A stretch of 64,000 nucleotides of DNA. Origin: Pusillimonas sp. TS35. Its GTDB lineage: Bacteria; Pseudomonadota; Gammaproteobacteria; Burkholderiales; Burkholderiaceae_B. Shown here one piece after another: positions 1-64,000 of this stretch. A program made the position numbers and the translations under genes. The notes beneath the pieces were generated by a model. The model was not told where the DNA came from and ran no database searches. It saw only the letters and a list, made by a program, of their open reading frames with translations. Numbering within the stretch: the stretch's first letter is position 1; the number at the start of each line of letters is the position of its first letter. The stretch lies in the NCBI RefSeq assembly GCF_009857885.1, contig NZ_WWER01000001.1, positions 62,001 to 126,000 of the forward strand, read 5' to 3'.

Positions 1-1053
1 GATATATCGCGGATCGTGCTTGGCCAGCAGCTTGCCCACGATGGGGGAAATGATGATGGCCAGTATGCCCACCGGCGCCGATGCGATGCCGGCGTCGGTG
101 GCTGTATAGCCGAGGGTGTTTTGCATCCACAGAGGCAGCAGCACCACGGTGCCGAAGAACACCCCGTATCCCACGGATATCGTGACCACGCCGGCGCTGA
201 AGTTTCGATATTTGAACAGCGTCAGATCCACGATTGGATGGTCGGCCGTCAATTCCCAGATAATGAAGAACACGAAGGCGATCACCGCCACGATGCCCAT
301 GATGACGATTTCATTACTGGCGAACCAGTCCAGCTCCTTGCCCTTGTCCAACATCAACTGTAGTGCACCGACCCACAGGACCAGCAGCCCCAGGCCAACG
401 AGGTCAATTGGCAGACGGGCGCGCGTGGACTCGCGGTCCTTGTATACCTGCCAGGTTGCCCAGCCGGCCAGCAACCCGACCGGCACATTGATGTAGAAAA
501 TCCACGGCCAGCTGTAGTTGTCGGAAATCCAGCCGCCCAGCAGCGGGCCCGCCACCGGCCCGACCAGGATCGTCATTGACCATAGCGCGAGCGCCATCCC
601 GGCTTTCTCTTTGGGGTAGGAGGCCAACATCAGGGATTGCGAAAGTGGAATCATAGGCCCCGCGACCGCGCCCTGCAGGACGCGGAAGGCCACCAAAGAC
701 TCAAGCGACCACGAAAACCCGCACAGCCACGACGACACGACGAACAGCAGGACCGACAACACAAACAGCCGTACTTGGCCGAAGCGCTGCGTGAGCCATC
801 CGGTGAGCGGGACCGTGATGGCGTTAGCCACCGCAAACGAGGTGATGACCCATGTGCCCTGTGTGGCACTGACGCCCAAGTCGCCCGCGATCGTTGGAAT
901 GGACACGTTGGCGATCGACGAATCCAGCACATTCATGAAGACGGCCGCCGACAGGGCGACGGTGCCAATGGTGCGGGCGCGCCCCTCCAGCGGGGGGTAG
1001 TGTGCTGGCGCGGGGCGTTGGTCGCTGCTGTCGAGCGGATCGGTATCGGCCAT
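1..1053 (-). CDS. emrB: EmrB-type MFS multidrug efflux permease (DHA2 family), C-terminus cut by window edge
   Basis: This is the inner-membrane drug/proton antiporter of a tripartite EmrAB-outer-membrane efflux pump. The first 351 codons are present, out of about 510 usual for the family. The N-terminus reads MADTDPLDSS, and the first membrane helix carries the DHA2 signature LDSSIANVSIPTIAGDLGVS. It is followed by FRVLQGAVAGPMIPLSQ (helix 4) and the motif-C-like GPVAGPLLGGWISDNYSWPW. The start ATG lies 2 bp after the emrA stop codon, so the two are surely co-transcribed and probably translationally coupled. The family is clear; the substrates cannot be read from sequence. The missing C-terminal part lies to the left of the window. 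Confidence 0.93.
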   Translation of the reverse strand, partial: MADTDPLDSSDQRPAPAHYPPLEGRARTIGTVALSAAVFMNVLDSSIANVSIPTIAGDLGVSATQGTWVITSFAVANAITVPLTGWLTQRFGQVRLFVLSVLLFVVSSWLCGFSWSLESLVAFRVLQGAVAGPMIPLSQSLMLASYPKEKAGMALALWSMTILVGPVAGPLLGGWISDNYSWPWIFYINVPVGLLAGWATWQVYKDRESTRARLPIDLVGLGLLVLWVGALQLMLDKGKELDWFASNEIVIMGIVAVIAFVFFIIWELTADHPIVDLTLFKYRNFSAGVVTISVGYGVFFGTVVLLPLWMQNTLGYTATDAGIASAPVGILAIIISPIVGKLLAKHDPRYI

Positions 1054-1055
1054 GA

Positions 1056-2249
1056 TTAGTACGCGGCGTTTTCCCGGATGATCCGGGCGATTTCGGTGTC
1101 GACCTTGGCGTCCGCGTCGCTGAACACGCTGGTGCTCAGGTGCGACTTAGCGCCTTCGGCAACTTTACGCACGTTCTCCGCTGTCGGCTCACTTAGGTCC
1201 ACCTTTACGTGCATGGAAAGGCCGACGCGAAGCGGATGCTCGGCCAGTTCCTTGGCGTCCAGCAGGATGCGCACCGGCACACGCTGCACCACTTTGATCC
1301 AGTTGCCACTGGCGTTCTGTGCCGGCAGTAGCGCAAACGCTGCACCACTTCCCGCCGCAAGGCCCTGCACATAGCCGTGGTACACAATCTTTCCACCATA
1401 CAGGTCAGCCGTCAGTGTGGCCGACTGCCCGGGCTTCATCTCGCGTAATTGGCCTTCCTTGAAGTTGGCCTCTACCCATAAATGATTCAGCGGCACGATG
1501 GTCATCAGCGGCATTCCCGGCGCTACATGCTGGCCGACCTGTACTGCGCGCTGGGCCACCATGCCATCCACCGGCGCCGGGATGCTGGCGCGACTCGCCG
1601 CCAGCCATGCTTGGCGGAGTTTGTCGGCGGCCAGCTGTACATCAGGGTGCGCGGCAACAGTCGTATTGGCGGTTAACGCCAGATTGGTGTCACGCCGTGC
1701 GCGGGCCACCGCCAGCGCGGCTTCAGCCTGCGCCAGTCCAGAGCGCGCCGCTTTGACGGCAGTCTGTGCATGGAGGATTTCCTCGCCACTCACACCGCCC
1801 GAGCGGGCAAGCGCCTGGCGGCGCTTGAGATCGCTCTGTGCTTTTTCCAGCTCAGCGCGGGCACGTTCGATATCTGCTGTGCGCACGCCGATGTCGGCTT
1901 CCAGTGCCTGGTTCTGCACGAAAATCGTACGCGTCTGGCGTACTGCCTGGCCCAGGGCGGCGCGAGCCTGCTCCAAGGCGATGCGGGTGTCGCTGGGATC
2001 TAATTTGATAAGCGGTGTGCCCCGGCTCACGGTGTCCGTTTCATCGGCGGTAATAGCCACGACGGTGCCTGGGATCTGCGAAGTGACTTGCACCAGGTTG
2101 CCGTGCACATAGGCATTGTCCGTGTCTTCGTAATGAGAGGCGAACAGCATCCACCAGACGCTGTAAATGATGCCGGCGGCGATAAAGAACAGAGTGGCAG
2201 CGATCAGCAGCGTTTTGCGGAGATTGGCCGGTTTGGTTGCGGTACTCAT
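1056..2249 (-). CDS. emrA: EmrA-type membrane fusion (HlyD family) efflux subunit
   Basis: This periplasmic adaptor links the EmrB permease to the outer-membrane channel. It has 397 residues. One N-terminal membrane anchor (about residues 14-36, TLLIAATLFFIAAGIIYSVW) precedes the biotinyl-lipoyl-like segment NAYVHGNLVQVTSQIPGTV. A long alpha-helical hairpin rich in Ala/Gln/Arg follows, then the second lipoyl half SIPAPVDGMVAQRAVQVGQ and a beta-barrel region. I chose the ATG at 2249 over an upstream in-frame TTG at 2270, because GAAGAGA lies a few bases upstream of this ATG and the TTG overlaps the preceding gene's stop. It sits between the outer-membrane channel gene (17 bp gap) and emrB (2 bp gap). 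Confidence 0.93.
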   Translation of the reverse strand: MSTATKPANLRKTLLIAATLFFIAAGIIYSVWWMLFASHYEDTDNAYVHGNLVQVTSQIPGTVVAITADETDTVSRGTPLIKLDPSDTRIALEQARAALGQAVRQTRTIFVQNQALEADIGVRTADIERARAELEKAQSDLKRRQALARSGGVSGEEILHAQTAVKAARSGLAQAEAALAVARARRDTNLALTANTTVAAHPDVQLAADKLRQAWLAASRASIPAPVDGMVAQRAVQVGQHVAPGMPLMTIVPLNHLWVEANFKEGQLREMKPGQSATLTADLYGGKIVYHGYVQGLAAGSGAAFALLPAQNASGNWIKVVQRVPVRILLDAKELAEHPLRVGLSMHVKVDLSEPTAENVRKVAEGAKSHLSTSVFSDADAKVDTEIARIIRENAAY

Positions 2250-2266
2250 GGATATCTCTTCGTGAT

Positions 2267-3664
2267 TCAATGCGTCGCGGGTTCGACGTAACCGCCGCCT
2301 AGAGCAGTGGCCAGTTGTGCGTCAAGGATATAAGCGCGGGCGCGCAAGTCGGTATCCAGCAGTGCCTGCTTCTGGACCTCGTTCTGCGCCAGCAGCACTT
2401 GGATGAAGTTGCCCAGGCCAGACTTGTAGCGGTCGACAGCCAGCCCATACGCCGACGTGATGGCCTGCAAACTGGCGCTTTGGTCCACAGCCTGCTGGCG
2501 CAATGCCTGGATGGATGCTGTCGCGTCGGCGACTTCGCGGACGGCGCCCAGCAGCGTCTGGTTGTAGTCCGTGATGGCCAACTCGCGGTCCGCGCGACGA
2601 CTGTCCAACTGGGCGTTCAGCGCGCCTCCGTGAAAGAGGGGGAGTGTGATCACGGGGCCGACACCGTAGGTTTTGCTCGCGCCCTCGATCAGATTGGACA
2701 ACCCCAGAGACATGAAGCCCGCGAACGCAGCCAGGTTGACGTTGGGATAGAAATCAGCCTTGGCGGCGGAAACCTGGCTGTCGGCGGCCGTCGCCCGTTC
2801 GCGGGCGGCCACGATATCGGGCCGCCGCGCGAGCAAGGCCAACGGCAGCAACGCCGGTGTACCGGAAGGTGGAGAGGCAAGCTTGACCGCCTGGATGCTT
2901 GCGCCGCGCTGTGGCCCGGCGCCTGTCAGCGCGGCGAGTTGATTGCGCAGCAGCGTGGCATTGGTGGCGGCTTGGCTCAACTCCACGCGTGCCGCCGAGA
3001 CGGCAGCGGCAGCCTGTTTGACTTCGATCTGCGTATCCAGACCGGCGCGGGCGCGCTGGCGGGTGATGTCGAGTACATCCTGCTGCTGCGAGACGATGCG
3101 GCCCAGAACATCTTGCTGCGCCAAGGCATTCTGCAGATTGTAATAACTTTGGATCACCCCATAGACCAGGGTGTTGCGGGCGAGTTGTGCATCGGCCTGT
3201 GCGGCGGCAGCCGACGACACCGCTGCTGCGTAGTGGGCGCGGTTGCGGCCCCACAAGTCTAAGTCGAAGCTCAGGTCCACGCGCAGATTGGCTTCGGTTT
3301 GCATGGATCCGCCAAATGGCGGCGGGTAGATGTAATTGCTGGAGAAGCGTTGGCGGGTAGCGGAGAAACTGGCATTTGCTTGGGGCAACTGCACTGCCCG
3401 CGCCCCGCGCACGGTGGCATTGGCGGCGTCGACGCGTGCGCGGGCGGCATCCATGGAGGGATGGCCGGCCAGTGCTTCGTCGATCAACTGCCCCAGTTGG
3501 GTGTCGCCGTAGCGGTGCCACCACCGTTCGGCAGGCCATTGTATGGTGCTGTCCTGTAGGCCTAGGCGAGCGGCCTCCAGTTGTGCGGTGCCCGCCGGCC
3601 CAGGCGATATGGCCGCGCACCCCGACAAGGTGGCGGCCAGAAGAAGGGGAAGGATGGCTTTCAT
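2267..3664 (-). CDS. Outer-membrane efflux lipoprotein (NodT/OprM, TolC-like family)
   Basis: This is the outer-membrane channel of the tripartite efflux pump, a predicted lipoprotein of 465 residues. The signal peptide MKAILPLLLAATLSGC ends in a clear lipobox (LSGC). The body has the duplicated outer-membrane-factor layout: RVDLSFDLDLWGRNRAHYAA in the first half and PLALLARRPDIVAARERATA plus YGVGPVITLPLFHGG in the second. These motifs are typical of the NodT subfamily. I used the ATG at 3664, giving a normal signal peptide; an in-frame GTG nine bases upstream would only add three residues. It is the first structural gene of the efflux operon, directly downstream of the palindromic operator described separately. 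Confidence 0.92.
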   Translation of the reverse strand: MKAILPLLLAATLSGCAAISPGPAGTAQLEAARLGLQDSTIQWPAERWWHRYGDTQLGQLIDEALAGHPSMDAARARVDAANATVRGARAVQLPQANASFSATRQRFSSNYIYPPPFGGSMQTEANLRVDLSFDLDLWGRNRAHYAAAVSSAAAAQADAQLARNTLVYGVIQSYYNLQNALAQQDVLGRIVSQQQDVLDITRQRARAGLDTQIEVKQAAAAVSAARVELSQAATNATLLRNQLAALTGAGPQRGASIQAVKLASPPSGTPALLPLALLARRPDIVAARERATAADSQVSAAKADFYPNVNLAAFAGFMSLGLSNLIEGASKTYGVGPVITLPLFHGGALNAQLDSRRADRELAITDYNQTLLGAVREVADATASIQALRQQAVDQSASLQAITSAYGLAVDRYKSGLGNFIQVLLAQNEVQKQALLDTDLRARAYILDAQLATALGGGYVEPATH

Positions 3665-3734
3665 GTCTATCACTTGGCGATATGGCTGCGTAAGCGTAGC
3701 TGACAGTTGGCTGAATAAAGCTGCCTAGTACGTT

Positions 3735-3779
3735 ACTGCCTAGGCAGTGATTATAAAAGCGAGCGTTTTTTCTATGCAA
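3735..3779 (-). promoter_or_regulatory. Promoter and palindromic operator of the emr-type efflux operon
   Basis: Read leftwards, a perfect -10 hexamer TATAAT (3755-3750) has a weak -35 candidate TTGCAT (3779-3774) 18 bp upstream. Immediately downstream of the -10 lies the perfect 14-bp palindrome ACTGCCTAGGCAGT (3735-3748), covering the expected transcription start. A second CTGCCTAG half-site follows at about 3721-3728. MarR proteins commonly repress by binding such a site, and a MarR gene lies directly upstream, so the palindrome is probably its operator. The binding itself is inference. Confidence 0.72.
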
Positions 3780-3791
3780 GCAAGTAATCGT

Positions 3792-4433
3792 TCAGGCCGG
3801 GCAATCCGCTGGATCGCCACCCGGTGCGGTGCCGCATGGCTCCAGCGGCATGCCGCCATTGGTCAGCATGCGTTGGATCAGGCCGACAAGGGTGTCGACC
3901 TCTTCGTGGCTAAAACCTTGCAGATGCGTGTTCAAGGTATCAGCAACCACGGGCAGGATGTGTTCTGCAACCGCATTGCCGGCGTCGGTGAGTTCCACGC
4001 GTACAACACGCCGGTCGTCGGGGCAGCGTTGACGGCGGATGAAATGCTTGGCTTCCAGGCGGTCAAGTGCTCGTGTCATGGCGCCGGTATCGATGTGCGT
4101 GCTGCGGGAAAGCTCCGCAGGCGTATTGATGTTGCGGTAGCGGATCAGGACGAGCGGGCGCCATTGCACCGCTGTAAGGCCCAGCGGCGCCATACGCTGG
4201 TCCATCATCCGGGTAAGCGAGGAGTGCAGCTGCTTGATGAGATAGCCGAGGTTTGCCGGCGGTGCAAGCGCCGCCGCGGTGCCTACGTAGACCGTGGATA
4301 CCGGTGGTTGCCGCGTGGGCGGTGCATCGGCCGCCGTACCGCTGCGGGCGGATGCCTGCGTGCCTGTGGCGGGCTTGCGCCGGCGGGGCTTGACTGCGCC
4401 AGGGCGTGCGGGTGATGTGCGCGAATCGCTCAT
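3792..4433 (-). CDS. MarR-family transcriptional regulator of the efflux operon
   Basis: This is a winged-helix repressor of about 213 residues, longer than the usual 140-180 because of a basic, Pro/Ala-rich N-terminal tail of about 60 residues. The core starts near NLGYLIKQLHSSLTRMMDQR and contains the recognition region ELSRSTHIDTGAMTRALDRL. The wing follows as RRQRCPDDRRVVRVELTDAG, the hallmark DxRxxxVxLTxxG motif of MarR proteins. I chose the ATG at 4433 (MSDSRTSPARP); the ribosome site is poor, so the start is uncertain. It precedes the efflux operon in the same direction, like MprA/EmrR before EmrAB, which suggests ligand-relieved repression of that pump. Confidence 0.88.
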   Translation of the reverse strand: MSDSRTSPARPGAVKPRRRKPATGTQASARSGTAADAPPTRQPPVSTVYVGTAAALAPPANLGYLIKQLHSSLTRMMDQRMAPLGLTAVQWRPLVLIRYRNINTPAELSRSTHIDTGAMTRALDRLEAKHFIRRQRCPDDRRVVRVELTDAGNAVAEHILPVVADTLNTHLQGFSHEEVDTLVGLIQRMLTNGGMPLEPCGTAPGGDPADCPA

Positions 4434-4567
4434 GACGCCAATTTTACCGTCAATGTCGGTGAGTTTTCTGCATCCACAGTTACTGATCATGCAAACACTT
4501 AGCGCCCGGCCCGGTGTTCGGGCAAAATGCAGACATTGCCGCCTCAGGTGCGCGGCCAGTCAAACCA

Positions 4568-5575
4568 ATGTCCATGAAAGATTCGACGTCCGGCGTGACG
4601 CCATCCCCCGAGTCGCCAGCCTCCTCCATATCCGCAGGCAGTTCGCCCGCCGCTCATTCGTCCGCTGCCAACATCTTTTGGATGGGATACGCGCTGGCTG
4701 GCCTGGGTGCCGTCCTGTTTTCCGCGAAGGCGATCGTCGTCAAGCTCACGTACCGTTATGGTGTCGATGCGCTCACCATCATTGGCTTTCGCATGATGTT
4801 GTCGTTGCCGTTCTATGCCGCGATCGCGTGGTACCAGGCGCGACAGGCCAGGCAGGGCCTTCTGCCTGTGCTCACGCGCCGCGAACGCTTGCAGATCGTG
4901 TTCCTGGGTTTTATTGGATATTACCTGTCCAGTTTTCTGGATTTCCTTGGCCTGCAATACATTTCCGCGGGCTTGGAACGCTTAATCCTCTTTCTGTCGC
5001 CTACCTTTGTCCTGCTGCTGTCTGCCATTCTGCTTAAACGAGCCATTCTTCCCTCTCAGTGGCTGGCACTGGGGCTGTCGTATCTCGGGGTGGTCTTCGT
5101 CTTTTTGCAGGATCTCTCCTTCAGCGGAGGGGGCGTCATGATCGGGTCCGCCTTCGTGCTTGGCTCCGCATTTTCTTACGCCTGTTATCTGATCGGCTCG
5201 GGCGAACTCATCAAGCGCGTTGGCGCGACGCGCCTGGCGGCATACGCCATGTCGGTGTCGGCGCTCATCGCGATGGCGCACTTTCTGGTTGTACATGGGC
5301 TGCAGGGCCTCGCACAACCTTTACCGGTTTATGAATTGTCCTTGCTTCACGCAGTGGTCAACACCGTGTTGCCGACCTTTATGATCATGTGGGCGGTGGC
5401 ACGCATCGGCGCGCCGCTCACGGCTCAGCTTGGTTTGCTGGGGCCGGTATCGGTGTTGTTTCTGGCTGCATGGATGCTGGGCGAACCTATCACCAGCCTG
5501 CAACTGCTGGGAACGGCGTTTACATTGGTCGGTGCTGTGGCGCTGGGCCGGCTGCGCAACAAGCCGCGGGGGTAG
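4568..5575 (+). CDS. EamA/DMT-family transporter
   Basis: This is a ten-helix inner-membrane protein of the drug/metabolite transporter superfamily, typically an exporter of amino acids or small metabolites. It has about 335 residues with two EamA repeats: the first begins at GYALAGLGAVLFSAKAIVVK and the second near IGSAFVLGSAFSYACYLIGS. The end, GEPITSLQLLGTAFTLVGAV, is typical of the family. The start is uncertain: ATGs at 4568 and 4574 are both possible and neither has a strong ribosome site. It is transcribed divergently from the MarR gene and nearly abuts the convergent LysR gene. The substrate cannot be told from sequence. Confidence 0.88.
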   Translation: MSMKDSTSGVTPSPESPASSISAGSSPAAHSSAANIFWMGYALAGLGAVLFSAKAIVVKLTYRYGVDALTIIGFRMMLSLPFYAAIAWYQARQARQGLLPVLTRRERLQIVFLGFIGYYLSSFLDFLGLQYISAGLERLILFLSPTFVLLLSAILLKRAILPSQWLALGLSYLGVVFVFLQDLSFSGGGVMIGSAFVLGSAFSYACYLIGSGELIKRVGATRLAAYAMSVSALIAMAHFLVVHGLQGLAQPLPVYELSLLHAVVNTVLPTFMIMWAVARIGAPLTAQLGLLGPVSVLFLAAWMLGEPITSLQLLGTAFTLVGAVALGRLRNKPRG

Positions 5576-5581
5576 AGGGGC

Positions 5582-6478
5582 TTAATCGCCCTCCAGGTTG
5601 CCAAGCAGGCTTTCAAGAAAGGCTTCGATCAGGGCACCGCGATACCGTGATTTATGCAGCACCAACGACAAGCGCCGGCGCAAGTCCAGGTAAGGAGTGT
5701 CCAGAATCTGCAGGCGGCCAGCAGCCACTGAATCCCGGGCGGCCGCGCGCGGTAGGCAGGCAATGCCCAGGCCGGCAATGACGGCCTGTTTGATCGCTTC
5801 GACCTGACCAAGTTCCAGCACGATCACGCCCTGAGGCAGCGAGGCCAGCGCCCGTTCCGCCTGGGTGCGCATGGCGGAGCCGCTTTCCCGCAGAATCCAC
5901 TGCGCACCCTCGAAGTGGCTGGGCTTGAGCGTCGCCCGGCGGGCAAGTGGGTGCGCGGGCGATGCACACACAACAAGCTCATCGTCGCGCCAGGCAAATG
6001 TTTCGAGTTGAGGATGGTTGACCGGCCCCTCGATGCAGCCTACATCCAGATTGTGTTCGATCAGCCCCGCAGCGATGCGTGCGGTATTTTCGACGCTGAC
6101 ATGGAGCGAGACCTGCGGATGGCGCGCAATGAAGGGGCCGAGAAGCTCGCCCACCATATAGTTGCCGACCGTATTGCTGGCGCCCACGCGTAGTTCGCCG
6201 GTCAAAGCCTGCGGCCCGTGTTGCGAGCGACGCTGCAGTTCGTTGATGCGCTCGATGATTTCCTGCGCCAGCGGCAGCGCTTCTTTGCCGCGCGGGCTCA
6301 AGTGCAGGCGGCCGCGTTCGCGGTCGAACAATTGGCCGCCCAATTGCCGCTCGAGCTCGGCCAGTGCCATGCTGACTGCAGGCTGGGTGACAAACAAACG
6401 GTCGGCAGCGCCCTTTACGCTCCCGGCGGCGGCGATGGCGACAAAGACCTCGAGTTGGCGGATACTGATTCCAAGCAT
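5582..6478 (-). CDS. LysR-family transcriptional regulator (YeiE/CysB-like type beside yeiH)
   Basis: This DNA-binding activator or repressor has 298 residues. The N-terminal helix-turn-helix is clear: RQLEVFVAIAAAGSVKGAAD then LFVTQPAVSMALAELERQLG and LFDRERGRL. The C-terminal LysR substrate domain begins near LTGELRVGASNTVGNYMVGE. I preferred the ATG at 6478 to an in-frame TTG just upstream. It is divergent from a YeiH-family membrane protein, the same pairing as yeiE-yeiH in Escherichia coli, and likely controls that gene through the palindrome between them. The effector is unknown; sulfur compounds are a guess from the partner family. Confidence 0.9.
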   Translation of the reverse strand: MLGISIRQLEVFVAIAAAGSVKGAADRLFVTQPAVSMALAELERQLGGQLFDRERGRLHLSPRGKEALPLAQEIIERINELQRRSQHGPQALTGELRVGASNTVGNYMVGELLGPFIARHPQVSLHVSVENTARIAAGLIEHNLDVGCIEGPVNHPQLETFAWRDDELVVCASPAHPLARRATLKPSHFEGAQWILRESGSAMRTQAERALASLPQGVIVLELGQVEAIKQAVIAGLGIACLPRAAARDSVAAGRLQILDTPYLDLRRRLSLVLHKSRYRGALIEAFLESLLGNLEGD

Positions 6479-6539
6479 CAATAAATCTTATACGACAATT
6501 AAATATTAGTGAATTTATTTATATTCTATGGCTCCCTAA

Positions 6540-6556
6540 AATTACTTCCAGTAATT
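6540..6556. promoter_or_regulatory. Inverted repeat between the LysR and yeiH genes, likely LysR box
   Basis: AATTACT-TCC-AGTAATT is a perfect interrupted palindrome with 7-bp arms. It lies in an AT-rich divergent intergenic region, about 30 bp upstream of the YeiH start. It contains the T-N11-A pattern (ATTAC-N5-GTAAT) that LysR regulators recognise. Assignment to the neighbouring LysR protein is inference from position. Confidence 0.6.
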
Positions 6557-6585
6557 AATTAAATTGAAACAAAAGGGGGTAGGTG

Positions 6586-7665
6586 ATGGCCAATCAGGGT
6601 TCAACCGCTCATTCATTGCTTCCCGGCAGCAAAACCGGTACTCATGCCAAGCGGGCGCGGCATCATGCGGCGCCGCGTTCTCCTTCGCCGCTATATGGTT
6701 TGGCACTGGCCGTCGCCGTGGGTATCGTAGCAATGGGGTTGGGCAAATGGATGCCCTTGATCGGCGGGCCTGTATTCGGCATCCTGATCGGCATGGCCTT
6801 GCGCAATACCGTCGGGGTGGGGCCGGTTTTCGCCCCGGGGCTGAAATTTGCCTCCAAGCAAGTGCTGCAATGGTCCATTATTGCGCTGGGCTTCGGCCTG
6901 AGCATCCAGCAGGTGGCGCGCACTGGCCTGGAGTCTCTCTGGGTCACACTGATCACCATGATGGCCGCATTTGTATCGGCTTGGCTGCTTGGCCGCTGGT
7001 TGGGTGTGGCCTCACGCCTGAAAACGCTGATCGGTGTTGGCACGGCGATCTGTGGCGGCTCCGCCATTGCGGCGGTCACCCCCATTATCAAGCCCGATGA
7101 TCACGAAACCGCTTTCGCGATTTCTACTATTTTTATCTTCAATATTGTTGCGGTGCTGACCTTCCCGGCGCTGGGCCACATACTTGGCATGTCGGATGCG
7201 GGCTTTGGCTTATGGGCGGGTACTGCGATCAACGACACGTCGTCTGTCGTGGCGGCAGGCTATAGCTACAGCGTGGCGGCAGGCGATGCAGCAACCATCG
7301 TCAAACTGACACGCGCCACCCTGATCATCCCGGTGTGTCTGGTGCTGGCTGTGGTTGTGGCGTGGCGCGAGAAAAAGCAGGGCGCGCAAGGCTTCAGCCT
7401 TGCTCGCATCTTCCCCTGGTTCATCTTGTGGTTTCTGGTGGCTTCGGCGCTGCGCTCCACGGGGCTGATCCCGGAAGCCCTCAACAGCAGCCTGCACCTG
7501 CTGGCCCAGTTCCTGATAGTGGTGGCCCTTACCGCCATCGGCCTGTCGTCCGACCTGCGCCGCATGGCCACGGCTGGCGCTCGCCCGGTATTGCTGGGTC
7601 TGGGCGTGTGGCTGTCGGTGGCTGGAAGCAGCCTGGTCGTGCAGATGCTAATGGGCAATTGGTAG
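6586..7665 (+). CDS. YeiH-family putative sulfate exporter (UPF0324 / PSE family)
   Basis: This polytopic inner-membrane protein of 359 residues has about ten helices. The N-terminal cytosolic stretch of about 30 residues is basic. Family hallmarks are GGPVFGILIGMALRN, FASKQVLQWSIIALGFGLSI, GVGTAICGGSAIAAVTPIIK and GLWAGTAINDTSSVVAAGYS. The motif LTAIGLSSDLRRMATAGARP near the end is also typical. I used the ATG at 6586, which has a strong purine-rich site (AGGGGGTAGG) just upstream; a GTG one codon earlier is less likely. The family has been proposed to export sulfate or related anions, but this is weakly established. Confidence 0.9.
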   Translation: MANQGSTAHSLLPGSKTGTHAKRARHHAAPRSPSPLYGLALAVAVGIVAMGLGKWMPLIGGPVFGILIGMALRNTVGVGPVFAPGLKFASKQVLQWSIIALGFGLSIQQVARTGLESLWVTLITMMAAFVSAWLLGRWLGVASRLKTLIGVGTAICGGSAIAAVTPIIKPDDHETAFAISTIFIFNIVAVLTFPALGHILGMSDAGFGLWAGTAINDTSSVVAAGYSYSVAAGDAATIVKLTRATLIIPVCLVLAVVVAWREKKQGAQGFSLARIFPWFILWFLVASALRSTGLIPEALNSSLHLLAQFLIVVALTAIGLSSDLRRMATAGARPVLLGLGVWLSVAGSSLVVQMLMGNW

Positions 7666-7712
7666 GGCACAATGCCGCGCGCCGACGGCGTTCGGCAAGA
7701 GGGCGCACCGAA

Positions 7713-7732
7713 GGCGGCCATTGACGGCCGCC
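7713..7732. terminator. Stem-loop between convergent yeiH-like and SirB2-like genes
   Basis: GGCGGCC and GGCCGCC form a perfect 7-bp GC stem with a 6-base loop (ATTGAC). It lies 47 bp after the YeiH stop and just before the end of the convergent gene. There is no following T-run on either side, so termination function is uncertain. Confidence 0.4.
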
Positions 7733-7753
7733 TGGCGCCGCCCCCTGCGGGCA

Positions 7754-8128
7754 TCATGCGAACCAGGACGCGGGGCTGTGGCTCAGGGCGATGCCTACGA
7801 TATATACAAAGATGGCAATAGCGAACAGCGCCGCGATGGCGCGCGTCATGGGTGTGCGGCCGCGCTTGATGGCGACTGTACCCACGCCGATGTAGACCAG
7901 CACGCCGATGATCTTAGCCAGGATCCAGGGCTGCTCCGGCCCCAATATGGCGGCTAGCGTTACACCCGCCACCAGTAGCACCGTGTCGACGATATGTGGC
8001 AGGATCTTCACCAGGCGGGCCTGTAGAAGGCCCGATGATGTGATGGACCAATACGCGCGGATCACAAATAGAAGAATGCTCAGCCCCGCGGCTGTCATGT
8101 GGATATGCTTGATCAGTAGATAGTTCAT
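7754..8128 (-). CDS. SirB2-family small membrane protein
   Basis: This integral membrane protein of 124 residues has four predicted helices: about 7-27 (MTAAGLSILLFVIRAYWS), 47-62, 68-86 and 98-118. The N-terminal pattern YLLIKHIHMTAAGLS with paired His and the overall size match the SirB2 family (named from the Salmonella invasion regulator region, function unknown). The conserved His residues might bind metal or heme, but nothing in the sequence proves it. It is divergent from the tautomerase gene. Confidence 0.75.
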   Translation of the reverse strand: MNYLLIKHIHMTAAGLSILLFVIRAYWSITSSGLLQARLVKILPHIVDTVLLVAGVTLAAILGPEQPWILAKIIGVLVYIGVGTVAIKRGRTPMTRAIAALFAIAIFVYIVGIALSHSPASWFA

Positions 8129-8279
8129 GGGATGTGTTGCGGTTTGCGGAAAAGATCAAAAACAGGCGGTGACAGTGTACGCCGTCTTGTGTGCCACAGC
8201 ACATCACGGTGATAATCGTTCGTGGTTATCCTTGCCAATTGCACACAACCGTATCCACAACACCTGAAGCGAGACATAC

Positions 8280-8654
8280 ATGCCGTACGTTACTATTTCC
8301 GCCAGCCAGCACCTCCCTGTCGACGTCAAAAAACAGTTGTTGCAGCGAGCCAGCGATGCTGTGGTCGAAAGCATTGGCGCGCCGTTATCTTCCGTGCGCG
8401 TCATGTTCCATAACCTGCCCGAAGAGGCATACCTCAACGCGGGCAAATTCGGCACCGATGCCTGCATGTTCGAGGTCGACCTGATCGAAGGGCGCACCGA
8501 AGCCCAGAAAGACGCCCTGATTGCCGCACTCAGCAGGGCTGGCAGCGATGTTACCGGTTTGCCCGAAACCGAGGTGCGGGTCCGCCTGACCGATTTCCCC
8601 AAATCCAATATGGGCATCGCCGGCGGCATCAGCGCACGCGCGGCGGGTCGCTGA
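8280..8654 (+). CDS. Tautomerase-superfamily protein (4-oxalocrotonate tautomerase-like)
   Basis: This is a 124-residue enzyme-like protein of the tautomerase/MIF fold. The second codon is Pro (MPYVTISASQHLPVDVKKQL), which becomes the catalytic N-terminal Pro after Met removal. The segment GAPLSSVRVMFHNLPEEAYL matches the family's second strand region. At about twice the length of classical 4-OT subunits, it resembles two-repeat members such as cis-CaaD or MSAD types, but the catalytic partners are not certain. The substrate is unknown. It starts 54 bp before the DUF924 gene and may share its transcript. Confidence 0.8.
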   Translation: MPYVTISASQHLPVDVKKQLLQRASDAVVESIGAPLSSVRVMFHNLPEEAYLNAGKFGTDACMFEVDLIEGRTEAQKDALIAALSRAGSDVTGLPETEVRVRLTDFPKSNMGIAGGISARAAGR

Positions 8655-8708
8655 TCGTACGCGCGGCGGCGACCGTCGCGCTGATTTCACACTGCCAGGG
8701 AGCATCAC

Positions 8709-9287
8709 ATGGAGGCAATTGACAACATCGACAACGTGCAGGCGCTGGGCCTGGATCAGGCTCAGGCCGTCGTCGATTTTTGGTCGGAGGCTGGCCCCAA
8801 GGCATGGTTTAGCAAAGACCAAGGCTTTGACGCCGAATTCCGCAGCCGCTTTTTAACGCAGCACTGGCTGGCTGCACGCCGGGCGCTCGATGGCTGGGCC
8901 GGCAGCCCCAGTGGCGCACTGGCGCTGGTGCTGTTGCTCGATCAATTCCCCCGCAATGCCTTTCGCGATACGCCGCACATGTTCGCCACCGACGGGCTGG
9001 CCCGCCATTATGCGCGGGCGGCAATCGCCGCCGGCTATCCTGAACGCGTTGATCCCGCTCTCGCCCTGTTTTTCTGTGTGCCCTTCATTCATGCGGAGTC
9101 GTTGTCAGACCAGCGCTATGGCGTCGAACTCTATCGCCGCTACAGCCCCGAAAACCTGCGTTTTGCCACTGAACACTGCCAGATCATCGAGCGCTTCGGG
9201 CGTTTCCCGCATCGCAACCTCTTGATGGGGCGGATCACCACCGCAGACGAACGCGCCTTTCTGGATGGCGGCGGCTTTTCCGGCTAA
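8709..9287 (+). CDS. DUF924 family protein
   Basis: This soluble, mainly helical protein of 192 residues carries the family marks AQAVVDFWSEAGPKAWFSKD at the N-terminus, LALVLLLDQFPRNAFRDTP in the middle and HCQIIERFGRFPHRNLLMGR near the C-terminus. The fold is tetratricopeptide-like; no function is established. The ATG at 8709 is preceded by AGGGAG at good spacing. It is followed by a bidirectional terminator that separates it from the convergent NO reductase gene. Confidence 0.87.
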   Translation: MEAIDNIDNVQALGLDQAQAVVDFWSEAGPKAWFSKDQGFDAEFRSRFLTQHWLAARRALDGWAGSPSGALALVLLLDQFPRNAFRDTPHMFATDGLARHYARAAIAAGYPERVDPALALFFCVPFIHAESLSDQRYGVELYRRYSPENLRFATEHCQIIERFGRFPHRNLLMGRITTADERAFLDGGGFSG

Positions 9288-9337
9288 AGCTCAAGCGCTG
9301 CTGGCCGCGTTTTACCTGCTTCATTTCCCGCTGTAAT

Positions 9338-9365
9338 AAAAAAACGCCGCACGTGCGGCGTTTTG
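9338..9365. terminator. Bidirectional intrinsic terminator between DUF924 gene and norB
   Basis: CGCCGCAC and GTGCGGCG (9345-9360) form a perfect 8-bp GC-rich palindrome. It is flanked by seven A on the left and four T on the right, so it reads as stem plus T-run on both strands. It serves the two convergent genes. Confidence 0.9.
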
Positions 9366-9414
9366 TCCTGCCCGGCGCGCCACCTGTTGGGGCGCGTCGG
9401 TCTTGGGGATTGCT

Positions 9415-11694
9415 TTATTCGGCGGCGGCGGTGGCACCGTAGCCGACGGCGGCGCTGCGGCCTTTGCGCAGGATGACACCCTGCACAACCTGCCAGAACA
9501 CCGAGAAGCAGCCGACGATGAACACGATGTCACCAAAGGTGCGCACCCAGCGCAGGGTATGCAGTAGGGGCTGCTGCATGAACTCTTCGCTGCGGGCGTA
9601 CCAGGTGCCCTCTGTCACGCTGGCCATGAACTGCAGGATACCGATAGGCAGCAGGCTGGTGGCGATCATCAGAACCAGGCCGATGTTCATTGCCCAGAAG
9701 CCGGTACGCATGAGTTTTTCGTTGAACTGGAAGCCCGGAACGATGTAGCGCAGAACCAGCAGGGTGAAGCCGATGGCCAGGAAGCCATAGACCCCGAACA
9801 GTGCGGCGTGTGCGTGCACAGGTGTAGTGTTCAGGCCCTGGATGTAGTACAGCGAGATCGGCGGGTTGACCATGAAGCCGAATACACCGGCGCCCAGCAT
9901 GTTCCAGAACGCCACCGCGACAAAGCACATGAGCGGCCACTTGACGGCTTCCATCCATGGGGCGCGATGCTTCAGGCGCCAGTTTTCCCAGGCTTCGTGG
10001 CCCAGCACGATCAGGGGCACGACTTCAAGCGCGCTGAAGCTTGCGCCAATGGCCATGACGGGGGTGGTGGTGCCTGCAAAATACAGGTGGTGCAGCGTAC
10101 CGGGAACACCGCCCAGCATGAAGAGCGAGGCCGAAGCCAGGCTGGCGATGGTTGCGCCGCGCTTGGAGACCAGACCCATCGACGAGAAGATGAAGGCCAA
10201 GGCCGTAGTGGCGAATACTTCGAAGAAGCCTTCGACCCACAGGTGAACCACCCACCAACGCCAGTATTCCATGATGGTGATGTGAGTGCGCTCGCCGTAG
10301 AACAAACCAGTACCGTAGAACAGGCCAATGGCGATGGTCGATGCAGCCAGCAGAGCGAGCAGGTTCTTGTCGCCTTCCTTCTTGAAGGCGGGCAGCATAC
10401 CGCGCAGCATCAGCACCAGCCAGAAAGCCAGGCCCAGGAACTTCACGATCTGCCAGATGCGGCCCAGTTCCAGGTATTCATACCCTTGGTGGCCAAGCCA
10501 GAAGTTCAGCGATGCGGGCATGATGTGTTTGATGGCCAGGAAGTTGCCGACATAGGAGCCGACGACCAGCACCACCAGCGCCCAGAAGAGCACGTCCACA
10601 CCGAGTTTTTGGTATTTAGGATCCTTGCCGCCATTGATAATGGGAGCGAGATACAGGCCTGCGGCCAGGAAGCCCGTGGCGATCCAGAACAGTGCCGTCT
10701 GCAGGTGCCACGTACGCGTCAGCGAGTAGGGGAACCATTGCGACACGTCGATGCCGTAGAACGTTTGACCTTCGACGGTATAGTGCGCAGTAAACCCGCC
10801 CAGCAGCACCTGGAACATCAACAGTGCCACGACCAGGAACAGGTACTTGCCCAACGAGCGCTGTGACGGCGTGAGGCCGACCAGCGTCAGCGGATCGCGG
10901 GCAGGCACCTCGGGTTCGGGGTGGTCCTTGTGCAGGAAGGCCCATCCCCATACCAGGAAGGCGATGCCGGCCAGCAGCACGACCACACTCACGATGGACC
11001 ATACAACGTTGGCGGTGGACGGGTGGTTGTCCACCAGCGGCTCATGCGGCCAGTTATTGGTATACGTGACCGAAGAATTGGGGCGCTCAGTGGTCGCGGC
11101 CCAGGCAGTCCAGAAGTAAAAATTGGCCAAGTCCTGACGACGCTCCAGGCTAGGCAGCGTGCCTTCCTTCATGGCGAAGTTGGCGCGCGTTTTGCGGAAG
11201 TCAGGATTGTCGCCGTACAACTCGATGTAATACGAGCCTGTATCGGCGATCGCTTGTGCCCGCCGATCGCTTACAGTGACGACGCCGGTGGCCGGGTCGA
11301 GTGTGTTGAGGCGGTATTCATCGCGCAGTGCGGACTTGAGCGTGGCTTGCGCGCTGGCGTCCAGATCGGCGAACGACGCAGCGCCTTTTTCTTTGGCGCC
11401 CAGCTCGAGCCAAGCCAGCGCTTCGCGGTGCAGCCAGTCTGCGGTCCAGTCGGGCGCCTGGTAGGCGCCGTGGCCGAAAAGCGAGCCAACCTGCATGCCG
11501 CCTGTGCTTTGCCAAGCGGTCTGGCCGTCCAGAATGTCAGTCTGCGTCATCAGGACCTTGCCTGACTGAGTGACGACTTTTTGAGGGATGGGTGGCACTT
11601 GGCGGTAGATCTCGACCCCGCTCCATCCCAATATGCCAAATGTAATTGCCAGTACAACCAGCAATAGCCACCATAACTTCTTATATTCACGCAT
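9415..11694 (-). CDS. norB: Quinol-dependent nitric oxide reductase (qNOR)
   Basis: This membrane enzyme reduces NO to N2O using quinol. It has 759 residues: the NorB core plus the N-terminal extension that replaces the cytochrome c subunit NorC. Helix 1 is at residues 7-29, then a periplasmic domain of about 180 residues, then about 13 more helices. Metal ligand regions are visible: YWRWWVVHLWVEGFFEVFAT, GTLHHLYFAGTTTP (the HH pair for the non-heme iron) and VHAHAALFGVYGFLAIG for the hemes. The start overlaps the norA stop by 8 bp (ATGCGTGA), with AGGAG inside the norA end, so translation is coupled. It is expected to be induced by NO through NorR and sigma-54. It serves detoxification or the NO step of denitrification. 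Confidence 0.96.
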   Translation of the reverse strand: MREYKKLWWLLLVVLAITFGILGWSGVEIYRQVPPIPQKVVTQSGKVLMTQTDILDGQTAWQSTGGMQVGSLFGHGAYQAPDWTADWLHREALAWLELGAKEKGAASFADLDASAQATLKSALRDEYRLNTLDPATGVVTVSDRRAQAIADTGSYYIELYGDNPDFRKTRANFAMKEGTLPSLERRQDLANFYFWTAWAATTERPNSSVTYTNNWPHEPLVDNHPSTANVVWSIVSVVVLLAGIAFLVWGWAFLHKDHPEPEVPARDPLTLVGLTPSQRSLGKYLFLVVALLMFQVLLGGFTAHYTVEGQTFYGIDVSQWFPYSLTRTWHLQTALFWIATGFLAAGLYLAPIINGGKDPKYQKLGVDVLFWALVVLVVGSYVGNFLAIKHIMPASLNFWLGHQGYEYLELGRIWQIVKFLGLAFWLVLMLRGMLPAFKKEGDKNLLALLAASTIAIGLFYGTGLFYGERTHITIMEYWRWWVVHLWVEGFFEVFATTALAFIFSSMGLVSKRGATIASLASASLFMLGGVPGTLHHLYFAGTTTPVMAIGASFSALEVVPLIVLGHEAWENWRLKHRAPWMEAVKWPLMCFVAVAFWNMLGAGVFGFMVNPPISLYYIQGLNTTPVHAHAALFGVYGFLAIGFTLLVLRYIVPGFQFNEKLMRTGFWAMNIGLVLMIATSLLPIGILQFMASVTEGTWYARSEEFMQQPLLHTLRWVRTFGDIVFIVGCFSVFWQVVQGVILRKGRSAAVGYGATAAAE

Positions 11695-12208
11695 TATGCG
11701 CTCCTTCTGATGCAACTGAATCAAGCGAAAACAGCACGTCGTTCTCGAGTTGGATATGCCGGGTCAGCGCTTCGCTGAACTGGCGTAGTTTTTCGTAAAG
11801 CGTTTCCCAGGTGGAGCAGGCGCCTTCAGGCACGACCATGCCCTGCGTCAGGCGCGACAACAGGGCCAGCACTTCCTCGTGCTGGGTGTGCTCGTAGCGC
11901 ATAACGGATACCGGGGCGCGCGCCTGAAGCGTCAAGCCCTGCGCCAGCATCGGGAACAGAACCCGTTCCTCTTTGGTCATATGGCTTTCCAGCTCCTGGT
12001 GAAAGGATTCCAGCTCGTCTGCGAGCCCAGAAGGACAGCCGGGCTTGCCCGCATGCACGAGCTCAACCCGCCGGGCAAGCTGCACCAGCTCGGGCAATTG
12101 CGCCCGGTGCGGCATGTGGTAAGTTGCGACGATAAAATCAATCAGGTCCGTTGCCGGTACCCGCCGCCAGTCCACATCGCCGGGCTGGCTGGTTAATACG
12201 GTGTCCAT
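11687..12208 (-). CDS. norA: NorA/YtfE-like di-iron (hemerythrin-fold) NO-stress protein
   Basis: This cytosolic di-iron protein of 173 residues belongs to the family of YtfE/DnrN and Ralstonia NorA, which bind NO or repair NO-damaged iron centres. Likely iron ligands lie in HQELESHMTKEERVLFPML, YEHTQHEEVLAL and ALTRHIQLENDVLF. The N-terminal ScdA-type domain with its paired Cys, present in YtfE, is missing; the protein starts directly near the hemerythrin core. I chose the ATG at 12208 because GGAG lies 6 bases upstream; an ATG at 12220 has no ribosome site. It is the first gene of the norAB operon, just downstream of the sigma-54 promoter. Confidence 0.88.
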   Translation of the reverse strand: MDTVLTSQPGDVDWRRVPATDLIDFIVATYHMPHRAQLPELVQLARRVELVHAGKPGCPSGLADELESFHQELESHMTKEERVLFPMLAQGLTLQARAPVSVMRYEHTQHEEVLALLSRLTQGMVVPEGACSTWETLYEKLRQFSEALTRHIQLENDVLFSLDSVASEGAHNA

Positions 12209-12248
12209 GGGCTTCTCCATCTGGAACGCGAGGTGACATCCGCGTTAA

Positions 12249-12264
12249 AGCAATGTTCGTGCCA
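12249..12264 (-). promoter_or_regulatory. Sigma-54 (-24/-12) promoter of norAB
   Basis: Read leftwards the sequence is TGGCACGAACATTGCT, a near-perfect match to the sigma-54 consensus TGGCACG-N4-TTGCT. The GG and GC doublets are correctly spaced. Transcription would start around 12239, about 30 bases before the norA ATG. Confidence 0.93.
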
Positions 12265-12290
12265 ATTCAAAAGCCCTTGTTTTTACATGG

Positions 12291-12342
12291 GGTAATCCAG
12301 TACGGGTATTTTTTACCATTCATGAATATGGTTATTTGTACC
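12291..12342. promoter_or_regulatory. Three NorR-type enhancer sites between norA and norR
   Basis: Two sites fit GGT-N7-ACC exactly: 12305-12317 (GGTATTTTTTACC) and 12330-12342 (GGTTATTTGTACC). A third, 12291-12303, is GGT-N7-TAC. They lie 25-80 bp upstream of the sigma-54 promoter of norAB and just before norR itself. NorR is known to bind three such GT/AC repeats cooperatively. The same cluster could let NorR repress its own gene. Confidence 0.82.
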
Positions 12343-12364
12343 GTACTAAGGGTAAAATAAACCC

Positions 12365-14068
12365 ATGGAACAAATCCTTCTTGCCGATCTTGTCAATGAC
12401 CTTCCCAACGCTGTCAGGCTGCAACGCGCCGTACACGTGATGCGCGAGCAGTTTCAGTGCGATGCTGTGGGTTTGCTTGCGCTCGAAGGCGACAGCCTGC
12501 GGGTGGTGGCCGCATCGGGGTTGGCGCACGAGGCCATGGGACGTCGTTTCGTGGTTGCCCAGCATCCGCGCTTTGCCACCATTCTTTCGCGCCGCGAGCC
12601 TACCTGGTTCGATCCGGCCAGTATGTTGCCTGATCCCTACGATGGCCTGCTGGATGACAAAAAGGGCGAGCCCCTGCCGGTGCACGATTGCGTTGGCATG
12701 AGCCTCTATACAGAAGGGCGCTTGTGGGGTGCCATTACCATGGATGCCCTGCGCATGGGTACTTTCGACGCAGCCGCCCGGGCGCGCTTGCATCGTCAGG
12801 CGCTGGTGCTGGAGGCCGCCATCCGTATTACCGCGCTCGAGCGTGAAAATCGCAATCTTCGCCAGTTGGGCAGTACGCCCAGTGGCGAGCAGCTCATCGT
12901 CGACCAGAGTGAAATCCTGGGCTCCAGCTCCGCGATCGAACGCCTGCTGCACGAGCTGGACGTGGTGGCAGATTCTGATCTGCCGGTGCTGCTGCTGGGC
13001 GAAACAGGCGTGGGTAAAGAATTATTCGCCCGTCGGTTGCACCGGCGTTCCCGGCGCAGCGGCAAGCCCATGGTGCACGTCAATTGCGCGGCGCTGCCCG
13101 AGTCCTTGGCTGAAAGCGAGTTATTCGGGCATGTCAAAGGTGCATTCTCGGGTGCTACCAATGATCGCGCCGGCCGCTTCGAAGCCGCCAAAGGCGGCAC
13201 GCTGTTTCTGGATGAGGTCGGCGAGCTCCCGCTCAGCATTCAGGCCAAGTTGCTGCGCGCGCTGCAAAATGGCGAAATCCAGCGCCTGGGTGCCGACAAC
13301 ATCATAAAGACTGACGTGCGCATCATCGCCGCCACCAACCGCGATCTCAAGCAGAACACGCTCGACGGTCACTTCCGCGCCGATCTTTACCACCGTCTGT
13401 CGGTCTATCCAGTGCCTATTCCGCCGCTGCGCGAGCGCGGCCGCGACATCCTGCTGCTAGCCGGCCACTTTCTCGAATTCAACCGCGCGCGCTTGGGGCT
13501 GCGCGGGCTGCGCCTGTCTTATTCAGCCGAAAAGGCGCTTATGGGTTATGCGTGGCCGGGCAATGTGCGCGAACTTGAACACGTTATCAGCCGGGCGGCG
13601 CTCAAGATCCTTAGTCGTGGCGGGTCGCGCGACCAAATCCTCACCCTGGGCCCCGAACTGCTAGACCTCGATGTTGCGTTGCGGCCGGGCGATCCAGGTG
13701 GCGTTTTGCTTTCGGCTCCGCACGATGCCGCTCTACAGGGTGAGTGGTCCGGCTCCCCGGGGCTGCCGGTATCCGAGCCTCCGTCCGCAACTCCCGTGCT
13801 GCCCGGCGACGACGATCTCTATGCCGTTGAGCCTTTCTATGGCAATGCATTTGAGGGTACTGAAGCCGCTTTTGCGCCCGCCTTTGGCGGTGTGGTTTCG
13901 GAGCCCCCGGCACCCGTGTCACTGCGCGCCGCCACCGACGAGTTCCAGAGGGCCGCGGTGCGACGGGCGCTGGCCAAGGAAAATGGCAACTGGGCTGCCG
14001 CCGCGCGGCAGCTCGATCTGGACGCCAGCAATCTACATAAATTGGCACGCAAACTAGGCTTGAAGTAG
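12365..14068 (+). CDS. norR: NorR, NO-responsive sigma-54-dependent activator
   Basis: This bacterial enhancer-binding protein has 567 residues, longer than the usual 500-520. The N-terminal GAF domain keeps the proposed iron/NO ligands: PDPYDG (Asp90, Asp93), PVHDC (His107, Cys109) and TMDAL (Asp127). The AAA+ domain has Walker A GETGVGKE (212-219), the sigma-54 contact loop GAFSGA (259-264, Ser where many family members have Thr) and Walker B TLFLDEVGEL. The C-terminal Fis-type helix-turn-helix is AAARQLDLDASNLHKLARKL. The extra length is a Pro/Gly/acidic linker at about residues 440-515. It is divergent from norAB, with the enhancer sites between. Confidence 0.95.
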   Translation: MEQILLADLVNDLPNAVRLQRAVHVMREQFQCDAVGLLALEGDSLRVVAASGLAHEAMGRRFVVAQHPRFATILSRREPTWFDPASMLPDPYDGLLDDKKGEPLPVHDCVGMSLYTEGRLWGAITMDALRMGTFDAAARARLHRQALVLEAAIRITALERENRNLRQLGSTPSGEQLIVDQSEILGSSSAIERLLHELDVVADSDLPVLLLGETGVGKELFARRLHRRSRRSGKPMVHVNCAALPESLAESELFGHVKGAFSGATNDRAGRFEAAKGGTLFLDEVGELPLSIQAKLLRALQNGEIQRLGADNIIKTDVRIIAATNRDLKQNTLDGHFRADLYHRLSVYPVPIPPLRERGRDILLLAGHFLEFNRARLGLRGLRLSYSAEKALMGYAWPGNVRELEHVISRAALKILSRGGSRDQILTLGPELLDLDVALRPGDPGGVLLSAPHDAALQGEWSGSPGLPVSEPPSATPVLPGDDDLYAVEPFYGNAFEGTEAAFAPAFGGVVSEPPAPVSLRAATDEFQRAAVRRALAKENGNWAAAARQLDLDASNLHKLARKLGLK

Positions 14069-14129
14069 GTGTTTTCCAGCAGCACTTTTTTCTTGACATG
14101 AATCAGTGCCAGCCTTTACATTACCCCAG

Positions 14130-14257
14130 ATCAAGGGGAGTAGCTTTCTCACCGCCGCATCGTCATTACGGTACGCCTGTTTCATCATCGGGCGCCCGGT
14201 GCGCGGGCAGCATGCCACTATGCTGCAAGCAAGACCTTGCCAATCAAAGGGCAAGGT
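14130..14257 (+). ncRNA. yybP-ykoY (manganese) riboswitch in the leader of the TerC-family gene
   Basis: The leader shows the conserved elements of this class: TCAAGGGGAGTAGC at 14131-14144 (P1 strand plus the GGGGAGTAG loop) and CAAGACCTTGCC at 14230-14241, where CAAGG (14132-14136) pairs with CCTTG (14235-14239) to close P1. GC-rich internal stems lie between. Just downstream, GGCAAGGT (14250-14257) is exactly complementary to ACCTTGCC (14234-14241), giving an 8-bp alternative hairpin that would break P1. The class senses Mn2+ and commonly precedes Mn2+ exporters, TerC proteins included. Confidence 0.87.
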
Positions 14258-14277
14258 GCGTTCTCCGCCAGCAGAAC

Positions 14278-14310
14278 AGGCCTTGTCCTTCCGGACCAGG
14301 CCTTTTCCTT
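14278..14310 (+). terminator. Candidate riboswitch-controlled terminator hairpin
   Basis: AGGCCTTGTCC and GGACCAGGCCT form a long stem with a 4-base loop (TTCC) and one mismatch, followed by TTTTCCTTTTC. It lies between the riboswitch and the TerC start codon and could be the expression platform, with the anti-P1 hairpin upstream. The T-run is interrupted, so it may attenuate rather than fully stop transcription. Confidence 0.6.
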
Positions 14311-14356
14311 TTCTGGTCCTCATTCCATACATTACGAATTGCCATGAGGATTACAC

Positions 14357-15082
14357 ATGATTGAATTTTTGCAGACCATGAGCTGGGCGGCGGTGTTTCA
14401 GATCATCCTGATCGACATCCTGCTTGGTGGCGACAACGCGGTCGTGATCGCGCTGGCCTGCCGCAACCTCGAACCACGTAAGCGCATGCAGGGCATTCTG
14501 TGGGGTACCGCCGGCGCGATCGGCCTGCGGGTAGCGCTGATCGCTTTTGCCCTGACCTTGCTCGGCATCCCATTCCTGAAAGTGGTGGGTGGCCTGCTAC
14601 TGGTGTGGATCGGCGTCAAGCTCCTGGTGCCTGAGGATGATGCACATGGCAAGATCCAGAGCAGTGCGTCGATATTTGCCGCGGTCAAGACCATTATCGT
14701 GGCCGACTTTGTCATGAGTCTGGACAACGTGATCGCGATTGCAGGCGCTGCTCAGAATGCGGATCCTGCGCATCAACTGGGCCTGGTTATCTTCGGCCTG
14801 GTCGTGAGTGTACCCATCATCATCTGGGGCAGCACGCTGGTACTCAAGCTGATCGACCGCTTCCCCATGGCCGTTACCTTCGGCGCAGGCCTGTTGGGCT
14901 GGATTGCCGGTGGCATGCTGGTGACTGATGTGTTTGTGGTCGAGAAGTTCGGTGAGCCCACCACAACGGTGAAAATTGGTGCTGAAATCATCGGTGCTTT
15001 GGTAGTCATCGGCCTGGGTCGCTTGATTGCAAGCCGCAAGGCTAGCAACGCCCGCGCCGAGGTGGAGTCGCAGTCGGCCTGA
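14357..15082 (+). CDS. TerC-family membrane protein (YjbE/YkoY type), probable Mn2+ exporter
   Basis: This polytopic inner-membrane protein of 241 residues has seven or so helices. It carries both acidic family motifs: DILLGGDNAVVIALACRNL in helix 1 and DFVMSLDNVIAIAGAA in the symmetric helix of the second half. It ends with a short charged tail. GAGGA lies 6 bases before the ATG. The riboswitch in its leader is the Mn2+-sensing class, and related proteins export Mn2+ or load metal onto secreted enzymes, so control by excess manganese is likely. It is named after tellurite resistance, but that is not a safe prediction here. Confidence 0.9.
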   Translation: MIEFLQTMSWAAVFQIILIDILLGGDNAVVIALACRNLEPRKRMQGILWGTAGAIGLRVALIAFALTLLGIPFLKVVGGLLLVWIGVKLLVPEDDAHGKIQSSASIFAAVKTIIVADFVMSLDNVIAIAGAAQNADPAHQLGLVIFGLVVSVPIIIWGSTLVLKLIDRFPMAVTFGAGLLGWIAGGMLVTDVFVVEKFGEPTTTVKIGAEIIGALVVIGLGRLIASRKASNARAEVESQSA

Positions 15083-15189
15083 AAAGCAGGCTGACGGCCG
15101 AGGCGGTGCCTGCGGGCACGCGCCGGCCCTCGCCCCAAGGCAGTGCAGCCCGTGTGCGCTTTGGCGGCCTAGTCCACAGAAAACGCCTG

Positions 15190-15236
15190 ACGGCGCGCCC
15201 GTGCTCAGTAACATGAGCGCGGTCGCGCCGTTTTTT
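15190..15236 (+). terminator. Intrinsic terminator after the TerC-family gene
   Basis: ACGGCGCG (15190-15197) pairs perfectly with CGCGCCGT (15224-15231). An inner stem GCTCA/TGAGC (15203-15207, 15214-15218) and six T follow the same axis. It ends the rightward terC transcript before the convergent DUF883 gene. Confidence 0.85.
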
Positions 15237-15247
15237 CTATGTGCCTG

Positions 15248-15586
15248 TTAGCGGCGTGAGCTGCAGGCGATGGCTGCCGCAATGATGGCTGCCAGCCCCA
15301 ATGCCAAGCCGGCCGCTTGCCATGGATGGCCGCGCACATATTCTTCGGTGCAGTCATAGCCACGATGCATGGCCTGGCTGGCGCTTGCCCGCCAGTCGTC
15401 GATGCCGTCGCGGGCGGCATCCAGTTGCTGCTTGAGACGGTGGCGGGCCTGCTGAACCTCCGCGCCGCTGTATGACGCAGTAGTGTGCAGCAGGTCTTCC
15501 GATGTGGCGATCAGCTTCTGAATGTCGCGGCCCATGCGCCGGCGATGCCGCTCGGCGAGGTACCTGTCGCTGAAAAGAGTAGCCAT
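15248..15586 (-). CDS. DUF883 (ElaB/YqjD/YgaM-like) membrane-anchored protein
   Basis: This small protein of 112 residues has a long amphipathic helical region (about 15-80, including DIQKLIATSEDLLHTTASYS) followed by GHPWQAAGLALGLAAIIAAAI. The C-terminal single helix preceded by the RxxPWxAxG motif is the family hallmark. E. coli relatives anchor stationary-phase ribosomes at the inner membrane. The ATG at 15586 has GGGAG at proper spacing; longer forms lack support. It is divergent from the SulP gene. Confidence 0.85.
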   Translation of the reverse strand: MATLFSDRYLAERHRRRMGRDIQKLIATSEDLLHTTASYSGAEVQQARHRLKQQLDAARDGIDDWRASASQAMHRGYDCTEEYVRGHPWQAAGLALGLAAIIAAAIACSSRR

Positions 15587-15686
15587 GCGAACTCCCGGTT
15601 TGTTGCGATAAACGTGCCCGCCGTTCACAGCAAGTGGCGTGCCCGCCACACCAACGCCGGGCCGATCGCTGGCGGTGTGTGCATGA

Positions 15687-15700
15687 GATTATAATCAAAT
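15687..15700 (+). promoter_or_regulatory. Promoter/operator-like element before the SulP gene
   Basis: GATTATAATCAAAT contains a perfect TATAAT -10 hexamer (15690-15695) inside the 10-bp palindrome GATTATAATC. The same 14 bases occur in the same orientation before the ribbon-helix-helix gene on the other strand. No good -35 is visible. If this is the -10, the start of transcription falls within a few bases of the first possible SulP start codon. Confidence 0.5.
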
Positions 15701-15704
15701 CTGC

Positions 15705-17342
15705 ATGACATTACCCTTTGGTGCTGGGATGATCGCGTTTCTGGAAGCAAAGCGGGCCGGTTTGCTGGCTCGCAAGCATTGGCCGGCCAATATCGTTGCC
15801 GGCATTATTGTGGGTGTGGTGGCGCTGCCGCTGGCCATGGCCTTTGCCATTGCCTCGGGCGTCAAGCCCGAACAGGGCTTGTACACCGCCATTGTCGCCG
15901 GTATTGCAGTGTCGCTGTTCGGCGGTAGTCGTGTGCAAATTGCGGGCCCAACCGGCGCGTTTATCGTAATTCTCGCCGACATCGTCGCCCGCCATGGCGT
16001 CGACGGCTTGCAGGTCGCCACACTGATGGCAGGTGTCATTCTGCTGCTGTTCGGCTTGGCGCGGCTCGGCGCGGTTATCCGCTTCATCCCCCTGCCGGTC
16101 ATCGCAGGGTTTACAGCCGGCATTGGCATCATCATCTGGGTGGGGCAGTGGCAGTCTTTTTTTGGTCTGCCGGCCGTGCAGGGCGAGCACTTCCATCAGA
16201 AGCTCTGGGGGCTGCTGCAGGCACTGCCGCAACTGGATCCGGTCACTACGCTGATCGGTGTGGTGTCGCTGCTGCTGGTCATCTTTACGTCCAAGGTGCC
16301 GCGTTTCGCGCGTGTGCCTGGGCCACTCGTGGCGCTGGTTGTCATGACGGCAATCCAGGCCGCATTCGGCTTCGAAAGCGTAGCTACCATCGGCTCAATG
16401 TTTGGCGAGATTCCTCGCGGCCTACCCAGCCTTGAACTCCCTGCCATCACGCTCACGCGCTTGGTCGAACTTATCGGGCCGGCTTTCGCGATCGCCATGC
16501 TTGGGGCCATCGAGTCGCTGCTGTCGGCCATCGTGGCAGATGGCATGGCGGATACTCGCCACCACTCCAACCAAGAGCTCATCGGCCAGGGCATCGCCAA
16601 TATTCTGTCACCCCTGTTCGGCGGCATCGCTGCCACGGGTGCCATTGCCCGCACGGCCACCAATATCCGCAATGGCGGCAGCAGCCCGCTGGCCGGCATT
16701 GTCCACGGCGTTACGCTTATCCTTGTGTTGCTGTTGCTGGCGCCGCTGGCTGCCAGTGTGCCGCTCGCCACGCTGGCAGCCATTCTCTTCGTGGTGGCTT
16801 GGAACATGAGCCAGGTGCGCCAGGTCGCGCGTCTGGCCAGGCGCGCACCCCGCGCCGACGCGCTGATCATGTTGATCACGCTCACGCTTACCGTATTCAC
16901 CGACCTGGTCGTTGCAGTGAATATCGGCGTGGTGCTTGCCATGCTGCATTTTCTGCGCCGCATGGCCGAAAGCGTGGTGGTGCACCGTGAAGACGGCAAC
17001 AGCGACGACGAGCCAGGCAGCCTGCCCAAGGGCGTGCTGGTCTATACCGTAGAGGGGCCGTTTTTCTTTGCGGCGGCCGACGCCTTCCAGCGCGCGCTGG
17101 GCGACACGCACACCGATCCCGAAAAGGTCGTTATCAGGCTGTCCCGCGTGCCCTTCATCGACGCTACCGGCCTGCAGGCGCTGGAATCCGTGGTGGCCGA
17201 CCTACAGGGCCGCGGGGTGCGGGTCATGCTGGTCGAGGCCAACCCCCGCGTGCTTGGCAAACTGCGGCGTATGGGTTTGCTCGACAAACTCGGGCCGGGC
17301 GCGGTACTGGAGCGCCTTGAGGATGCGCTGGCGTCAGGCTGA
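15705..17342 (+). CDS. SulP-family anion transporter with C-terminal STAS domain
   Basis: This inner-membrane transporter for sulfate or other anions (bicarbonate, C4-dicarboxylates in relatives) has 545 residues. The membrane part begins with NIVAGIIVGVVALPLAMAFA and continues with the signature GGSRVQIAGPTGAFIVILAD and PLPVIAGFTAGIGIIIWVGQ. The STAS domain starts near residue 440 (VYTVEGPFFFAAADAFQRAL) and contains the switch loop FIDATGLQALESVV. An alternative start is the ATG at 15729, which fits better if the TATAAT at 15690 is the -10, since the first ATG would then be nearly leaderless. The substrate is not assignable. Confidence 0.92.
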   Translation: MTLPFGAGMIAFLEAKRAGLLARKHWPANIVAGIIVGVVALPLAMAFAIASGVKPEQGLYTAIVAGIAVSLFGGSRVQIAGPTGAFIVILADIVARHGVDGLQVATLMAGVILLLFGLARLGAVIRFIPLPVIAGFTAGIGIIIWVGQWQSFFGLPAVQGEHFHQKLWGLLQALPQLDPVTTLIGVVSLLLVIFTSKVPRFARVPGPLVALVVMTAIQAAFGFESVATIGSMFGEIPRGLPSLELPAITLTRLVELIGPAFAIAMLGAIESLLSAIVADGMADTRHHSNQELIGQGIANILSPLFGGIAATGAIARTATNIRNGGSSPLAGIVHGVTLILVLLLLAPLAASVPLATLAAILFVVAWNMSQVRQVARLARRAPRADALIMLITLTLTVFTDLVVAVNIGVVLAMLHFLRRMAESVVVHREDGNSDDEPGSLPKGVLVYTVEGPFFFAAADAFQRALGDTHTDPEKVVIRLSRVPFIDATGLQALESVVADLQGRGVRVMLVEANPRVLGKLRRMGLLDKLGPGAVLERLEDALASG

Positions 17343-17367
17343 GCCCGTGGCTTGTCGCAGTACATCG

Positions 17368-17465
17368 TCAGCGATCGTCCTTGGGCGATCTTTCGATCAA
17401 AGAGAGCTTACCCGTGATCATCCGTCTGGTGTCGTCCCTCAGCGATCGTCGGAGACGTCCCTCAG
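17368..17465. repeat. Short direct repeats at the end of the ribbon-helix-helix gene
   Basis: TCAGCGATCGTC occurs at 17368-17379 and 17439-17450, and CGTCCCTCAG at about 17433-17442 and 17456-17465. The copies overlap the short non-coding gap between the SulP stop and the convergent small gene. No function is evident. Confidence 0.5.
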
Positions 17466-17662
17466 TTATTGTTTGACTTGAGCTTTGGGTTTTGCACTGG
17501 CGCTGTGGGTGCATAGCTGACGTCGTGTTCGTTCAGGTAGTCGCGTATCAACTGCCGAACCACTTGCGAAGGCGTGATGTCTTGGCTGGCGCACAGGCGC
17601 TCGAACGCTTTTTTCTTGCGCGGATCAATGAGCACGGTGAGCCGTGCGGTCTTGCTTTCCAT
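17462..17662 (-). CDS. Small ribbon-helix-helix (CopG/Arc-like) protein
   Basis: This protein of 66 residues has the pattern TARLTVLIDPRKKKAFERLC followed by TPSQVVRQLIRDYL, which fits one beta strand and two helices of the ribbon-helix-helix DNA-binding fold. The last 20 residues are Pro/Asn/Lys-rich and disordered. Such proteins are often antitoxins or autorepressors. There is no neighbouring toxin gene, so I do not call a toxin-antitoxin pair. The ribosome site is weak. A GATTATAATCAAAT element lies about 40 bp upstream. Confidence 0.72.
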   Translation of the reverse strand: MESKTARLTVLIDPRKKKAFERLCASQDITPSQVVRQLIRDYLNEHDVSYAPTAPVQNPKLKSNNN

Positions 17663-17698
17663 GTTGAAGTAGGGCGTGAAAGGGCGCTGTATATGACA

Positions 17699-17712
17699 AT
17701 TTGATTATAATC
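17699..17712 (-). promoter_or_regulatory. Promoter/operator-like element before the ribbon-helix-helix gene
   Basis: Read leftwards, GATTATAATCAAAT (17712-17699) includes TATAAT at 17709-17704 within the palindrome GATTATAATC (17703-17712). It is identical over 14 bases to the element before the SulP gene. The -35 region is poor. It could be the promoter and also the autoregulatory site of the small protein; this is inference. Confidence 0.5.
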
Positions 17713-17849
17713 GAATTGGTATTTGTTGCCATACATCGCCCCTATGCCTGCGTGCGACGCAAAGTTAGGCGCTAGGTACAGCGCAGGTTTGGCGCTAGGC
17801 ACGAGCCAGGCGTGCCGACAGGTATGGCGATCGATGCGGCGTCGGTGCT

Positions 17850-18584
17850 TCAGGCCGTGTGGCCGGGTGTGGCCGCGCGTAGTTCGCGTCTGAGAGCAGC
17901 TTTCAGTTCAGCCAGAAACTCTGCGCCGTTGGGGTCGCCGACAGCCAGGCTCAGCAATGATGCGGCCCGTACGGGCTCGTAACGCCGCTCGCTGCCCAGC
18001 TCGGCTTCGAAATCATTGGCCAGGCTGGTCACCCCGGCGATATCCACATCCGCCAGCACGAGCGCATGCACCAGTACGACCTGTCGTGGCGGAGGGCCAG
18101 GCAAGCGCCGCCACAGTTGTGCCGTCCCCGCCACCTTGCGCAGTGCGTCGTCGTTGTTGCCAACAGCCAGGTTGAAGCGGCCGTCGCAAAACGACCCCGT
18201 CACCGCCGCTGGATGGCTGTCGATGCCAAAGGGCAGCAGTGCCTTGCGGATAATTTCGCACAACAGTAGATAGGCATAATCGGAATGATCCAGCGGCTTG
18301 CCCGGCACAGCATAGGCCAGGCTCACGTTAATGACCCCGGGGCCCTGCGGCACGATCCCGCCGCCTGATAGCCGGACAGTGACCGGCCAGCCGCGTGCTG
18401 CCGCATGCGCGCAGGCGGTGTTAAAGGCCTCGAAACGGCGATAGGTGCGAGGCACCACCAGGCCCTGGGGCGCTTCCCACACTGCGGCGCAAGGGCCATG
18501 CGCCGCAGTTAGCTCAATGAGATGCTCATCCGCACGCGGGCCCGGCGCTGTGTCCGTGCGAGTGGAAATCAGTGTGAAAGACAT
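17850..18584 (-). CDS. Lipoate-protein ligase A-like protein (BPL/LplA domain)
   Basis: This protein of 244 residues has the biotin/lipoate protein ligase fold. The substrate-binding loop reads VRLSGGGIVPQGPGVINVSL, equivalent to the RRxSGGGxV motif of LplA. The lysine motif RKVAGTAQLWRR matches the catalytic KxxGxAQ of the family, and DGRFNLAVGN precedes it. It therefore probably attaches or transfers lipoate or octanoate to carrier domains, or scavenges lipoate. I used the ATG at 18584; longer reading gives a low-complexity basic head. No other lipoate genes are near. Confidence 0.8.
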   Translation of the reverse strand: MSFTLISTRTDTAPGPRADEHLIELTAAHGPCAAVWEAPQGLVVPRTYRRFEAFNTACAHAAARGWPVTVRLSGGGIVPQGPGVINVSLAYAVPGKPLDHSDYAYLLLCEIIRKALLPFGIDSHPAAVTGSFCDGRFNLAVGNNDDALRKVAGTAQLWRRLPGPPPRQVVLVHALVLADVDIAGVTSLANDFEAELGSERRYEPVRAASLLSLAVGDPNGAEFLAELKAALRRELRAATPGHTA

Positions 18585-18705
18585 GAGAGACGAAGTGTTT
18601 GATCTTGGCGTGTTCCGGCCCGGCCCCTGGCACCGCTCATGACGCGGCCCGGCGGCGCCGGCCCGCGGTGTTGACTTGCGCGTGCCAGCCGAGCGACGTG
18701 TTCGC

Positions 18706-19173
18706 TTAAAGTTGCCGCGGCACGAACTCTTCGTCCGACATAAGAAAGTACCGTACTGCATCGATCAGACCCAGCACCACTGCCAGCGGCACGAAAAAGT
18801 AGAAGATGACGAGGTAGATGATGCCGGCGCCGATCTGGCCCAGGTAGAAACGATGCGCACCCAGCCAACCCAGAAACACCGCCAGCACGATAGCGATCTT
18901 GCGCTGGCTATGCGGGCGCTTGATTTCACTACCCTTGTTTTTGATGATCCACCAGGTAATGGGGAGGGTGAGGAGCAGCGCAAGGATTACCTTGCCGGTA
19001 TGACTGGAAACATACCGTTCGATCGCGTAATAGATATCGGCAAAGTTGTGGATGACCACGCCGAAAAGCCGCTCGATCCAGTAAAACGCCTCGGAGGCAA
19101 TGGCCTCGCCAAAGGTGAGCGCAACAAGGATGACGATGAAAATAGCAATTGCCAGGATGATACGTTGCAGCAT
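18706..19173 (-). CDS. TM2 domain-containing membrane protein
   Basis: This protein of 155 residues has one N-terminal helix (about 4-24), a second at 62-76 and a C-terminal TM2 domain. The TM2 hallmark reads KIAIVLAVFLGWLGAHRFYL followed by GQIGAGIIYLVIFYFF, and VLGLIDAVRYFLMSDEEF closes it. Bacterial TM2 proteins have no established function. It lies alone between the lipoate-ligase-like gene and the methyltransferase gene, all in the same direction but with gaps over 100 bp. Confidence 0.85.
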   Translation of the reverse strand: MLQRIILAIAIFIVILVALTFGEAIASEAFYWIERLFGVVIHNFADIYYAIERYVSSHTGKVILALLLTLPITWWIIKNKGSEIKRPHSQRKIAIVLAVFLGWLGAHRFYLGQIGAGIIYLVIFYFFVPLAVVLGLIDAVRYFLMSDEEFVPRQL

Positions 19174-19314
19174 GGCGGACCGAACTTTTCCAGAGCTAAA
19201 AGCGTAGTGTAATGAGGAATGCGTCCGGCTGCCTGTACAGGAGGACGAGGTATGGGGCCTTGGCGATTTCAGGCTGTTTCAATGGCGGCCAGGTGGCGTT
19301 TATCAGTAACCGAC

Positions 19315-20568
19315 TCAGGCCTGCCCCAGCCGCCACAGTGAGGTGACCTCGGCGCGGCGCGCTGCATACAAGGGATCCTTTTCATCCATTGCTTTGGCAT
19401 GACGTGGCCGGGTGTCCAGCCTATCGAGTACACGCAGGCCGGCGGCGGCGATTGCCTCCAAAAGGAAGCTGGCTTCGCGCAGGCCCAGGTGTTCGGCCAG
19501 ATCCGACATGATCAGCCAGCCTTCGCCGTCGTCGTCGAGGTGGCCCGGCAGGCCTCGCAGGTAACCCAGCAGCATCCGGCTGCCCGGGTCGTACAGCGCC
19601 TGTTCGATGGAGGTTGTGGGACGGGCCGGCAACCAGGGTGGATTGCAGACGATCAGGGGGCTTCGGCCGAGCGGGAACAGGTCGGCTTTGAGCAGAGTGA
19701 TGCGTGTCTGCAAGCCCAGGTGCGCGATGTTATCGGCGGCGCACGCCAGGGCACGCTGGTCTTGGTCGGTTGCGATCACGCGCTCTATGCCGCGTGAGGC
19801 CAAAATGGCAGCCAGTACGCCGCTGCCGGTGCCTACGTCAAATGCCAAGCTGCGATTGGCGGGCAGGGGCGCCTGCGCGACAAGATCGAGGTATTCGCCC
19901 CGGTTGGGTGAGAACACCCCGTAATGGACATGGATGCGGCCCGCAAGGCCGGGTACCTGTACGCCTTGCCGACGCCACTCCCAGGCGCCGATATAACCAA
20001 GCAGGGCGCGCAGCGGCAGCAACACCGGGCCGCCCGCAGAGCCCAGCGCGGCCTGAACTGCCGCATCAATGTCAGGCGCACGCCGCAGATGAAGCACCCA
20101 AGCCGTTGCGCTCCGCGCATTGCTCGCCTTTGTGCGGCTGACTTGCGCACCGCTTGCGTGCGGATCATTTTCTTGCGCGCCACTTGCTTCTGTTTGATTT
20201 ATGTATGGCTCAGCTGCCTGCGGCGTCAGCTCGACCAGCAGGCGATTGAGCAATTGCGCACGCTGCGATTGCAATAGGCGATGGCGGTTGAATGCGTCAA
20301 CCCCTGCCGTTTCAACGTCGACGGCTTGGCGCTGACGTGTTCGCCGCTGGCGTTCATCGATGCGGCGACCCAAGGCCTGCAGCAGCTGCCGGGCGTTGTG
20401 ATAATCGCCGCGCCATAGCAGTGCCGTGCCTTGTGTTGCCTCGCGGAATGCGGCGTCGGCGGGAGTGTTGTCGTCCATCACGAGGATACGGCGCGGCGCC
20501 GCGCCGTATTCATTTAGCCAGCCTGCAGTCCGGGCCGCTCCGCCTTCCGTCCAGTTTGCCTGAGTCAT
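19315..20568 (-). CDS. Class I SAM-dependent methyltransferase (HemK/RsmC-like, NPPW motif)
   Basis: This is a cytosolic methyltransferase of about 417 residues. The SAM site is SLAFDVGTGSGVLAAILASR followed by VIATDQDQRALACAADN, and the catalytic motif is IVCNPPWLPARPTTS. NPPW/NPPY enzymes methylate nitrogen in glutamine or nucleic-acid bases. The N-terminal half resembles nothing I can name and includes a low-complexity stretch near residues 125-160 (SGAQEN, SGAQVS). The start is uncertain: ATG 20568 and ATG 20478 are both possible, and an upstream start would run into glpK. The substrate is unknown. Confidence 0.82.
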   Translation of the reverse strand: MTQANWTEGGAARTAGWLNEYGAAPRRILVMDDNTPADAAFREATQGTALLWRGDYHNARQLLQALGRRIDERQRRTRQRQAVDVETAGVDAFNRHRLLQSQRAQLLNRLLVELTPQAAEPYINQTEASGAQENDPHASGAQVSRTKASNARSATAWVLHLRRAPDIDAAVQAALGSAGGPVLLPLRALLGYIGAWEWRRQGVQVPGLAGRIHVHYGVFSPNRGEYLDLVAQAPLPANRSLAFDVGTGSGVLAAILASRGIERVIATDQDQRALACAADNIAHLGLQTRITLLKADLFPLGRSPLIVCNPPWLPARPTTSIEQALYDPGSRMLLGYLRGLPGHLDDDGEGWLIMSDLAEHLGLREASFLLEAIAAAGLRVLDRLDTRPRHAKAMDEKDPLYAARRAEVTSLWRLGQA

Positions 20569-20612
20569 TCCGCCTATACCCGCTGAATTGCCTTCCGCCC
20601 GGCTTGCCCGGC

Positions 20613-22106
20613 TCATTCCGCGCACGCCTGGCGCACCGCATGCGCCCATTCATCCATCAGAGCCTGGGCTCGGGCGGGCGACAATTGGGGCTCGAAACGG
20701 TGTTCGACTTTCCAGTGGGCCGACAGTTCCTCTTTGTTTTGATAGACGCCGCTGGACAGCCCCGCCAGATAGGCAGCGCCAAGCGCCGTGGTTTCAACCA
20801 TGGTAGGCCGTAGCACGGGTATGCCGAGAAGATCGGCCTGGAACTGCATCAGAAGATCGTTGACGCAGGCGCCGCCGTCCACCCGTAGTTCGGCCAGTGG
20901 CGCACCACCGGCGGCCACCGCATCGCGGCTCATGGCCTGCAGCAGCGCGGCGCTCTGGTAGGCGATGCTGTCGAGTGCGGCGCGTGCGATGTGCGCCATG
21001 GATGAGCCGCGCGTGAGGCCAGTGATGGTGCCGCGCGCATCGGGTCGCCAATAGGGTGCGCCCAGGCCGGTGAAGGCCGGCACCACCATAACGCCGCCCG
21101 CATCCGGCACGGTGCGCGCCAGTGCTTCGACATCGCTGCTCTTGTCGAATGCGCGCAGCCCGTCACGTAGCCATTGCACGACTGCGCCGGCCACAAAAAC
21201 GCTGCCTTCCATGGCGTACTCTGGTGTTGGTCCGATCTGCGCCGCACTGGTGGTGACCAGGCCGTTTTCAGATATCTGGAAGCGATTGCCGGTGTGCATC
21301 AGCATGAAGCAGCCAGTGCCGTAAGTATTCTTGGCCATGCCTTCGCTGAAGCAGGCTTGCCCGAACAGTGCCGCCTGCTGATCGCCGGCCACGCCGCAGA
21401 CAGGGACCTCGCCGCCCAGCAGGCTGGCGTCGATCACGCCGAACTCAGCCGCCGAAGGCAACACTTCGGGCATCAAGGCGGACGGGATGCCCAGCAGATG
21501 CATGAGCTCGTCGTCCCATTGGTTGGTGTGGATGTTGAACAGCATCGTGCGCGAGGCGTTGCTGACGTCGGTAACATGCCGCCGGCCTCGTGTAAGCTGC
21601 CAGATCAACCAAGTGTCGATCGTGCCAAAAGCCAAGTCGCCGCGTTCCGCCTGCTCGCGAGCCCCGGGCACATGATCGAGTATCCATTTGAGCTTGGTGG
21701 CCGAAAAATAAGCATCAATGCGCAAGCCGGTTTTTTCGAGGATCAGACGTTCGTGGCCCTGAGCGCGCAAGGCGGCGCAGGTGTCTTCGGCACGCCTGTC
21801 TTGCCACACAATGGCATTGCACACGGGTTGGCCGGAGGCGCGATGCCACACCACCGTGGTTTCACGCTGGTTGGTGATGCCTGCGGCGCGGATGTCGGCC
21901 GCGCGCAGGCCGGCCTTGGCCAATGCCTGCTGGGCCGTGTCGCATTGGGTTTGCCAGATTTCGGCGGGGCTGTGTTCCACCCATCCAGGTTGCGGAAAGT
22001 GCTGGGTAAATTCCTTCTGTGCCAGCGTGACGATATTGCCTTGCCGGTCAAAGATGATGGCGCGGCTGCTGGAAGTACCCTGGTCGAGCGCAAGTAGATA
22101 AGTCAT
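20613..22106 (-). CDS. glpK: Glycerol kinase
   Basis: This enzyme phosphorylates glycerol to sn-glycerol 3-phosphate with ATP. It has 497 residues, the normal length. The FGGY-kinase motifs are intact: [20 protein letters not shown] (phosphate 1), [31 protein letters not shown] and [14 protein letters not shown]. The C-terminal signature [20 protein letters not shown] follows. It is divergent from glpD, its pathway partner, across a 182-bp gap. No glycerol facilitator or GlpR gene is in the window. Confidence 0.97.
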
Positions 22107-22288
22107 AGTGGCATGGGGGGAAGGAACACGAGAGGAAGTTTACGGGGCGGGGCGGGGCGCCACAAGCCCGAGTCACCGCAGCCGGAGGATACGGCTGCCG
22201 AGGGCCCGCTAAAGCGATGGACGCCGCCGAACGGGTCTGTACTGCTTTACACTTAGTGTGCCGCGAACACTATCGGCCTACATGCGCT

Positions 22289-23884
22289 ATGACGACACCT
22301 CTATCTCCCAAGGCTGGCGACCGTGCCAGCCTGTTTACCGCACTGGCTGGTCTGGGCCAGGTCGACTTGGTTGTGATTGGTGGCGGCGCCACCGGCTTGG
22401 GGGTAGCGCTCGATGCTACATTGCGCGGCCTCTCCGTGGTGTTGCTGGAATCCTGCGATTTCGCCAAGGGTACCTCCTCGCGGGCCACCAAGCTTGTGCA
22501 CGGCGGTGTCCGCTACCTGGCCCAGGGCAATATCGGCCTGGTTCGCGAGGCGCTGCACGAACGTGCCACCTTGCTGCGCAATGCACCCCATCTGGCGCGT
22601 CCGCTGCCGTTCGTCATGCCCAGTTATCACTGTTGGGAAACGCCATTCTATGGGGTGGGCCTTAAGGTATACGATGCGCTCGCCGGCAGCGCAGGGCTCG
22701 GCACCACTCGGTTTCTGAGCGCTGCGCAGGCCCGCCAACAGATTCCTGGTATTTGCAGTCAGGGCCTGAAGGGCGGTGTCTTGTACTGGGACGGCCAGTT
22801 CGATGACGCCCGCCTGGCGCTGGCGCTGGCCCGCACTGCCGCCGCCCAGGGCGCGCTGCTGATCAACTATTGCCCTGTCATAGGGTTGTTCCATGAGCAG
22901 GGCAGGCTTGTCGGCGTGCAATGCCGTGATGTGGAAACAGGCCGTGAATATCGTGTCGATGCACACTGCGTCGTCAATGCTACAGGTGTCTGGGTTGACG
23001 AAGTGCGCCAGATGGACGGTGCCGCCACTGATGTCCAGGTTCAGCCCATGGTTGCTCCCAGCCAGGGCGTGCATCTAGTTGTGGATCGCGAATTCTTCCC
23101 CGGCGACCATGCTTTGCTCGTGCCGCGCACGCGCGATGGCCGTGTCCTGTTTGCCGTGCCGTGGCTGGGCAAGGTAATACTCGGCACAACCGATACCCCA
23201 CGCCACGACCTCGCCCGAGAGCCTCTGCCGTATGCCCATGAGATCAACTTTATCCTGGGCGAGGCTGCCAGATATCTTAGCCGGCCCCCGTCTCGGCGCG
23301 ACGTTCGCAGCGTGTGGGTGGGGTTGCGGCCTCTGGTGCGTCCCACGGGCGACGAAGCTGGCGCAACCCGCAAAATCAGTCGCGAGCATACTGTATTGAT
23401 CGGCACCAGCGGGTTGGTCACGGTGACGGGCGGTAAATGGACGACCTATCGGGCCATGGCGGAAGACGTACTGGAGCGCTGCGCGGAAGCGGGCCTGCTC
23501 GGTCCGCTGGCGCCATCGCGCACGGCGGTCTACCCGCTTGTGGGCGCACCGCAAGATGGCGGAGCGCGCAAATCAATGGCCGAGCCGCCGGGGCTGTCTT
23601 CTTACGGTACCGAGGCTGAGTTGCTGCGCGGCATACAGGGGGCGGATACCGAGTTGGCGCTAGGCCTCACCGAAGCCATGGTGCGTTTCGCGGCGCGCTA
23701 CGAATACGCGCGCTGCGTCGAAGACGTACTCGCCCGTCGCGCCCGTATTCTGTTTCTGGACGCCCAATTGGCCACGGCGGTTGCACCGCGCGTGGCGGAA
23801 ATATTGCGCGAAGAGCTCGCGATTGATCCGGGGCTCGATGCGTTTTTGCACCTGTCTCGGCAATATAGCCAGTTACCCGAATGA
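22289..23884 (+). CDS. glpD: Aerobic glycerol-3-phosphate dehydrogenase
   Basis: This FAD-dependent peripheral membrane enzyme oxidises glycerol 3-phosphate to dihydroxyacetone phosphate and feeds the quinone pool. It has 531 residues. The dinucleotide fold VDLVVIGGGATGLGVALDA is followed by SCDFAKGTSSRATKLVHGGV and RYLAQGN, both family signatures. VWVGLRPLVRP and LVTVTGGKWTTYRAMAED belong to the FAD and substrate sites. I chose ATG 22289 (MTTPLSP), because upstream in-frame extension has no family character. It acts directly after GlpK. Confidence 0.96.
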   Translation: MTTPLSPKAGDRASLFTALAGLGQVDLVVIGGGATGLGVALDATLRGLSVVLLESCDFAKGTSSRATKLVHGGVRYLAQGNIGLVREALHERATLLRNAPHLARPLPFVMPSYHCWETPFYGVGLKVYDALAGSAGLGTTRFLSAAQARQQIPGICSQGLKGGVLYWDGQFDDARLALALARTAAAQGALLINYCPVIGLFHEQGRLVGVQCRDVETGREYRVDAHCVVNATGVWVDEVRQMDGAATDVQVQPMVAPSQGVHLVVDREFFPGDHALLVPRTRDGRVLFAVPWLGKVILGTTDTPRHDLAREPLPYAHEINFILGEAARYLSRPPSRRDVRSVWVGLRPLVRPTGDEAGATRKISREHTVLIGTSGLVTVTGGKWTTYRAMAEDVLERCAEAGLLGPLAPSRTAVYPLVGAPQDGGARKSMAEPPGLSSYGTEAELLRGIQGADTELALGLTEAMVRFAARYEYARCVEDVLARRARILFLDAQLATAVAPRVAEILREELAIDPGLDAFLHLSRQYSQLPE

Positions 23885-24018
23885 GCGCGGAAGCGCGTTT
23901 GTCGCCGTCTGTACGCTACAACGCGGGGGGCTGCGCCTGGCGCGAAAATAATGCACTATAGGGCGCTGCGCATCGCCTGCGCATTCGCTGCCCGCGGTTC
24001 CCCGCCTGAAAACACCTT

Positions 24019-24516
24019 TCATTGGGTGAACACCGTGCGCGCAGAATCAAATCTGCGGGAGAAATACGGGCTGTCGAGCGAATCCAGCCGTACTCGGCCG
24101 CCCGAAGATGGCGCGTTGACGAACTTGCCGTTCCCAACATAAATACCTACATGCGAATTCGGGCGCCCCAGGGTATTGAAAAACACAAAGTCACCCGCCT
24201 TGAGGGCGCTGCGCGAAACCGGCCGGCTGATACCGGCGATGTCTGACGATTGGCGCGGTAGTTGCGTGCTCGCGGCAGTATTGAATACATAATTGACCAA
24301 GCCGCTGCAATCAAAACCGCTTTCGGGGTTGTTGCCGCCATATCGGTAGGGCGTATCCACCAGGCTCATCGCCGTCAGCGCAACGTTATCTCGCTCGGCC
24401 GGGTTGACGGCAATATGGCGAGCAGGATGACGGGTATGCTTTGTCGGCCCCGCACATGCGGCCAAGAGAGCCAGTAGGGCAATGCCTAGATACAACCTCG
24501 GGCGTGTTAGCGTCAT
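24019..24516 (-). CDS. NlpC/P60-family lipoprotein (Spr/MepS-like endopeptidase)
   Basis: This is a predicted outer-membrane-anchored murein endopeptidase of 165 residues. The signal peptide RLYLGIALLALLAACAG ends in the lipobox LAAC. The NlpC/P60 domain has the catalytic Cys in ESGFDCSGLVNYVFNTAA, the His in RPNSHVGIYVGNGKFVNAP, and the typical LKAGDFVFFNT between them. Relatives cleave D-Glu-mDAP cross-links in peptidoglycan. The ATG at 24516 has GAGGTGGG upstream; an in-frame GTG at 24528 is less likely. It ends facing glpD. Confidence 0.88.
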   Translation of the reverse strand: MTLTRPRLYLGIALLALLAACAGPTKHTRHPARHIAVNPAERDNVALTAMSLVDTPYRYGGNNPESGFDCSGLVNYVFNTAASTQLPRQSSDIAGISRPVSRSALKAGDFVFFNTLGRPNSHVGIYVGNGKFVNAPSSGGRVRLDSLDSPYFSRRFDSARTVFTQ

Positions 24517-24988
24517 ATTTGTTCCCACCTCATGCGTCCACTCTGTGGATTCTTGATTGCGCCGTCGCTCTTGTGCGAGTGTGGTGCGGAGCTGCCCAAT
24601 ACGTGCATCCTGCGGATCCCTGGCGCCAGTTCATGTGTAACTGTAGATTCTTGACTTGTAAATATCAAGTTACATGTTGTTGTTTATTCTCTGCATTTTG
24701 GGCATTCATTTTACAAATACACGCAAAAAAAAATTCAAGTGACAATTGTCATATAACTTTTTAACAAAGTTTGATACTATTTTTCCGCGAAACTGGCCAA
24801 ACATCCTAGGCCAAATGGCGTAGTCCAACTTAGGCAATCGTAACAAAATTTTGTAATTAGACTTGGCTGCGATACAAAAGCCTCGAACAAGGCCTGATGT
24901 TTCGATAGTGTTACGAATTATTTTCTTTGCCGCCGTTTGTTGCACAGCGCTATTTGCTGCCCACAGCATCTTTTTAGGAGAAATTGAA
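24517..24988 (+). promoter_or_regulatory. AT-rich leader and regulatory region of flhDC
   Basis: This 472-bp region carries no credible gene and is strikingly AT-rich compared with the surrounding DNA. It holds a perfect 12-bp palindrome TGACAATTGTCA (24740-24751) and an inverted repeat ACTTG-N7-CAAGT (24654-24670) just after TTGACT. There are A/T tracts including AAAAAAAAA at about 24725. Such long control regions upstream of flhDC integrate many regulators in other bacteria. A perfect ribosome site TAGGAG ends it, 8 bases before flhD. No named regulator can be assigned. Confidence 0.6.
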
Positions 24989-25312
24989 ATGCCTGAAGCG
25001 GGTAACTCGCTTTTGAATGATATTCGCGAAGTCAATCTTTCATACATGATGCTGGCTCAACGCCTGCTGCGCGAAAACTTCGCCGCCGGCATATTCCGGC
25101 TGGGCCTCGATGCGGACGTCGGCACCGTCCTTATGAATCTCTCGCCGGCCCAGTTGGTCAAGCTGTGCAGCTCCAACTCGTTGGTCTGCAAGTTCCGCTT
25201 GAACGACTATGAGCTTCTTTCATCGCTCACGCAAGACGTGTTGGGCGGGATACTGCAGCAGGCGCACTCGACCATCCTGCTCGCGCAGCGCGGTACGGTG
25301 GAAGCGGGCTGA
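24989..25312 (+). CDS. flhD: Flagellar master transcriptional regulator FlhD
   Basis: FlhD forms the FlhD4C2 complex that opens class 2 flagellar promoters with sigma-70. It has 107 residues, near the usual 105-119. Family features are [20 protein letters not shown] and [20 protein letters not shown], ending with [20 protein letters not shown]. The ATG is preceded by TAGGAGAAATTGAA, a strong site; the reading frame extends 126 bases upstream but that part is AT-rich and hydrophobic and not FlhD-like. flhC follows after 13 bp. Confidence 0.95.
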
Positions 25313-25325
25313 CGGGCATATCGAC

Positions 25326-25934
25326 ATGGCTACCAAAAGCGTATCCCGCGAGGCCGAGGAAATCGGCCTGGCCTCGCAAATGATCAGGCTTGGCGCCCGC
25401 CTGCAGGTGCTTCAGGCCGAAACCAGCTTGAGCTATGATCGGCTGGCGCGCTTGTATCGCGAGTTGCGCGGCTGCTCCCCACCCAAGGGCATGCTGCCTT
25501 TTTCTGTAGATTGGTTCATGACGTGGCTGCCCAACATTCACGCCAGCATGTTCTACAGCATCTACCGCTATCTCGAATCCCATATGCCTATCAGCAAAGC
25601 GGTGGCGTTGGTCGAGGCCTATCGTTTGTATCTAGAGCAATCGTCGGTAGGGCGCCCCGAAGGCGCCGACGACGAACCTGTCCTCAGCTTTACCCGCGCC
25701 TGGATGCTGGTGCGGTTCTTCGACAGCGGCATGCTGCAGCTTTCGCGCTGCTCGCGTTGCACGGGGGGGTTTGTCGCGCACGCCCATGATCCTGAAAACG
25801 GTTTCGTGTGCGCCATCTGCAAACCACCACCGCGCGCCGGTAAAACGCGTGCGCGTCTTGCCGCAGGATCTCCCAAAGAAACCCTCCGCAATGCGCGCAA
25901 GCGCGCGGGTGGTGCGCCGGCCCTGGCTTCCTGA
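25326..25934 (+). CDS. flhC: Flagellar master transcriptional regulator FlhC
   Basis: FlhC is the DNA-binding partner of FlhD. It has 202 residues, close to E. coli FlhC (192). Recognisable segments are ASQMIRLGARLQVLQAETSL, RLARLYRELRGCSPPKGMLP and FSVDWFMTWLPNIHASMFYS. The four-Cys zinc site is present as SRCSRC and VCAIC near residues 140-165. A basic tail follows. It is co-transcribed with flhD and ends before a terminator-like stem-loop. Confidence 0.95.
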   Translation: MATKSVSREAEEIGLASQMIRLGARLQVLQAETSLSYDRLARLYRELRGCSPPKGMLPFSVDWFMTWLPNIHASMFYSIYRYLESHMPISKAVALVEAYRLYLEQSSVGRPEGADDEPVLSFTRAWMLVRFFDSGMLQLSRCSRCTGGFVAHAHDPENGFVCAICKPPPRAGKTRARLAAGSPKETLRNARKRAGGAPALAS

Positions 25935-25956
25935 AGCGTTACTGTTTTGTTTTCGA

Positions 25957-25990
25957 CACGGCTCCCGCCGCAAGCGGGGGCCGTGCTTTT
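25957..25990 (+). terminator. Intrinsic terminator after flhDC
   Basis: CACGGCTCCCGC and GCGGGGGCCGTG form a 12-bp stem (one G-U pair) with a 4-base loop, followed by CTTTT. It lies 22 bp after the flhC stop and separates flhDC from motA. Confidence 0.8.
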
Positions 25991-26123
25991 CTCTGTGCTT
26001 CGCGCGCTGCGCGCGCCCCGTGGCAGCGCAGGGATTTAGCCATGAAATACCCCGTTGTCGCGAGGATATCGCTGGCGCGAAAACGGCGATCATATAGACC
26101 ATCTTCGCTCTAGAGGCTCGGCC

Positions 26124-26996
26124 GTGTTTATTTTTCTGGGTTTTTTTATTGTCGTCATCTCGGTGTTCGGCAGTTTTGTCGCGCTGGGAGGCCACCTCGG
26201 TGCGCTTTATCAGCCTTTTGAGTTCGTGCTCATTGGCGGCGCCGCGCTGGGTGCGTATCTGGCTGCCAGCAGCGGCAAGTCGGTGGCCCTGCTGTTCAAA
26301 GCGCTGCCTGGCGCGGTGCGCCGCAGCCCATACGACAAAGACCTATACATGGAGCTCATGGCTTTGCTGTACATGCTGTTGGGCAAAGCGCGCCGTGACG
26401 GCCTGATGTCGATCGAAAAAGATATTGAACAGCCCGATGAAAGCCCGATCTTCGAGGCCTATCCACGTATCCGTGATGACCGTGCCCTAATGGACTTCAT
26501 CACTGATTATCTGCGCTTGATCGTCAGCGGCAACATGAGTTCGCTCGAGATCGAGACGCTGATGGATCAGGATATCGAAACGCAGCACAATGAACGTCAA
26601 GTCCCTGTCCATGCGCTGCGCGCGGTGGCTGATGCGCTTCCTGCGTTCGGCATTGTGGCAGCCGTGCTGGGTGTCATCAAGGCGCTCGCATCGGTGGATG
26701 CGCCGCCCGTGGTGTTGGCCGACCTCATTTCCAAGGCCATGGTCGGCACTTTCCTGGGCATCCTCATCGCATATGGTTTTGTCGCACCGCTGGCGTCCGC
26801 GCTCGAGCGGCGCGCCAATGCGTCGGACAAGGTGCTGGAATGCATCAAGGTCACGCTGTTGGCAAGCATGAACGGCTATCCGCCACAGCTTGCCGTGGAG
26901 TTCGGGCGCAAGGTGCTCTACTCGCACGCGCGGCCCACGTTTGTCGAACTCGAAGAGCACGTGCGCCAGACGCGCATCTCGGCCAGCAAGGTCTAG
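26124..26996 (+). CDS. motA: Flagellar motor stator protein MotA
   Basis: MotA forms the proton-conducting stator ring with MotB. It has 290 residues. The first helix is FIFLGFFIVVISVFGSFVAL, the second EFVLIGGAALGAYLAASSGK. The large cytosolic loop carries the rotor-contact charges, and helices 3 and 4 read ALPAFGIVAAVLGVIKALAS and MVGTFLGILIAYGFVAPLA. I chose the GTG at 26124, which gives the E. coli-like N-terminus and has AGAGG 8 bases upstream; upstream codons are not MotA-like. motB follows after 9 bp. Confidence 0.95.
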   Translation: MFIFLGFFIVVISVFGSFVALGGHLGALYQPFEFVLIGGAALGAYLAASSGKSVALLFKALPGAVRRSPYDKDLYMELMALLYMLLGKARRDGLMSIEKDIEQPDESPIFEAYPRIRDDRALMDFITDYLRLIVSGNMSSLEIETLMDQDIETQHNERQVPVHALRAVADALPAFGIVAAVLGVIKALASVDAPPVVLADLISKAMVGTFLGILIAYGFVAPLASALERRANASDKVLECIKVTLLASMNGYPPQLAVEFGRKVLYSHARPTFVELEEHVRQTRISASKV

Positions 26997-27005
26997 CGCG
27001 CCACC

Positions 27006-27932
27006 ATGAAGAACCCGCAGCATCGCATCGTGATCCGGCGCAAGCGCGTCGCGCCGGTCCAGCAACACGGAGGCGCCTGGAAAATCGCCTATGCCGACTT
27101 CATGACGGCCATGATGGCGTTTTTTCTGGTCATGTGGCTATTGGCGCTCATCCCTCAGAAAGACTTGCAAGAGATCGCCGAATACTTTCGCATGCCGCTA
27201 ATGACGGCCATTAAGGGCGGCCCCCACGTCGACAATGCGCGCAACGTCATTCCGGGGGGCGAGCCCAGCGTCGTGCCGAATATCCAGCCCATGCCTCCCA
27301 AGCCATCCCGCAATGTCGAAGATGCGGCCGACCGCGCCGATACCCTGCGCCTTGAGGATCTGAAATCCCAGCTGGAGAGCCTGATCAGGGTCGACCCCGT
27401 GCTCAAGGAGTTCCGCCCGCAGTTGCTGCTCGACATGACGCCCGATGGGCTGCGCGTGCAGATCATCGACAGACAGAACCGCCCCATGTTCAGCACGGGC
27501 AGCGCACACGTGCAGCCGTACATGCGCGACATCCTGCGGCGCCTGGGCCCATTGTTCAATGAAATGCCCAACAGCATCAGTGTTTCGGGCCATACCGATT
27601 CGACGCAATATGCCAAGGGCGAGCGCGCCTACTCTAATTGGGAGCTTTCGGCTGATCGGGCCAATGCCGCGCGGCAGGAGCTCGTGGCTGGTGGCATGTC
27701 CGAGCCCCGCATCAAACAGGTGCTTGGGCTTTCGTCCACAGTAAGCCTGATTAAAGACGATCCGCAAGCTGCCGTTAACCGACGCATAAGTATTGTTGTA
27801 TTGAATCGGCGCGCCGAAAGGCGGATCGACGCACAGAATAACGCAGGAACCTCCGACATCGATCTGGAGACGCTCATGCAGTCGTCCGATTCGTCGGATG
27901 TTTCCGGCGCGACCGGCAATCCACAGCCATAA
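27006..27932 (+). CDS. motB: Flagellar motor stator protein MotB
   Basis: MotB anchors the stator to peptidoglycan and carries the proton-binding aspartate. It has 308 residues. The plug and single membrane helix begin WKIAYADFMTAMMAFFLVMW with the key Asp at residue 31. The periplasmic OmpA-like peptidoglycan-binding domain includes ISVSGHTDSTQYAKGERAYS and NWELSADRANAARQELVAGG. The Asp position and AYADFMTAMMAFF context fit a proton-driven stator. It is followed by cheA after 10 bp. Confidence 0.96.
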   Translation: MKNPQHRIVIRRKRVAPVQQHGGAWKIAYADFMTAMMAFFLVMWLLALIPQKDLQEIAEYFRMPLMTAIKGGPHVDNARNVIPGGEPSVVPNIQPMPPKPSRNVEDAADRADTLRLEDLKSQLESLIRVDPVLKEFRPQLLLDMTPDGLRVQIIDRQNRPMFSTGSAHVQPYMRDILRRLGPLFNEMPNSISVSGHTDSTQYAKGERAYSNWELSADRANAARQELVAGGMSEPRIKQVLGLSSTVSLIKDDPQAAVNRRISIVVLNRRAERRIDAQNNAGTSDIDLETLMQSSDSSDVSGATGNPQP

Positions 27933-27942
27933 GGATGCAAGC

Positions 27943-30093
27943 ATGAGCACTGGTGTTGATCTAAGCCAGTTCTTCGAAACTTTTTTCGATGAAGCCGACG
28001 AGCTATTGGTCGATATGGAGCAGCAATTGCTCGGGCTGGATCTGAGCGATCCGGACATCGATCAATTGAACGCGATCTTTCGCGCCGCGCATTCCATCAA
28101 GGGTGGTGCGGGAACTTTCGGCTGCTTTGGCGTGCTTGCCGATACGACACACATACTGGAGAACCTACTAGACATGGTGCGGCGCGGCGAAATGCCACTC
28201 AGCACTGAAATGATCGACCTGTTTTTGGAAACCAAGGACGTGCTCACCGAACAAGTTCTCGCCTATCGCAACGAGCAGGATCCCGACGTCGATGCGTACC
28301 AGCGCATCTGCGCGCAACTCAAGGCATTGGCGCTCGAATATCAGGGCGGGGCGGTGCCTGCGGCACAAGCCGCAGCCCCGGCCAAGCCCGTCGCCGAGCC
28401 GGCGCCGACACGGGCCGAGCCAGCCGAGTCCGCTGCACCGGACGATCCTGCACCCGCGCTGCACACGACGACTACCGGGTTGCCCTTGTGCGTGCGCCTG
28501 TCTCAACTGAGCGACAAGGATGCGGACGCACTGGCCGACGAGATGGCGCTGTTGGGCACGATCCTGCATCGCTTGCGCGAGCGCGACAAGTTGACGCTGT
28601 GGCTGGACAGCACAGCCAGCGCCGACGACGTGGCGGCTGTATGCTGCTTTATCATCAATGCCGAGCAGATTGCTGTCACGCACGAGGCCTTGCCGTCTGG
28701 TTTGGAACAAGTAGCGTCCGCTGCAGGCGCCCCGGCCCAGCCTGCAGCTGCGCACGGCGCGGCGTCCATGACGGAGCCGGCCAGCGAAGCGCGGGGGGCA
28801 CCTTCCGCGGCCTCCGCGGATACGGAGCTGTCAGCCACACAGGCAGCTGTGCCCGCCGCCGAGATGCAGGCGCCTGCGGCCAAGGTCGCATCCCGCGCCG
28901 CCGCGCAGCACTCATCGGGCGGCACCACACTGCGTGTTGGGGTTGAAAAGGTCGATCAGATTATCAATCTCGTCGGCGAACTCGTTATCACGCAAGCCAT
29001 GCTCAATCAAACGGCGTCCACCTTGGATCCGGTGCTGCATGACCGCCTGCTCAATGGCATCGAGCAACTCGAACGCAATGCCCGCGATCTTCAGGAAGCC
29101 GTCATGTCCATCCGCATGGTGCCGATGGATTACGTATTCAGCCGTTTTCCGCGTGTGGTGCGTGAAGCCGCGTCGCGGATGGGCAAGGAGATCCGGCTCA
29201 CGACGCGCGGCGCGGCAACCGAGCTGGACAAGAGCTTGATCGAGCGCATTATCGATCCGCTTACTCACCTGGTGCGCAACAGCATCGACCATGGCATCGA
29301 GCCGCCCGAGAAACGGTTGGCAGCGGGTAAAAGCATCGAAGGGCATTTGACGCTGTCGGCACAGCATAGCGGCGGGCAAATCATCATAGAGGTGTCTGAC
29401 GACGGCGGCGGCCTGAGCCGCGAGCGCATACTCAAGAAAGCAATTGCCCAGGGCATGTCGGTGTCAGACAGCACGCCCGACGATGAACTGTGGCAGCTTA
29501 TTTTCGCACCGGGATTCTCCACGGCCGAGAAGGTAACCGACATATCAGGCCGCGGCGTGGGCATGGATGTGGTTCGCCGCAACATCCAAGGCATGGGTGG
29601 GCATATCCAGCTCACGTCGCGCGCGGGGCAGGGTACGACGACGCGTATCATCCTGCCCCTGACGCTTGCGATCCTGGACGGTATGTCTGTGAGTGTGGGC
29701 AACGAAACCTTCATTCTGCCATTGGGCCATGTCACAGAGTCCATCCAGCCTTCGCCTGACCAGATTCGCAAGATTTCCGAGACGGAAAAAGTGCTGTTCG
29801 TTCGCGGCGAGTACTTGCCCCTGGTGCCCCTGCACGAAGTGTTCTCGGTCGATGGCGCTGAGCCCGACGTCACACGATCGATCGCCGTCATTCTGCAAGC
29901 CGAGGAATCGCGCTTCGCTCTGCAGGTGGACCACCTCATTGGCCAGCACCAGGTGGTGGTCAAGAATCTCGAAGCCAACTACCGCAAGATACCGGGCGTC
30001 TCGGCGGCCACCATCCTGGGGGATGGCAGCGTTGCGCTGATTGTCGACGTCTTTGCGTTGATGCGGTTCTCGCGCGACAAAGCCGCCCTTTAA
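27943..30093 (+). CDS. cheA: Chemotaxis histidine kinase CheA
   Basis: CheA phosphorylates CheY and CheB on signals from receptors through CheW. It has 716 residues. The P1 domain has the phosphorylated His50 in [16 protein letters not shown] CheY/CheB-binding P2 region lies around 180-250 between Ala/Pro-rich linkers. P3 begins near [21 protein letters not shown]4 has the N box [18 protein letters not shown]1 [11 protein letters not shown] and G2 [19 protein letters not shown]5 ends the protein. The ATG at 27943 has AAGGA seven bases upstream. Confidence 0.96.
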
Positions 30094-30115
30094 TTTACGA
30101 CATTCGGAGAAAAAC

Positions 30116-30616
30116 ATGCTCAACACTCTGGAAACCGGAGTCGGCCAGGTCGATACCGCCGGCCAGGAGTTTCTGGTCTTTACGTTGGCCACGCAGGAAT
30201 ACGGCATCGATATCCTCAAGGTTCAGGAAATCCGCGGCTACGACAGCCAGACGGTGACCCGGATTGCCAATGTGCCGTCCTTCATCAAGGGTGTCACGAA
30301 CTTGCGCGGCGTGATCGTTCCGATCGTGGATATGCGCATCAAGTTCAATCTGGAATCGGTCGAATACAACCACCAGACGGTTGTTGTCATCCTTAACCTC
30401 GAGTCGCGTGTGGTTGGCATTGTGGTTGACGGCGTATCGGATGTCCTGATGCTCCAGCCTGGCCAGATCAGCGCTGCCCCCCAGTTTGGCACGGCATTTT
30501 CCACCGAGTATCTGACGGGTATCGGCACACTGGATGAGCGCATGCTGATTCTGGTCGATATCGAGAAGCTGATGACCAGCGACGAAATGGCGTTGGTCGA
30601 TACCGCAATCGTGTAA
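30116..30616 (+). CDS. cheW: Chemotaxis coupling protein CheW
   Basis: CheW couples chemoreceptors to CheA. It has 166 residues, the usual size. Typical segments are [40 protein letters not shown] and [26 protein letters not shown] precedes the ATG. It lies between cheA (22 bp gap) and the first chemoreceptor gene. Confidence 0.96.
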
Positions 30617-30710
30617 GACGTGGCGGCGCGCGGCGCACCCGCGTGCGGTCATCAATGAGGTCGGGCGCCGCACTCCGCGGGCGCCTCCAGCAACAAGGCG
30701 TTTGTCGCAC

Positions 30711-32450
30711 ATGATCAAGCAATCGCTGTTCGCGAACCTGAAAGTACGCACCAGTCTGATTCTGGTGCTTGTTTTTTTCCTTCTCATGCTCATTGCGGGC
30801 GCGGCACTCGGCATATTGTCGCTGCGCGAGAACCAGAAGTCGTTCGACCGCGTGGTCAGCGCACAGCAGGCCGACGCCCAATTGCAAGGCGCGGTAGACA
30901 TGTACAAGAACGCACATGTGATGCTGGGCCGGGCCGTCGCCAGCTATATCGTTAATAGCGATCAGCAAAACTACCTGGTGGCGCAACAGTTCGGCGGTGC
31001 CACCGATGCAGTGTTGAGCCAGGACACACTCGACAGCATTGCTGCAGCGGGCAGGTTCTTCGATGAGTCGCGCGGGCGCTTCAAGGCATACCAGGCCGCT
31101 GTGGGTGCGCTGGCTGATCCGGATGGCCGCTATCGGAGCGTGACGCAGCGCTACGAAACTCTGATGGACAAGGGTGTTGCGCCGCTGATCGAAAGCGCCA
31201 GGAACGGCAAGATCGCTGAGTTGCATGCTCGTCTGACCAGTACGGTAAGCCAGCTTGAAAGCGATTTCTATGTGGCACTGGAGAATCTGCAAGCCTATCA
31301 GTTGGCGAGGATCGATACGCTAGGCAAGGAGCAGGATGCTGCCTTCACGCTCGTGGTGCGTATGGTGGCCGCCGCCATGGTGGTGTGCATACTCATTGCC
31401 ATGGCCAGCTATGGGTTTCTCAATCGCGTGGTGCTGCGGCCGCTGCGCCGCGCGGGCGAGCACTTCGACCGTATTGCCGGTGGCGACCTGACCGGCCGTA
31501 TCACGCTGCGTGGCCGCAACGAAATCGGTGCGTTGTTCGAGAGCCTGCGCCATATGCAAGAAGGCCTGACGCACACGGTAAGCACGGTTCGCGCTGGTGT
31601 GGAAGAGATCACGCTGGGCTCGCGCGAGATCTTCATGGGCAACACGGATCTGAGCAGCCGCACCGAGCAGCAGGCGGCTTCGTTGCAGGAAACCGCGGCG
31701 AGCATGGAGCAGTTGTCCAGCACGGTGCGCCAGAACACCGATAACGCGAATCAGGCCGATGTGCTGGCCAAGAGCGCGTCTGAGGTTGCCGGACGGGGCG
31801 GTCGCGCGGTGTCGGAGGTGGTGCAGACCATGAACGAGATCTCGACCAGCTCAGGCAAGATGGCCGAGATTGTTGGGGTGATCGATGGCATTGCCTTCCA
31901 GACCAATATTTTGGCGCTGAACGCGGCGGTGGAAGCGGCGCGGGCCGGCGAGCAGGGCAAGGGTTTTGCGGTGGTGGCGGGCGAGGTTCGCTCGCTTGCC
32001 CAGCGCAGCGCGCAGGCGGCCAAGGAGATCAAGGTGCTGATCGAGGAGTCGCAGTTGAAGGTGCAGGCGGGCGCGCGCCAGGCGGGCGAAGCGGGCGAGA
32101 TCATGCGCGAGGTGGTGGGTTCGGTCCAAGGGGTGACCACGATCATGGCCGAGATATCCTCGGCATCGCGCGAGCAGTCCGAAGGGATCGAGCAAGTGAA
32201 TCAGGCGGTGGCCGAGATGGATGGCGTGGTGCAGCAGAACGCATCGCTGGTGGAAGAGGCGGCTGCGGCGGCCGGGTCGCTGCAGGAGCAGGCGACGCGC
32301 CTGAGCGATGCGGTGGCGGTGTTCAAGATTGGCCCCGGAGAGGTGATCGACATGCATGAGAAACTACAACAGTCAGATGCGGCCGTAATCGCACAGGGCA
32401 ATCGCACGTCCGGCGTTCCCCTCGCCGTAGAACCGTTGCTGGGTGCATGA
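30711..32450 (+). CDS. Methyl-accepting chemotaxis protein 1 (Tar/Tsr type)
   Basis: This transmembrane chemoreceptor has 579 residues. Helix 1 (about 14-37) and helix 2 (about 213-235) flank a periplasmic four-helix-bundle domain of about 175 residues. HAMP follows ([20 protein letters not shown]). The signalling hairpin tip is [20 protein letters not shown]. Its methylation helices and tip are DNA-identical over 768 bp (31574-32341) to the receptor gene at 55200. The tail lacks the W-x-x-F tether for CheR. The ATG at 30711 fits best; a TTG three codons upstream is also in frame. cheR overlaps its stop by 4 bp (ATGA). Confidence 0.95.
31574..32341 (+). repeat. 768-bp identical repeat, copy in mcp1 signalling domain
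   Basis: This segment is base-for-base the same as 56081-56848 at an offset of 24,507. The first mismatches are at 31573 and 32342. It encodes the methylation helices and the kinase-control tip. Synonymous positions are also identical, which points to recent gene conversion or duplication, not selection on protein alone. Confidence 0.93.
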
Positions 32451-33292
32451 ACGTGCGGATGGCCGATTCCTTTCTGTTTGCCGTTCAGTCGGGCCCCGAG
32501 GCGCAGCCGGGTGATTTCGGCCGCGCAGCGCGATTGCTGCGCCAGCGCGTGGGCATCATACTGGCCGATCACAAGCGCGAGATGGTCGAGCGCAAGCTGG
32601 GCATGCGCGCCAAGGCGCTGGGGATGAGCAGCATCTCCGCCTATCTGGATTGCCTGGAGTCCAACGCCGATGACGCAGAGTGGGAAGGCTTCATCAATGG
32701 CTTCACGATCAACCATACGGCGTTTTTCCGCGAACAGCATCACTTCGAACTCTTGGCCGAGCATGCCCGTAGCCGCCCGCGACCGCTGTCGGTATGGTGC
32801 TGTGCAAGCTCCACGGGCGAAGAGGCCTATTCGATTGCCATGACCTTGCAAGACATCTGTGGCGGCCGACAGGGCAGCTTCAACTTGCTGGCCACTGATA
32901 TTGACACACAGGCGCTGGTGACGGCGCGGCGCGGCGTATACAGCCTGGATCGAGTTTCCAGTGTGCCACAGGCCTTTCTGCGCACGTATTTTCAGCGCGG
33001 CATACGCCGCGAAGCAGGGCGCGTACGCGTTTCGTCAACCTTGCGCGAGGCAGTGCAGTTCGAACACCTGAACCTGTTGTCGCGTGACTGGCCCGCAGGG
33101 CCGTTTGACGCGGTTTTTTGCCGCAATACCATGATCTATTTTGACAAGCCCACGCAAACACGCCTGCTCGAGCGTTTTGCCGGCGTGCTCAAGCCGGGTG
33201 GTCTGCTGTTTGTGGGCCATTCCGAGAATTTCACTTATCTGACCAAAGCGCTGCGGTTACGCGGGCAAACGGTGTATGAGGTGGCCCGATGA
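32447..33292 (+). CDS. cheR: Chemotaxis methyltransferase CheR
   Basis: CheR methylates glutamates on receptors using SAM. It has 281 residues. The N-terminal helical domain contains [20 protein letters not shown]; the catalytic part has [20 protein letters not shown], the SAM site [20 protein letters not shown] and [20 protein letters not shown]. The start overlaps the mcp1 stop and its stop overlaps the cheB start, both as ATGA, so the three are translationally coupled. Confidence 0.96.
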
Positions 33293-34377
33293 GCCAGCTT
33301 CACTCTCCGCCTGAGAATGGGGCGGGCCCGCGCAAGATCAAGGTATTGTGTGTAGACGACTCCGCGCTTGTACGGGGCATCATGGCACAGATCATCAACG
33401 ACCAGCCCGACATGGAGGTCGTGGCGGTGGCGCCCGATCCTCTGGTGGCGCGTGAGCTGATCAAGCAGCACAATCCGGACGTGCTGACGCTAGATGTTGA
33501 GATGCCACGCATGGACGGCCTCGATTTTCTGGAGCGCCTCATGCGATTGCGCCCGATGCCGGTGCTGATGATCTCTTCGCTGACCGAACGCGGTTCGGAG
33601 GTCACGCTGCGCGCGCTCGAGCTGGGCGCTGTCGACTTCATCACCAAGCCCCGGCTGGGTCTGCGTGATGGTTTGCTCGAATACAGTGAGCTGATTGCCG
33701 AGAAAATCCGAGGCGCTGCGCTGGCGCGTCCGCGCGCCAGAGAGGCGGTGGCCAGCCCCGGCAAGCGGCTGGTGCGCCCGTTCTCCACAACCGAAAAGCT
33801 CGTGCTGATCGGCTCGTCCACAGGCGGCACCGAGGCGATCAGGCAGGTACTGGAACCCTTGCCAGCGAACAGCCCGGCGATTCTTATCACTCAGCATATG
33901 CCTGCCGGGTTCACCCGCTCATTTGTGCAGCGGCTGGACAATCTGTGCGCGGTACAGGTGCACGAGGCGGAGGATGGCCAGCGCGTGCTGCCGGGCCACG
34001 TCTACCTGGCGCCTGGAGGCGCGGCGCACATGAAGCTTGCACGGTCGGGCGCAAACTATGTGGTGCGGCTCGACTATAGCGAGCCCGTTAATCGCCATCG
34101 TCCGTCTGTTGATGTGCTGTTTCATTCGGCCGCACAAGTGGCCGGCGCCAATGCCGTCGGCGTGATTCTCACGGGCATGGGCAAGGATGGTGCCCAAGGG
34201 CTGTTGGCGATGAAGCAGGCAGGCGCTGTCACGATGGCGCAGGATGAGGCAAGCTGTGTGGTGTTTGGCATGCCGCGTGAGGCGCTGCATATCGGTGCGG
34301 CGGATACTGCGGTGCCATTGGCCGACATCAGTCGCCGCATACTGGCCGCTTGTGGCGCATACGGGCACAGGGTTTGA
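33289..34377 (+). CDS. cheB: Chemotaxis methylesterase/response regulator CheB
   Basis: CheB removes methyl groups from receptors when phosphorylated by CheA. It has 362 residues. The receiver domain starts [20 protein letters not shown] and has the phospho-Asp in [19 protein letters not shown]. The esterase domain holds the catalytic Ser in [16 protein letters not shown], the His in [18 protein letters not shown] and the Asp in [19 protein letters not shown]. No cheD is found beside it. Confidence 0.96.
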
Positions 34378-34452
34378 ATATCGCCAGCGGGTCTCGGAAC
34401 GGTAGAGTCCGCACCGCGCTGTCAAAGCTATCTTGATTTGGAGAGTAAACAA

Positions 34453-34842
34453 TTGGTACAGAAGACGATAAAGATTCTGGTGGTCGATGACTTCCCGACC
34501 ATGCGCAGAATTGTCAAGAACCTGTTGAAGGATCTGGGTTTCGAGAATGTCGACGAAGCGGAAGACGGTGCGCAGGGTCTCGAGAAGCTGCGCAATGGCA
34601 ATTTCGACTTTGTGGTATCAGACTGGAATATGCCCAACATGGATGGGCTTGAGATGCTCAAGCACATCCGTGCCGATCCAGCACTCAAGGCGCTGCCAGT
34701 GCTGATGGTCACCGCCGAGGCCAAGAAGGAGAACATCATCGCGGCAGCCCAGGCCGGTGCCAACGGTTATGTGGTCAAGCCCTTCACAGCAGCGACGCTG
34801 GAAGAGAAGCTGAACAAGATCTTCGAGAAGCTTGGTGGTTGA
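34453..34842 (+). CDS. cheY: Chemotaxis response regulator CheY (TTG start)
   Basis: CheY-P binds FliM and switches the rotation direction. From the TTG at 34453 it has 129 residues, exactly E. coli length, and 8 residues precede LVVDD as in E. coli CheY. GGAGAG lies at ideal distance before this TTG. Hallmarks are [19 protein letters not shown], the phospho-Asp in [39 protein letters not shown] and [19 protein letters not shown]. No in-frame ATG exists before the active site, so a non-ATG start is required. Confidence 0.95.
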
Positions 34843-34852
34843 GGAGAGCACG

Positions 34853-35497
34853 ATGGAAGCCACCGGAAACCAAACGATGAAGGTAGATGATGCGGTGCCA
34901 ACCGATCTGATACACCGTATTGCGTCGCTGACGCACATGCTGCGTCAAAGCATGCGTGACCTCGGGCTGGATCATGCCATCAAGGAAGCAGCGCATGCCA
35001 TTCCAGATGCGCGCGAGCGCCTGCGCTATGTCGCCACCATGACTGAGCAGGCCGCTAACCGGGTGTTGAACGCCGCCGAAGCCGCCCAGCCGTTACAAGA
35101 GCAGCTTCGCGGCGACGCCAAGGCGCTGGACGCCCGCTGGCAGGCCTGGTTCGACCATCCAGTGGAGCTGAATCAAGCGCGCGAGCTGGTGGATGACACG
35201 CGCGGCCTGCTCAAGCAGGTGCCCGCCACAGCCCAGGAAACCCAGGGCCTGCTCATGGACATCATCATGGCGCAGGACTTCCAGGATCTCACCGGCCAGG
35301 TCATCACACGTATGCTGGGTGTCATCACCGCGATCGAAGAAGAGTTGGTCCAAGTGCTGATCGACAATGTGCCTCACGAGCGCCGCGAAGAAGCGCAATC
35401 GCTGCTGAACGGCCCGGTGGTCAATGCAGACGGCAAGCCCGATGTGGTGACCAGCCAGGATCAGGTGGACGACCTGCTGGCCAGCCTGGGCTTCTGA
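34853..35497 (+). CDS. cheZ: CheY-P phosphatase CheZ
   Basis: CheZ dephosphorylates CheY-P. It has 214 residues and is almost wholly helical. The catalytic Gln sits in IIMAQDFQDLTGQVITRML, the conserved core, and the C-terminal CheY-binding helix is QDQVDDLLASLGF. GAGGAG lies 6-7 bases before the ATG, and the gene starts 10 bp after the cheY stop. Confidence 0.95.
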   Translation: MEATGNQTMKVDDAVPTDLIHRIASLTHMLRQSMRDLGLDHAIKEAAHAIPDARERLRYVATMTEQAANRVLNAAEAAQPLQEQLRGDAKALDARWQAWFDHPVELNQARELVDDTRGLLKQVPATAQETQGLLMDIIMAQDFQDLTGQVITRMLGVITAIEEELVQVLIDNVPHERREEAQSLLNGPVVNADGKPDVVTSQDQVDDLLASLGF

Positions 35498-35524
35498 TTT
35501 GCAGCCTACCCGCACACCGGGAGC

Positions 35525-35545
35525 AGTGCAGCCCGGCGCTGCACT
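35525..35545. terminator. Stem-loop after cheZ
   Basis: AGTGCAGC (35525-35532) and GCTGCACT (35538-35545) form a perfect 8-bp stem with a CCGGC loop, 28 bp after the cheZ stop. No T-run follows. It may end or stabilise the chemotaxis transcript before flhB; the remaining 130 bp up to flhB hold no feature I can name. Confidence 0.45.
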
Positions 35546-35675
35546 ATGCAGTATCCGAAATGACGGGTCTTATCGGCCTTGATCCGTCATTATCCTGCCT
35601 GCATGTTTGACTAGAATTCTGGCATATCGATGGAAATTCTCTCCATTCCGTCCATCCCCAGACTTCCGGCATTGC

Positions 35676-36845
35676 ATGGCAGAGGACAGCGACCTCGAAA
35701 AAACCGAACCCGCATCACCCCGGCGCTTGGAAAAAGCGCGTGAAGAAGGGCAGGTTGCGCGTTCGCGCGAACTCAATACATTCCTGCTGCTTGCCGCTGG
35801 TACGGCGATGCTTTGGCTGGGCGGTGGGCAGTTGTATCAAGGGCTGACCAGTGTTTTGCGCGGCAGCATGTGGTTCGATCCGAGTGTGGGCCGCGATGCG
35901 AATGTAATGCTTGTGCTGGCCGCAGGTGCTGCTTTCAATGGCTTCAAGCTGCTCGCGCCATTGTTTGGCGTGCTGGTGGTGGTCGCCATACTTGCTTCCG
36001 TCGCTTTAGGGGGCTTTCTATTCTCGCCCAAGGCTCTGGAGCCCAAGTTTGAGCGTCTGAACCCGATCAAAGGTGTGGCACGCCTGTTTTCGGGGCAGAC
36101 CATGATGGAGTTGGCCAAGACGCTTGCCAAGGCCGCGGTTATCGGCACCATCGCGGCGCTGGTCGTTGCCCATTACCGCGACAGCATGATCGCGCTGATG
36201 CACGCGGCGCCCGCGCAGGCGCTCACAGCGGGCATCCGCATCGTCGCCCTCTGCTGTGCCCTTATTGTGGCGGCGCTTTTCCTTATCGTGGCCATCGACG
36301 CGCCATGGCAGCTCTTCAGCCTGCACAAGAAGCTGCGCATGTCGCGCGAAGACGTGCGGCAGGAACACAAGGAAAGCGAAGGCGATCCACAGCTCAAGGG
36401 GCGCATACGCCAGCAGCAGCGTGCCATGGCGCGCCGGCGCATGATGTCCGATGTGCCCAAGGCCGACATCATAGTCACCAACCCCACGCATTATGCGGTG
36501 GCGCTGTCCTATAAGGATGGCGAGGGTAGTGCACCGCGTGTCGTGGCCAAAGGCACCGGCTTGGTTGCCGCGCGTGTGCGCGAAGTCGGCCAAGCTCATC
36601 ACGTACCTATCCTCAGTGCGCCGCCGTTGGCGCGCGCGCTGTATCACAATGTTGAGCTTGGGCACGAGATCCCGGCAGCGCTCTACGCCGCGGTGGCAGA
36701 GGTGCTGGCATGGGTGTTTCAGCTTCGCGCATGGCGCGCGGGTGCGGGCGCCGAACCTCGCCAGCCCGGGCGCCTTGCCGTGCCGCCCGACATGGACCCG
36801 GCCAACAAGGCGAACAAGGCAATCAAGGCAACTGAACTTTCATGA
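35676..36845 (+). CDS. flhB: Flagellar export switch protein FlhB
   Basis: FlhB sits at the export gate and switches substrate class from rod/hook to filament. It has 389 residues. It begins with EDSDLEKTEPASPRRLEKAR, followed by four membrane helices. The autocleavage site NPTH is present in ADIIVTNPTHYAVALSYKDG. The basic Ala/Lys tail NKANKAIKATELS is extra. I chose the ATG at 35676 because the family N-terminus begins there. flhA overlaps its stop by 4 bp. Confidence 0.96.
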   Translation: MAEDSDLEKTEPASPRRLEKAREEGQVARSRELNTFLLLAAGTAMLWLGGGQLYQGLTSVLRGSMWFDPSVGRDANVMLVLAAGAAFNGFKLLAPLFGVLVVVAILASVALGGFLFSPKALEPKFERLNPIKGVARLFSGQTMMELAKTLAKAAVIGTIAALVVAHYRDSMIALMHAAPAQALTAGIRIVALCCALIVAALFLIVAIDAPWQLFSLHKKLRMSREDVRQEHKESEGDPQLKGRIRQQQRAMARRRMMSDVPKADIIVTNPTHYAVALSYKDGEGSAPRVVAKGTGLVAARVREVGQAHHVPILSAPPLARALYHNVELGHEIPAALYAAVAEVLAWVFQLRAWRAGAGAEPRQPGRLAVPPDMDPANKANKAIKATELS

Positions 36846-38956
36846 ACAATCTTCTCGTCCTGCTGCGCAACAATGGCGGGGCTCAGGCGCGCCTGCTCGC
36901 CGGCCCGGTGCTGATCATGATGGTCATGGCCATGATGATTCTGCCGCTGCCGCCGTTCATCCTCGACTTGTTGTTCACCTTCAATATCTCCTTGTCGGTG
37001 ATGATTCTGCTGGTGGCCATGTTCACAAAAAAGCCGCTCGATTTCGCCGCCTTCCCGGCCGTGCTGTTGTTCGCTACGTTGCTGCGCCTGGCTCTTAACG
37101 TGGCGTCCACCCGCGTCGTGCTGCTGCATGGCCATAAGGGGCCGGACGCCGCGGGCAAGGTGATCGAGGCTTTCGGCCATTTTCTGGTAGGCGGTAATTT
37201 TGCTGTCGGTATCGTGGTCTTTGTCATCCTCATCATCATCAACTTCATGGTGATCACTAAGGGTGCAGGCCGTATTGCCGAGGTGGGCGCGCGTTTCACG
37301 CTGGATGCTATGCCAGGCAAGCAGATGGCTATCGATGCCGACCTTAACGCCGGGCTTATCGGCGAAGATGAGGCGCGCCGTCGCCGCACCGAAGTGGGCC
37401 AGGAGGCGGAGTTCTACGGCTCGATGGACGGTGCCAGCAAGTTTGTGCGTGGCGATGCCGTGGCCGGCCTGCTGATCATGGTGATCAACGTTGCGGGTGG
37501 GCTGATTATCGGTGTGGCACAGCATGATCTGGGATTTGCCGAGGCGGGGCGGGTTTACACGCTGTTGACGATTGGTGACGGCCTGGTGGCGCAGATCCCT
37601 GCACTGGTGATTTCCACCGCTGCTGGCGTGGTCGTGTCGCGCGTGGCCACGGAGCAGGACGTCGGCCAACAGATGGTTACCCAACTGTTCAGCAATCCCG
37701 CTGTGCTCTACATCACTGCGGGCATCATGGCGCTGATGGGGTTGATCCCCAATATGCCTCATGTCGCCTTCTTGTTGCTGGCCGCTGTCATGGCTGGCTG
37801 TGGCTGGAGTGTAAGCAAGCGCCAGCAGGCCGCCGCGCAGCAGAAGGCCGATGAGCCCGTACGCGCACAGGCGGTGGCAGATGCCGCGGCGGCCGAAGCA
37901 AGTTGGGACGATGTGGCGCTGGTCGATCCCCTCGGGCTCGAAGTAGGCTATCGCCTCATCTCGCTGGTGGATCACGCGCAGAATGGCGAGTTGCTGCATC
38001 GCATCCGAAGCCTTCGCAAGAAGTTCGCACAGGATGTCGGCTTCCTGCCGCCGGTGGTACACATCCGCGACAATCTCGAACTCAAGCCCAACGACTACCG
38101 CATCATGTTATCTGGTGTCGAGATCGGTCATGGCACGGCAACGCCGGGCCAATGGCTGGCGATCGATCCAGGCGGTGTATCCATGCAGCTGCCGGGCACG
38201 CCCACCACAGATCCGGCCTTCGGTCTGCCGGCGGTATGGATAGACGTCAGCCTGCGCGAACAGGCGCAGATTGCCGGCTACACCGTAGTGGACGCGAGTA
38301 CGGTGATCGCCACCCATCTCAACCATCTCATGCATCTGCACGGCGCGCGTCTGCTGGGGCGCCAGGAGGTGCAGCAATTGGTCGAGCACATTGGTCGCGA
38401 AGCGCCCAAGCTGGTCGAAGATCTGGTGCCCAAGACGATCACGCTTACGCAACTGCAAAAGCTGCTGCGCGGCCTGCTGGCCGAGGATGTACCCATCCGC
38501 GACGTGCGCACAATCATTGAAACTGTGTCCGAACATGCGCCACGCCTTGCCGCGCAAGATCCGTCCGGTGCGGGGCCCGACAGCGGCGAACTGCTTGCGC
38601 AGGTGCGGCTGGCGCTTGGCCGCGCCATTTCGCAGCATTGGTTCCCCGGCGATGGGGAAATGCGCGTGATCGGCCTGGATGCACGCCTCGAGCGCGTACT
38701 GACTCAGGCTCTTACCGCGACCGGTGCACTGGAGCCTGGTTTGGCCGAAAGTGTGCTGCAGGAAGTCCAACGCGCCATAGCGGTGCAAGACGCCAATGGA
38801 GATCCAACCGTGCTGGTGACGCCCGCCATTCTGCGTCCGTCGCTGGCGCGCTTCCTGCGGCACAGCTTTCCGCAGTTGGGTGTGCTTTCCAGTGCCGAGA
38901 TTCCTGAAGACCGGATATTTAAAGTAACCGCTGTGATTGGTGGAGGCCAGGCATGA
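36842..38956 (+). CDS. flhA: Flagellar export gate protein FlhA
   Basis: FlhA forms the nonameric export gate and docks chaperone-substrate complexes. It has 704 residues. Eight or so helices fill the first 330 residues, with the conserved FHIPEP-type loop containing RIAEVGARFTLDAMPGKQMA and IDADLNAGLIGEDEARRRR. The cytosolic domain runs from about 350 to the end (for example LVDPLGLEVGYRLISLVD). The gene overlaps flhB and flhF by 4 bp each. Confidence 0.97.
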   Translation: MNNLLVLLRNNGGAQARLLAGPVLIMMVMAMMILPLPPFILDLLFTFNISLSVMILLVAMFTKKPLDFAAFPAVLLFATLLRLALNVASTRVVLLHGHKGPDAAGKVIEAFGHFLVGGNFAVGIVVFVILIIINFMVITKGAGRIAEVGARFTLDAMPGKQMAIDADLNAGLIGEDEARRRRTEVGQEAEFYGSMDGASKFVRGDAVAGLLIMVINVAGGLIIGVAQHDLGFAEAGRVYTLLTIGDGLVAQIPALVISTAAGVVVSRVATEQDVGQQMVTQLFSNPAVLYITAGIMALMGLIPNMPHVAFLLLAAVMAGCGWSVSKRQQAAAQQKADEPVRAQAVADAAAAEASWDDVALVDPLGLEVGYRLISLVDHAQNGELLHRIRSLRKKFAQDVGFLPPVVHIRDNLELKPNDYRIMLSGVEIGHGTATPGQWLAIDPGGVSMQLPGTPTTDPAFGLPAVWIDVSLREQAQIAGYTVVDASTVIATHLNHLMHLHGARLLGRQEVQQLVEHIGREAPKLVEDLVPKTITLTQLQKLLRGLLAEDVPIRDVRTIIETVSEHAPRLAAQDPSGAGPDSGELLAQVRLALGRAISQHWFPGDGEMRVIGLDARLERVLTQALTATGALEPGLAESVLQEVQRAIAVQDANGDPTVLVTPAILRPSLARFLRHSFPQLGVLSSAEIPEDRIFKVTAVIGGGQA

Positions 38957-41304
38957 ACATGAGTCGGTTCTTTGGCGCGACCAATCGCGAGGCGATGCGC
39001 CAGGTCAGGCTGGCGTTGGGGCCCGACGCCATGATTGTGTCTAACCGCCGCGTGAACGGCGGTGTCGAGATCATTGCTGCTGACCACGAGTACGCAGCCG
39101 CTGATGCGGAACCGGCCGTCGAGGTCCAACCCGGCAATGAAGTGCTGGGTGCTATCGACGCTATGCGCGACGCACTTGAAAACCGCATGGAAGATATGCT
39201 TTGGGGCGGTCAACTGCGCGAGAGCCCGACCGCGGCCGCCCTTTTTCAGCGCCTGCTTGAGTCGGGCTTCAGCACGGCATTGTTGCGCGCCATGCTGACG
39301 CGCCTGCCACGCCAATTATCCGATCGCGACGGCCTGCAGTGGGCCCGCGCCGAGCTGGTCGCGCATCTGCCGGTTGCCGATGAACAGGCATTCTGGCTCC
39401 CTGGCCAGGTGATTGCCTTGGTTGGCCCTACCGGCGTGGGCAAGACAACCACGCTGGCCAAGTTGGCGGCCCGGCACGTCCGCCGCCCCGGTGGCGGCAG
39501 CCTGGTGCTGATCACTACGGATACCTACCGTATCGGCGCGCACGAGCAGTTGCTGATCTACGGCCGTAAGCTGGGCCTGCCCGTGCACGTGGCGCGCAAT
39601 GCTGATGACCTGGCGCGCGTACTGGGCAGCCTCGGTCCGCAGCACACCGTTCTGATCGACAATATGGGCGTGAGCCAGCGCGATGGCAGGGTGGCGGATC
39701 AGGCGGGCATGCTGGCCGGCGCAGGCCGTCCGGTGGACAGGCTGCTGGTACTCAATGCCGCCAGCCAGGGCGATACCTTGGATGACGTGGCGCGTGCTTA
39801 TTCGCATGCTGGCGGCTCGCCGCTGAAGGGTTGCATCATCTCCAAGTCGGACGAGGCCATGCGGCTGGGCAGCGTGCTCGACACAGCCATCCGTTACCGC
39901 CTGCCTATCCATTACGTATCCAACGGCCAGCGGGTGCCTGAAGACTTGGTGCTGCCGGGCGCCGCATCGCTGATAGACCAGGCGCTTGCTGCGCGGCGTC
40001 AGTCGCGCCCGCTGTATGCACCGACTCAGGCCGATCTTGCCGCATTGCTGACGCTGAATGCAGCGCCGCAGATTCGTGAACAAGCGCGCCAGACAGCCCA
40101 GCAGCGCGAACGCCGGCTGGCCCCGATATTGGCGCTTGCCGCCGGTGGCGCAGCCGCGCCAAGCATTGACGCCGCACAGGCGGCCTGCCGTTGGGTCGAC
40201 GAGGATACTGCCACTGCCGCCGCATGGCAGGCATGGTCCGGCAGGGCTCATACGTCAGGCGCCGGCGGAGTGCGCGAAGGGTTGCTCGAGGCATTGGGTG
40301 CCGCACAGGACGCGGGCCGTATCGATCATGACACGGCCGCAGGCCTTTACGCTGCATGGGGCAATGGTGGCGGCGCCAGCGCGCCGGATACTGCGGATGC
40401 CGGCGCGTTCATCATTGCGCACGGTCACGCCAAATGGATGGAGCAGGCCGATCACGGCGGACGCCTGGCCACCGCAATGGTATTTGATTGGCAGGCCGCG
40501 CCCCTGGCCAGCGCCGGGCAATGTCTGGCCCGCTCCGACGGCTGGGTGGCGTCCTGGGGGGATGCCGCCAGCGGCGCACTCGATCCGGCGGCGCTATTGG
40601 CGGTTCAGGTTGGCGGGTTGGGGGCTGTTCCGCAATTGCGTAATGCACTGCATGTGCTCGACGCTGGCAGCCAATCGCTGCTTCGTTCGATTGATGCGCT
40701 GGGCGTGCGGTGGCTGGGGCTGGTCACACCCACGACACCTGTGTATCACGAAGGTTGTGCGACAACTGTGCGTGCTGTGGCCCGGACGCTGGCCTACCGG
40801 CCTGCCGATGCCGCTCCCGCGCTTTCCATGGATGCGGGCGAGCCCCAACGCAGGGCTTGGATTGGCGTGGCCGATGTTGCGTTGTGCGCGCGCGGGCGGC
40901 CAGCGCTGCCCTTGCGGCTTGTCTGTGTGCGGATGACGCGCGCGGATGACGGGCAGGAAACGGGTATCGTGTATGGCCTGGCTCCTGAAGCGGCCTTGAT
41001 GGGTGTGCTACCTGGGCAATGTGCGGCGGCATTGCTCTCGGGCGTGCGGGGCCGGCAGATTGCCCGCGTTGCAGGCCAGTTCGGCGAGCATTGCCGTGGT
41101 TGGTCGCAGGTTGGCGAGCGGGGTATGGATATGTTGGCGCGCACGCTGCTGGCCGCGCAAATGAGCGCTGCGGCCTGGCGCTTGCACAACTGCGCACAGG
41201 CGCAGCCCGCCAGGGAAATGCTGGCGGCGCTGCCGGGCCCAAAAAATAGCGTTGCACACCGCATTGCGCGGCTTTTTGCCTTGAAGGAAACATTGGAGGC
41301 TTAG
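38953..41304 (+). CDS. flhF: Flagellar SRP-type GTPase FlhF with a long C-terminal extension
   Basis: FlhF is an SRP-like GTPase that helps set flagellar number and position. The usual N, G regions are within the first 350 residues: P-loop GPTGVGKTTTLAK (158 on), TTDTYRIGAHEQLLIYGRKL, a G3 written DNMG (236-239; DTxG is usual) and a G4 written SKSD (297-300; TKxD is usual). The protein continues to 783 residues, whereas typical FlhF has 380-470. The extra ~420 residues are Ala-rich and match nothing I recognise. flhG, its usual partner, does not follow; instead flgN converges 70 bp downstream. Confidence 0.93.
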   Translation: MNMSRFFGATNREAMRQVRLALGPDAMIVSNRRVNGGVEIIAADHEYAAADAEPAVEVQPGNEVLGAIDAMRDALENRMEDMLWGGQLRESPTAAALFQRLLESGFSTALLRAMLTRLPRQLSDRDGLQWARAELVAHLPVADEQAFWLPGQVIALVGPTGVGKTTTLAKLAARHVRRPGGGSLVLITTDTYRIGAHEQLLIYGRKLGLPVHVARNADDLARVLGSLGPQHTVLIDNMGVSQRDGRVADQAGMLAGAGRPVDRLLVLNAASQGDTLDDVARAYSHAGGSPLKGCIISKSDEAMRLGSVLDTAIRYRLPIHYVSNGQRVPEDLVLPGAASLIDQALAARRQSRPLYAPTQADLAALLTLNAAPQIREQARQTAQQRERRLAPILALAAGGAAAPSIDAAQAACRWVDEDTATAAAWQAWSGRAHTSGAGGVREGLLEALGAAQDAGRIDHDTAAGLYAAWGNGGGASAPDTADAGAFIIAHGHAKWMEQADHGGRLATAMVFDWQAAPLASAGQCLARSDGWVASWGDAASGALDPAALLAVQVGGLGAVPQLRNALHVLDAGSQSLLRSIDALGVRWLGLVTPTTPVYHEGCATTVRAVARTLAYRPADAAPALSMDAGEPQRRAWIGVADVALCARGRPALPLRLVCVRMTRADDGQETGIVYGLAPEAALMGVLPGQCAAALLSGVRGRQIARVAGQFGEHCRGWSQVGERGMDMLARTLLAAQMSAAAWRLHNCAQAQPAREMLAALPGPKNSVAHRIARLFALKETLEA

Positions 41305-41374
41305 GCGGCCGCGGCACGCGCGCGGCGACGCGGAAAGCCCCTAAGCACGATGCGCAAGAAACGGATGGGGAGCG

Positions 41375-41851
41375 TCAGCCTGCGCGCACATTGGCCAGCG
41401 TGCTGGCGGCGCCCCGTTTGCTGCGGCCTTGGGCGTCGTAGAGGTTGCCGGCACCAACCAGGTGTTGGAGTTCATTCAGTGCCAGCCTGTTGTGAGCAAG
41501 GTAGGCGGAGATGGTAATGCCGTTGGCGGTGTTCAGCGCGCTGGCGCGCTGCGCCAGCGACAGCAGGTGCTCTACCGGTGCGGCAAGCTCGGCGTGTTTG
41601 CGAGCGGCATGCTGCAGGGCGTTGTCGCTGTTCGTAAAGCCCGCCTGGTAAAGCAGTTTGCCGCGCAGGGTGTCGGCTGCTGCAAGCTGGTCCGCATAGC
41701 CGTTCTTGCGTGCGGTGACGCTCTCCAGTGCATCGATCGCACCATGCGCTTCAAGCAACCCCTGCTCTTCTTCGAGTACGGCGATAAAACCCTCTATCAG
41801 GCGGGTTTCGTGTTCGATGCAGGTATGAAGACGGGCGAGGATGTCGGACAT
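41375..41851 (-). CDS. flgN: Flagellar export chaperone FlgN
   Basis: FlgN is the chaperone for the hook-filament junction proteins FlgK and FlgL. It has 158 residues and is helical: LHTCIEHETRLIEGFIAVLE and the E-rich helix EEEQGLLEAHG begin it, and ISAYLAHNRLALNELQHLV follows. Its C-terminal tail (AQGRSKRGAAST) is basic and flexible as in homologues. It is downstream of flgM, likely on the same transcript. Confidence 0.88.
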   Translation of the reverse strand: MSDILARLHTCIEHETRLIEGFIAVLEEEQGLLEAHGAIDALESVTARKNGYADQLAAADTLRGKLLYQAGFTNSDNALQHAARKHAELAAPVEHLLSLAQRASALNTANGITISAYLAHNRLALNELQHLVGAGNLYDAQGRSKRGAASTLANVRAG

Positions 41852-41913
41852 GAGCGTGTGCGTGATTCGAAGCGGGCTGGACGAGGCACCGGCGCCAGAG
41901 CCAGCCGCTTGCC

Positions 41914-42198
41914 TTATTTGAGCAGATCGCGGACGCTGGCGAGCAGGCCGTCGGCAATGCGGGAGGCGTCGATCTTGAGTTGGCCTGACGCGATAGCGTC
42001 GCGCAACTGGGCCACACGGGCTTGATCGATATCGTGGGCACCGTCTTGCAGAGCCGCCAACTGACGGGCGGCCGGGCTGAGGGCAACGTCTTTTCTGGCG
42101 CCCGAGGCCGTACCCTGCGACAGTGCTGCCGTGGCATCAAGCCGCTGGCTGGAGACGCCGTGTGCCGGGCTGTTCAGGGGCGAAGAGGTGATTTTCAC
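41914..42198 (-). CDS. flgM: Anti-sigma-28 factor FlgM (GTG start)
   Basis: FlgM holds FliA inactive until the hook is complete and FlgM is exported. From the GTG at 42198 it has 94 residues and begins (M)KITSSPLNSP, the family N-terminus; GGAGA lies 7 bases upstream. The C-terminal sigma-binding region is RVAQLRDAIASGQLKIDASR followed by IADGLLASVRDLLK. Longer forms from upstream ATGs would ignore the ribosome site. A sigma-28 promoter lies 70-100 bp upstream. Confidence 0.93.
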   Translation of the reverse strand: MKITSSPLNSPAHGVSSQRLDATAALSQGTASGARKDVALSPAARQLAALQDGAHDIDQARVAQLRDAIASGQLKIDASRIADGLLASVRDLLK

Positions 42199-42269
42199 GG
42201 TGTTCTCCGGGGGCATGAATGCCACGTTGCGGCATCTTGCGGGGTGTCTGGGAATGCGTTCTGGATTCT

Positions 42270-42296
42270 ATAACGGCAGTGGCTGGGAAATGTTTA
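42270..42296 (-). promoter_or_regulatory. Sigma-28 (FliA) promoter of flgMN
   Basis: Read leftwards: TAAA (42296-42293), 15-bp spacer, GCCGTTAT (42277-42270). The consensus is TAAA-N15-GCCGATAA, so 10 of 12 positions match at exact spacing. Start of transcription would be near 42263, about 65 bases before the flgM GTG. This matches the late flgM promoter known in enteric bacteria. Confidence 0.85.
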
Positions 42297-42308
42297 ACCC
42301 GCTTGGGG

Positions 42309-43013
42309 CTACATCATGATGCGCACAGTATGTGCGTCGACCACCATGCCACTAATCACCTCGCCCGATCTAGCCTTCACCTGTATATAAGACCCCGGCG
42401 GCCCGCTTTCGAGAGCCTGGCCTTCGCCAGTGGCAATAAATCCACTGCCTCGCACCTCGGTGCGCACAATTTGACCGCGGGAGACGGTGTCGGGATTGCG
42501 CAGCGTGCGTGTTTTGATGGGGGTGCCCGCGGTGATGCGTTGCGCGGCCACATAGCCGACCGCTTGGGCGGGGTCTAGCACCGTGTCGCGGGGAAGGCGC
42601 AGAATATCGCCTTCGCGCACACCCAGGTCGTTTGCCGACAGGGGTTCGCCGGGCTGCAGCGTGCGCTGTGCGACAAAGTACTTGCCCTGGACGCTGACAT
42701 TGGCCTGGACGTAGCTTGTCCAGGGCTGTGGTCCCGCGCAGCGTATCTTGACTGTCATGCGCGGACGCAGGGAGTGGCCGTTGGGTATGCTGGGTTGCAG
42801 CGCATTGCAGCGCGGCAGGCGCTCTACGCGGGGCTTTTGTACGGTGACATCGACCTTGCCAGGGTCGCCGCCGACCTGCGCGCGCAGGAACTGTTCAACC
42901 TGGGCGGCGACTTCGCTGGCATCCTGGGTAGCAGGCTCGGCGGCAGGGCTCGCCATTCCCACATGCAGGGGCGCGGCGGCGAGAAGCAATGTGAATAGGC
43001 GAGGTCTGATCAT
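42309..43013 (-). CDS. flgA: Flagellar P-ring assembly chaperone FlgA
   Basis: FlgA helps FlgI form the P ring in the periplasm. It has 234 residues with a signal peptide (RPRLFTLLLAAAPLHVGMAS). SAF-type features are QANVSVQGKYFVAQRTLQPG, EPLSANDLGVREGDILRLPR, and the C-terminal GSYIQVKARSGEVISGMV. It is divergent from flgB across a 184-bp gap that must contain both class 2 promoters, though I cannot mark an FlhDC box with confidence. Confidence 0.94.
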   Translation of the reverse strand: MIRPRLFTLLLAAAPLHVGMASPAAEPATQDASEVAAQVEQFLRAQVGGDPGKVDVTVQKPRVERLPRCNALQPSIPNGHSLRPRMTVKIRCAGPQPWTSYVQANVSVQGKYFVAQRTLQPGEPLSANDLGVREGDILRLPRDTVLDPAQAVGYVAAQRITAGTPIKTRTLRNPDTVSRGQIVRTEVRGSGFIATGEGQALESGPPGSYIQVKARSGEVISGMVVDAHTVRIMM

Positions 43014-43197
43014 GAGGCCATTCTATAGAAGCGGCGGTGCGGGCAATCCAAGAACTGGGCGCGTATTGACGCCTTGTTTCCAGGTTTATTGAAGCACTCG
43101 CGCCTTTACCATGCTTGCTATTCGTGGCGCGCCTCGTGTGCGCTGAACCTACAGCTTTGCACACGCCACCGCGTGGCGGGAAATCCGGGCGGACAGC

Positions 43198-43608
43198 ATG
43201 ATAGATCGTATCGGCGAAGACCTCAATTTCTACAAACAGGCCATCAGCCTGCGGCAAAAGCGCCAAGAAGTGCTGGCCGCCAACATAGCCAATGCAGACA
43301 CCCCCAACTACAAGGCGCGTGATTTCGACTTTACCGCCGCGCTGCGCGAGGCCATGAGCGAAAGCGGACTGAGGCTCGGCGACACCAGTCTGTCGCTGAC
43401 ATCAGCCAGGCATCTTCCCGGCCGGGCCGTATCGCCCGAGCCCGCAACGCTGCTGTACCGCCAGCCTTACCAACCCAGTCTGGACGGCAACACGGTCGAT
43501 ATGGACGCCGAACGCGTCCAGTTCGCCGATAACACGCTGCGCTACCAGAGCGACCTGACAGTGATGTCGGCCCGCATCAAAACGTTGATGGCGGCGCTGC
43601 AGCAATAA
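43198..43608 (+). CDS. flgB: Flagellar proximal rod protein FlgB
   Basis: FlgB is a proximal rod subunit exported through the flagellar gate. It has 136 residues. Family motifs are AISLRQKRQEVLAANIANAD and TPNYKARDFDFTAALREAM near the N-terminus and NTVDMDAERVQFADNTLRYQ near the C-terminus. It begins the rod-hook operon flgBCDEFGHIJ. Confidence 0.96.
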   Translation: MIDRIGEDLNFYKQAISLRQKRQEVLAANIANADTPNYKARDFDFTAALREAMSESGLRLGDTSLSLTSARHLPGRAVSPEPATLLYRQPYQPSLDGNTVDMDAERVQFADNTLRYQSDLTVMSARIKTLMAALQQ

Positions 43609-43644
43609 GCGGGCGCGCCAGCTTACACGATTCAAGGATTTCGT

Positions 43645-44061
43645 ATGTCAGAGATGAGCATCTTCCAGATTGCCGGTTCGGCGCTTACTGCGCAGTCGCA
43701 GCGCATGAACGTGACCGCCAGCAACTTGGCCAACGCCGACAGTGCCGTGGGCCCGGATGGCCAGCCCTACCGGGCGCGGCAGGTCGTGTTCCAGATGACG
43801 CCACCTGCGGGCCGCCCGCAGCCTGGATCGGTGGGCGGTGTGCGCGTGGCCGCGGTAACAGAAAGCACTGCGCCTCCCCGCATGCAGTACGACCCCGACA
43901 GCCCCTTGGCCAACGCGGATGGCTACGTCACCTTGCCGAACGTGGATGTGGTCGCCGAAACCGTCAACATGATTTCGGCGTCGCGCTCTTACCAGGCAAA
44001 TGTCGAGGTCATCAATACGGCTAAGACCCTGATGATGCGTACGCTCTCGATCGGCCAGTAG
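43645..44061 (+). CDS. flgC: Flagellar proximal rod protein FlgC
   Basis: FlgC is a proximal rod subunit. It has 138 residues. [20 protein letters not shown] followed by [19 protein letters not shown] is the rod-protein N-terminal signature, and [20 protein letters not shown] plus [17 protein letters not shown] the C-terminal one. It follows flgB by 36 bp. Confidence 0.96.
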
Positions 44062-44136
44062 TCCTGTGCGGCACCAACGCTCATCACCTGACCACTCAGC
44101 AACGAACAACGCAATCCGCTTACCAGGGAACAACGC

Positions 44137-44820
44137 ATGTCCACGATCACTCAGGCCAACACTGCAACCGGCGCCGCGCTGGCGGCTGCCGATGCCAATA
44201 CCAAGAGCCTGATGGGCGATACTCAGGACAGGTTTCTAACGCTGCTGGTTACTCAGTTGCAGAATCAGGATCCTCTCAACCCGATGGACAACGCCCAGGT
44301 GACGTCGCAAATCGCCCAACTGTCCACGGTGAATGGCATCAACCAGCTCAACAACACCCTGTTGGCATTGTCGGGCCAGATGGATGTTTCGCAGTCCATG
44401 CAGGCGGCCAATCTGATCGGCAAGGGTGTGCTGGTGCCAGGCGCCAAGGTATCGCTGGGCGGCGAAACAGGGGCCAAGGAAGCCACGCCCTTTGGCGTCG
44501 ACGTCATGTCGCCAGCGAAGCAGGTGATCGTTACCGTGCTGAACTCGGCGGGCGAGGCAGTGCGCCGCATGGAGTTGGGCCCAAAATCGGCGGGCGTCTT
44601 GTCGCTGCAGTGGGACGGCAAGAGCGACGCGGGTGTGGAGCTGCCTAATGGCGCTTACACCCTCAAGGTGGAAGCCACCAACAACGACGGTCAGCCGGTG
44701 TTGGCCGAAGCGCTGACCTATGGTCAGGTCGCCAGCGTGGCGTATTCATCCAGTGGTCTGCAGCTCGATCTTGGCCTCACTGGCATGCGCTCGCTGCTTG
44801 ACATCAGGAAGATCATGTAA
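44137..44820 (+). CDS. flgD: Flagellar hook assembly cap protein FlgD
   Basis: FlgD is the scaffold cap for hook polymerisation and is discarded later. It has 227 residues. The conserved N-terminal part reads DRFLTLLVTQLQNQDPLNPM and DNAQVTSQIAQLSTVNGINQ. The Ig-like/tudor C-terminal domain includes LQWDGKSDAGVELPNGAYTL. It lies between flgC and flgE. Confidence 0.96.
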   Translation: MSTITQANTATGAALAAADANTKSLMGDTQDRFLTLLVTQLQNQDPLNPMDNAQVTSQIAQLSTVNGINQLNNTLLALSGQMDVSQSMQAANLIGKGVLVPGAKVSLGGETGAKEATPFGVDVMSPAKQVIVTVLNSAGEAVRRMELGPKSAGVLSLQWDGKSDAGVELPNGAYTLKVEATNNDGQPVLAEALTYGQVASVAYSSSGLQLDLGLTGMRSLLDIRKIM

Positions 44821-44870
44821 GGCTGGGTTTTATCCGCTTACACACTATTCAACAGGAAACGAGGTAAATC

Positions 44871-46085
44871 ATGGGTTTCGGACAAGGGCTAAGTGGTTTG
44901 AACGCGGCGGCGCAGTCGCTGGATGTTATTGGCAACAACATCGCCAACTCGGGCACCGTGGGTTTCAAGTCGGCTACGGCCAGTTTCGCCGACGTGTATG
45001 CCAGCTCGCGCGTAGGCCTGGGCACCCAGGTTGCGGGCATCAACCAGCGTTTCACCATCGGTACCATCACAGGCACCGGCAACCAATTCGATATGGCTAT
45101 TGACGGCGGCCGCGGGATGTTCCGTGTGCAGGATCCGAGCGGCAGTATTTTCTACACCCGCAACGGCCAATTCCATGCCAACAAAGACAACTACATCGTC
45201 AACGCCCAAGGCCAGCGGCTCACCGGCTATCCCGTAGGCTCCACCGACCCGGCGCCTGTCATGGTGCCGGCCGGAAACATCGCCCCCAAGGCCACCACCA
45301 GCATTACATCGGTGCTCAACCTTGACGCCAATGCGGCGCCGATACCGGCCACCCCCGCATTCGACCCAAACAACGCTGAAACCTACAACAACACCTTCCC
45401 GATCAACGTCTACGACAGCTTGGGCAACGCACACCAGTTGACGCAGTACTTCGTCAAGCGTCAGGGGGCGGCAGGTGATACCGACAGCAAGTGGGACGTT
45501 TACTATCGCCTTGACGGAAATGCCTTGAACGCCCCCGCCGCCGCCACGCAGATGATATTCGATGCTGGCGGCCGGCTCACGGCGCCCGCAGGCGGCGTGG
45601 CACTGCAGGCCACCGGGGTGGGCGGTGTAAATTCGCCCGCCGCCGACTTGAACATCAACGTCAACTACGGCGGCTCCACCCAGTTTGGGGGCGACTTCAC
45701 CTATACCTTCAACCAGGACGGGTACAAGACGGGCGAGTATGCCAGCATGTCGATCGCGGCGGACGGTGCGATCGTAGCCAGCTACACCAATGGCCAAACC
45801 CAGACGTTGGGGTCGCTGGTGCTGGCACACTTTGCCAACCTGCAGGGCCTGCAGCCCGTGGGCGGCAATGCCTGGGCTGAAACATCAGAATCGGGCCAAC
45901 CCATCCTGGGCCGTCCGGGTTCTAACGGCATGGCCGCCATCAAAGGCCAGGCGGTGGAAGAGTCCAACGTTGACATGAGCCAGGAGCTGGTCAACATGAT
46001 CATCGCGCAACGCACCTACCAAGCCAACGCGCAGACGATCAAGACGCAGGATCAGGTGCTGCAGACCCTGATCAACATGCGTTAG
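44871..46085 (+). CDS. flgE: Flagellar hook protein FlgE
   Basis: FlgE polymerises into the hook. It has 404 residues, close to enteric FlgE. N-terminal signature: GQGLSGLNAAAQSLDVIGNN and IANSGTVGFKSATASFADVY. C-terminal signature: EESNVDMSQELVNMIIAQRT and YQANAQTIKTQDQVLQTLIN. AGGAAACGAGG precedes the start. It is co-transcribed with flgF (9 bp gap). Confidence 0.97.
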   Translation: MGFGQGLSGLNAAAQSLDVIGNNIANSGTVGFKSATASFADVYASSRVGLGTQVAGINQRFTIGTITGTGNQFDMAIDGGRGMFRVQDPSGSIFYTRNGQFHANKDNYIVNAQGQRLTGYPVGSTDPAPVMVPAGNIAPKATTSITSVLNLDANAAPIPATPAFDPNNAETYNNTFPINVYDSLGNAHQLTQYFVKRQGAAGDTDSKWDVYYRLDGNALNAPAAATQMIFDAGGRLTAPAGGVALQATGVGGVNSPAADLNINVNYGGSTQFGGDFTYTFNQDGYKTGEYASMSIAADGAIVASYTNGQTQTLGSLVLAHFANLQGLQPVGGNAWAETSESGQPILGRPGSNGMAAIKGQAVEESNVDMSQELVNMIIAQRTYQANAQTIKTQDQVLQTLINMR

Positions 46086-46094
46086 GCCTGACTC

Positions 46095-46838
46095 ATGGAT
46101 CGTCTCGTCTACACCGCCGCCAATGGCGCGGCGCGTATCCTGGAACAACAGGCTGTCATCAGCAACAACCTGGCCAACGTCAATACCACGGGTTTTCGCG
46201 AGCAACTCGCGATCTACCGTTCTGTGCCAGTCAATGGTGAGGTTGGTTTGCCCACCCGGGTCAGCACAGTGGCATCCTCGCCCGGCAGCAAGATGGGGCA
46301 GGGCACGATGGTGGAAACCGGCGCGGCGCTTGATGCCGCCATTACCGGTGAAGGTTGGTTTGCCGTCCAGACCTTCAATGGTGAAGCCTATACCCGCGCC
46401 GGTGATTTTTCCGTCAACAACCAGGGGCTGCTGGTCAACATGCTGGGCATGCCTGTGTTGTCGGAGGATGGGGCGCCCGTTGAGATTCCCGATCGCGGCG
46501 CCGTGACGTTTTCCGGTGACGGCCAGATTACTGTGCTGGGCGCAGGCGACAACCCCAACGATGTGCAAGTGATTGGCCGGCTCAAGCTGGTCAACCCGCC
46601 GGTGGCAGAGATGACACGCGGCGACGACGGGTTGTATCGCGTGGCTGGCGGCCAAGCGGCACAGTCGGATCCGCAGGTGCGCATGGTGGCGGGCTTTGTC
46701 GAAAAAAGCAACGTCAACGCCGCTGAGGCCATGGTGGGCATGATTGCCAATGCCCGACGGTTTGAAATGCAGATGAAGATGATCCAGGACGCCAGCGCCA
46801 ATGCCGAGCGCGCCAACTCGATTCTGTCTACCTCGTGA
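46095..46838 (+). CDS. flgF: Flagellar proximal rod protein FlgF
   Basis: FlgF is a proximal rod subunit. It has 247 residues. It starts MDRLVYTAANGAARILEQQA then [19 protein letters not shown]. The C-terminal part carries VEKSNVNAAEAMVGMIANAR. It is homologous to FlgG next door. A gap of 47 bp separates it from flgG. Confidence 0.96.
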   Translation: MDRLVYTAANGAARILEQQAVISNNLANVNTTGFREQLAIYRSVPVNGEVGLPTRVSTVASSPGSKMGQGTMVETGAALDAAITGEGWFAVQTFNGEAYTRAGDFSVNNQGLLVNMLGMPVLSEDGAPVEIPDRGAVTFSGDGQITVLGAGDNPNDVQVIGRLKLVNPPVAEMTRGDDGLYRVAGGQAAQSDPQVRMVAGFVEKSNVNAAEAMVGMIANARRFEMQMKMIQDASANAERANSILSTS

Positions 46839-46885
46839 TGAACATCAGACGCGCCGGCGCGCCGGCTGTGTCAAGGACATAAAAA

Positions 46886-47671
46886 ATGATACGTTCCCTG
46901 TGGATTGCAAAAACCGGTCTGGAGTCGCAGCAGACCAATATGGATGTCATTTCCAACAACCTGGCCAACGTCAATACGACGGGTTTCAAGCGCGGCCGCG
47001 CCGTATTCGAAGACCTGATGTACCAAACCATCCGCCAGCCCGGCGCGCAAGTGGGTGCGGCCAATCAGCTGCCTTCGGGCTTACAGATCGGTACCGGCGT
47101 GCGGACGGTTGCAACCGAGCGCATCCACTCGCAGGGCAACCTGAAAGACACCGGTAACTCGATGGATATCGCCATACAGGGCCGAGGCTTTCTGCAGGTC
47201 GAAATGCCCGACGGTACATTCGCCTATACGCGCGACGGCAGCCTGCAGGTCGACCAGAATGGCCAGCTTGTCACTGCTGGCGGCTATCCGGTTCAACCGC
47301 CGATCAACATCCCCGAGAACGCACTGAGCATTACCATAGCGCGCGACGGCACCGTGTCGGTTACTCAGCCGGGCGCTACCGGTACAAATGTCGAGGTGGG
47401 CCAGCTGCAGTTGTCCACATTCATCAATCCGGCCGGCTTGCAGAGCGCTGGCGAAAATCTCTATGTCGAGACCGATGCGTCTGGCCCCGCGGCGTTTGCG
47501 CAGCCAGGTCTGGACGGTGCCGGCCTGGTCCTGCAACAGTACACGGAAACCTCCAACGTCAATGTGGCCGAAGAACTGGTCAACATGATCACCACACAGC
47601 GGGCCTACGAGATGAACAGCAAGGCCGTGCAGACTTCGGACCAGATGCTGGCCCGACTGACGCAGCTTTGA
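46886..47671 (+). CDS. flgG: Flagellar distal rod protein FlgG
   Basis: FlgG forms the distal rod. It has 261 residues, the standard length. Signatures are [20 protein letters not shown] and [20 protein letters not shown], with [20 protein letters not shown] and [20 protein letters not shown] at the end. flgH follows after 40 bp. Confidence 0.97.
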
Positions 47672-47711
47672 TGAGCGCGCTCGCGTCCTGCCTGCCCTGA
47701 CTGCCATCACC

Positions 47712-48398
47712 ATGTTTCTGCGTATTTTCCGAATTCTTGTCCTGACGCTGGCCGGCGTACTCTGCGGCTGTGCCCTGATTCCGCCCGATCCCGTGGTCAC
47801 GGGCCCTCTGACGGCGCAACCGCCGCTGCCGGGCCTGCCACCCGCCGAGCCCAACGGTGCCATCTATCAACCTACGGCATACGGCAGCTACCCGTTGTTC
47901 GAAGACCGTCGTCCGCGCAATGTTGGCGATATCGTCACTGTCATCATTCAAGAAAAGACCAACGCCGCCAAAAACGTGCAGACCTCGACCGATCGCAACG
48001 GCAAGGCCGGCTTCGGCGTTGAGGTGTCGCCGAACGTGGTGCCTGATGAACTCGCGCTCAGACAGCAGTTCGATATGGAAGGCAAGAACCAGGCTTCGGG
48101 GAAGGGATCCAGCAGGGCGGATAATAAGTTTGAAGGAACCATCACGACAACGGTTGTGGGCGTGCTGCCCAACGGCAACCTGCAGATCGCGGGCGACAAA
48201 CAAATCGCCATCAATCGCGGCAGCGAACATATCCGCTTTTCGGGCGTGGTGGATCCGCGTTCCGTGACAGGCAGCAATACTGTTCTGTCCACCCAGGTGG
48301 CGGATGCCCGCATCGAGTTCCGCAGCAAAGGCACGATGGATGAAGTCCAGAACATGGGCTGGCTGCAGCGCTTCTTCCTGAATATTTCCCCCTTCTGA
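47712..48398 (+). CDS. flgH: Flagellar L-ring lipoprotein FlgH
   Basis: FlgH forms the outer-membrane L ring. It has 228 residues. The lipoprotein signal ends in the lipobox VLCGCAL (Cys about residue 18-20). Family motifs are [20 protein letters not shown] and [19 protein letters not shown], and [20 protein letters not shown] and [19 protein letters not shown] in the second half. flgI starts 1 bp after the stop. Confidence 0.96.
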
Positions 48399-48399
48399 C

Positions 48400-49551
48400 A
48401 TGAACCTCGTTCTTCTTCGCTCCATACACTGCCGCCCGTCATTGCCTTGGGTGCGTATTGCGGTGGCCACCTTGTTCGGGCTGGTGCTTGCGTGTGGCAC
48501 TGCGCAGGCAGAGCGCATCAAGGATCTGGCTAGCATTCAGGGCGTGCGCGACAACCAGCTTATTGGCTACGGCCTGGTGGTCGGCCTCGATGGCAGCGGC
48601 GACCAAGTACGCCAGACGCCATTCACGCAGCAGAGCCTGACCAATATGCTGTCGCAACTGGGGATCACCGTGCCCCAGGGCAGCAATATGCAGCTCAAGA
48701 ACGTTGCTGCTGTGATGGTTACCACCACACTGCCGGCGTTCGCGCAGCCCGGCCAGTCGCTGGATGTCGTGGTGTCGTCAATGGGCAATGCCAAGAGTCT
48801 GCGCGGTGGTACGTTGCTCATGACACCGCTCAAGGGCGCCAACGGCCAAGTCTATGCGCTCGCCCAGGGCAATCTGCTGGTGGGCGGCGCGGGCGCACAA
48901 GCCGGCGGTTCCAGCGTGCAGGTAAATCAGCTCAATGGCGGCATCATTCCGGGCGGCGCCATTGTTGAACGGGGCGTGCCCACGATGTATGCGCGCGATG
49001 GCGTCATCCGGCTGGAGCTCAACAACACCGATTTTGGCACTGCGCAGAATGTCGTCGCGGCGCTGAACCGCCAGTTCGGCGGTGGGGTCGCGCAGGCGCA
49101 GGATGGCCGCGTGATTCGGCTGCAGGGTCCACGGGACCCATCCGCGCAAACAGCGTTCCTGTCGCAGGTGGAGAATTTGCAGGTCAAGCTGCCCCCGGCG
49201 CGCGCCAAAGTGATCGTCAATGCCCGCACTGGATCGGTGGTCATGAATCGTACCGTCACCATCGAAGAGGCCGCTATTGCGTATGGAAATCTGTCGGTTG
49301 TCATCAGTCGGGATGCGCAGGTCAGCCAGCCTGACACGCCTTTTGCAGGCGGCCAGACCGTGGTCACGGAGAGTACGCAAATCGAGATGCGCAGCGAGCG
49401 CGGTGGCCTGCAGCGGGTGCGCACCAGCGCCAACCTGGCGGACGTCGTGCGTGCGCTCAACTCACTGGGCGCGACGCCTCAGGACCTGCTGTCCATCCTG
49501 CAAAACCTGAAGGCTGCCGGCGCGCTGCGCGCGGATCTCGAGGTTATCTAG
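48400..49551 (+). CDS. flgI: Flagellar P-ring protein FlgI
   Basis: FlgI forms the P ring in the peptidoglycan layer. It has 383 residues with a signal peptide cleaved after GTAQA. The mature part begins [20 protein letters not shown] and [39 protein letters not shown] and [20 protein letters not shown] are further family marks. It is followed by flgJ after 8 bp. Confidence 0.97.
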
Positions 49552-49559
49552 GAGGGGCC

Positions 49560-50558
49560 ATGGGCTTTGTTCGTTATATTCCGCGCCCTGGCGAAGGCGC
49601 CGGCTCTACGCTTGATTTCAGCGGCCTGAATGCGCTCAGGCGCGGCCTGAAGGCGGGCGGCAACACGCCGGCCGCCGAGCGCGAGATTGCACAGCAGTTC
49701 GAGGCATTGTTCATCCAGCAGATGCTTAAGCAGGCGCGCAGCGCTGACGGCATGGGAACGCTGCTGGACAGCCAGCAGACCCGGCTGGCGCAGAGTATGA
49801 GCGACGAGCAAATGGCGCTTCAGCTATCGGAGAAAGGTATAGGCTTGGCCGAGGCACTGCTGGCGCAGATCCGCAGTGCGGGTTCGTCGGTTGATGATGC
49901 ACAGTTGGGTGCGCAAGCCCCGGAGCTGGCGGCATCGCGGCTGCCCGGCCTGCGCTCGCGCATGCCCGACGAACGTAGCTATGAGGCGTCGTCCATCACC
50001 ACTCTGCTCGAGAAGCTGACGGGCGGCTTGGTTCGGCGCGACTCGATCGCCGGCCGAGCCATATCGGCCATAGAGGGCGCGCCTAAGCATATCCGTGATT
50101 TCGTAGCCAGCCTTGGCGATGCCGCGCGCACGGCGGCACGCGAAAGCGGCCTGCCCGAGAAGCTCGTGCTCAGCCAAGCGGCATTGGAATCCGGCTGGGG
50201 CAAGCGCGAGATCCGCGGCGAAGATGGTGCCAGCAGCTACAACCTCTTCGGCATCAAGGCCGGTGCGAGCTGGAAGGGCAAGGTGGTGCACGTGATGACG
50301 ACGGAGTACGAGAATGGCGTGCCGCGCAAGCTGATGCAGCCTTTCCGTGCCTACGATTCGTATGCCGAGTCTTTCGCCGATTATGCGCGGCTGATTACGC
50401 AGAGCACACGCTACAGCGCCGTAACTGATGCAGGTTCCGCTGAAGAAGCTGCGCGCCGGATCCAGGAAGCCGGCTATGCCACTGATCCGGCGTATGCCGA
50501 AAAGCTGATTTCCATCATGAGCTACTTCGACCATGGGACCCGCACACATCGTACATAA
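49560..50558 (+). CDS. flgJ: Flagellar rod cap / peptidoglycan hydrolase FlgJ
   Basis: FlgJ has two jobs: its N-terminal domain caps the growing rod and its C-terminal domain opens the peptidoglycan. It has 332 residues and both parts are present, as in beta- and gammaproteobacteria. The N-terminal region has EIAQQFEALFIQQMLKQARS. The GH73 glucosaminidase domain has the catalytic Glu region ARESGLPEKLVLSQAALESG and WGKREI. A strong site AGGAGGGG precedes the ATG. Confidence 0.96.
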   Translation: MGFVRYIPRPGEGAGSTLDFSGLNALRRGLKAGGNTPAAEREIAQQFEALFIQQMLKQARSADGMGTLLDSQQTRLAQSMSDEQMALQLSEKGIGLAEALLAQIRSAGSSVDDAQLGAQAPELAASRLPGLRSRMPDERSYEASSITTLLEKLTGGLVRRDSIAGRAISAIEGAPKHIRDFVASLGDAARTAARESGLPEKLVLSQAALESGWGKREIRGEDGASSYNLFGIKAGASWKGKVVHVMTTEYENGVPRKLMQPFRAYDSYAESFADYARLITQSTRYSAVTDAGSAEEAARRIQEAGYATDPAYAEKLISIMSYFDHGTRTHRT

Positions 50559-50601
50559 GGTACATAAGGGTCGTCGCACTGCCATAGACGCTGCGGCACC
50601 C

Positions 50602-50628
50602 TAAATTCCAGGCCCGATGTGCCGTAAA
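50602..50628 (+). promoter_or_regulatory. Sigma-28 (FliA) promoter of flgKL
   Basis: TAAA (50602-50605), 15-bp spacer, GCCGTAAA (50621-50628). The match to TAAA-N15-GCCGATAA is 10 of 12 at exact spacing. Transcription would start near 50635, about 58 bases before flgK. It makes flgK, flgL and perhaps mcp2 late genes. Confidence 0.85.
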
Positions 50629-50692
50629 GCCTCATGTAATGATTTAACGCGCGGTGGGCCCAGGTCTGTCGCGGTTTGGAGCTGAAGCCCCC

Positions 50693-52333
50693 ATGAATTT
50701 AGCCAATCTTGGCCTGTCCGGCCTAAATGTCGCGCAAAACCGCCTGCAGACCGTGGGCCACAATATCAATAACGCGGCAACCGAGGGGTATAACCGTCAA
50801 TCGGTACTCGTCTCCACAGCGGGGGCTACCGCCACGGCTGCCGGCTATATCGGCCGGGGCGTGCAGGCGGTTACGGTGCAACGCGCCTACGACGGCTTCC
50901 TGTTCCGGCAACTGACGCGCGCGCAGACTGAGGGCGCTCGCATCGCGGCCTACGGCAACGAGATCACGCAGATCAACAACCTGTTGGCCGATCGTACCGT
51001 CGGCATCACGCCCGCGCTGCAGAAGTTTTTCGACGGTATCCAGGCTGTGGCGTCGGCTCCCGCCGACAGCGCCGCGCGACAGGAGCTGTTGGGCCGGGCC
51101 GCCAGCTTGGCCAGCCAGATCAACGACACTAACGCTTTTCTCGACGAACAGCGCAACAACGTCAATACACAGATCACCACGGTGGTCACACAGATCAATA
51201 GCTACGCCGAGCGCATTCGCGACCTGAACCAGCAAATCGTCAATGCCAAGGCTTCGGCGTCGAATCACGCGCCGAACGACTTGCTCGACCAGCGTGACCA
51301 GCTTGTTTCCGAGCTGGGGCAGCTTGTGGGCGTCAATGCCGTCGAGCAGGACGGTGTGATCAGTCTCACGATCGGCAATGGCCAACTGCTGCTGGGGGGC
51401 GATACGGTATTCCCGCTCAGCGCCCAGCCGTCACAGGCGGATCCCGCCCGCGTAATCGTGGCCTATAGCGTGCCCGCAACAGGTGGCGGCACGCTACAGG
51501 TAGAAATGCCCGAGCACCGTGTGCAGGGCGGCAAGCTGGGAGGGCTGGTGGCTTACCGGCGCGAAGCGCTTGATGCGGTGCAGAACGACTTGGGTCGGTT
51601 GGCGGTGGGTGTCGCCACCGCGGTTAACGCGCAGCATGCACAGGGTGTCGATCTATCCGGCACGGCCGGCCAGGTATTTTTCTCGCTGAGGCCCATTACG
51701 CCCATTCCGGCGCAGGGCAACAGCGGAACGGGCGGCTTGACAGCCGTATTCAGCAGCGCCAATCAACTGACCGCCCAGGATTACTCCATTGAGCGCACCG
51801 CAACCGGCTTTACCGTCACCAGCGTCCCGGGCGGTACGGTGACCGCCATTACCGGCGACACAGGTGTCGTGGATGGCGTGGAGTTTACCTTTGACAGCAC
51901 GACCCCCGTGGGCGAGAGCTGGCTGGTGCAACCCACGCGCTCGGCTGCTGCGGGCTTCTCGCTGGCATTGACCGACCCGGCGACTATCGCGGCAGCGGCA
52001 GTCGGTGCCGGCACAGCCAACGGCGACAACGCCCTGGCCATGGCCAGGCTGCAAACCGGCAAGCTGCTGGGCAATAACTCCATGAGCCTGAACGAAGCCT
52101 TCTCGCAGATCGTCAACAAGGTCGGCGTGCTGACTCAGCAGAACACCACGGAAGCCAAAGCGCAGAAGACCCTGATCGAGCAGAATTATGCCGCGCAGCA
52201 GGCAGTGTCGGGGGTGAATCTGAACGAAGAATACGTGAGCCTGCAGCGTTACCAGGAGCAGTACCAGGCAGCGGCGCGGCTGATCGACGTCAGCAGCACG
52301 CTGTTCGACACGTTGCTGGGTATGCGCAACTAA
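50693..52333 (+). CDS. flgK: Flagellar hook-associated protein 1 FlgK
   Basis: FlgK is the first hook-filament junction protein. It has 546 residues, like enteric FlgK (547). The N-terminal signature is NLGLSGLNVAQNRLQTVGHN and INNAATEGYNRQSVLV; the C-terminal signature is GVNLNEEYVSLQRYQEQYQA followed by AARLIDVSSTLFDTLLGMRN. I preferred the ATG at 50693 to an in-frame upstream start because the conserved N-terminus begins there. FlgN is its chaperone. Confidence 0.96.
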   Translation: MNLANLGLSGLNVAQNRLQTVGHNINNAATEGYNRQSVLVSTAGATATAAGYIGRGVQAVTVQRAYDGFLFRQLTRAQTEGARIAAYGNEITQINNLLADRTVGITPALQKFFDGIQAVASAPADSAARQELLGRAASLASQINDTNAFLDEQRNNVNTQITTVVTQINSYAERIRDLNQQIVNAKASASNHAPNDLLDQRDQLVSELGQLVGVNAVEQDGVISLTIGNGQLLLGGDTVFPLSAQPSQADPARVIVAYSVPATGGGTLQVEMPEHRVQGGKLGGLVAYRREALDAVQNDLGRLAVGVATAVNAQHAQGVDLSGTAGQVFFSLRPITPIPAQGNSGTGGLTAVFSSANQLTAQDYSIERTATGFTVTSVPGGTVTAITGDTGVVDGVEFTFDSTTPVGESWLVQPTRSAAAGFSLALTDPATIAAAAVGAGTANGDNALAMARLQTGKLLGNNSMSLNEAFSQIVNKVGVLTQQNTTEAKAQKTLIEQNYAAQQAVSGVNLNEEYVSLQRYQEQYQAAARLIDVSSTLFDTLLGMRN

Positions 52334-52400
52334 GCCGTATTCAGTCCGCGCCATAAGCGCGTGCGCCTTACGTCAATGATTGTTTAACGGGTTTTCCATC

Positions 52401-53636
52401 ATGCGCATCAGCTCTACTCAGTTTTATCAAACCGGCCTGTTCGCTATAAATTCGCAACAGTCCGAAGTCGTGCATCTGTATAAGCAGCTGGGCAGCGGCA
52501 AGCGTATGGTCACGCCAGCGGATGATCCCTTGGCCGCCGCGCAGGCCATCAATCTCAGCCAGTCCAAGTCGCTCAGTCAACGCTATGCGGACAACCGGTC
52601 CGTGGCCAAGCAGAACCTGGGGGTGGAAGAAAATACGCTCTCATCGGTTACCACGCTGCTGCAGGACATCAAGACGCGCCTGGTCGAGGCCGGTAATGGC
52701 ACCATGTCCAACGAAGACCGCGCCACGCTAGCCAATGTGCTGCGCAATGCCCGCACCAGCTTGCTTGGCCTGGCCAATGCCACGGACGGCAACGGGCAAT
52801 ACCTGTTTTCGGGTTCGCGCGGCGAAGTAGAGCCTTTTCAAGAAACCGGCGCAGGCGTCGTTTACAACGGTGATGCCCTGCAGCGCAATATTCAGGCCGA
52901 TCAAACGCGTCTGATTCCGGGCAGCGATACGGGAACCGACGTATTCAACCGCGCAGCGCCCGGCACCAGCAGCTATCTCACGCGCGCGGGCGCTGCCAAC
53001 GGGGGTACGGGTGTAGTCGGCAAGCCGCTCATTGAGAACCCGGCTGGCACGGGTATCGGCAGTACGTTCAGCCTTACCTTCACTGCTGCGCAGACCTTTG
53101 ACGTAATTGTGACTGCGCCTGACGGCACCACCCAAACATATAACGGCATTGCTTACGACGCGGCCAGCGGCAGAGTTTCGCTGCCGGGCGGCATCCAGAT
53201 TTCGGTGACAGGCGCGCCACAGGCTGGCGACACATTCGTGGCCGAGCCGGCGGCAGGTGCGGGCGCCGATCTCAATATATTTGACACCTTGGAAGGCATG
53301 ATCGCCGCGCTTCAGCTCAACGTTCAGGATAACGCCGTCGAGACGGCGCAGTTCCAGAATGCCCTGGGGGCTACCATCCAGCGTGTCGATGTCTCTTACA
53401 ACAACGTGCTCACCGTGCGTGCTTCCGTGGGCGCCCGCCTGAATGAGCTGGACGCGCTCGACGCCAACGGCAGCCAGCGTACGCTGGGTTACACCGCCCA
53501 GTTGTCCGGGTTGGAAGACCTGGATTATTACGCGGCCTCCACTAATCTCCAGCTGCGTCTGTCCGCACTCGAAGCGGCGTCGTTGGCTTTCCAGAAGATC
53601 CAGGCAACCAGCCTGTTCAATATCAAATCGAGCTGA
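52401..53636 (+). CDS. flgL: Flagellar hook-associated protein 3 FlgL
   Basis: FlgL is the second junction protein. It has 411 residues, longer than enteric FlgL (317) because of a larger central variable domain. It begins [20 protein letters not shown] and continues [20 protein letters not shown]; it ends with AALSALEA-like helical [23 protein letters not shown]. The ATG at 52401 gives the conserved start. mcp2 starts 2 bp after the stop. Confidence 0.95.
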
Positions 53637-53638
53637 AA

Positions 53639-55102
53639 ATGAGCGTTTCGAACCTGCAACTCAGAAGTAGTCTGCCAGCGTTGTTGCTGGTGGTGTTTGC
53701 AGCCGCGGCGGCGGCAGTCGCCGCAGGCTGGTATGCACACGCGCAGGCGGGTGCCGTACTGGTGCAGGCGCTGGGCGAGACGGCGGCCCCTGTTGCCGCG
53801 TTTACCGAGCGCTATGCATGGCTGGACATTGCGTTCCCCCTGCTGCTGCTGCTGGCCATACTGGCGGCAGGCTTTGGCGCTGCACTGGTTGTGCGCGGCG
53901 TGCTGCGTCCGCTGGATATGGTAACGATGCAGTTCGAACGCTTGGCGGGTGGCGATCTTTCCGCACCTGAGGAGGTCGAGGTCGGCAACGAGATAGGCGC
54001 CTTGTCCCAGGCCGTCCGACAACTGCAGGAGAACCTGGCCCGCTCTGTGGTAAGTGTGCGGCGCGGCTTGCATAAGCTGCAGGATGGCGCACAGCAGATC
54101 GTCGACGGCAATACCGAGTTGAGCAGCCGCACCGAAGAGCAGGCGGCAGCGTTGCAGCAAACAGCAGCCAGCATGGAACAGCTTTCCAGCACGGTACGCC
54201 AGAACGCGGACAACGCGCGCCAGGCCAATCAACTGGCGTCGGCCGCTTCGGACGTGGCGCAGCGTGGCGGTGAATCGGTCGGCGAAGTCGTGGTGACCAT
54301 GGATGGCATCTCCGCCAGTTCGCGCAAGATCTCCGATATTGTCGGTGTAATCGACAGTATTGCCTTCCAGACTAATATTCTGGCGCTTAATGCAGCGGTC
54401 GAAGCCGCTCGCGCGGGCGAGCAGGGCAAGGGCTTCGCTGTAGTCGCTTCCGAGGTACGAGCACTGGCACAGCGCAGCGCGCAGGCAGCCAAAGAAATCA
54501 AAGTGCTGATCGAGGATTCCGTCCGCAAGGTGTCCGAAGGGTCGGCGCAGGTCGAACGTGCTGGCGCCACAATGCATGAGATCGTGAATTCGGTTGCCCG
54601 TGTCACCGATATCATGGGCGAAATCTCCGCTGCCACGGCTGAACAGTCCACGGGTATCGACCAGATCAATCGCGCTGTGTCGCAGATGGATCTGGTGATT
54701 CAACAGAATGCGGCGCTGGTGCAGCGCGTTGTTGGCGCCGCCTCGGGCATGCGCGAGCAGGTCACTGGCGTAAACGGTTCTCTGCTCGAGTTCCGCACGC
54801 AGGAGCAACCAGTCATCGATATGCCCGCGCGGGACGTGCCTACCCGCGACGTGCCCATGCGTGATATGCCTGTACGCAAGGCCGCCGCACAGCCTGGGGT
54901 TGAAGAGGCGCGCGCGTCCAAGAGTCCGGCCGCCCTGGGTATAGGGGCTTCCCGTGCTAGCGCTGCTGCCGCGTCTGCCAGGAAGGTCGCAACAGCAAGC
55001 GACACACGCACGGCGCCGACCGCCCAACAGTCGTATGTTATGAAACCGGCCGGACGGGCTGGCAAATCAACGGCAGCGGAGGAGGACTGGGTCGAGTTCT
55101 GA
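53639..55102 (+). CDS. Methyl-accepting chemotaxis protein 2, compact sensor with C-terminal tether
   Basis: This receptor has 487 residues. Helix 1 (about 11-30) and helix 2 (about 62-85) are separated by only about 30 residues, so there is no room for a normal periplasmic ligand domain. HAMP follows, then the signalling hairpin with tip [21 protein letters not shown] tail of about 100 residues has a short repeat ([14 protein letters not shown]) and Ala-rich linker and ends EEDWVEF, fitting the W-x-x-F tether that recruits CheR and CheB. It lies 2 bp after flgL, so it is likely a late gene. It might sense an internal or membrane signal; this is inference. Confidence 0.93.
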
Positions 55103-55124
55103 CCAGGGAGCTGCATTTCACTTA

Positions 55125-55166
55125 TGCGGCAAGGAGGGCCGGGCCTTTTTGGGCCCGGTTGCCGCA
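55125..55166 (+). terminator. Large inverted repeat between mcp2 and mcp3
   Basis: TGCGGCAA (55125-55132) pairs with TTGCCGCA (55159-55166), and inside it CCGGGCC (55139-55145) pairs with GGCCCGG (55152-55158). This gives 15 paired bases with a six-base GGAGGG bulge on one side. It lies 23 bp after the mcp2 stop. No T-run follows, so it could terminate, attenuate or protect the upstream mRNA. Confidence 0.65.
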
Positions 55167-55199
55167 CTTGTTATAGCTAAACATCGAACAGGTACAACT

Positions 55200-56918
55200 A
55201 TGTCGAATACGCCAGCCCAGCCCACCGCGCAGGGCAAAATCAAGAAGCGCGGGAAACGCAAACCTTTCCGGTTCAGCGACGCGAAGGTCAGCACAATGCT
55301 CATGGCGGTACTAGGAACATTCCTGGTATTGTTGATCGGCGTGGGCAGCATGGGCGCGTGGTTTCTGTCCCAAAGCCTGGACCAAATGAATGCCATGGAG
55401 CGTCAGAGCACCCGTGCGGCGCGCATTCACGCGCTTGGCCAAGCCATGATGGATGTTCGCGTGGCCCTGCTGGTGGCAGCCAATTATCAGGAACAGGCGC
55501 ACAGCAAGAACGACCGCGAAATGGGGGCAAAGGCTACGGCGATGATTGCCGGTGCCGAAGCGAAGCTGGATGAAATCGGCAAGGTGTATAACGCGTTTCG
55601 CAAGGACGCACCAGAAGGCGGCGAGGCTCGCCGCCTGACAACTCGCATTGTCAGTGCCTACCAGCCGTATCTCGACGACGGCGTGACGCCTATGGTGCAG
55701 GCATTGCAGAGCAATGACTACAGCTCGTTCTATTTCATCAACAACGAGTTTGGGATGGTGCGTAGTGAGGCCTTCGAGAAAGCGGTCGAGCAATATGCGG
55801 CATACATCAACAAGGTGTATCAGGATCTCTATGTACAGGCGGAGCAAAGCTTCCAGACCGCACTAATCGCTATTGGCGCGGCGCTTGCAGTCGGTCTGAT
55901 TCTGATGATTGCCATGCGTATGGTCTTCGGGCGTGTGGTGGTGCGTCGTCTGGTGCAGGCGGGCCACCACTTTGATCGCATTGCCGACGGCGACCTGACC
56001 GAACGCATCGAGGTGGGCGCTCGCAACGAGATCGGACTGCTGTATGAAGCGCTGCGGCGCATGCAAGAAGGCCTGACGCGCACGGTAAGCACGGTTCGCG
56101 CTGGTGTGGAAGAGATCACGCTGGGCTCGCGCGAGATCTTCATGGGCAACACGGATCTGAGCAGCCGCACCGAGCAGCAGGCGGCTTCGTTGCAGGAAAC
56201 CGCGGCGAGCATGGAGCAGTTGTCCAGCACGGTGCGCCAGAACACCGATAACGCGAATCAGGCCGATGTGCTGGCCAAGAGCGCGTCTGAGGTTGCCGGA
56301 CGGGGCGGTCGCGCGGTGTCGGAGGTGGTGCAGACCATGAACGAGATCTCGACCAGCTCAGGCAAGATGGCCGAGATTGTTGGGGTGATCGATGGCATTG
56401 CCTTCCAGACCAATATTTTGGCGCTGAACGCGGCGGTGGAAGCGGCGCGGGCCGGCGAGCAGGGCAAGGGTTTTGCGGTGGTGGCGGGCGAGGTTCGCTC
56501 GCTTGCCCAGCGCAGCGCGCAGGCGGCCAAGGAGATCAAGGTGCTGATCGAGGAGTCGCAGTTGAAGGTGCAGGCGGGCGCGCGCCAGGCGGGCGAAGCG
56601 GGCGAGATCATGCGCGAGGTGGTGGGTTCGGTCCAAGGGGTGACCACGATCATGGCCGAGATATCCTCGGCATCGCGCGAGCAGTCCGAAGGGATCGAGC
56701 AAGTGAATCAGGCGGTGGCCGAGATGGATGGCGTGGTGCAGCAGAACGCATCGCTGGTGGAAGAGGCGGCTGCGGCGGCCGGGTCGCTGCAGGAGCAGGC
56801 GACGCGCCTGAGCGATGCGGTGGCGGTGTTCAAGATTGGCCCCGGAGAAGTGATCGACATGCAGGACAAGGAACTTGCGCTGCGCGAACCCGATGCTCGT
56901 ATGGCGCTGGCAACCTAA
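55200..56918 (+). CDS. Methyl-accepting chemotaxis protein 3 (Tar/Tsr type)
   Basis: This receptor has 572 residues. A basic cytosolic head ([12 protein letters not shown]) precedes helix 1 (about 30-52). The periplasmic four-helix domain runs to helix 2 (about 213-236). HAMP and signalling domain follow. From 56081 to 56848 the DNA is identical to mcp1 (31574-32341), while the sensor, HAMP and tail differ. The tail ends ARMALAT and has no W-x-x-F tether. The start ATG at 55200 was chosen because the upstream in-frame part lies in the stem-loop. Confidence 0.94.
56081..56848 (+). repeat. 768-bp identical repeat, copy in mcp3 signalling domain
   Basis: This is the second copy of the repeat described at 31574-32341, in the same orientation. 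The sequence before it (HAMP) and after it (tail) is clearly different between the two genes. Confidence 0.93.
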
Positions 56919-56956
56919 GCCAGAAAGAGGTGGGTGGCTGCGCACCTCTCATCGTG

Positions 56957-56984
56957 CCTGATAGCCGCGTACGCGGCTATCAGG
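56957..56984. terminator. Perfect 28-bp palindrome between convergent mcp3 and fliR
   Basis: CCTGATAGCCGCGT is followed at once by its exact reverse complement, ACGCGGCTATCAGG. It lies 39 bp after mcp3 and 6 bp beyond the end of fliR, both of which read toward it. It has no T-run, but its position suits bidirectional termination. Confidence 0.65.
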
Positions 56985-56989
56985 TGGCT

Positions 56990-57778
56990 TCAACGTGTAG
57001 CCAGCGCGTTGGCCAATTTTGCCATGGTGCTGTAGCCCTGCTCGAAGAGATGGGCCAGAAATGGGGAGGACTGCGGCAGGACGATGGTCAGCAATACCAG
57101 GCCTGTCAGCAGGCTGATCGGAAAGCCAACTGCAAATACAGAAAGCTGCTGAGCGGTGCGGTTCAGGATGCCAAGTGCAAGATTGATTGTCAGCAAGATG
57201 ATGATGAGCGGCAGCGCCAGCAGCATGCCGGACACCAGCACTTGGCTGCTCCATTCCAGCAGCACGCCCCAGCCATTGACATCCAGCGCGCCGGGCGCGA
57301 TAGGCAGCACCTCAAAGGTGCGCAGCACCGTACCAAGCATCAGTAAATGGCCATTGAGCGCCAGGAACAAAAGCGTGGCCATTACATTCATGATGCGCGA
57401 CAGGACTGCTGTGTTGGCGCCTGTGCCTGGGTCGAAAAACGACGCAAATGAAAGGCCCATCTGCAAACCGACGAATTCGCCTGCTGTCTGCACCGCTGCA
57501 AACGTAATGCGCATGATCAGGCCTAGCGCCAGGCCGATCAATACTTGCTGAATGGCCAGCCATAAGGCCGCGATGGATGCCGTCGGAACTTGTGGAAGCG
57601 GATCGAGGGCAGGTGCAATGGCCAGTGCCAGCAGTGCCGACAAGCCCACTTTGACGCGCGTGGGGATCGAGGACTCGCCCAGCACGGGTGCGGCGCCCGC
57701 CAGCGCCATGATGCGGAAGAACGGCCACAGAAAAGCGTTGATCCAGGCGTAAAGCTGGTCGATGTTGACGTCGAGCAT
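56990..57778 (-). CDS. fliR: Flagellar export gate protein FliR
   Basis: FliR is a core part of the export channel with FliP and FliQ. It has 262 residues with about six helices. Typical stretches are AFLWPFFRIMALAGAAPVLG, GEFVGLQMGLSFASFFDPGT and LPLIIILLTINLALGILNRT. It is the last gene of the leftward fliI-R operon; fliQ ends 13 bp upstream. Confidence 0.96.
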   Translation of the reverse strand: MLDVNIDQLYAWINAFLWPFFRIMALAGAAPVLGESSIPTRVKVGLSALLALAIAPALDPLPQVPTASIAALWLAIQQVLIGLALGLIMRITFAAVQTAGEFVGLQMGLSFASFFDPGTGANTAVLSRIMNVMATLLFLALNGHLLMLGTVLRTFEVLPIAPGALDVNGWGVLLEWSSQVLVSGMLLALPLIIILLTINLALGILNRTAQQLSVFAVGFPISLLTGLVLLTIVLPQSSPFLAHLFEQGYSTMAKLANALATR

Positions 57779-57791
57779 GGGTGCGGCCTTA

Positions 57792-58061
57792 TCAGGAGAC
57801 CAGCCCCGGGATCTGCGTCAGCAATGCCTGCATGTAGACCACCATATTGCTGATCAGCCAGGGCCCCAGCAGCACGAGGGCGGCGCCTACGGCCAGCAGC
57901 TTAGGAATGAATGACAGCGTCATCTCGTTGATCTGCGTAGCGGCCTGGAAGATGCTGATGACCAGCCCCACGAGCAAGGTGACCAGCAGTAGGGGGCCCG
58001 CCATGATCAGTGCGAGCTTCATGGCCTGATAGGTCATGGACATGACGGTTTCGGCGGTCAT
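57792..58061 (-). CDS. fliQ: Flagellar export gate protein FliQ
   Basis: FliQ is a two-helix hairpin of the export channel. It has 89 residues. Typical features are GPLLLVTLLVGLVISIFQAA followed by TQINEMTLSFIPKLLAVGAA, the family signature. It lies between fliP and fliR with 13-bp gaps. Confidence 0.97.
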   Translation of the reverse strand: MTAETVMSMTYQAMKLALIMAGPLLLVTLLVGLVISIFQAATQINEMTLSFIPKLLAVGAALVLLGPWLISNMVVYMQALLTQIPGLVS

Positions 58062-58074
58062 GGTTCAGCACTCA

Positions 58075-58887
58075 CTATTGGTAGAAGCTACGGGCCAGCG
58101 AGCCCAGCAACAGGTGCCAGCCATCCGCTAGCACGAACAGCATCAGCTTGAATGGCAGGGAGATAGTGACCGGCGGCACCATCATCATCCCCAGCGCCAT
58201 CAGCACACTGGCGACGACCAGGTCGATGATCAAAAAGGGGATAAAAATGGTGAAACCGATCTGGAACGCGGTCTTGAGCTCGCTGGTGACAAAGGCCGGC
58301 ACCAGTACGCGCAGCGGCGTGTCTTCGGGGGCCCGCAATTCGGTAATGCCCGCCATATTGGCGAACAGCGAAAGATCGGCCTCGCGCGTCTGGCGCAACA
58401 TGAAGGCATGCAGCGGTTTTGCGCCCCGATCCAGGGCTTCCTGGAAGGAGATGCTGTTGGCGGCGAGTGGCTGGTAGGCGTCGGCGTAGATGCGGTCGAA
58501 CACCGGCGACATCGCGAAGAAGGTGAGGAACAACGCAATGCCGATCAGCACGGAGTTTGGCGGCGCGGTGCCGGTGCCCATGGCGTTGCGCAGCAGCCCC
58601 AGCACGATGATGATGCGTGTAAAACCCGTCATCATCATCAACATTGCCGGCAGAAAGGACATCATCGTCAGCATGACCAGGGTCTGGATGCTGAGCGACC
58701 AGGTTGCCCCGCCGCCGGCATTGGGGGTGGATGTGATGGAGGGCAGCGCCAACTGGGCCGCGCTCTGCAGCGGCCAGAACGCTGCGGCAAACAGTATGAT
58801 GGCGATAGCACAGGCAAGGCTGCGGCCCGCGCGGGCGGTGCGGCTCGGCTTGAAGGCGTAGCTGCGGCAGGTGGCTGCTGCGGGCAT
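58075..58887 (-). CDS. fliP: Flagellar export gate protein FliP
   Basis: FliP forms the pentameric export pore. It has 270 residues from the ATG at 58887. A signal-like N-terminal helix precedes the mature start [11 protein letters not shown]. Family signatures are [40 protein letters not shown] and [20 protein letters not shown]. The start overlaps the fliO stop by one base (TAATG), which supports this start and coupling. Confidence 0.96.
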
Positions 58888-59267
58888 TATTGCTTCCCGA
58901 GCGCCCGCGCAAGCGCGGCCGAGAAGCGCGCGGTGGCAAATGGCTGCCTTGCGGCAGTTGTGTAAGAGCGGGCGGCGTCTTCGCCGGCATCCGATTGCCA
59001 CGCCGCATCCGGTGCGGATCGCGGGGGCAGTACATGCAGCAGCGAGAGCTGCTGCGGGCCGACTCCGATCACGAGACGTGTCTGCTCGACCTCAATGATG
59101 GCGAGCGACTGGCGCGCGCCCAGGCTGCGACTGGCGATCAGGCGTATCTGCTCGCCGCCGGCGCCCCGCAGGAGCCCCGTCTTGCGGCATGCCCAGGCAA
59201 CTGCCAGGATCAGCGCGACAATCAGTGTCAGGCTGCCGATCAGCCGCAGAATGGAGATATCGGTCAT
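58887..59267 (-). CDS. fliO: Flagellar export assembly protein FliO
   Basis: FliO is a membrane-anchored helper for assembling the FliP pore. It has 126 residues with one helix (about 7-27). The FliO core is [20 protein letters not shown] then [19 protein letters not shown]. The C-terminal tail is Ala-rich. It sits between fliN (15 bp gap) and fliP. Confidence 0.92.
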
Positions 59268-59282
59268 GTTGTAGGTCGCCGC

Positions 59283-59795
59283 TCAGCGGCGGCTGTTCAG
59301 GCGGCTAATGCGGTCGGACGGCGTGACAATATCTGTCACGCGGATGCCATACTTGTCGTCTACGACGACCACCTCGCCCTGGGCGATAAGGTAGCCGTTG
59401 ACGAAGATATCCATGGGCTCGCCGGCCAAACCATCGAGTTCGACCACTGAGCCTTGCCCCAATTGCAGGATGTTCTTGATGGTAAGGCGCGTGCGGCCAA
59501 GCTCCACCGACAGTTGCACGGGGATATCCATGATCATGTCGATGTCGCTGTTGCCTTCCACATCGGCGTTGGCGAGCGGTTTGAATACGGGCTCCACCGC
59601 TGGCGTCGGCGTGGCAGGTGCAGCTGTGGCCGCGGTTTGTTCGGCCAGTGCGCTGGCCCAGTCGTCGGTGCCCAGTCCATCGGCCTGAGTGGTGCTGGTG
59701 CCGGCCTGCTGTTCAGCGAATGCGGCGGCCCAGTCGTCGGCGCTATTGTCGGCCGGCTGGCTGCCCTGCGGGGTGTCCTTGGATTGGTCGGTCAT
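59283..59795 (-). CDS. fliN: Flagellar motor switch protein FliN
   Basis: FliN forms the base of the C ring and binds CheY-P and the export ATPase complex. It has 170 residues; the first ~85 are an acidic, Ala/Gln-rich extension with the repeat DDWAAAFAEQ / DDWASALAEQ. The SPOA domain begins MIMDIPVQLSVELGRTRLTI and includes LGQGSVVELDGLAGEPMDIF. The start overlaps the fliM stop by 4 bp. Confidence 0.96.
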   Translation of the reverse strand: MTDQSKDTPQGSQPADNSADDWAAAFAEQQAGTSTTQADGLGTDDWASALAEQTAATAAPATPTPAVEPVFKPLANADVEGNSDIDMIMDIPVQLSVELGRTRLTIKNILQLGQGSVVELDGLAGEPMDIFVNGYLIAQGEVVVVDDKYGIRVTDIVTPSDRISRLNSRR

Positions 59796-60802
59796 TGTTG
59801 AGGCTCGTTGAGTTCGGTTTCAGAGTTGGCCAGAATGCGTTTGACGCGCAGGGCGTAGCGTCCGTTGAAAGTACCGTAGCCGCATTCGAGGACTGGCACG
59901 CCGCCCACGTGCGCCTGCACGGTTGGCGATGGCTCGATAGGAAGGATGTCGCCGACCTGAAGCTGGAGCAGTTCGCGCACGCTGGTATGGATCTGGGCAA
60001 ACTCCGCCACCAACTCGACGTCGGCGCTGCGCACCTGGCGCGACAATTGTTGCGTCCAGCGCTGGTCAATGTCGCCCGCGTTCGCGTCCTGAAGCGGGCG
60101 CGTGAGCAGGTCGCGCAAGGGTTCGATCATCGAGTAGGGCATGCAGATGTTCAGGTTGCCCCCCGTGGCCCCCAGCTCAATATTGAACGAGGTGGTGACG
60201 ACGATTTCATTGCTGCTCGTGATGCTCGCAAACTTGGTGTGCATCTCCGAGCGTATGTATTCGAACTGTATCGGATGCACCTGCTCCCAGGCTTCGGCGT
60301 AGCTTTCCAGCGTGAGGTTGAGCAGGCGCCGGATGATGCGTTGTTCGGTAGTGGTGAAATCCCGGCCTTCCACGCGCATGCTGTAGCGGCCATTTCCACC
60401 GAACATACTGTCGATGACGAGAAAGACCAGGTTGGGATCGAACGTGAACAGGGACACACCGCGAAGCGGCTTCATGGCTACCATATTCAGATTGCTGGGC
60501 ACCGGAAGGTTGCGTTCGAAATCGGAATACTTCTGGATGCGGATGGCGCCGACTGTGATATCGGCATTACGGCGCATGAAAGAAAGCAGAGTGCTGCGCA
60601 GCCTGCGTGCAAATCGCTCGTTGATGAGCTCGAGCGTTTGCATGCGGTGCCGCACGACGCGATCAGGAGACGTCAGGTCGTAAGGGCGTACACCGCCCAC
60701 ATTGGCACTGTCAGCCGGCGTTTTAGGCTGGCTTTCGCCGGTTACCCCGGCAAGCAGGGCATCGACTTCGTCTTGCGACAGCATGCTGCTTTGGTAGGAC
60801 AT
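59792..60802 (-). CDS. fliM: Flagellar motor switch protein FliM
   Basis: FliM is the C-ring protein that binds CheY-P. It has 336 residues. The N-terminal CheY-binding motif is MLSQDEVDALLAGVTG. The middle domain includes ERFARRLRSTLLSFMRRNAD and FVFDPN-like TFDPNLVFLVIDSMFGGNGR. The SPOA domain ends the protein. The ATG follows the fliL stop without a gap. Confidence 0.97.
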   Translation of the reverse strand: MSYQSSMLSQDEVDALLAGVTGESQPKTPADSANVGGVRPYDLTSPDRVVRHRMQTLELINERFARRLRSTLLSFMRRNADITVGAIRIQKYSDFERNLPVPSNLNMVAMKPLRGVSLFTFDPNLVFLVIDSMFGGNGRYSMRVEGRDFTTTEQRIIRRLLNLTLESYAEAWEQVHPIQFEYIRSEMHTKFASITSSNEIVVTTSFNIELGATGGNLNICMPYSMIEPLRDLLTRPLQDANAGDIDQRWTQQLSRQVRSADVELVAEFAQIHTSVRELLQLQVGDILPIEPSPTVQAHVGGVPVLECGYGTFNGRYALRVKRILANSETELNEPQQ

Positions 60803-61297
60803 TTACTGGACCACGAAAGCAGTAAACAGCACATCGCGGATGCGGGGGCCGTTGGGCTGCGGGGAGTAGGGTGCGCTGAGCACCTGCTTTAACTGGCTGA
60901 CCAGGCTGGCACGTCCTTCGGGCGTCTGGATTTTTTCGGGATCTTGCAGTGCCAGCAGCCTGAGCGTGCGATCGCGGGTTTCAGGCATGTACGTTCGGAC
61001 AATGCCCGCCGACGCCTGATCTTCCAACCGCAGCGTGATGGCGACATAAAGCACGCGACTGCGATGGCTATTGTCCAGCGTGACGGTAAACGGATCGAGC
61101 GGCGCGAATATAGGCGTTGCGAGGGGAGCGGTTGTTGCAGCGGATTCGGCAGTCGCGGCCTCTACTGAGCCGCCTTTGCCTAGGCCGAAATAATCAAGAA
61201 CCAGAACCGTGACGCCGACACTGATTGCAACGATGAAAAGCATGGCCAGAAGCGACCTGGCGAATTTCGCGGATTTACTGGGTTCTTTCTTGGGCAT
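60803..61297 (-). CDS. fliL: Flagellar basal body-associated protein FliL
   Basis: FliL surrounds and stabilises the stator. It has 164 residues. One helix (about 15-35, LLAMLFIVAISVGVTVLVLD) is followed by a periplasmic stomatin-like domain with PFTVTLDNSHRSRVLYVAIT and RDRTLRLLALQDPEKIQTPE. The stop is adjacent to the fliM ATG (TAAATG). A 196-bp gap without recognisable features separates it from fliK. Confidence 0.95.
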   Translation of the reverse strand: MPKKEPSKSAKFARSLLAMLFIVAISVGVTVLVLDYFGLGKGGSVEAATAESAATTAPLATPIFAPLDPFTVTLDNSHRSRVLYVAITLRLEDQASAGIVRTYMPETRDRTLRLLALQDPEKIQTPEGRASLVSQLKQVLSAPYSPQPNGPRIRDVLFTAFVVQ

Positions 61298-61493
61298 GTC
61301 GCGATCGACAGGAGTTACGGGTTGGATGATTGGGCATCATGCTCGCGGCAAGGTGGGCCCGAAGGCGGATGTACACGTCGCTACGTTATTACACAAGTAT
61401 CATTGTGCAGCATGGCTGCGCCACCAATGCAGGCGAATAAGGTCAGTAATCGGTGATAGCTTTCGAGATTCAGACTGTGGCTCGCATATTGCA

Positions 61494-62873
61494 TCAGGCG
61501 AAGGTATCCACCAACTTATCGGTGGCAGGCTGGCGCGTTGGCCGCACGTGGGTGTCCGCGGACGTGGTGGTGTCAGCCTTGACCTCGGACGCCTGGCGGT
61601 TGGCCTTCGCTTGTTGCGCGGCCTGCTCAAACCCTTGACCAGCTTGGCCGTGGTCGCTGACGTTGGCCTGTCCGAGCGACAGACCAGCCTGCGAGAGCAA
61701 CTGCTGCAGTTGAGGCAGTGCTTGTTCGACAGCGTTGCGTACGCTGGCATGCGCAGAAACAAAGCTGGCGTGCGCAACGCTATCGCTTACGTTCAGGATG
61801 ATGCGCAGAGGGCCGAGTTCGGGCGGATCAAGCCGCAGCTCGGCAGTGTGCGGCTGCGTGTCGGCACCTTGGGCGAGAGCGACAAACTGGCGGCCAAACT
61901 CCATGGGCCATTGCGCGCTCTGCAGCGGTGCGGCAACCTGACCGCTTGCGCCATACAGGAGCGCGGATGCTGGCTGAGGCAAGCCTGCGGCGGTGAGGTT
62001 CAGGCCGGGCGGCAACAGCCCTTGCAGTTGGCTGGTATGCCCGGCGGCGGCATCGGCAGCCTCTATGGTCGCGGCGCTAAGCAGGGCATCTCCTGTTTGG
62101 CTGGCGGTAAACGCAGCCAGTGCCTGCTGCGGGTTGGCGAACGTAGGGCGGCTGGTATCGGGCGCGGTATCGTTCAGGCGCGCCTGCATGGCGCGCACGG
62201 CTCGAAAGGCGCCATCGGTCTGGATCAGACGACCCTGGACGGATGTGAGGCGTGTACCGGGATGATTGCCGGGCAGTTGCGCGGCGGTGCCGATAGCGTG
62301 TGCCGGCAGCGCGGCGGCGCGCAAGCCGCTTTCGTTGGTTGCGAGCGTTGCTGCGCTACTGAAGCTTGTCGCCGCTGGCGCGGCGAGAAGGGCTTCTTCA
62401 GGGCGCGCGCCTGACGGCGTTGCCGCCGCATGCAGGCTGCTTTGCACCGGAACGGTGTGTGTGCCCGCAGTGGCTGTGGCATCGACGCCAGCCGTATTGG
62501 TGGGCGCAGCCTCACGGCCGGCTCGCATGCCTTGCTGAAGCATTGCTGCCTGCAGCGCGATATCCAGAGCCAGGGCGGGCAAGCCTTCTGTGCCGTCGTC
62601 TTGGTCGTCGTGAGCCGCGCCGAGGTCTGGCTCGGTGGCCTGGCCGGCCGCGTCGGCGGTGCCTTCAACCGTGTCGATGGCGGCGGCGTCCTGGGGTTTT
62701 TCCGATTGCGTGTCGCGGGGTCGAGAGGCAGGAGACTGGGCGTTTACCTGCCGTGGCGCCGCCTGCTGGTGCCCAGCCAGGATCTGCGTGAATCCGCGGT
62801 CGCCGTCGGGCATCGATGCGGGCGGAGGGCTTGTTTCGGTGCGGCTGGCGGCTGACAGGGGCGGTATATTCAT
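61494..62873 (-). CDS. fliK: Flagellar hook-length control protein FliK
   Basis: FliK measures the hook and makes FlhB switch export specificity. It has 459 residues. The first 320 are Ala/Gln/Thr-rich and disordered, as usual for the ruler. The conserved C-terminal domain reads TAELRLDPPELGPLRIILNV and VRNAVEQALPQLQQLLSQAG. The ATG at 62873 (MNIPPLSA) is preferred to an in-frame TTG that overlaps the fliJ end. Confidence 0.95.
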   Translation of the reverse strand: MNIPPLSAASRTETSPPPASMPDGDRGFTQILAGHQQAAPRQVNAQSPASRPRDTQSEKPQDAAAIDTVEGTADAAGQATEPDLGAAHDDQDDGTEGLPALALDIALQAAMLQQGMRAGREAAPTNTAGVDATATAGTHTVPVQSSLHAAATPSGARPEEALLAAPAATSFSSAATLATNESGLRAAALPAHAIGTAAQLPGNHPGTRLTSVQGRLIQTDGAFRAVRAMQARLNDTAPDTSRPTFANPQQALAAFTASQTGDALLSAATIEAADAAAGHTSQLQGLLPPGLNLTAAGLPQPASALLYGASGQVAAPLQSAQWPMEFGRQFVALAQGADTQPHTAELRLDPPELGPLRIILNVSDSVAHASFVSAHASVRNAVEQALPQLQQLLSQAGLSLGQANVSDHGQAGQGFEQAAQQAKANRQASEVKADTTTSADTHVRPTRQPATDKLVDTFA

Positions 62874-62884
62874 GGCGGCGTCGA

Positions 62885-63337
62885 TCAATGGTTTTGTTGT
62901 TGGCGGCGACGGTACAGGATGGCCGAGTGCTCGTCGTAGCGACGCTGTTCGGCCCGGTTCTCCCGGTGCTGCAACTGTTGCTGGTGCCGCGACTCCAACG
63001 CTTCAAATGAATTCAGGCGCTTCTTCTGGTCGCGCCAATGCTCGCGGCCGGTATTCACCTGGATATCCAGCTGCGCGAGCACCTTATTCTGCTGCATGAT
63101 TGCTTGATCCAAAGTGGCAATAAAGCGGTTGAAATTCTGATAGTTCGATGCTGAAATGCCCAACTCGCCGGCCCGCTGCAGGCGTTCAACGTAATCCATG
63201 CGGTAGCCCTGCAGCATCGAAAGCTGCTGTTCGGCGCTGCGCCGTTCGTCCATCAGGCCGCGTAGATGGCGCCCAGCCCCTTCCAGCCCTTCCTGGGCAA
63301 GATCGATCAGCGTTTTCAGTGATGCGCGTTCAGCCAT
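62885..63337 (-). CDS. fliJ: Flagellar export protein FliJ
   Basis: FliJ is the coiled-coil stalk of the export ATPase. It has 150 residues, almost entirely helical and highly charged. It begins LKTLIDLAQEGLEGAGRHLR; the central part is YQNFNRFIATLDQAIMQQNK; the end is basic (RRYDEHSAILYRRRQQQ). It lies 9 bp after fliI and 11 bp before fliK. Confidence 0.94.
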   Translation of the reverse strand: MAERASLKTLIDLAQEGLEGAGRHLRGLMDERRSAEQQLSMLQGYRMDYVERLQRAGELGISASNYQNFNRFIATLDQAIMQQNKVLAQLDIQVNTGREHWRDQKKRLNSFEALESRHQQQLQHRENRAEQRRYDEHSAILYRRRQQQNH

Positions 63338-63346
63338 GTTGGTTCA

Positions 63347-64000
63347 TTACAAAGGAAAGCCGCGTCCGCGGTCGGGCCCCAGCAGTTGCGCCAGTTCACG
63401 AGCTGCAGACTCGTAGCTGCTGCGCGTTGAAATATCCTGCTGAAGGTAAGCTTCCAGATGTGGATACATCCGGATAGCCTCGTCGATCTGCGCGTCGTTG
63501 CCGGCCGTGTAGGCACCTACGGCAATCAGGTCGCGGTTGCGCTGGTAGCGCGACAGCATCTTCTTGAAGGTGTGCACCATCGAGAATTGCTGCGTGGGCA
63601 CAACGGCCGACATCACGCGCGAGATGGACGCTTCGATATCAATGGCGGGGTAGTGGCCGGCTTCCGCCAGGCTGCGTGACAGCACGACGTGGCCGTCCAG
63701 GATCGCACGGGCCGAATCCGCAATGGGATCCTGCTGATCGTCGCCTTCGGTCAGCACGGTATAAAAGGCGGTAATGGAGCCAGCTTCGTGCCCGTTGACC
63801 GGCGCGCCATTGCCTGCGCGCTCGACCAGCGCCGGCAGCTTGGCAAACACCGATGGCGGATAGCCCTTGGTGGCGGGCGGCTCGCCAATAGCCAGTGCAA
63901 TTTCCCGCTGCGCCATGGCATATCGGGTAAGCGAGTCCATAATGAGCAGCACGTGTCGGCCTTGATCGCGAAAATGCTCGGCCAGTCGTGTGGCATAGAC
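63347..64000 (-). CDS. fliI: Flagellum-specific ATPase FliI, N-terminus beyond window edge
   Basis: FliI is the hexameric ATPase that supports protein export. The last 217 residues are present, about half of the ~450-residue protein. Walker B is [20 protein letters not shown]. Further signatures are [27 protein letters not shown] and [20 protein letters not shown]. The C-terminus ends [15 protein letters not shown]. The Walker A region lies to the right of the window. Confidence 0.97.

Follow-up and report, generated by a model that had tools for sequence, protein, structure and literature searches.

Locus and gene content

The window, by which we mean the whole 64-kb stretch of DNA analysed here, comes from a genome of 4.10 Mb in 25 contigs and carries a flagellar and chemotaxis gene cluster. 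Three chemoreceptor genes, here called mcp1, mcp2 and mcp3, lie within it. The features of interest are as follows.

30702..32450, + strand: mcp1, with TarH sensor, HAMP and MCP signalling domain, in the order cheW-mcp1-cheR
31416..31568, + strand: HAMP of mcp1 (aa 239-289), beyond the exact tract, 69% identical to the mcp3 HAMP
31574..32341, + strand: exact tract, copy 1, signalling domain from just past the HAMP to the start of the C-terminal tail
32447..53636, + strand: genes between the copies, with cheR, cheB, cheZ, flhB, flhA, flgK and flgL named by Pfam, followed by mcp2
53639..55102, + strand: mcp2, with HAMP and signalling domain, no TarH match, not homogenised, C-terminus DWVEF
55149..56918, + strand: mcp3, with TarH sensor, HAMP and MCP signalling domain, downstream of flgL and mcp2
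56081..56848, + strand: exact tract, copy 2, identical to copy 1

The remaining che, flh and flg names between the copies are guesses from gene order. The TarH, HAMP and MCPsignal Pfam domains were above cut-off in both mcp1 and mcp3. Both open reading frames begin at TTG, and the true start may be a later ATG, which in mcp1 lies three codons on. Upstream of mcp1 are cheA and cheW, and downstream cheR and cheB; mcp3 has flgK, flgL and mcp2 upstream, and fliR downstream on the opposite strand. The best named relatives of mcp1 were records of Pollutimonas, Candidimonas, Parapusillimonas, Paralcaligenes and Eoetvoesiella, genera that we take to be Alcaligenaceae, together with one record titled Alcaligenaceae.

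mcp2 is 66.1% identical to both mcp1 and mcp3, which bears out a preliminary description of the window in which mcp2 was called diverged in this region. That description also placed mcp2 between the two others; it does lie between the copies, although it adjoins mcp3 rather than standing mid-way. The HAMP regions, described there as different, are indeed outside the exact tract but are still related. In all 12 near genomes introduced below, the mcp2 orthologues end in an xWxxF-type pentapeptide like DWVEF, an ending absent from all 24 mcp1 and mcp3 proteins of the same genomes. Pentapeptides of this type tether CheR or CheB, and mcp2 may aid adaptation of the homogenised mcp1/mcp3 pair.

An exact 768-bp tract in two receptor genes

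Base-by-base comparison of 31574-32341 with 56081-56848 gave 768 matches in 768 positions, third codon positions included, so the identity first proposed from reading the sequence holds. These coordinates delimit the maximal exact match, since the bases directly beyond both ends differ. The copies are spaced 24,507 bp apart, in direct orientation and in the same codon phase, and each runs from a few bases past the HAMP to the point where the C-terminal tails part. To the left of the tract, ungapped identity falls to 72% over 50 bases and 54% over 300; to the right it is 45% over 60 bases, and the tails of the two genes are largely unrelated. A search of the same genome found two full copies of the tract; the next match by score was mcp2 (71% over 626 bases), and the rest were short pieces at 68-87%. 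Within the 64-kb window, no same-strand repeated 30-mers were found beyond the mcp1/mcp3 pair.

The tract is therefore a stretch of high identity set between divergent homologous sequence, one of the marks of gene conversion, and silent sites share in the identity, which is another. Third codon positions are 100% identical between mcp1 and mcp3, while orthologues average 54.1% there (12 genomes), so protein conservation alone cannot explain the tract. With 0 differences in 768 bases, later divergence of the copies is bounded at less than about 0.4% (rule of three), whereas the same segment differs by 13.6% from that of the nearest other genome; the last event here was therefore recent on that scale.

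Sensor and signalling domains in twelve near genomes

We compared both loci in the window and 11 relatives (n = 12), chosen by hand from strong matches. All 11 relatives have the gene order of the window, with cheA-cheW-mcp1-cheR-cheB on one side and mcp2-mcp3 on the other. Genomes are denoted by G numbers, among them G229 (Pollutimonas harenae), G221 (P. bauzanensis), G222 (P. nitritireducens), G223 (Candidimonas sp. SYP-B2681) and G208 (Parapusillimonas granuli).

Sensor identity between mcp1 and mcp3 of the same genome is 37-44% in all 12. Orthologous sensors average 62.8% against 39.4% for paralogues taken across genomes; the sensors of mcp1 and mcp3 are old and locus-specific. Signalling domains behave otherwise, with an orthologue mean of 77.6% and a cross-genome paralogue mean of 77.2%, and since these are nearly equal the domain keeps, on average, no trace of its locus.

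Within genomes, the two signalling domains are 95.6-100% identical in five of the 12 (window, 100%; G021, 99.6%; G230, 99.6%; G229, 98.6%; G006, 95.6%) and 71-88% identical in the other seven, which comprise an intermediate group (G221, 88.2%; G208, 81.3%; G209, 79.9%; G223, 78.7%) and a lowest one (G222, 73.5%; G004, 71.2%; G005, 71.1%). The preliminary description had proposed comparing orthologous pairs within and between genomes; the copies are often more alike within. It had also named sister species keeping two distinct sequences as evidence against its proposal. Such sisters exist in the lowest group, but G021, G230 and G229 are not among them, a mixed outcome that fits repeated events passing over some lineages.

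Trees and a wider sample

The sensor tree has two halves, one for mcp1 and one for mcp3, and is thus split by locus. Many signalling domains are instead grouped by genome: the two copies pair with ultrafast bootstrap 99-100 in G021, G006, G229, G230 and G005, and the two identical copies of the window pair with no support value printed. The four signalling copies of G208 and G209 group in a single clade (bootstrap 89). In G221, G222 and G223 the mcp1 and mcp3 copies sit together in the drawn tree; these two patterns read as older conversions followed by divergence. The copies of G004 pair in a three-receptor tree (bootstrap 81) and not in the two-receptor tree.

A wider set (n = 24) added 12 further pairs, all from outside the genus of the window. 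The receptor search passed 60 of 268 genomes at E 1e-150, and the 24 were picked by hand from strong matches, tandem or unlinked copies not being taken. G131 was dropped from the pair counts, as both of its matching pieces lie at contig starts and seemingly represent one place, and G003, G001, G014, G154, G224 and G225 gave no clean pair of che-side and flagellar-side copies. The che-side signalling segment was nearest to the flagellar-side copy of its own genome in 17 of the 24, window included, a count that is not a family-wide frequency because a sample of strong matches favours similar pairs. Thus, in 17 genomes in all, paralogues within the genome are closer than orthologues inside the tract and not outside it, a further mark of gene conversion, and the pattern recurs in several genera. 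It is not universal, since in seven genomes (G208, G209, G222, G223, G004, G005 and G019) the own copy was not the nearest; G004 and G005 nevertheless pair by genome in the 24-genome tree. Pairs exact over the aligned segment were also found in G132 and in G009, the latter a one-contig assembly.

Run-of-identity statistics and tract edges

Run-of-identity test. In a GENECONV-like shuffle of the window pair, which has 553 polymorphic columns, matching sites run unbroken for 444, a length reached in 0 of 2000 shuffles. The result was also 0 of 2000 in G021, G230 and G208, and P was 0.0035 in G229; the signal was weak in G221 (P = 0.02) and G006 (P = 0.04) and not significant in G004, G005, G209, G222 and G223 (P = 0.07-0.71).

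Edges. The left edge of the tract falls at residue 291/292 in the window and at about 248-261, within the HAMP, in G021, G229 and G230, so that edges vary between genomes as separate events would give. The tract of G021 has three differences, all at third positions. In G208 (L064, L065), signalling-domain identity of the pair is 81% overall and rises to 91-100% in the bins covering window residues 385-444, a peak that is either a short conversion tract or the result of strong local constraint.

Fourfold sites. Identity of the tract at fourfold sites is raised towards G021, G006 and G230 (63, 60 and 59%, against 47-50% for other genes of the cluster; P = 0.003-0.006) and towards G208 (P = 0.02); no such rise was seen towards G004, G003, G221 or G223. 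Exchange between species or codon bias may add to the picture. Fourfold composition in the segment at 31575-32339 is unusual, with G at 0.55 against 0.31-0.43 in 15 other measured genes and segments, so codon bias remains a candidate.

Alternative explanations

Assembly artefact. Truly different copies might have been merged into one consensus, or a contig misjoined through the repeat. The genome is in 25 contigs and has only one 16S match, located 393 bases from a contig start, which suggests a short-read assembly with collapsed repeats; G131 has two contigs that begin in the receptor segment, and these pieces match each other at 100% over 889 bases; and the merging of near-identical paths could wipe out a few true differences. 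However, collapse would yield one copy rather than two with different flanks, and a gross artefact is unlikely because the gene order on both sides of each copy is that of the relatives and because one-contig genomes have similar pairs (G009, 100%; G021, 99.6%). We give this explanation very little weight.

Deletion switch. The preliminary description suggested that the direct repeats could recombine, removing the 24.5 kb between them and giving a non-motile phase. Such an event is physically possible, as the copies are exact, and since they are direct repeats in the same codon phase a deletion would fuse mcp1 to mcp3 in frame. Large inversions in Campylobacter jejuni are tied to repeats in its tlp genes, some 1-2 kb long (PMC5135748). 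Deletion would remove flhA while cheA and cheW stayed behind. The genotype expected after deletion, CheA without an FlhA-family gene, was nevertheless seen in 0 of 207 family genomes that were at least 95% complete, in a test that takes one genome per species and to which rare variants within a culture are invisible. CheA was found in 157 of these genomes and FHIPEP in 160, the 157 all falling within the 160; those with FHIPEP and without CheA were G089, G130 and G244. FHIPEP also matches type III secretion relatives, so loss of FlhA could be masked in this test; the CheA-positive genomes with lower FHIPEP scores were G126, G016, G173 and G232, and in G126 the two receptor copies are both present at a spacing of 26.8 kb. 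Rearranged forms were thus not found by this test, and gene order was kept at both places in the compared pairs. Deletion would moreover be irreversible and therefore not a phase; if rare deletions did arise in culture they would represent ordinary recombination between repeats. A switch function is accordingly without support here and highly improbable.

Two genomes were looked at as candidate deletions. G002 (L132, L133), from the genus of the window, was rejected since it keeps flhA to flgL and is without the receptors themselves, the opposite of what deletion predicts: mcp1, cheW, cheR, cheB, mcp2 and mcp3 were not found in its cluster, and a genome-wide search with mcp1 found no receptor at E 0.001. 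It keeps relatives of flhC, motA, motB, cheY and cheZ (some labels guessed from gene order) along with flagellar genes, and its cheA matches residues 16-598 of 731 only. From its gene content G002 looks like a flagellated genome that lost chemoreception. G023 had no FHIPEP or CheA match, and neither flank of the P. harenae cluster found a match in it, which left no junction to read. Its genus label, g20, is that of G229; within this genus the cluster is present in G229 and G230, each with a near-identical receptor pair.

Recent duplication. Duplication of a whole receptor followed by fast divergence of the sensor would likewise give identical signalling domains, and is the explanation offered for Campylobacter tlp3 (PMC9769880). 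We set it aside as having almost no chance of being right, since orthologues of each of the two sensors occupy the matching locus in other genera and the sensor tree is divided by locus, the opposite of the genome-wise pairs that duplication would give.

Purifying selection. No part of a chemoreceptor is more conserved than its signalling domain, but that strong selection alone kept two old copies alike is scarcely credible given their complete third-position identity, set against the orthologue mean above, and the mere 66% of mcp2, a member of the same domain family.

Recurrent gene conversion as the probable explanation

Recurrent gene conversion between the signalling domains of mcp1 and mcp3 is, at a probability of roughly 0.9, our explanation of the tract, and recurrent non-reciprocal homologous recombination appears the simplest account of these sequences. 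Conversion had been raised in the preliminary description and is strongly supported by the within- and between-genome identities, the trees and the nearest-copy result in 17 of 24 genomes. A single recent domain swap, raised alongside it, suits the data less well, because several lineages show homogenisation, apparently of different ages.

On this account, mcp1 and mcp3 are receptor genes of long-separate descent, each at its own conserved position in the flagellar-chemotaxis cluster. Where their signalling stretches are similar, homologous recombination, presumably of the RecA type and one-way, would repeatedly copy one sequence over the other with no crossover. The tracts end in or at the HAMP to the left and at the unrelated C-terminal tail to the right, and for that reason the sensors remain locus-specific even as the signalling domains undergo concerted evolution. 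Crossovers would probably not be kept because loss of the flagellar genes would be selected against.

Relation to known systems

Close precedent is found in the C. jejuni group A receptors Tlp2, Tlp3 and Tlp4 (with Tlp11/CcrG), paralogues that have different sensors with identical or near-identical signalling domains and whose DNA contains long repeats at scattered sites (PMC9769880, PMC5135748, PMC5080441, PMC6433261). The signalling domains of Tlp2, Tlp3 and Tlp4 are described as identical (PMC9769880). The mcp1/mcp3 case belongs to this kind, with a different receptor type and a different bacterial group. The C. jejuni receptors have dCache sensors, whereas ours are TarH-type, and their repeats, some 1-2 kb long with one of the three reversed, are tied to inversions of 93 kb and 388 kb (PMC5135748, PMC6433261). 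Here, by contrast, the repeats are direct and 24.5 kb apart within one flagellar cluster, with no rearrangement seen. The C. jejuni arrangement has been ascribed to duplication and domain swap; the present loci are old, with the same gene order across genera, and their homogenisation is recurrent. Concerted evolution of duplicated bacterial genes such as rRNA operons also rests on conversion between copies in one genome (PMC8022953), but in the present receptors homogenisation is confined to one domain of a multidomain protein. Among the matches listed in a search of open-licence literature, we found no earlier report of receptor conversion or concerted evolution in this bacterial family.

Homogenisation might itself be selected, if the two loci need interchangeable signalling modules in a mixed array; HAMP-edged conversion would then be a modular upgrade path, spreading one signalling domain across several sensors with occasional import from other species. 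We regard this as speculative and rather unlikely.

The sensor and signalling halves of mcp1 and mcp3 have opposite histories, and MCP signalling domains are for this reason unsafe for inferring orthology. One receptor pair, held at the same two places across genera, provides a clean natural series running from 71% to 100% identity, and with it a system for testing whether receptor arrays favour matched signalling modules.
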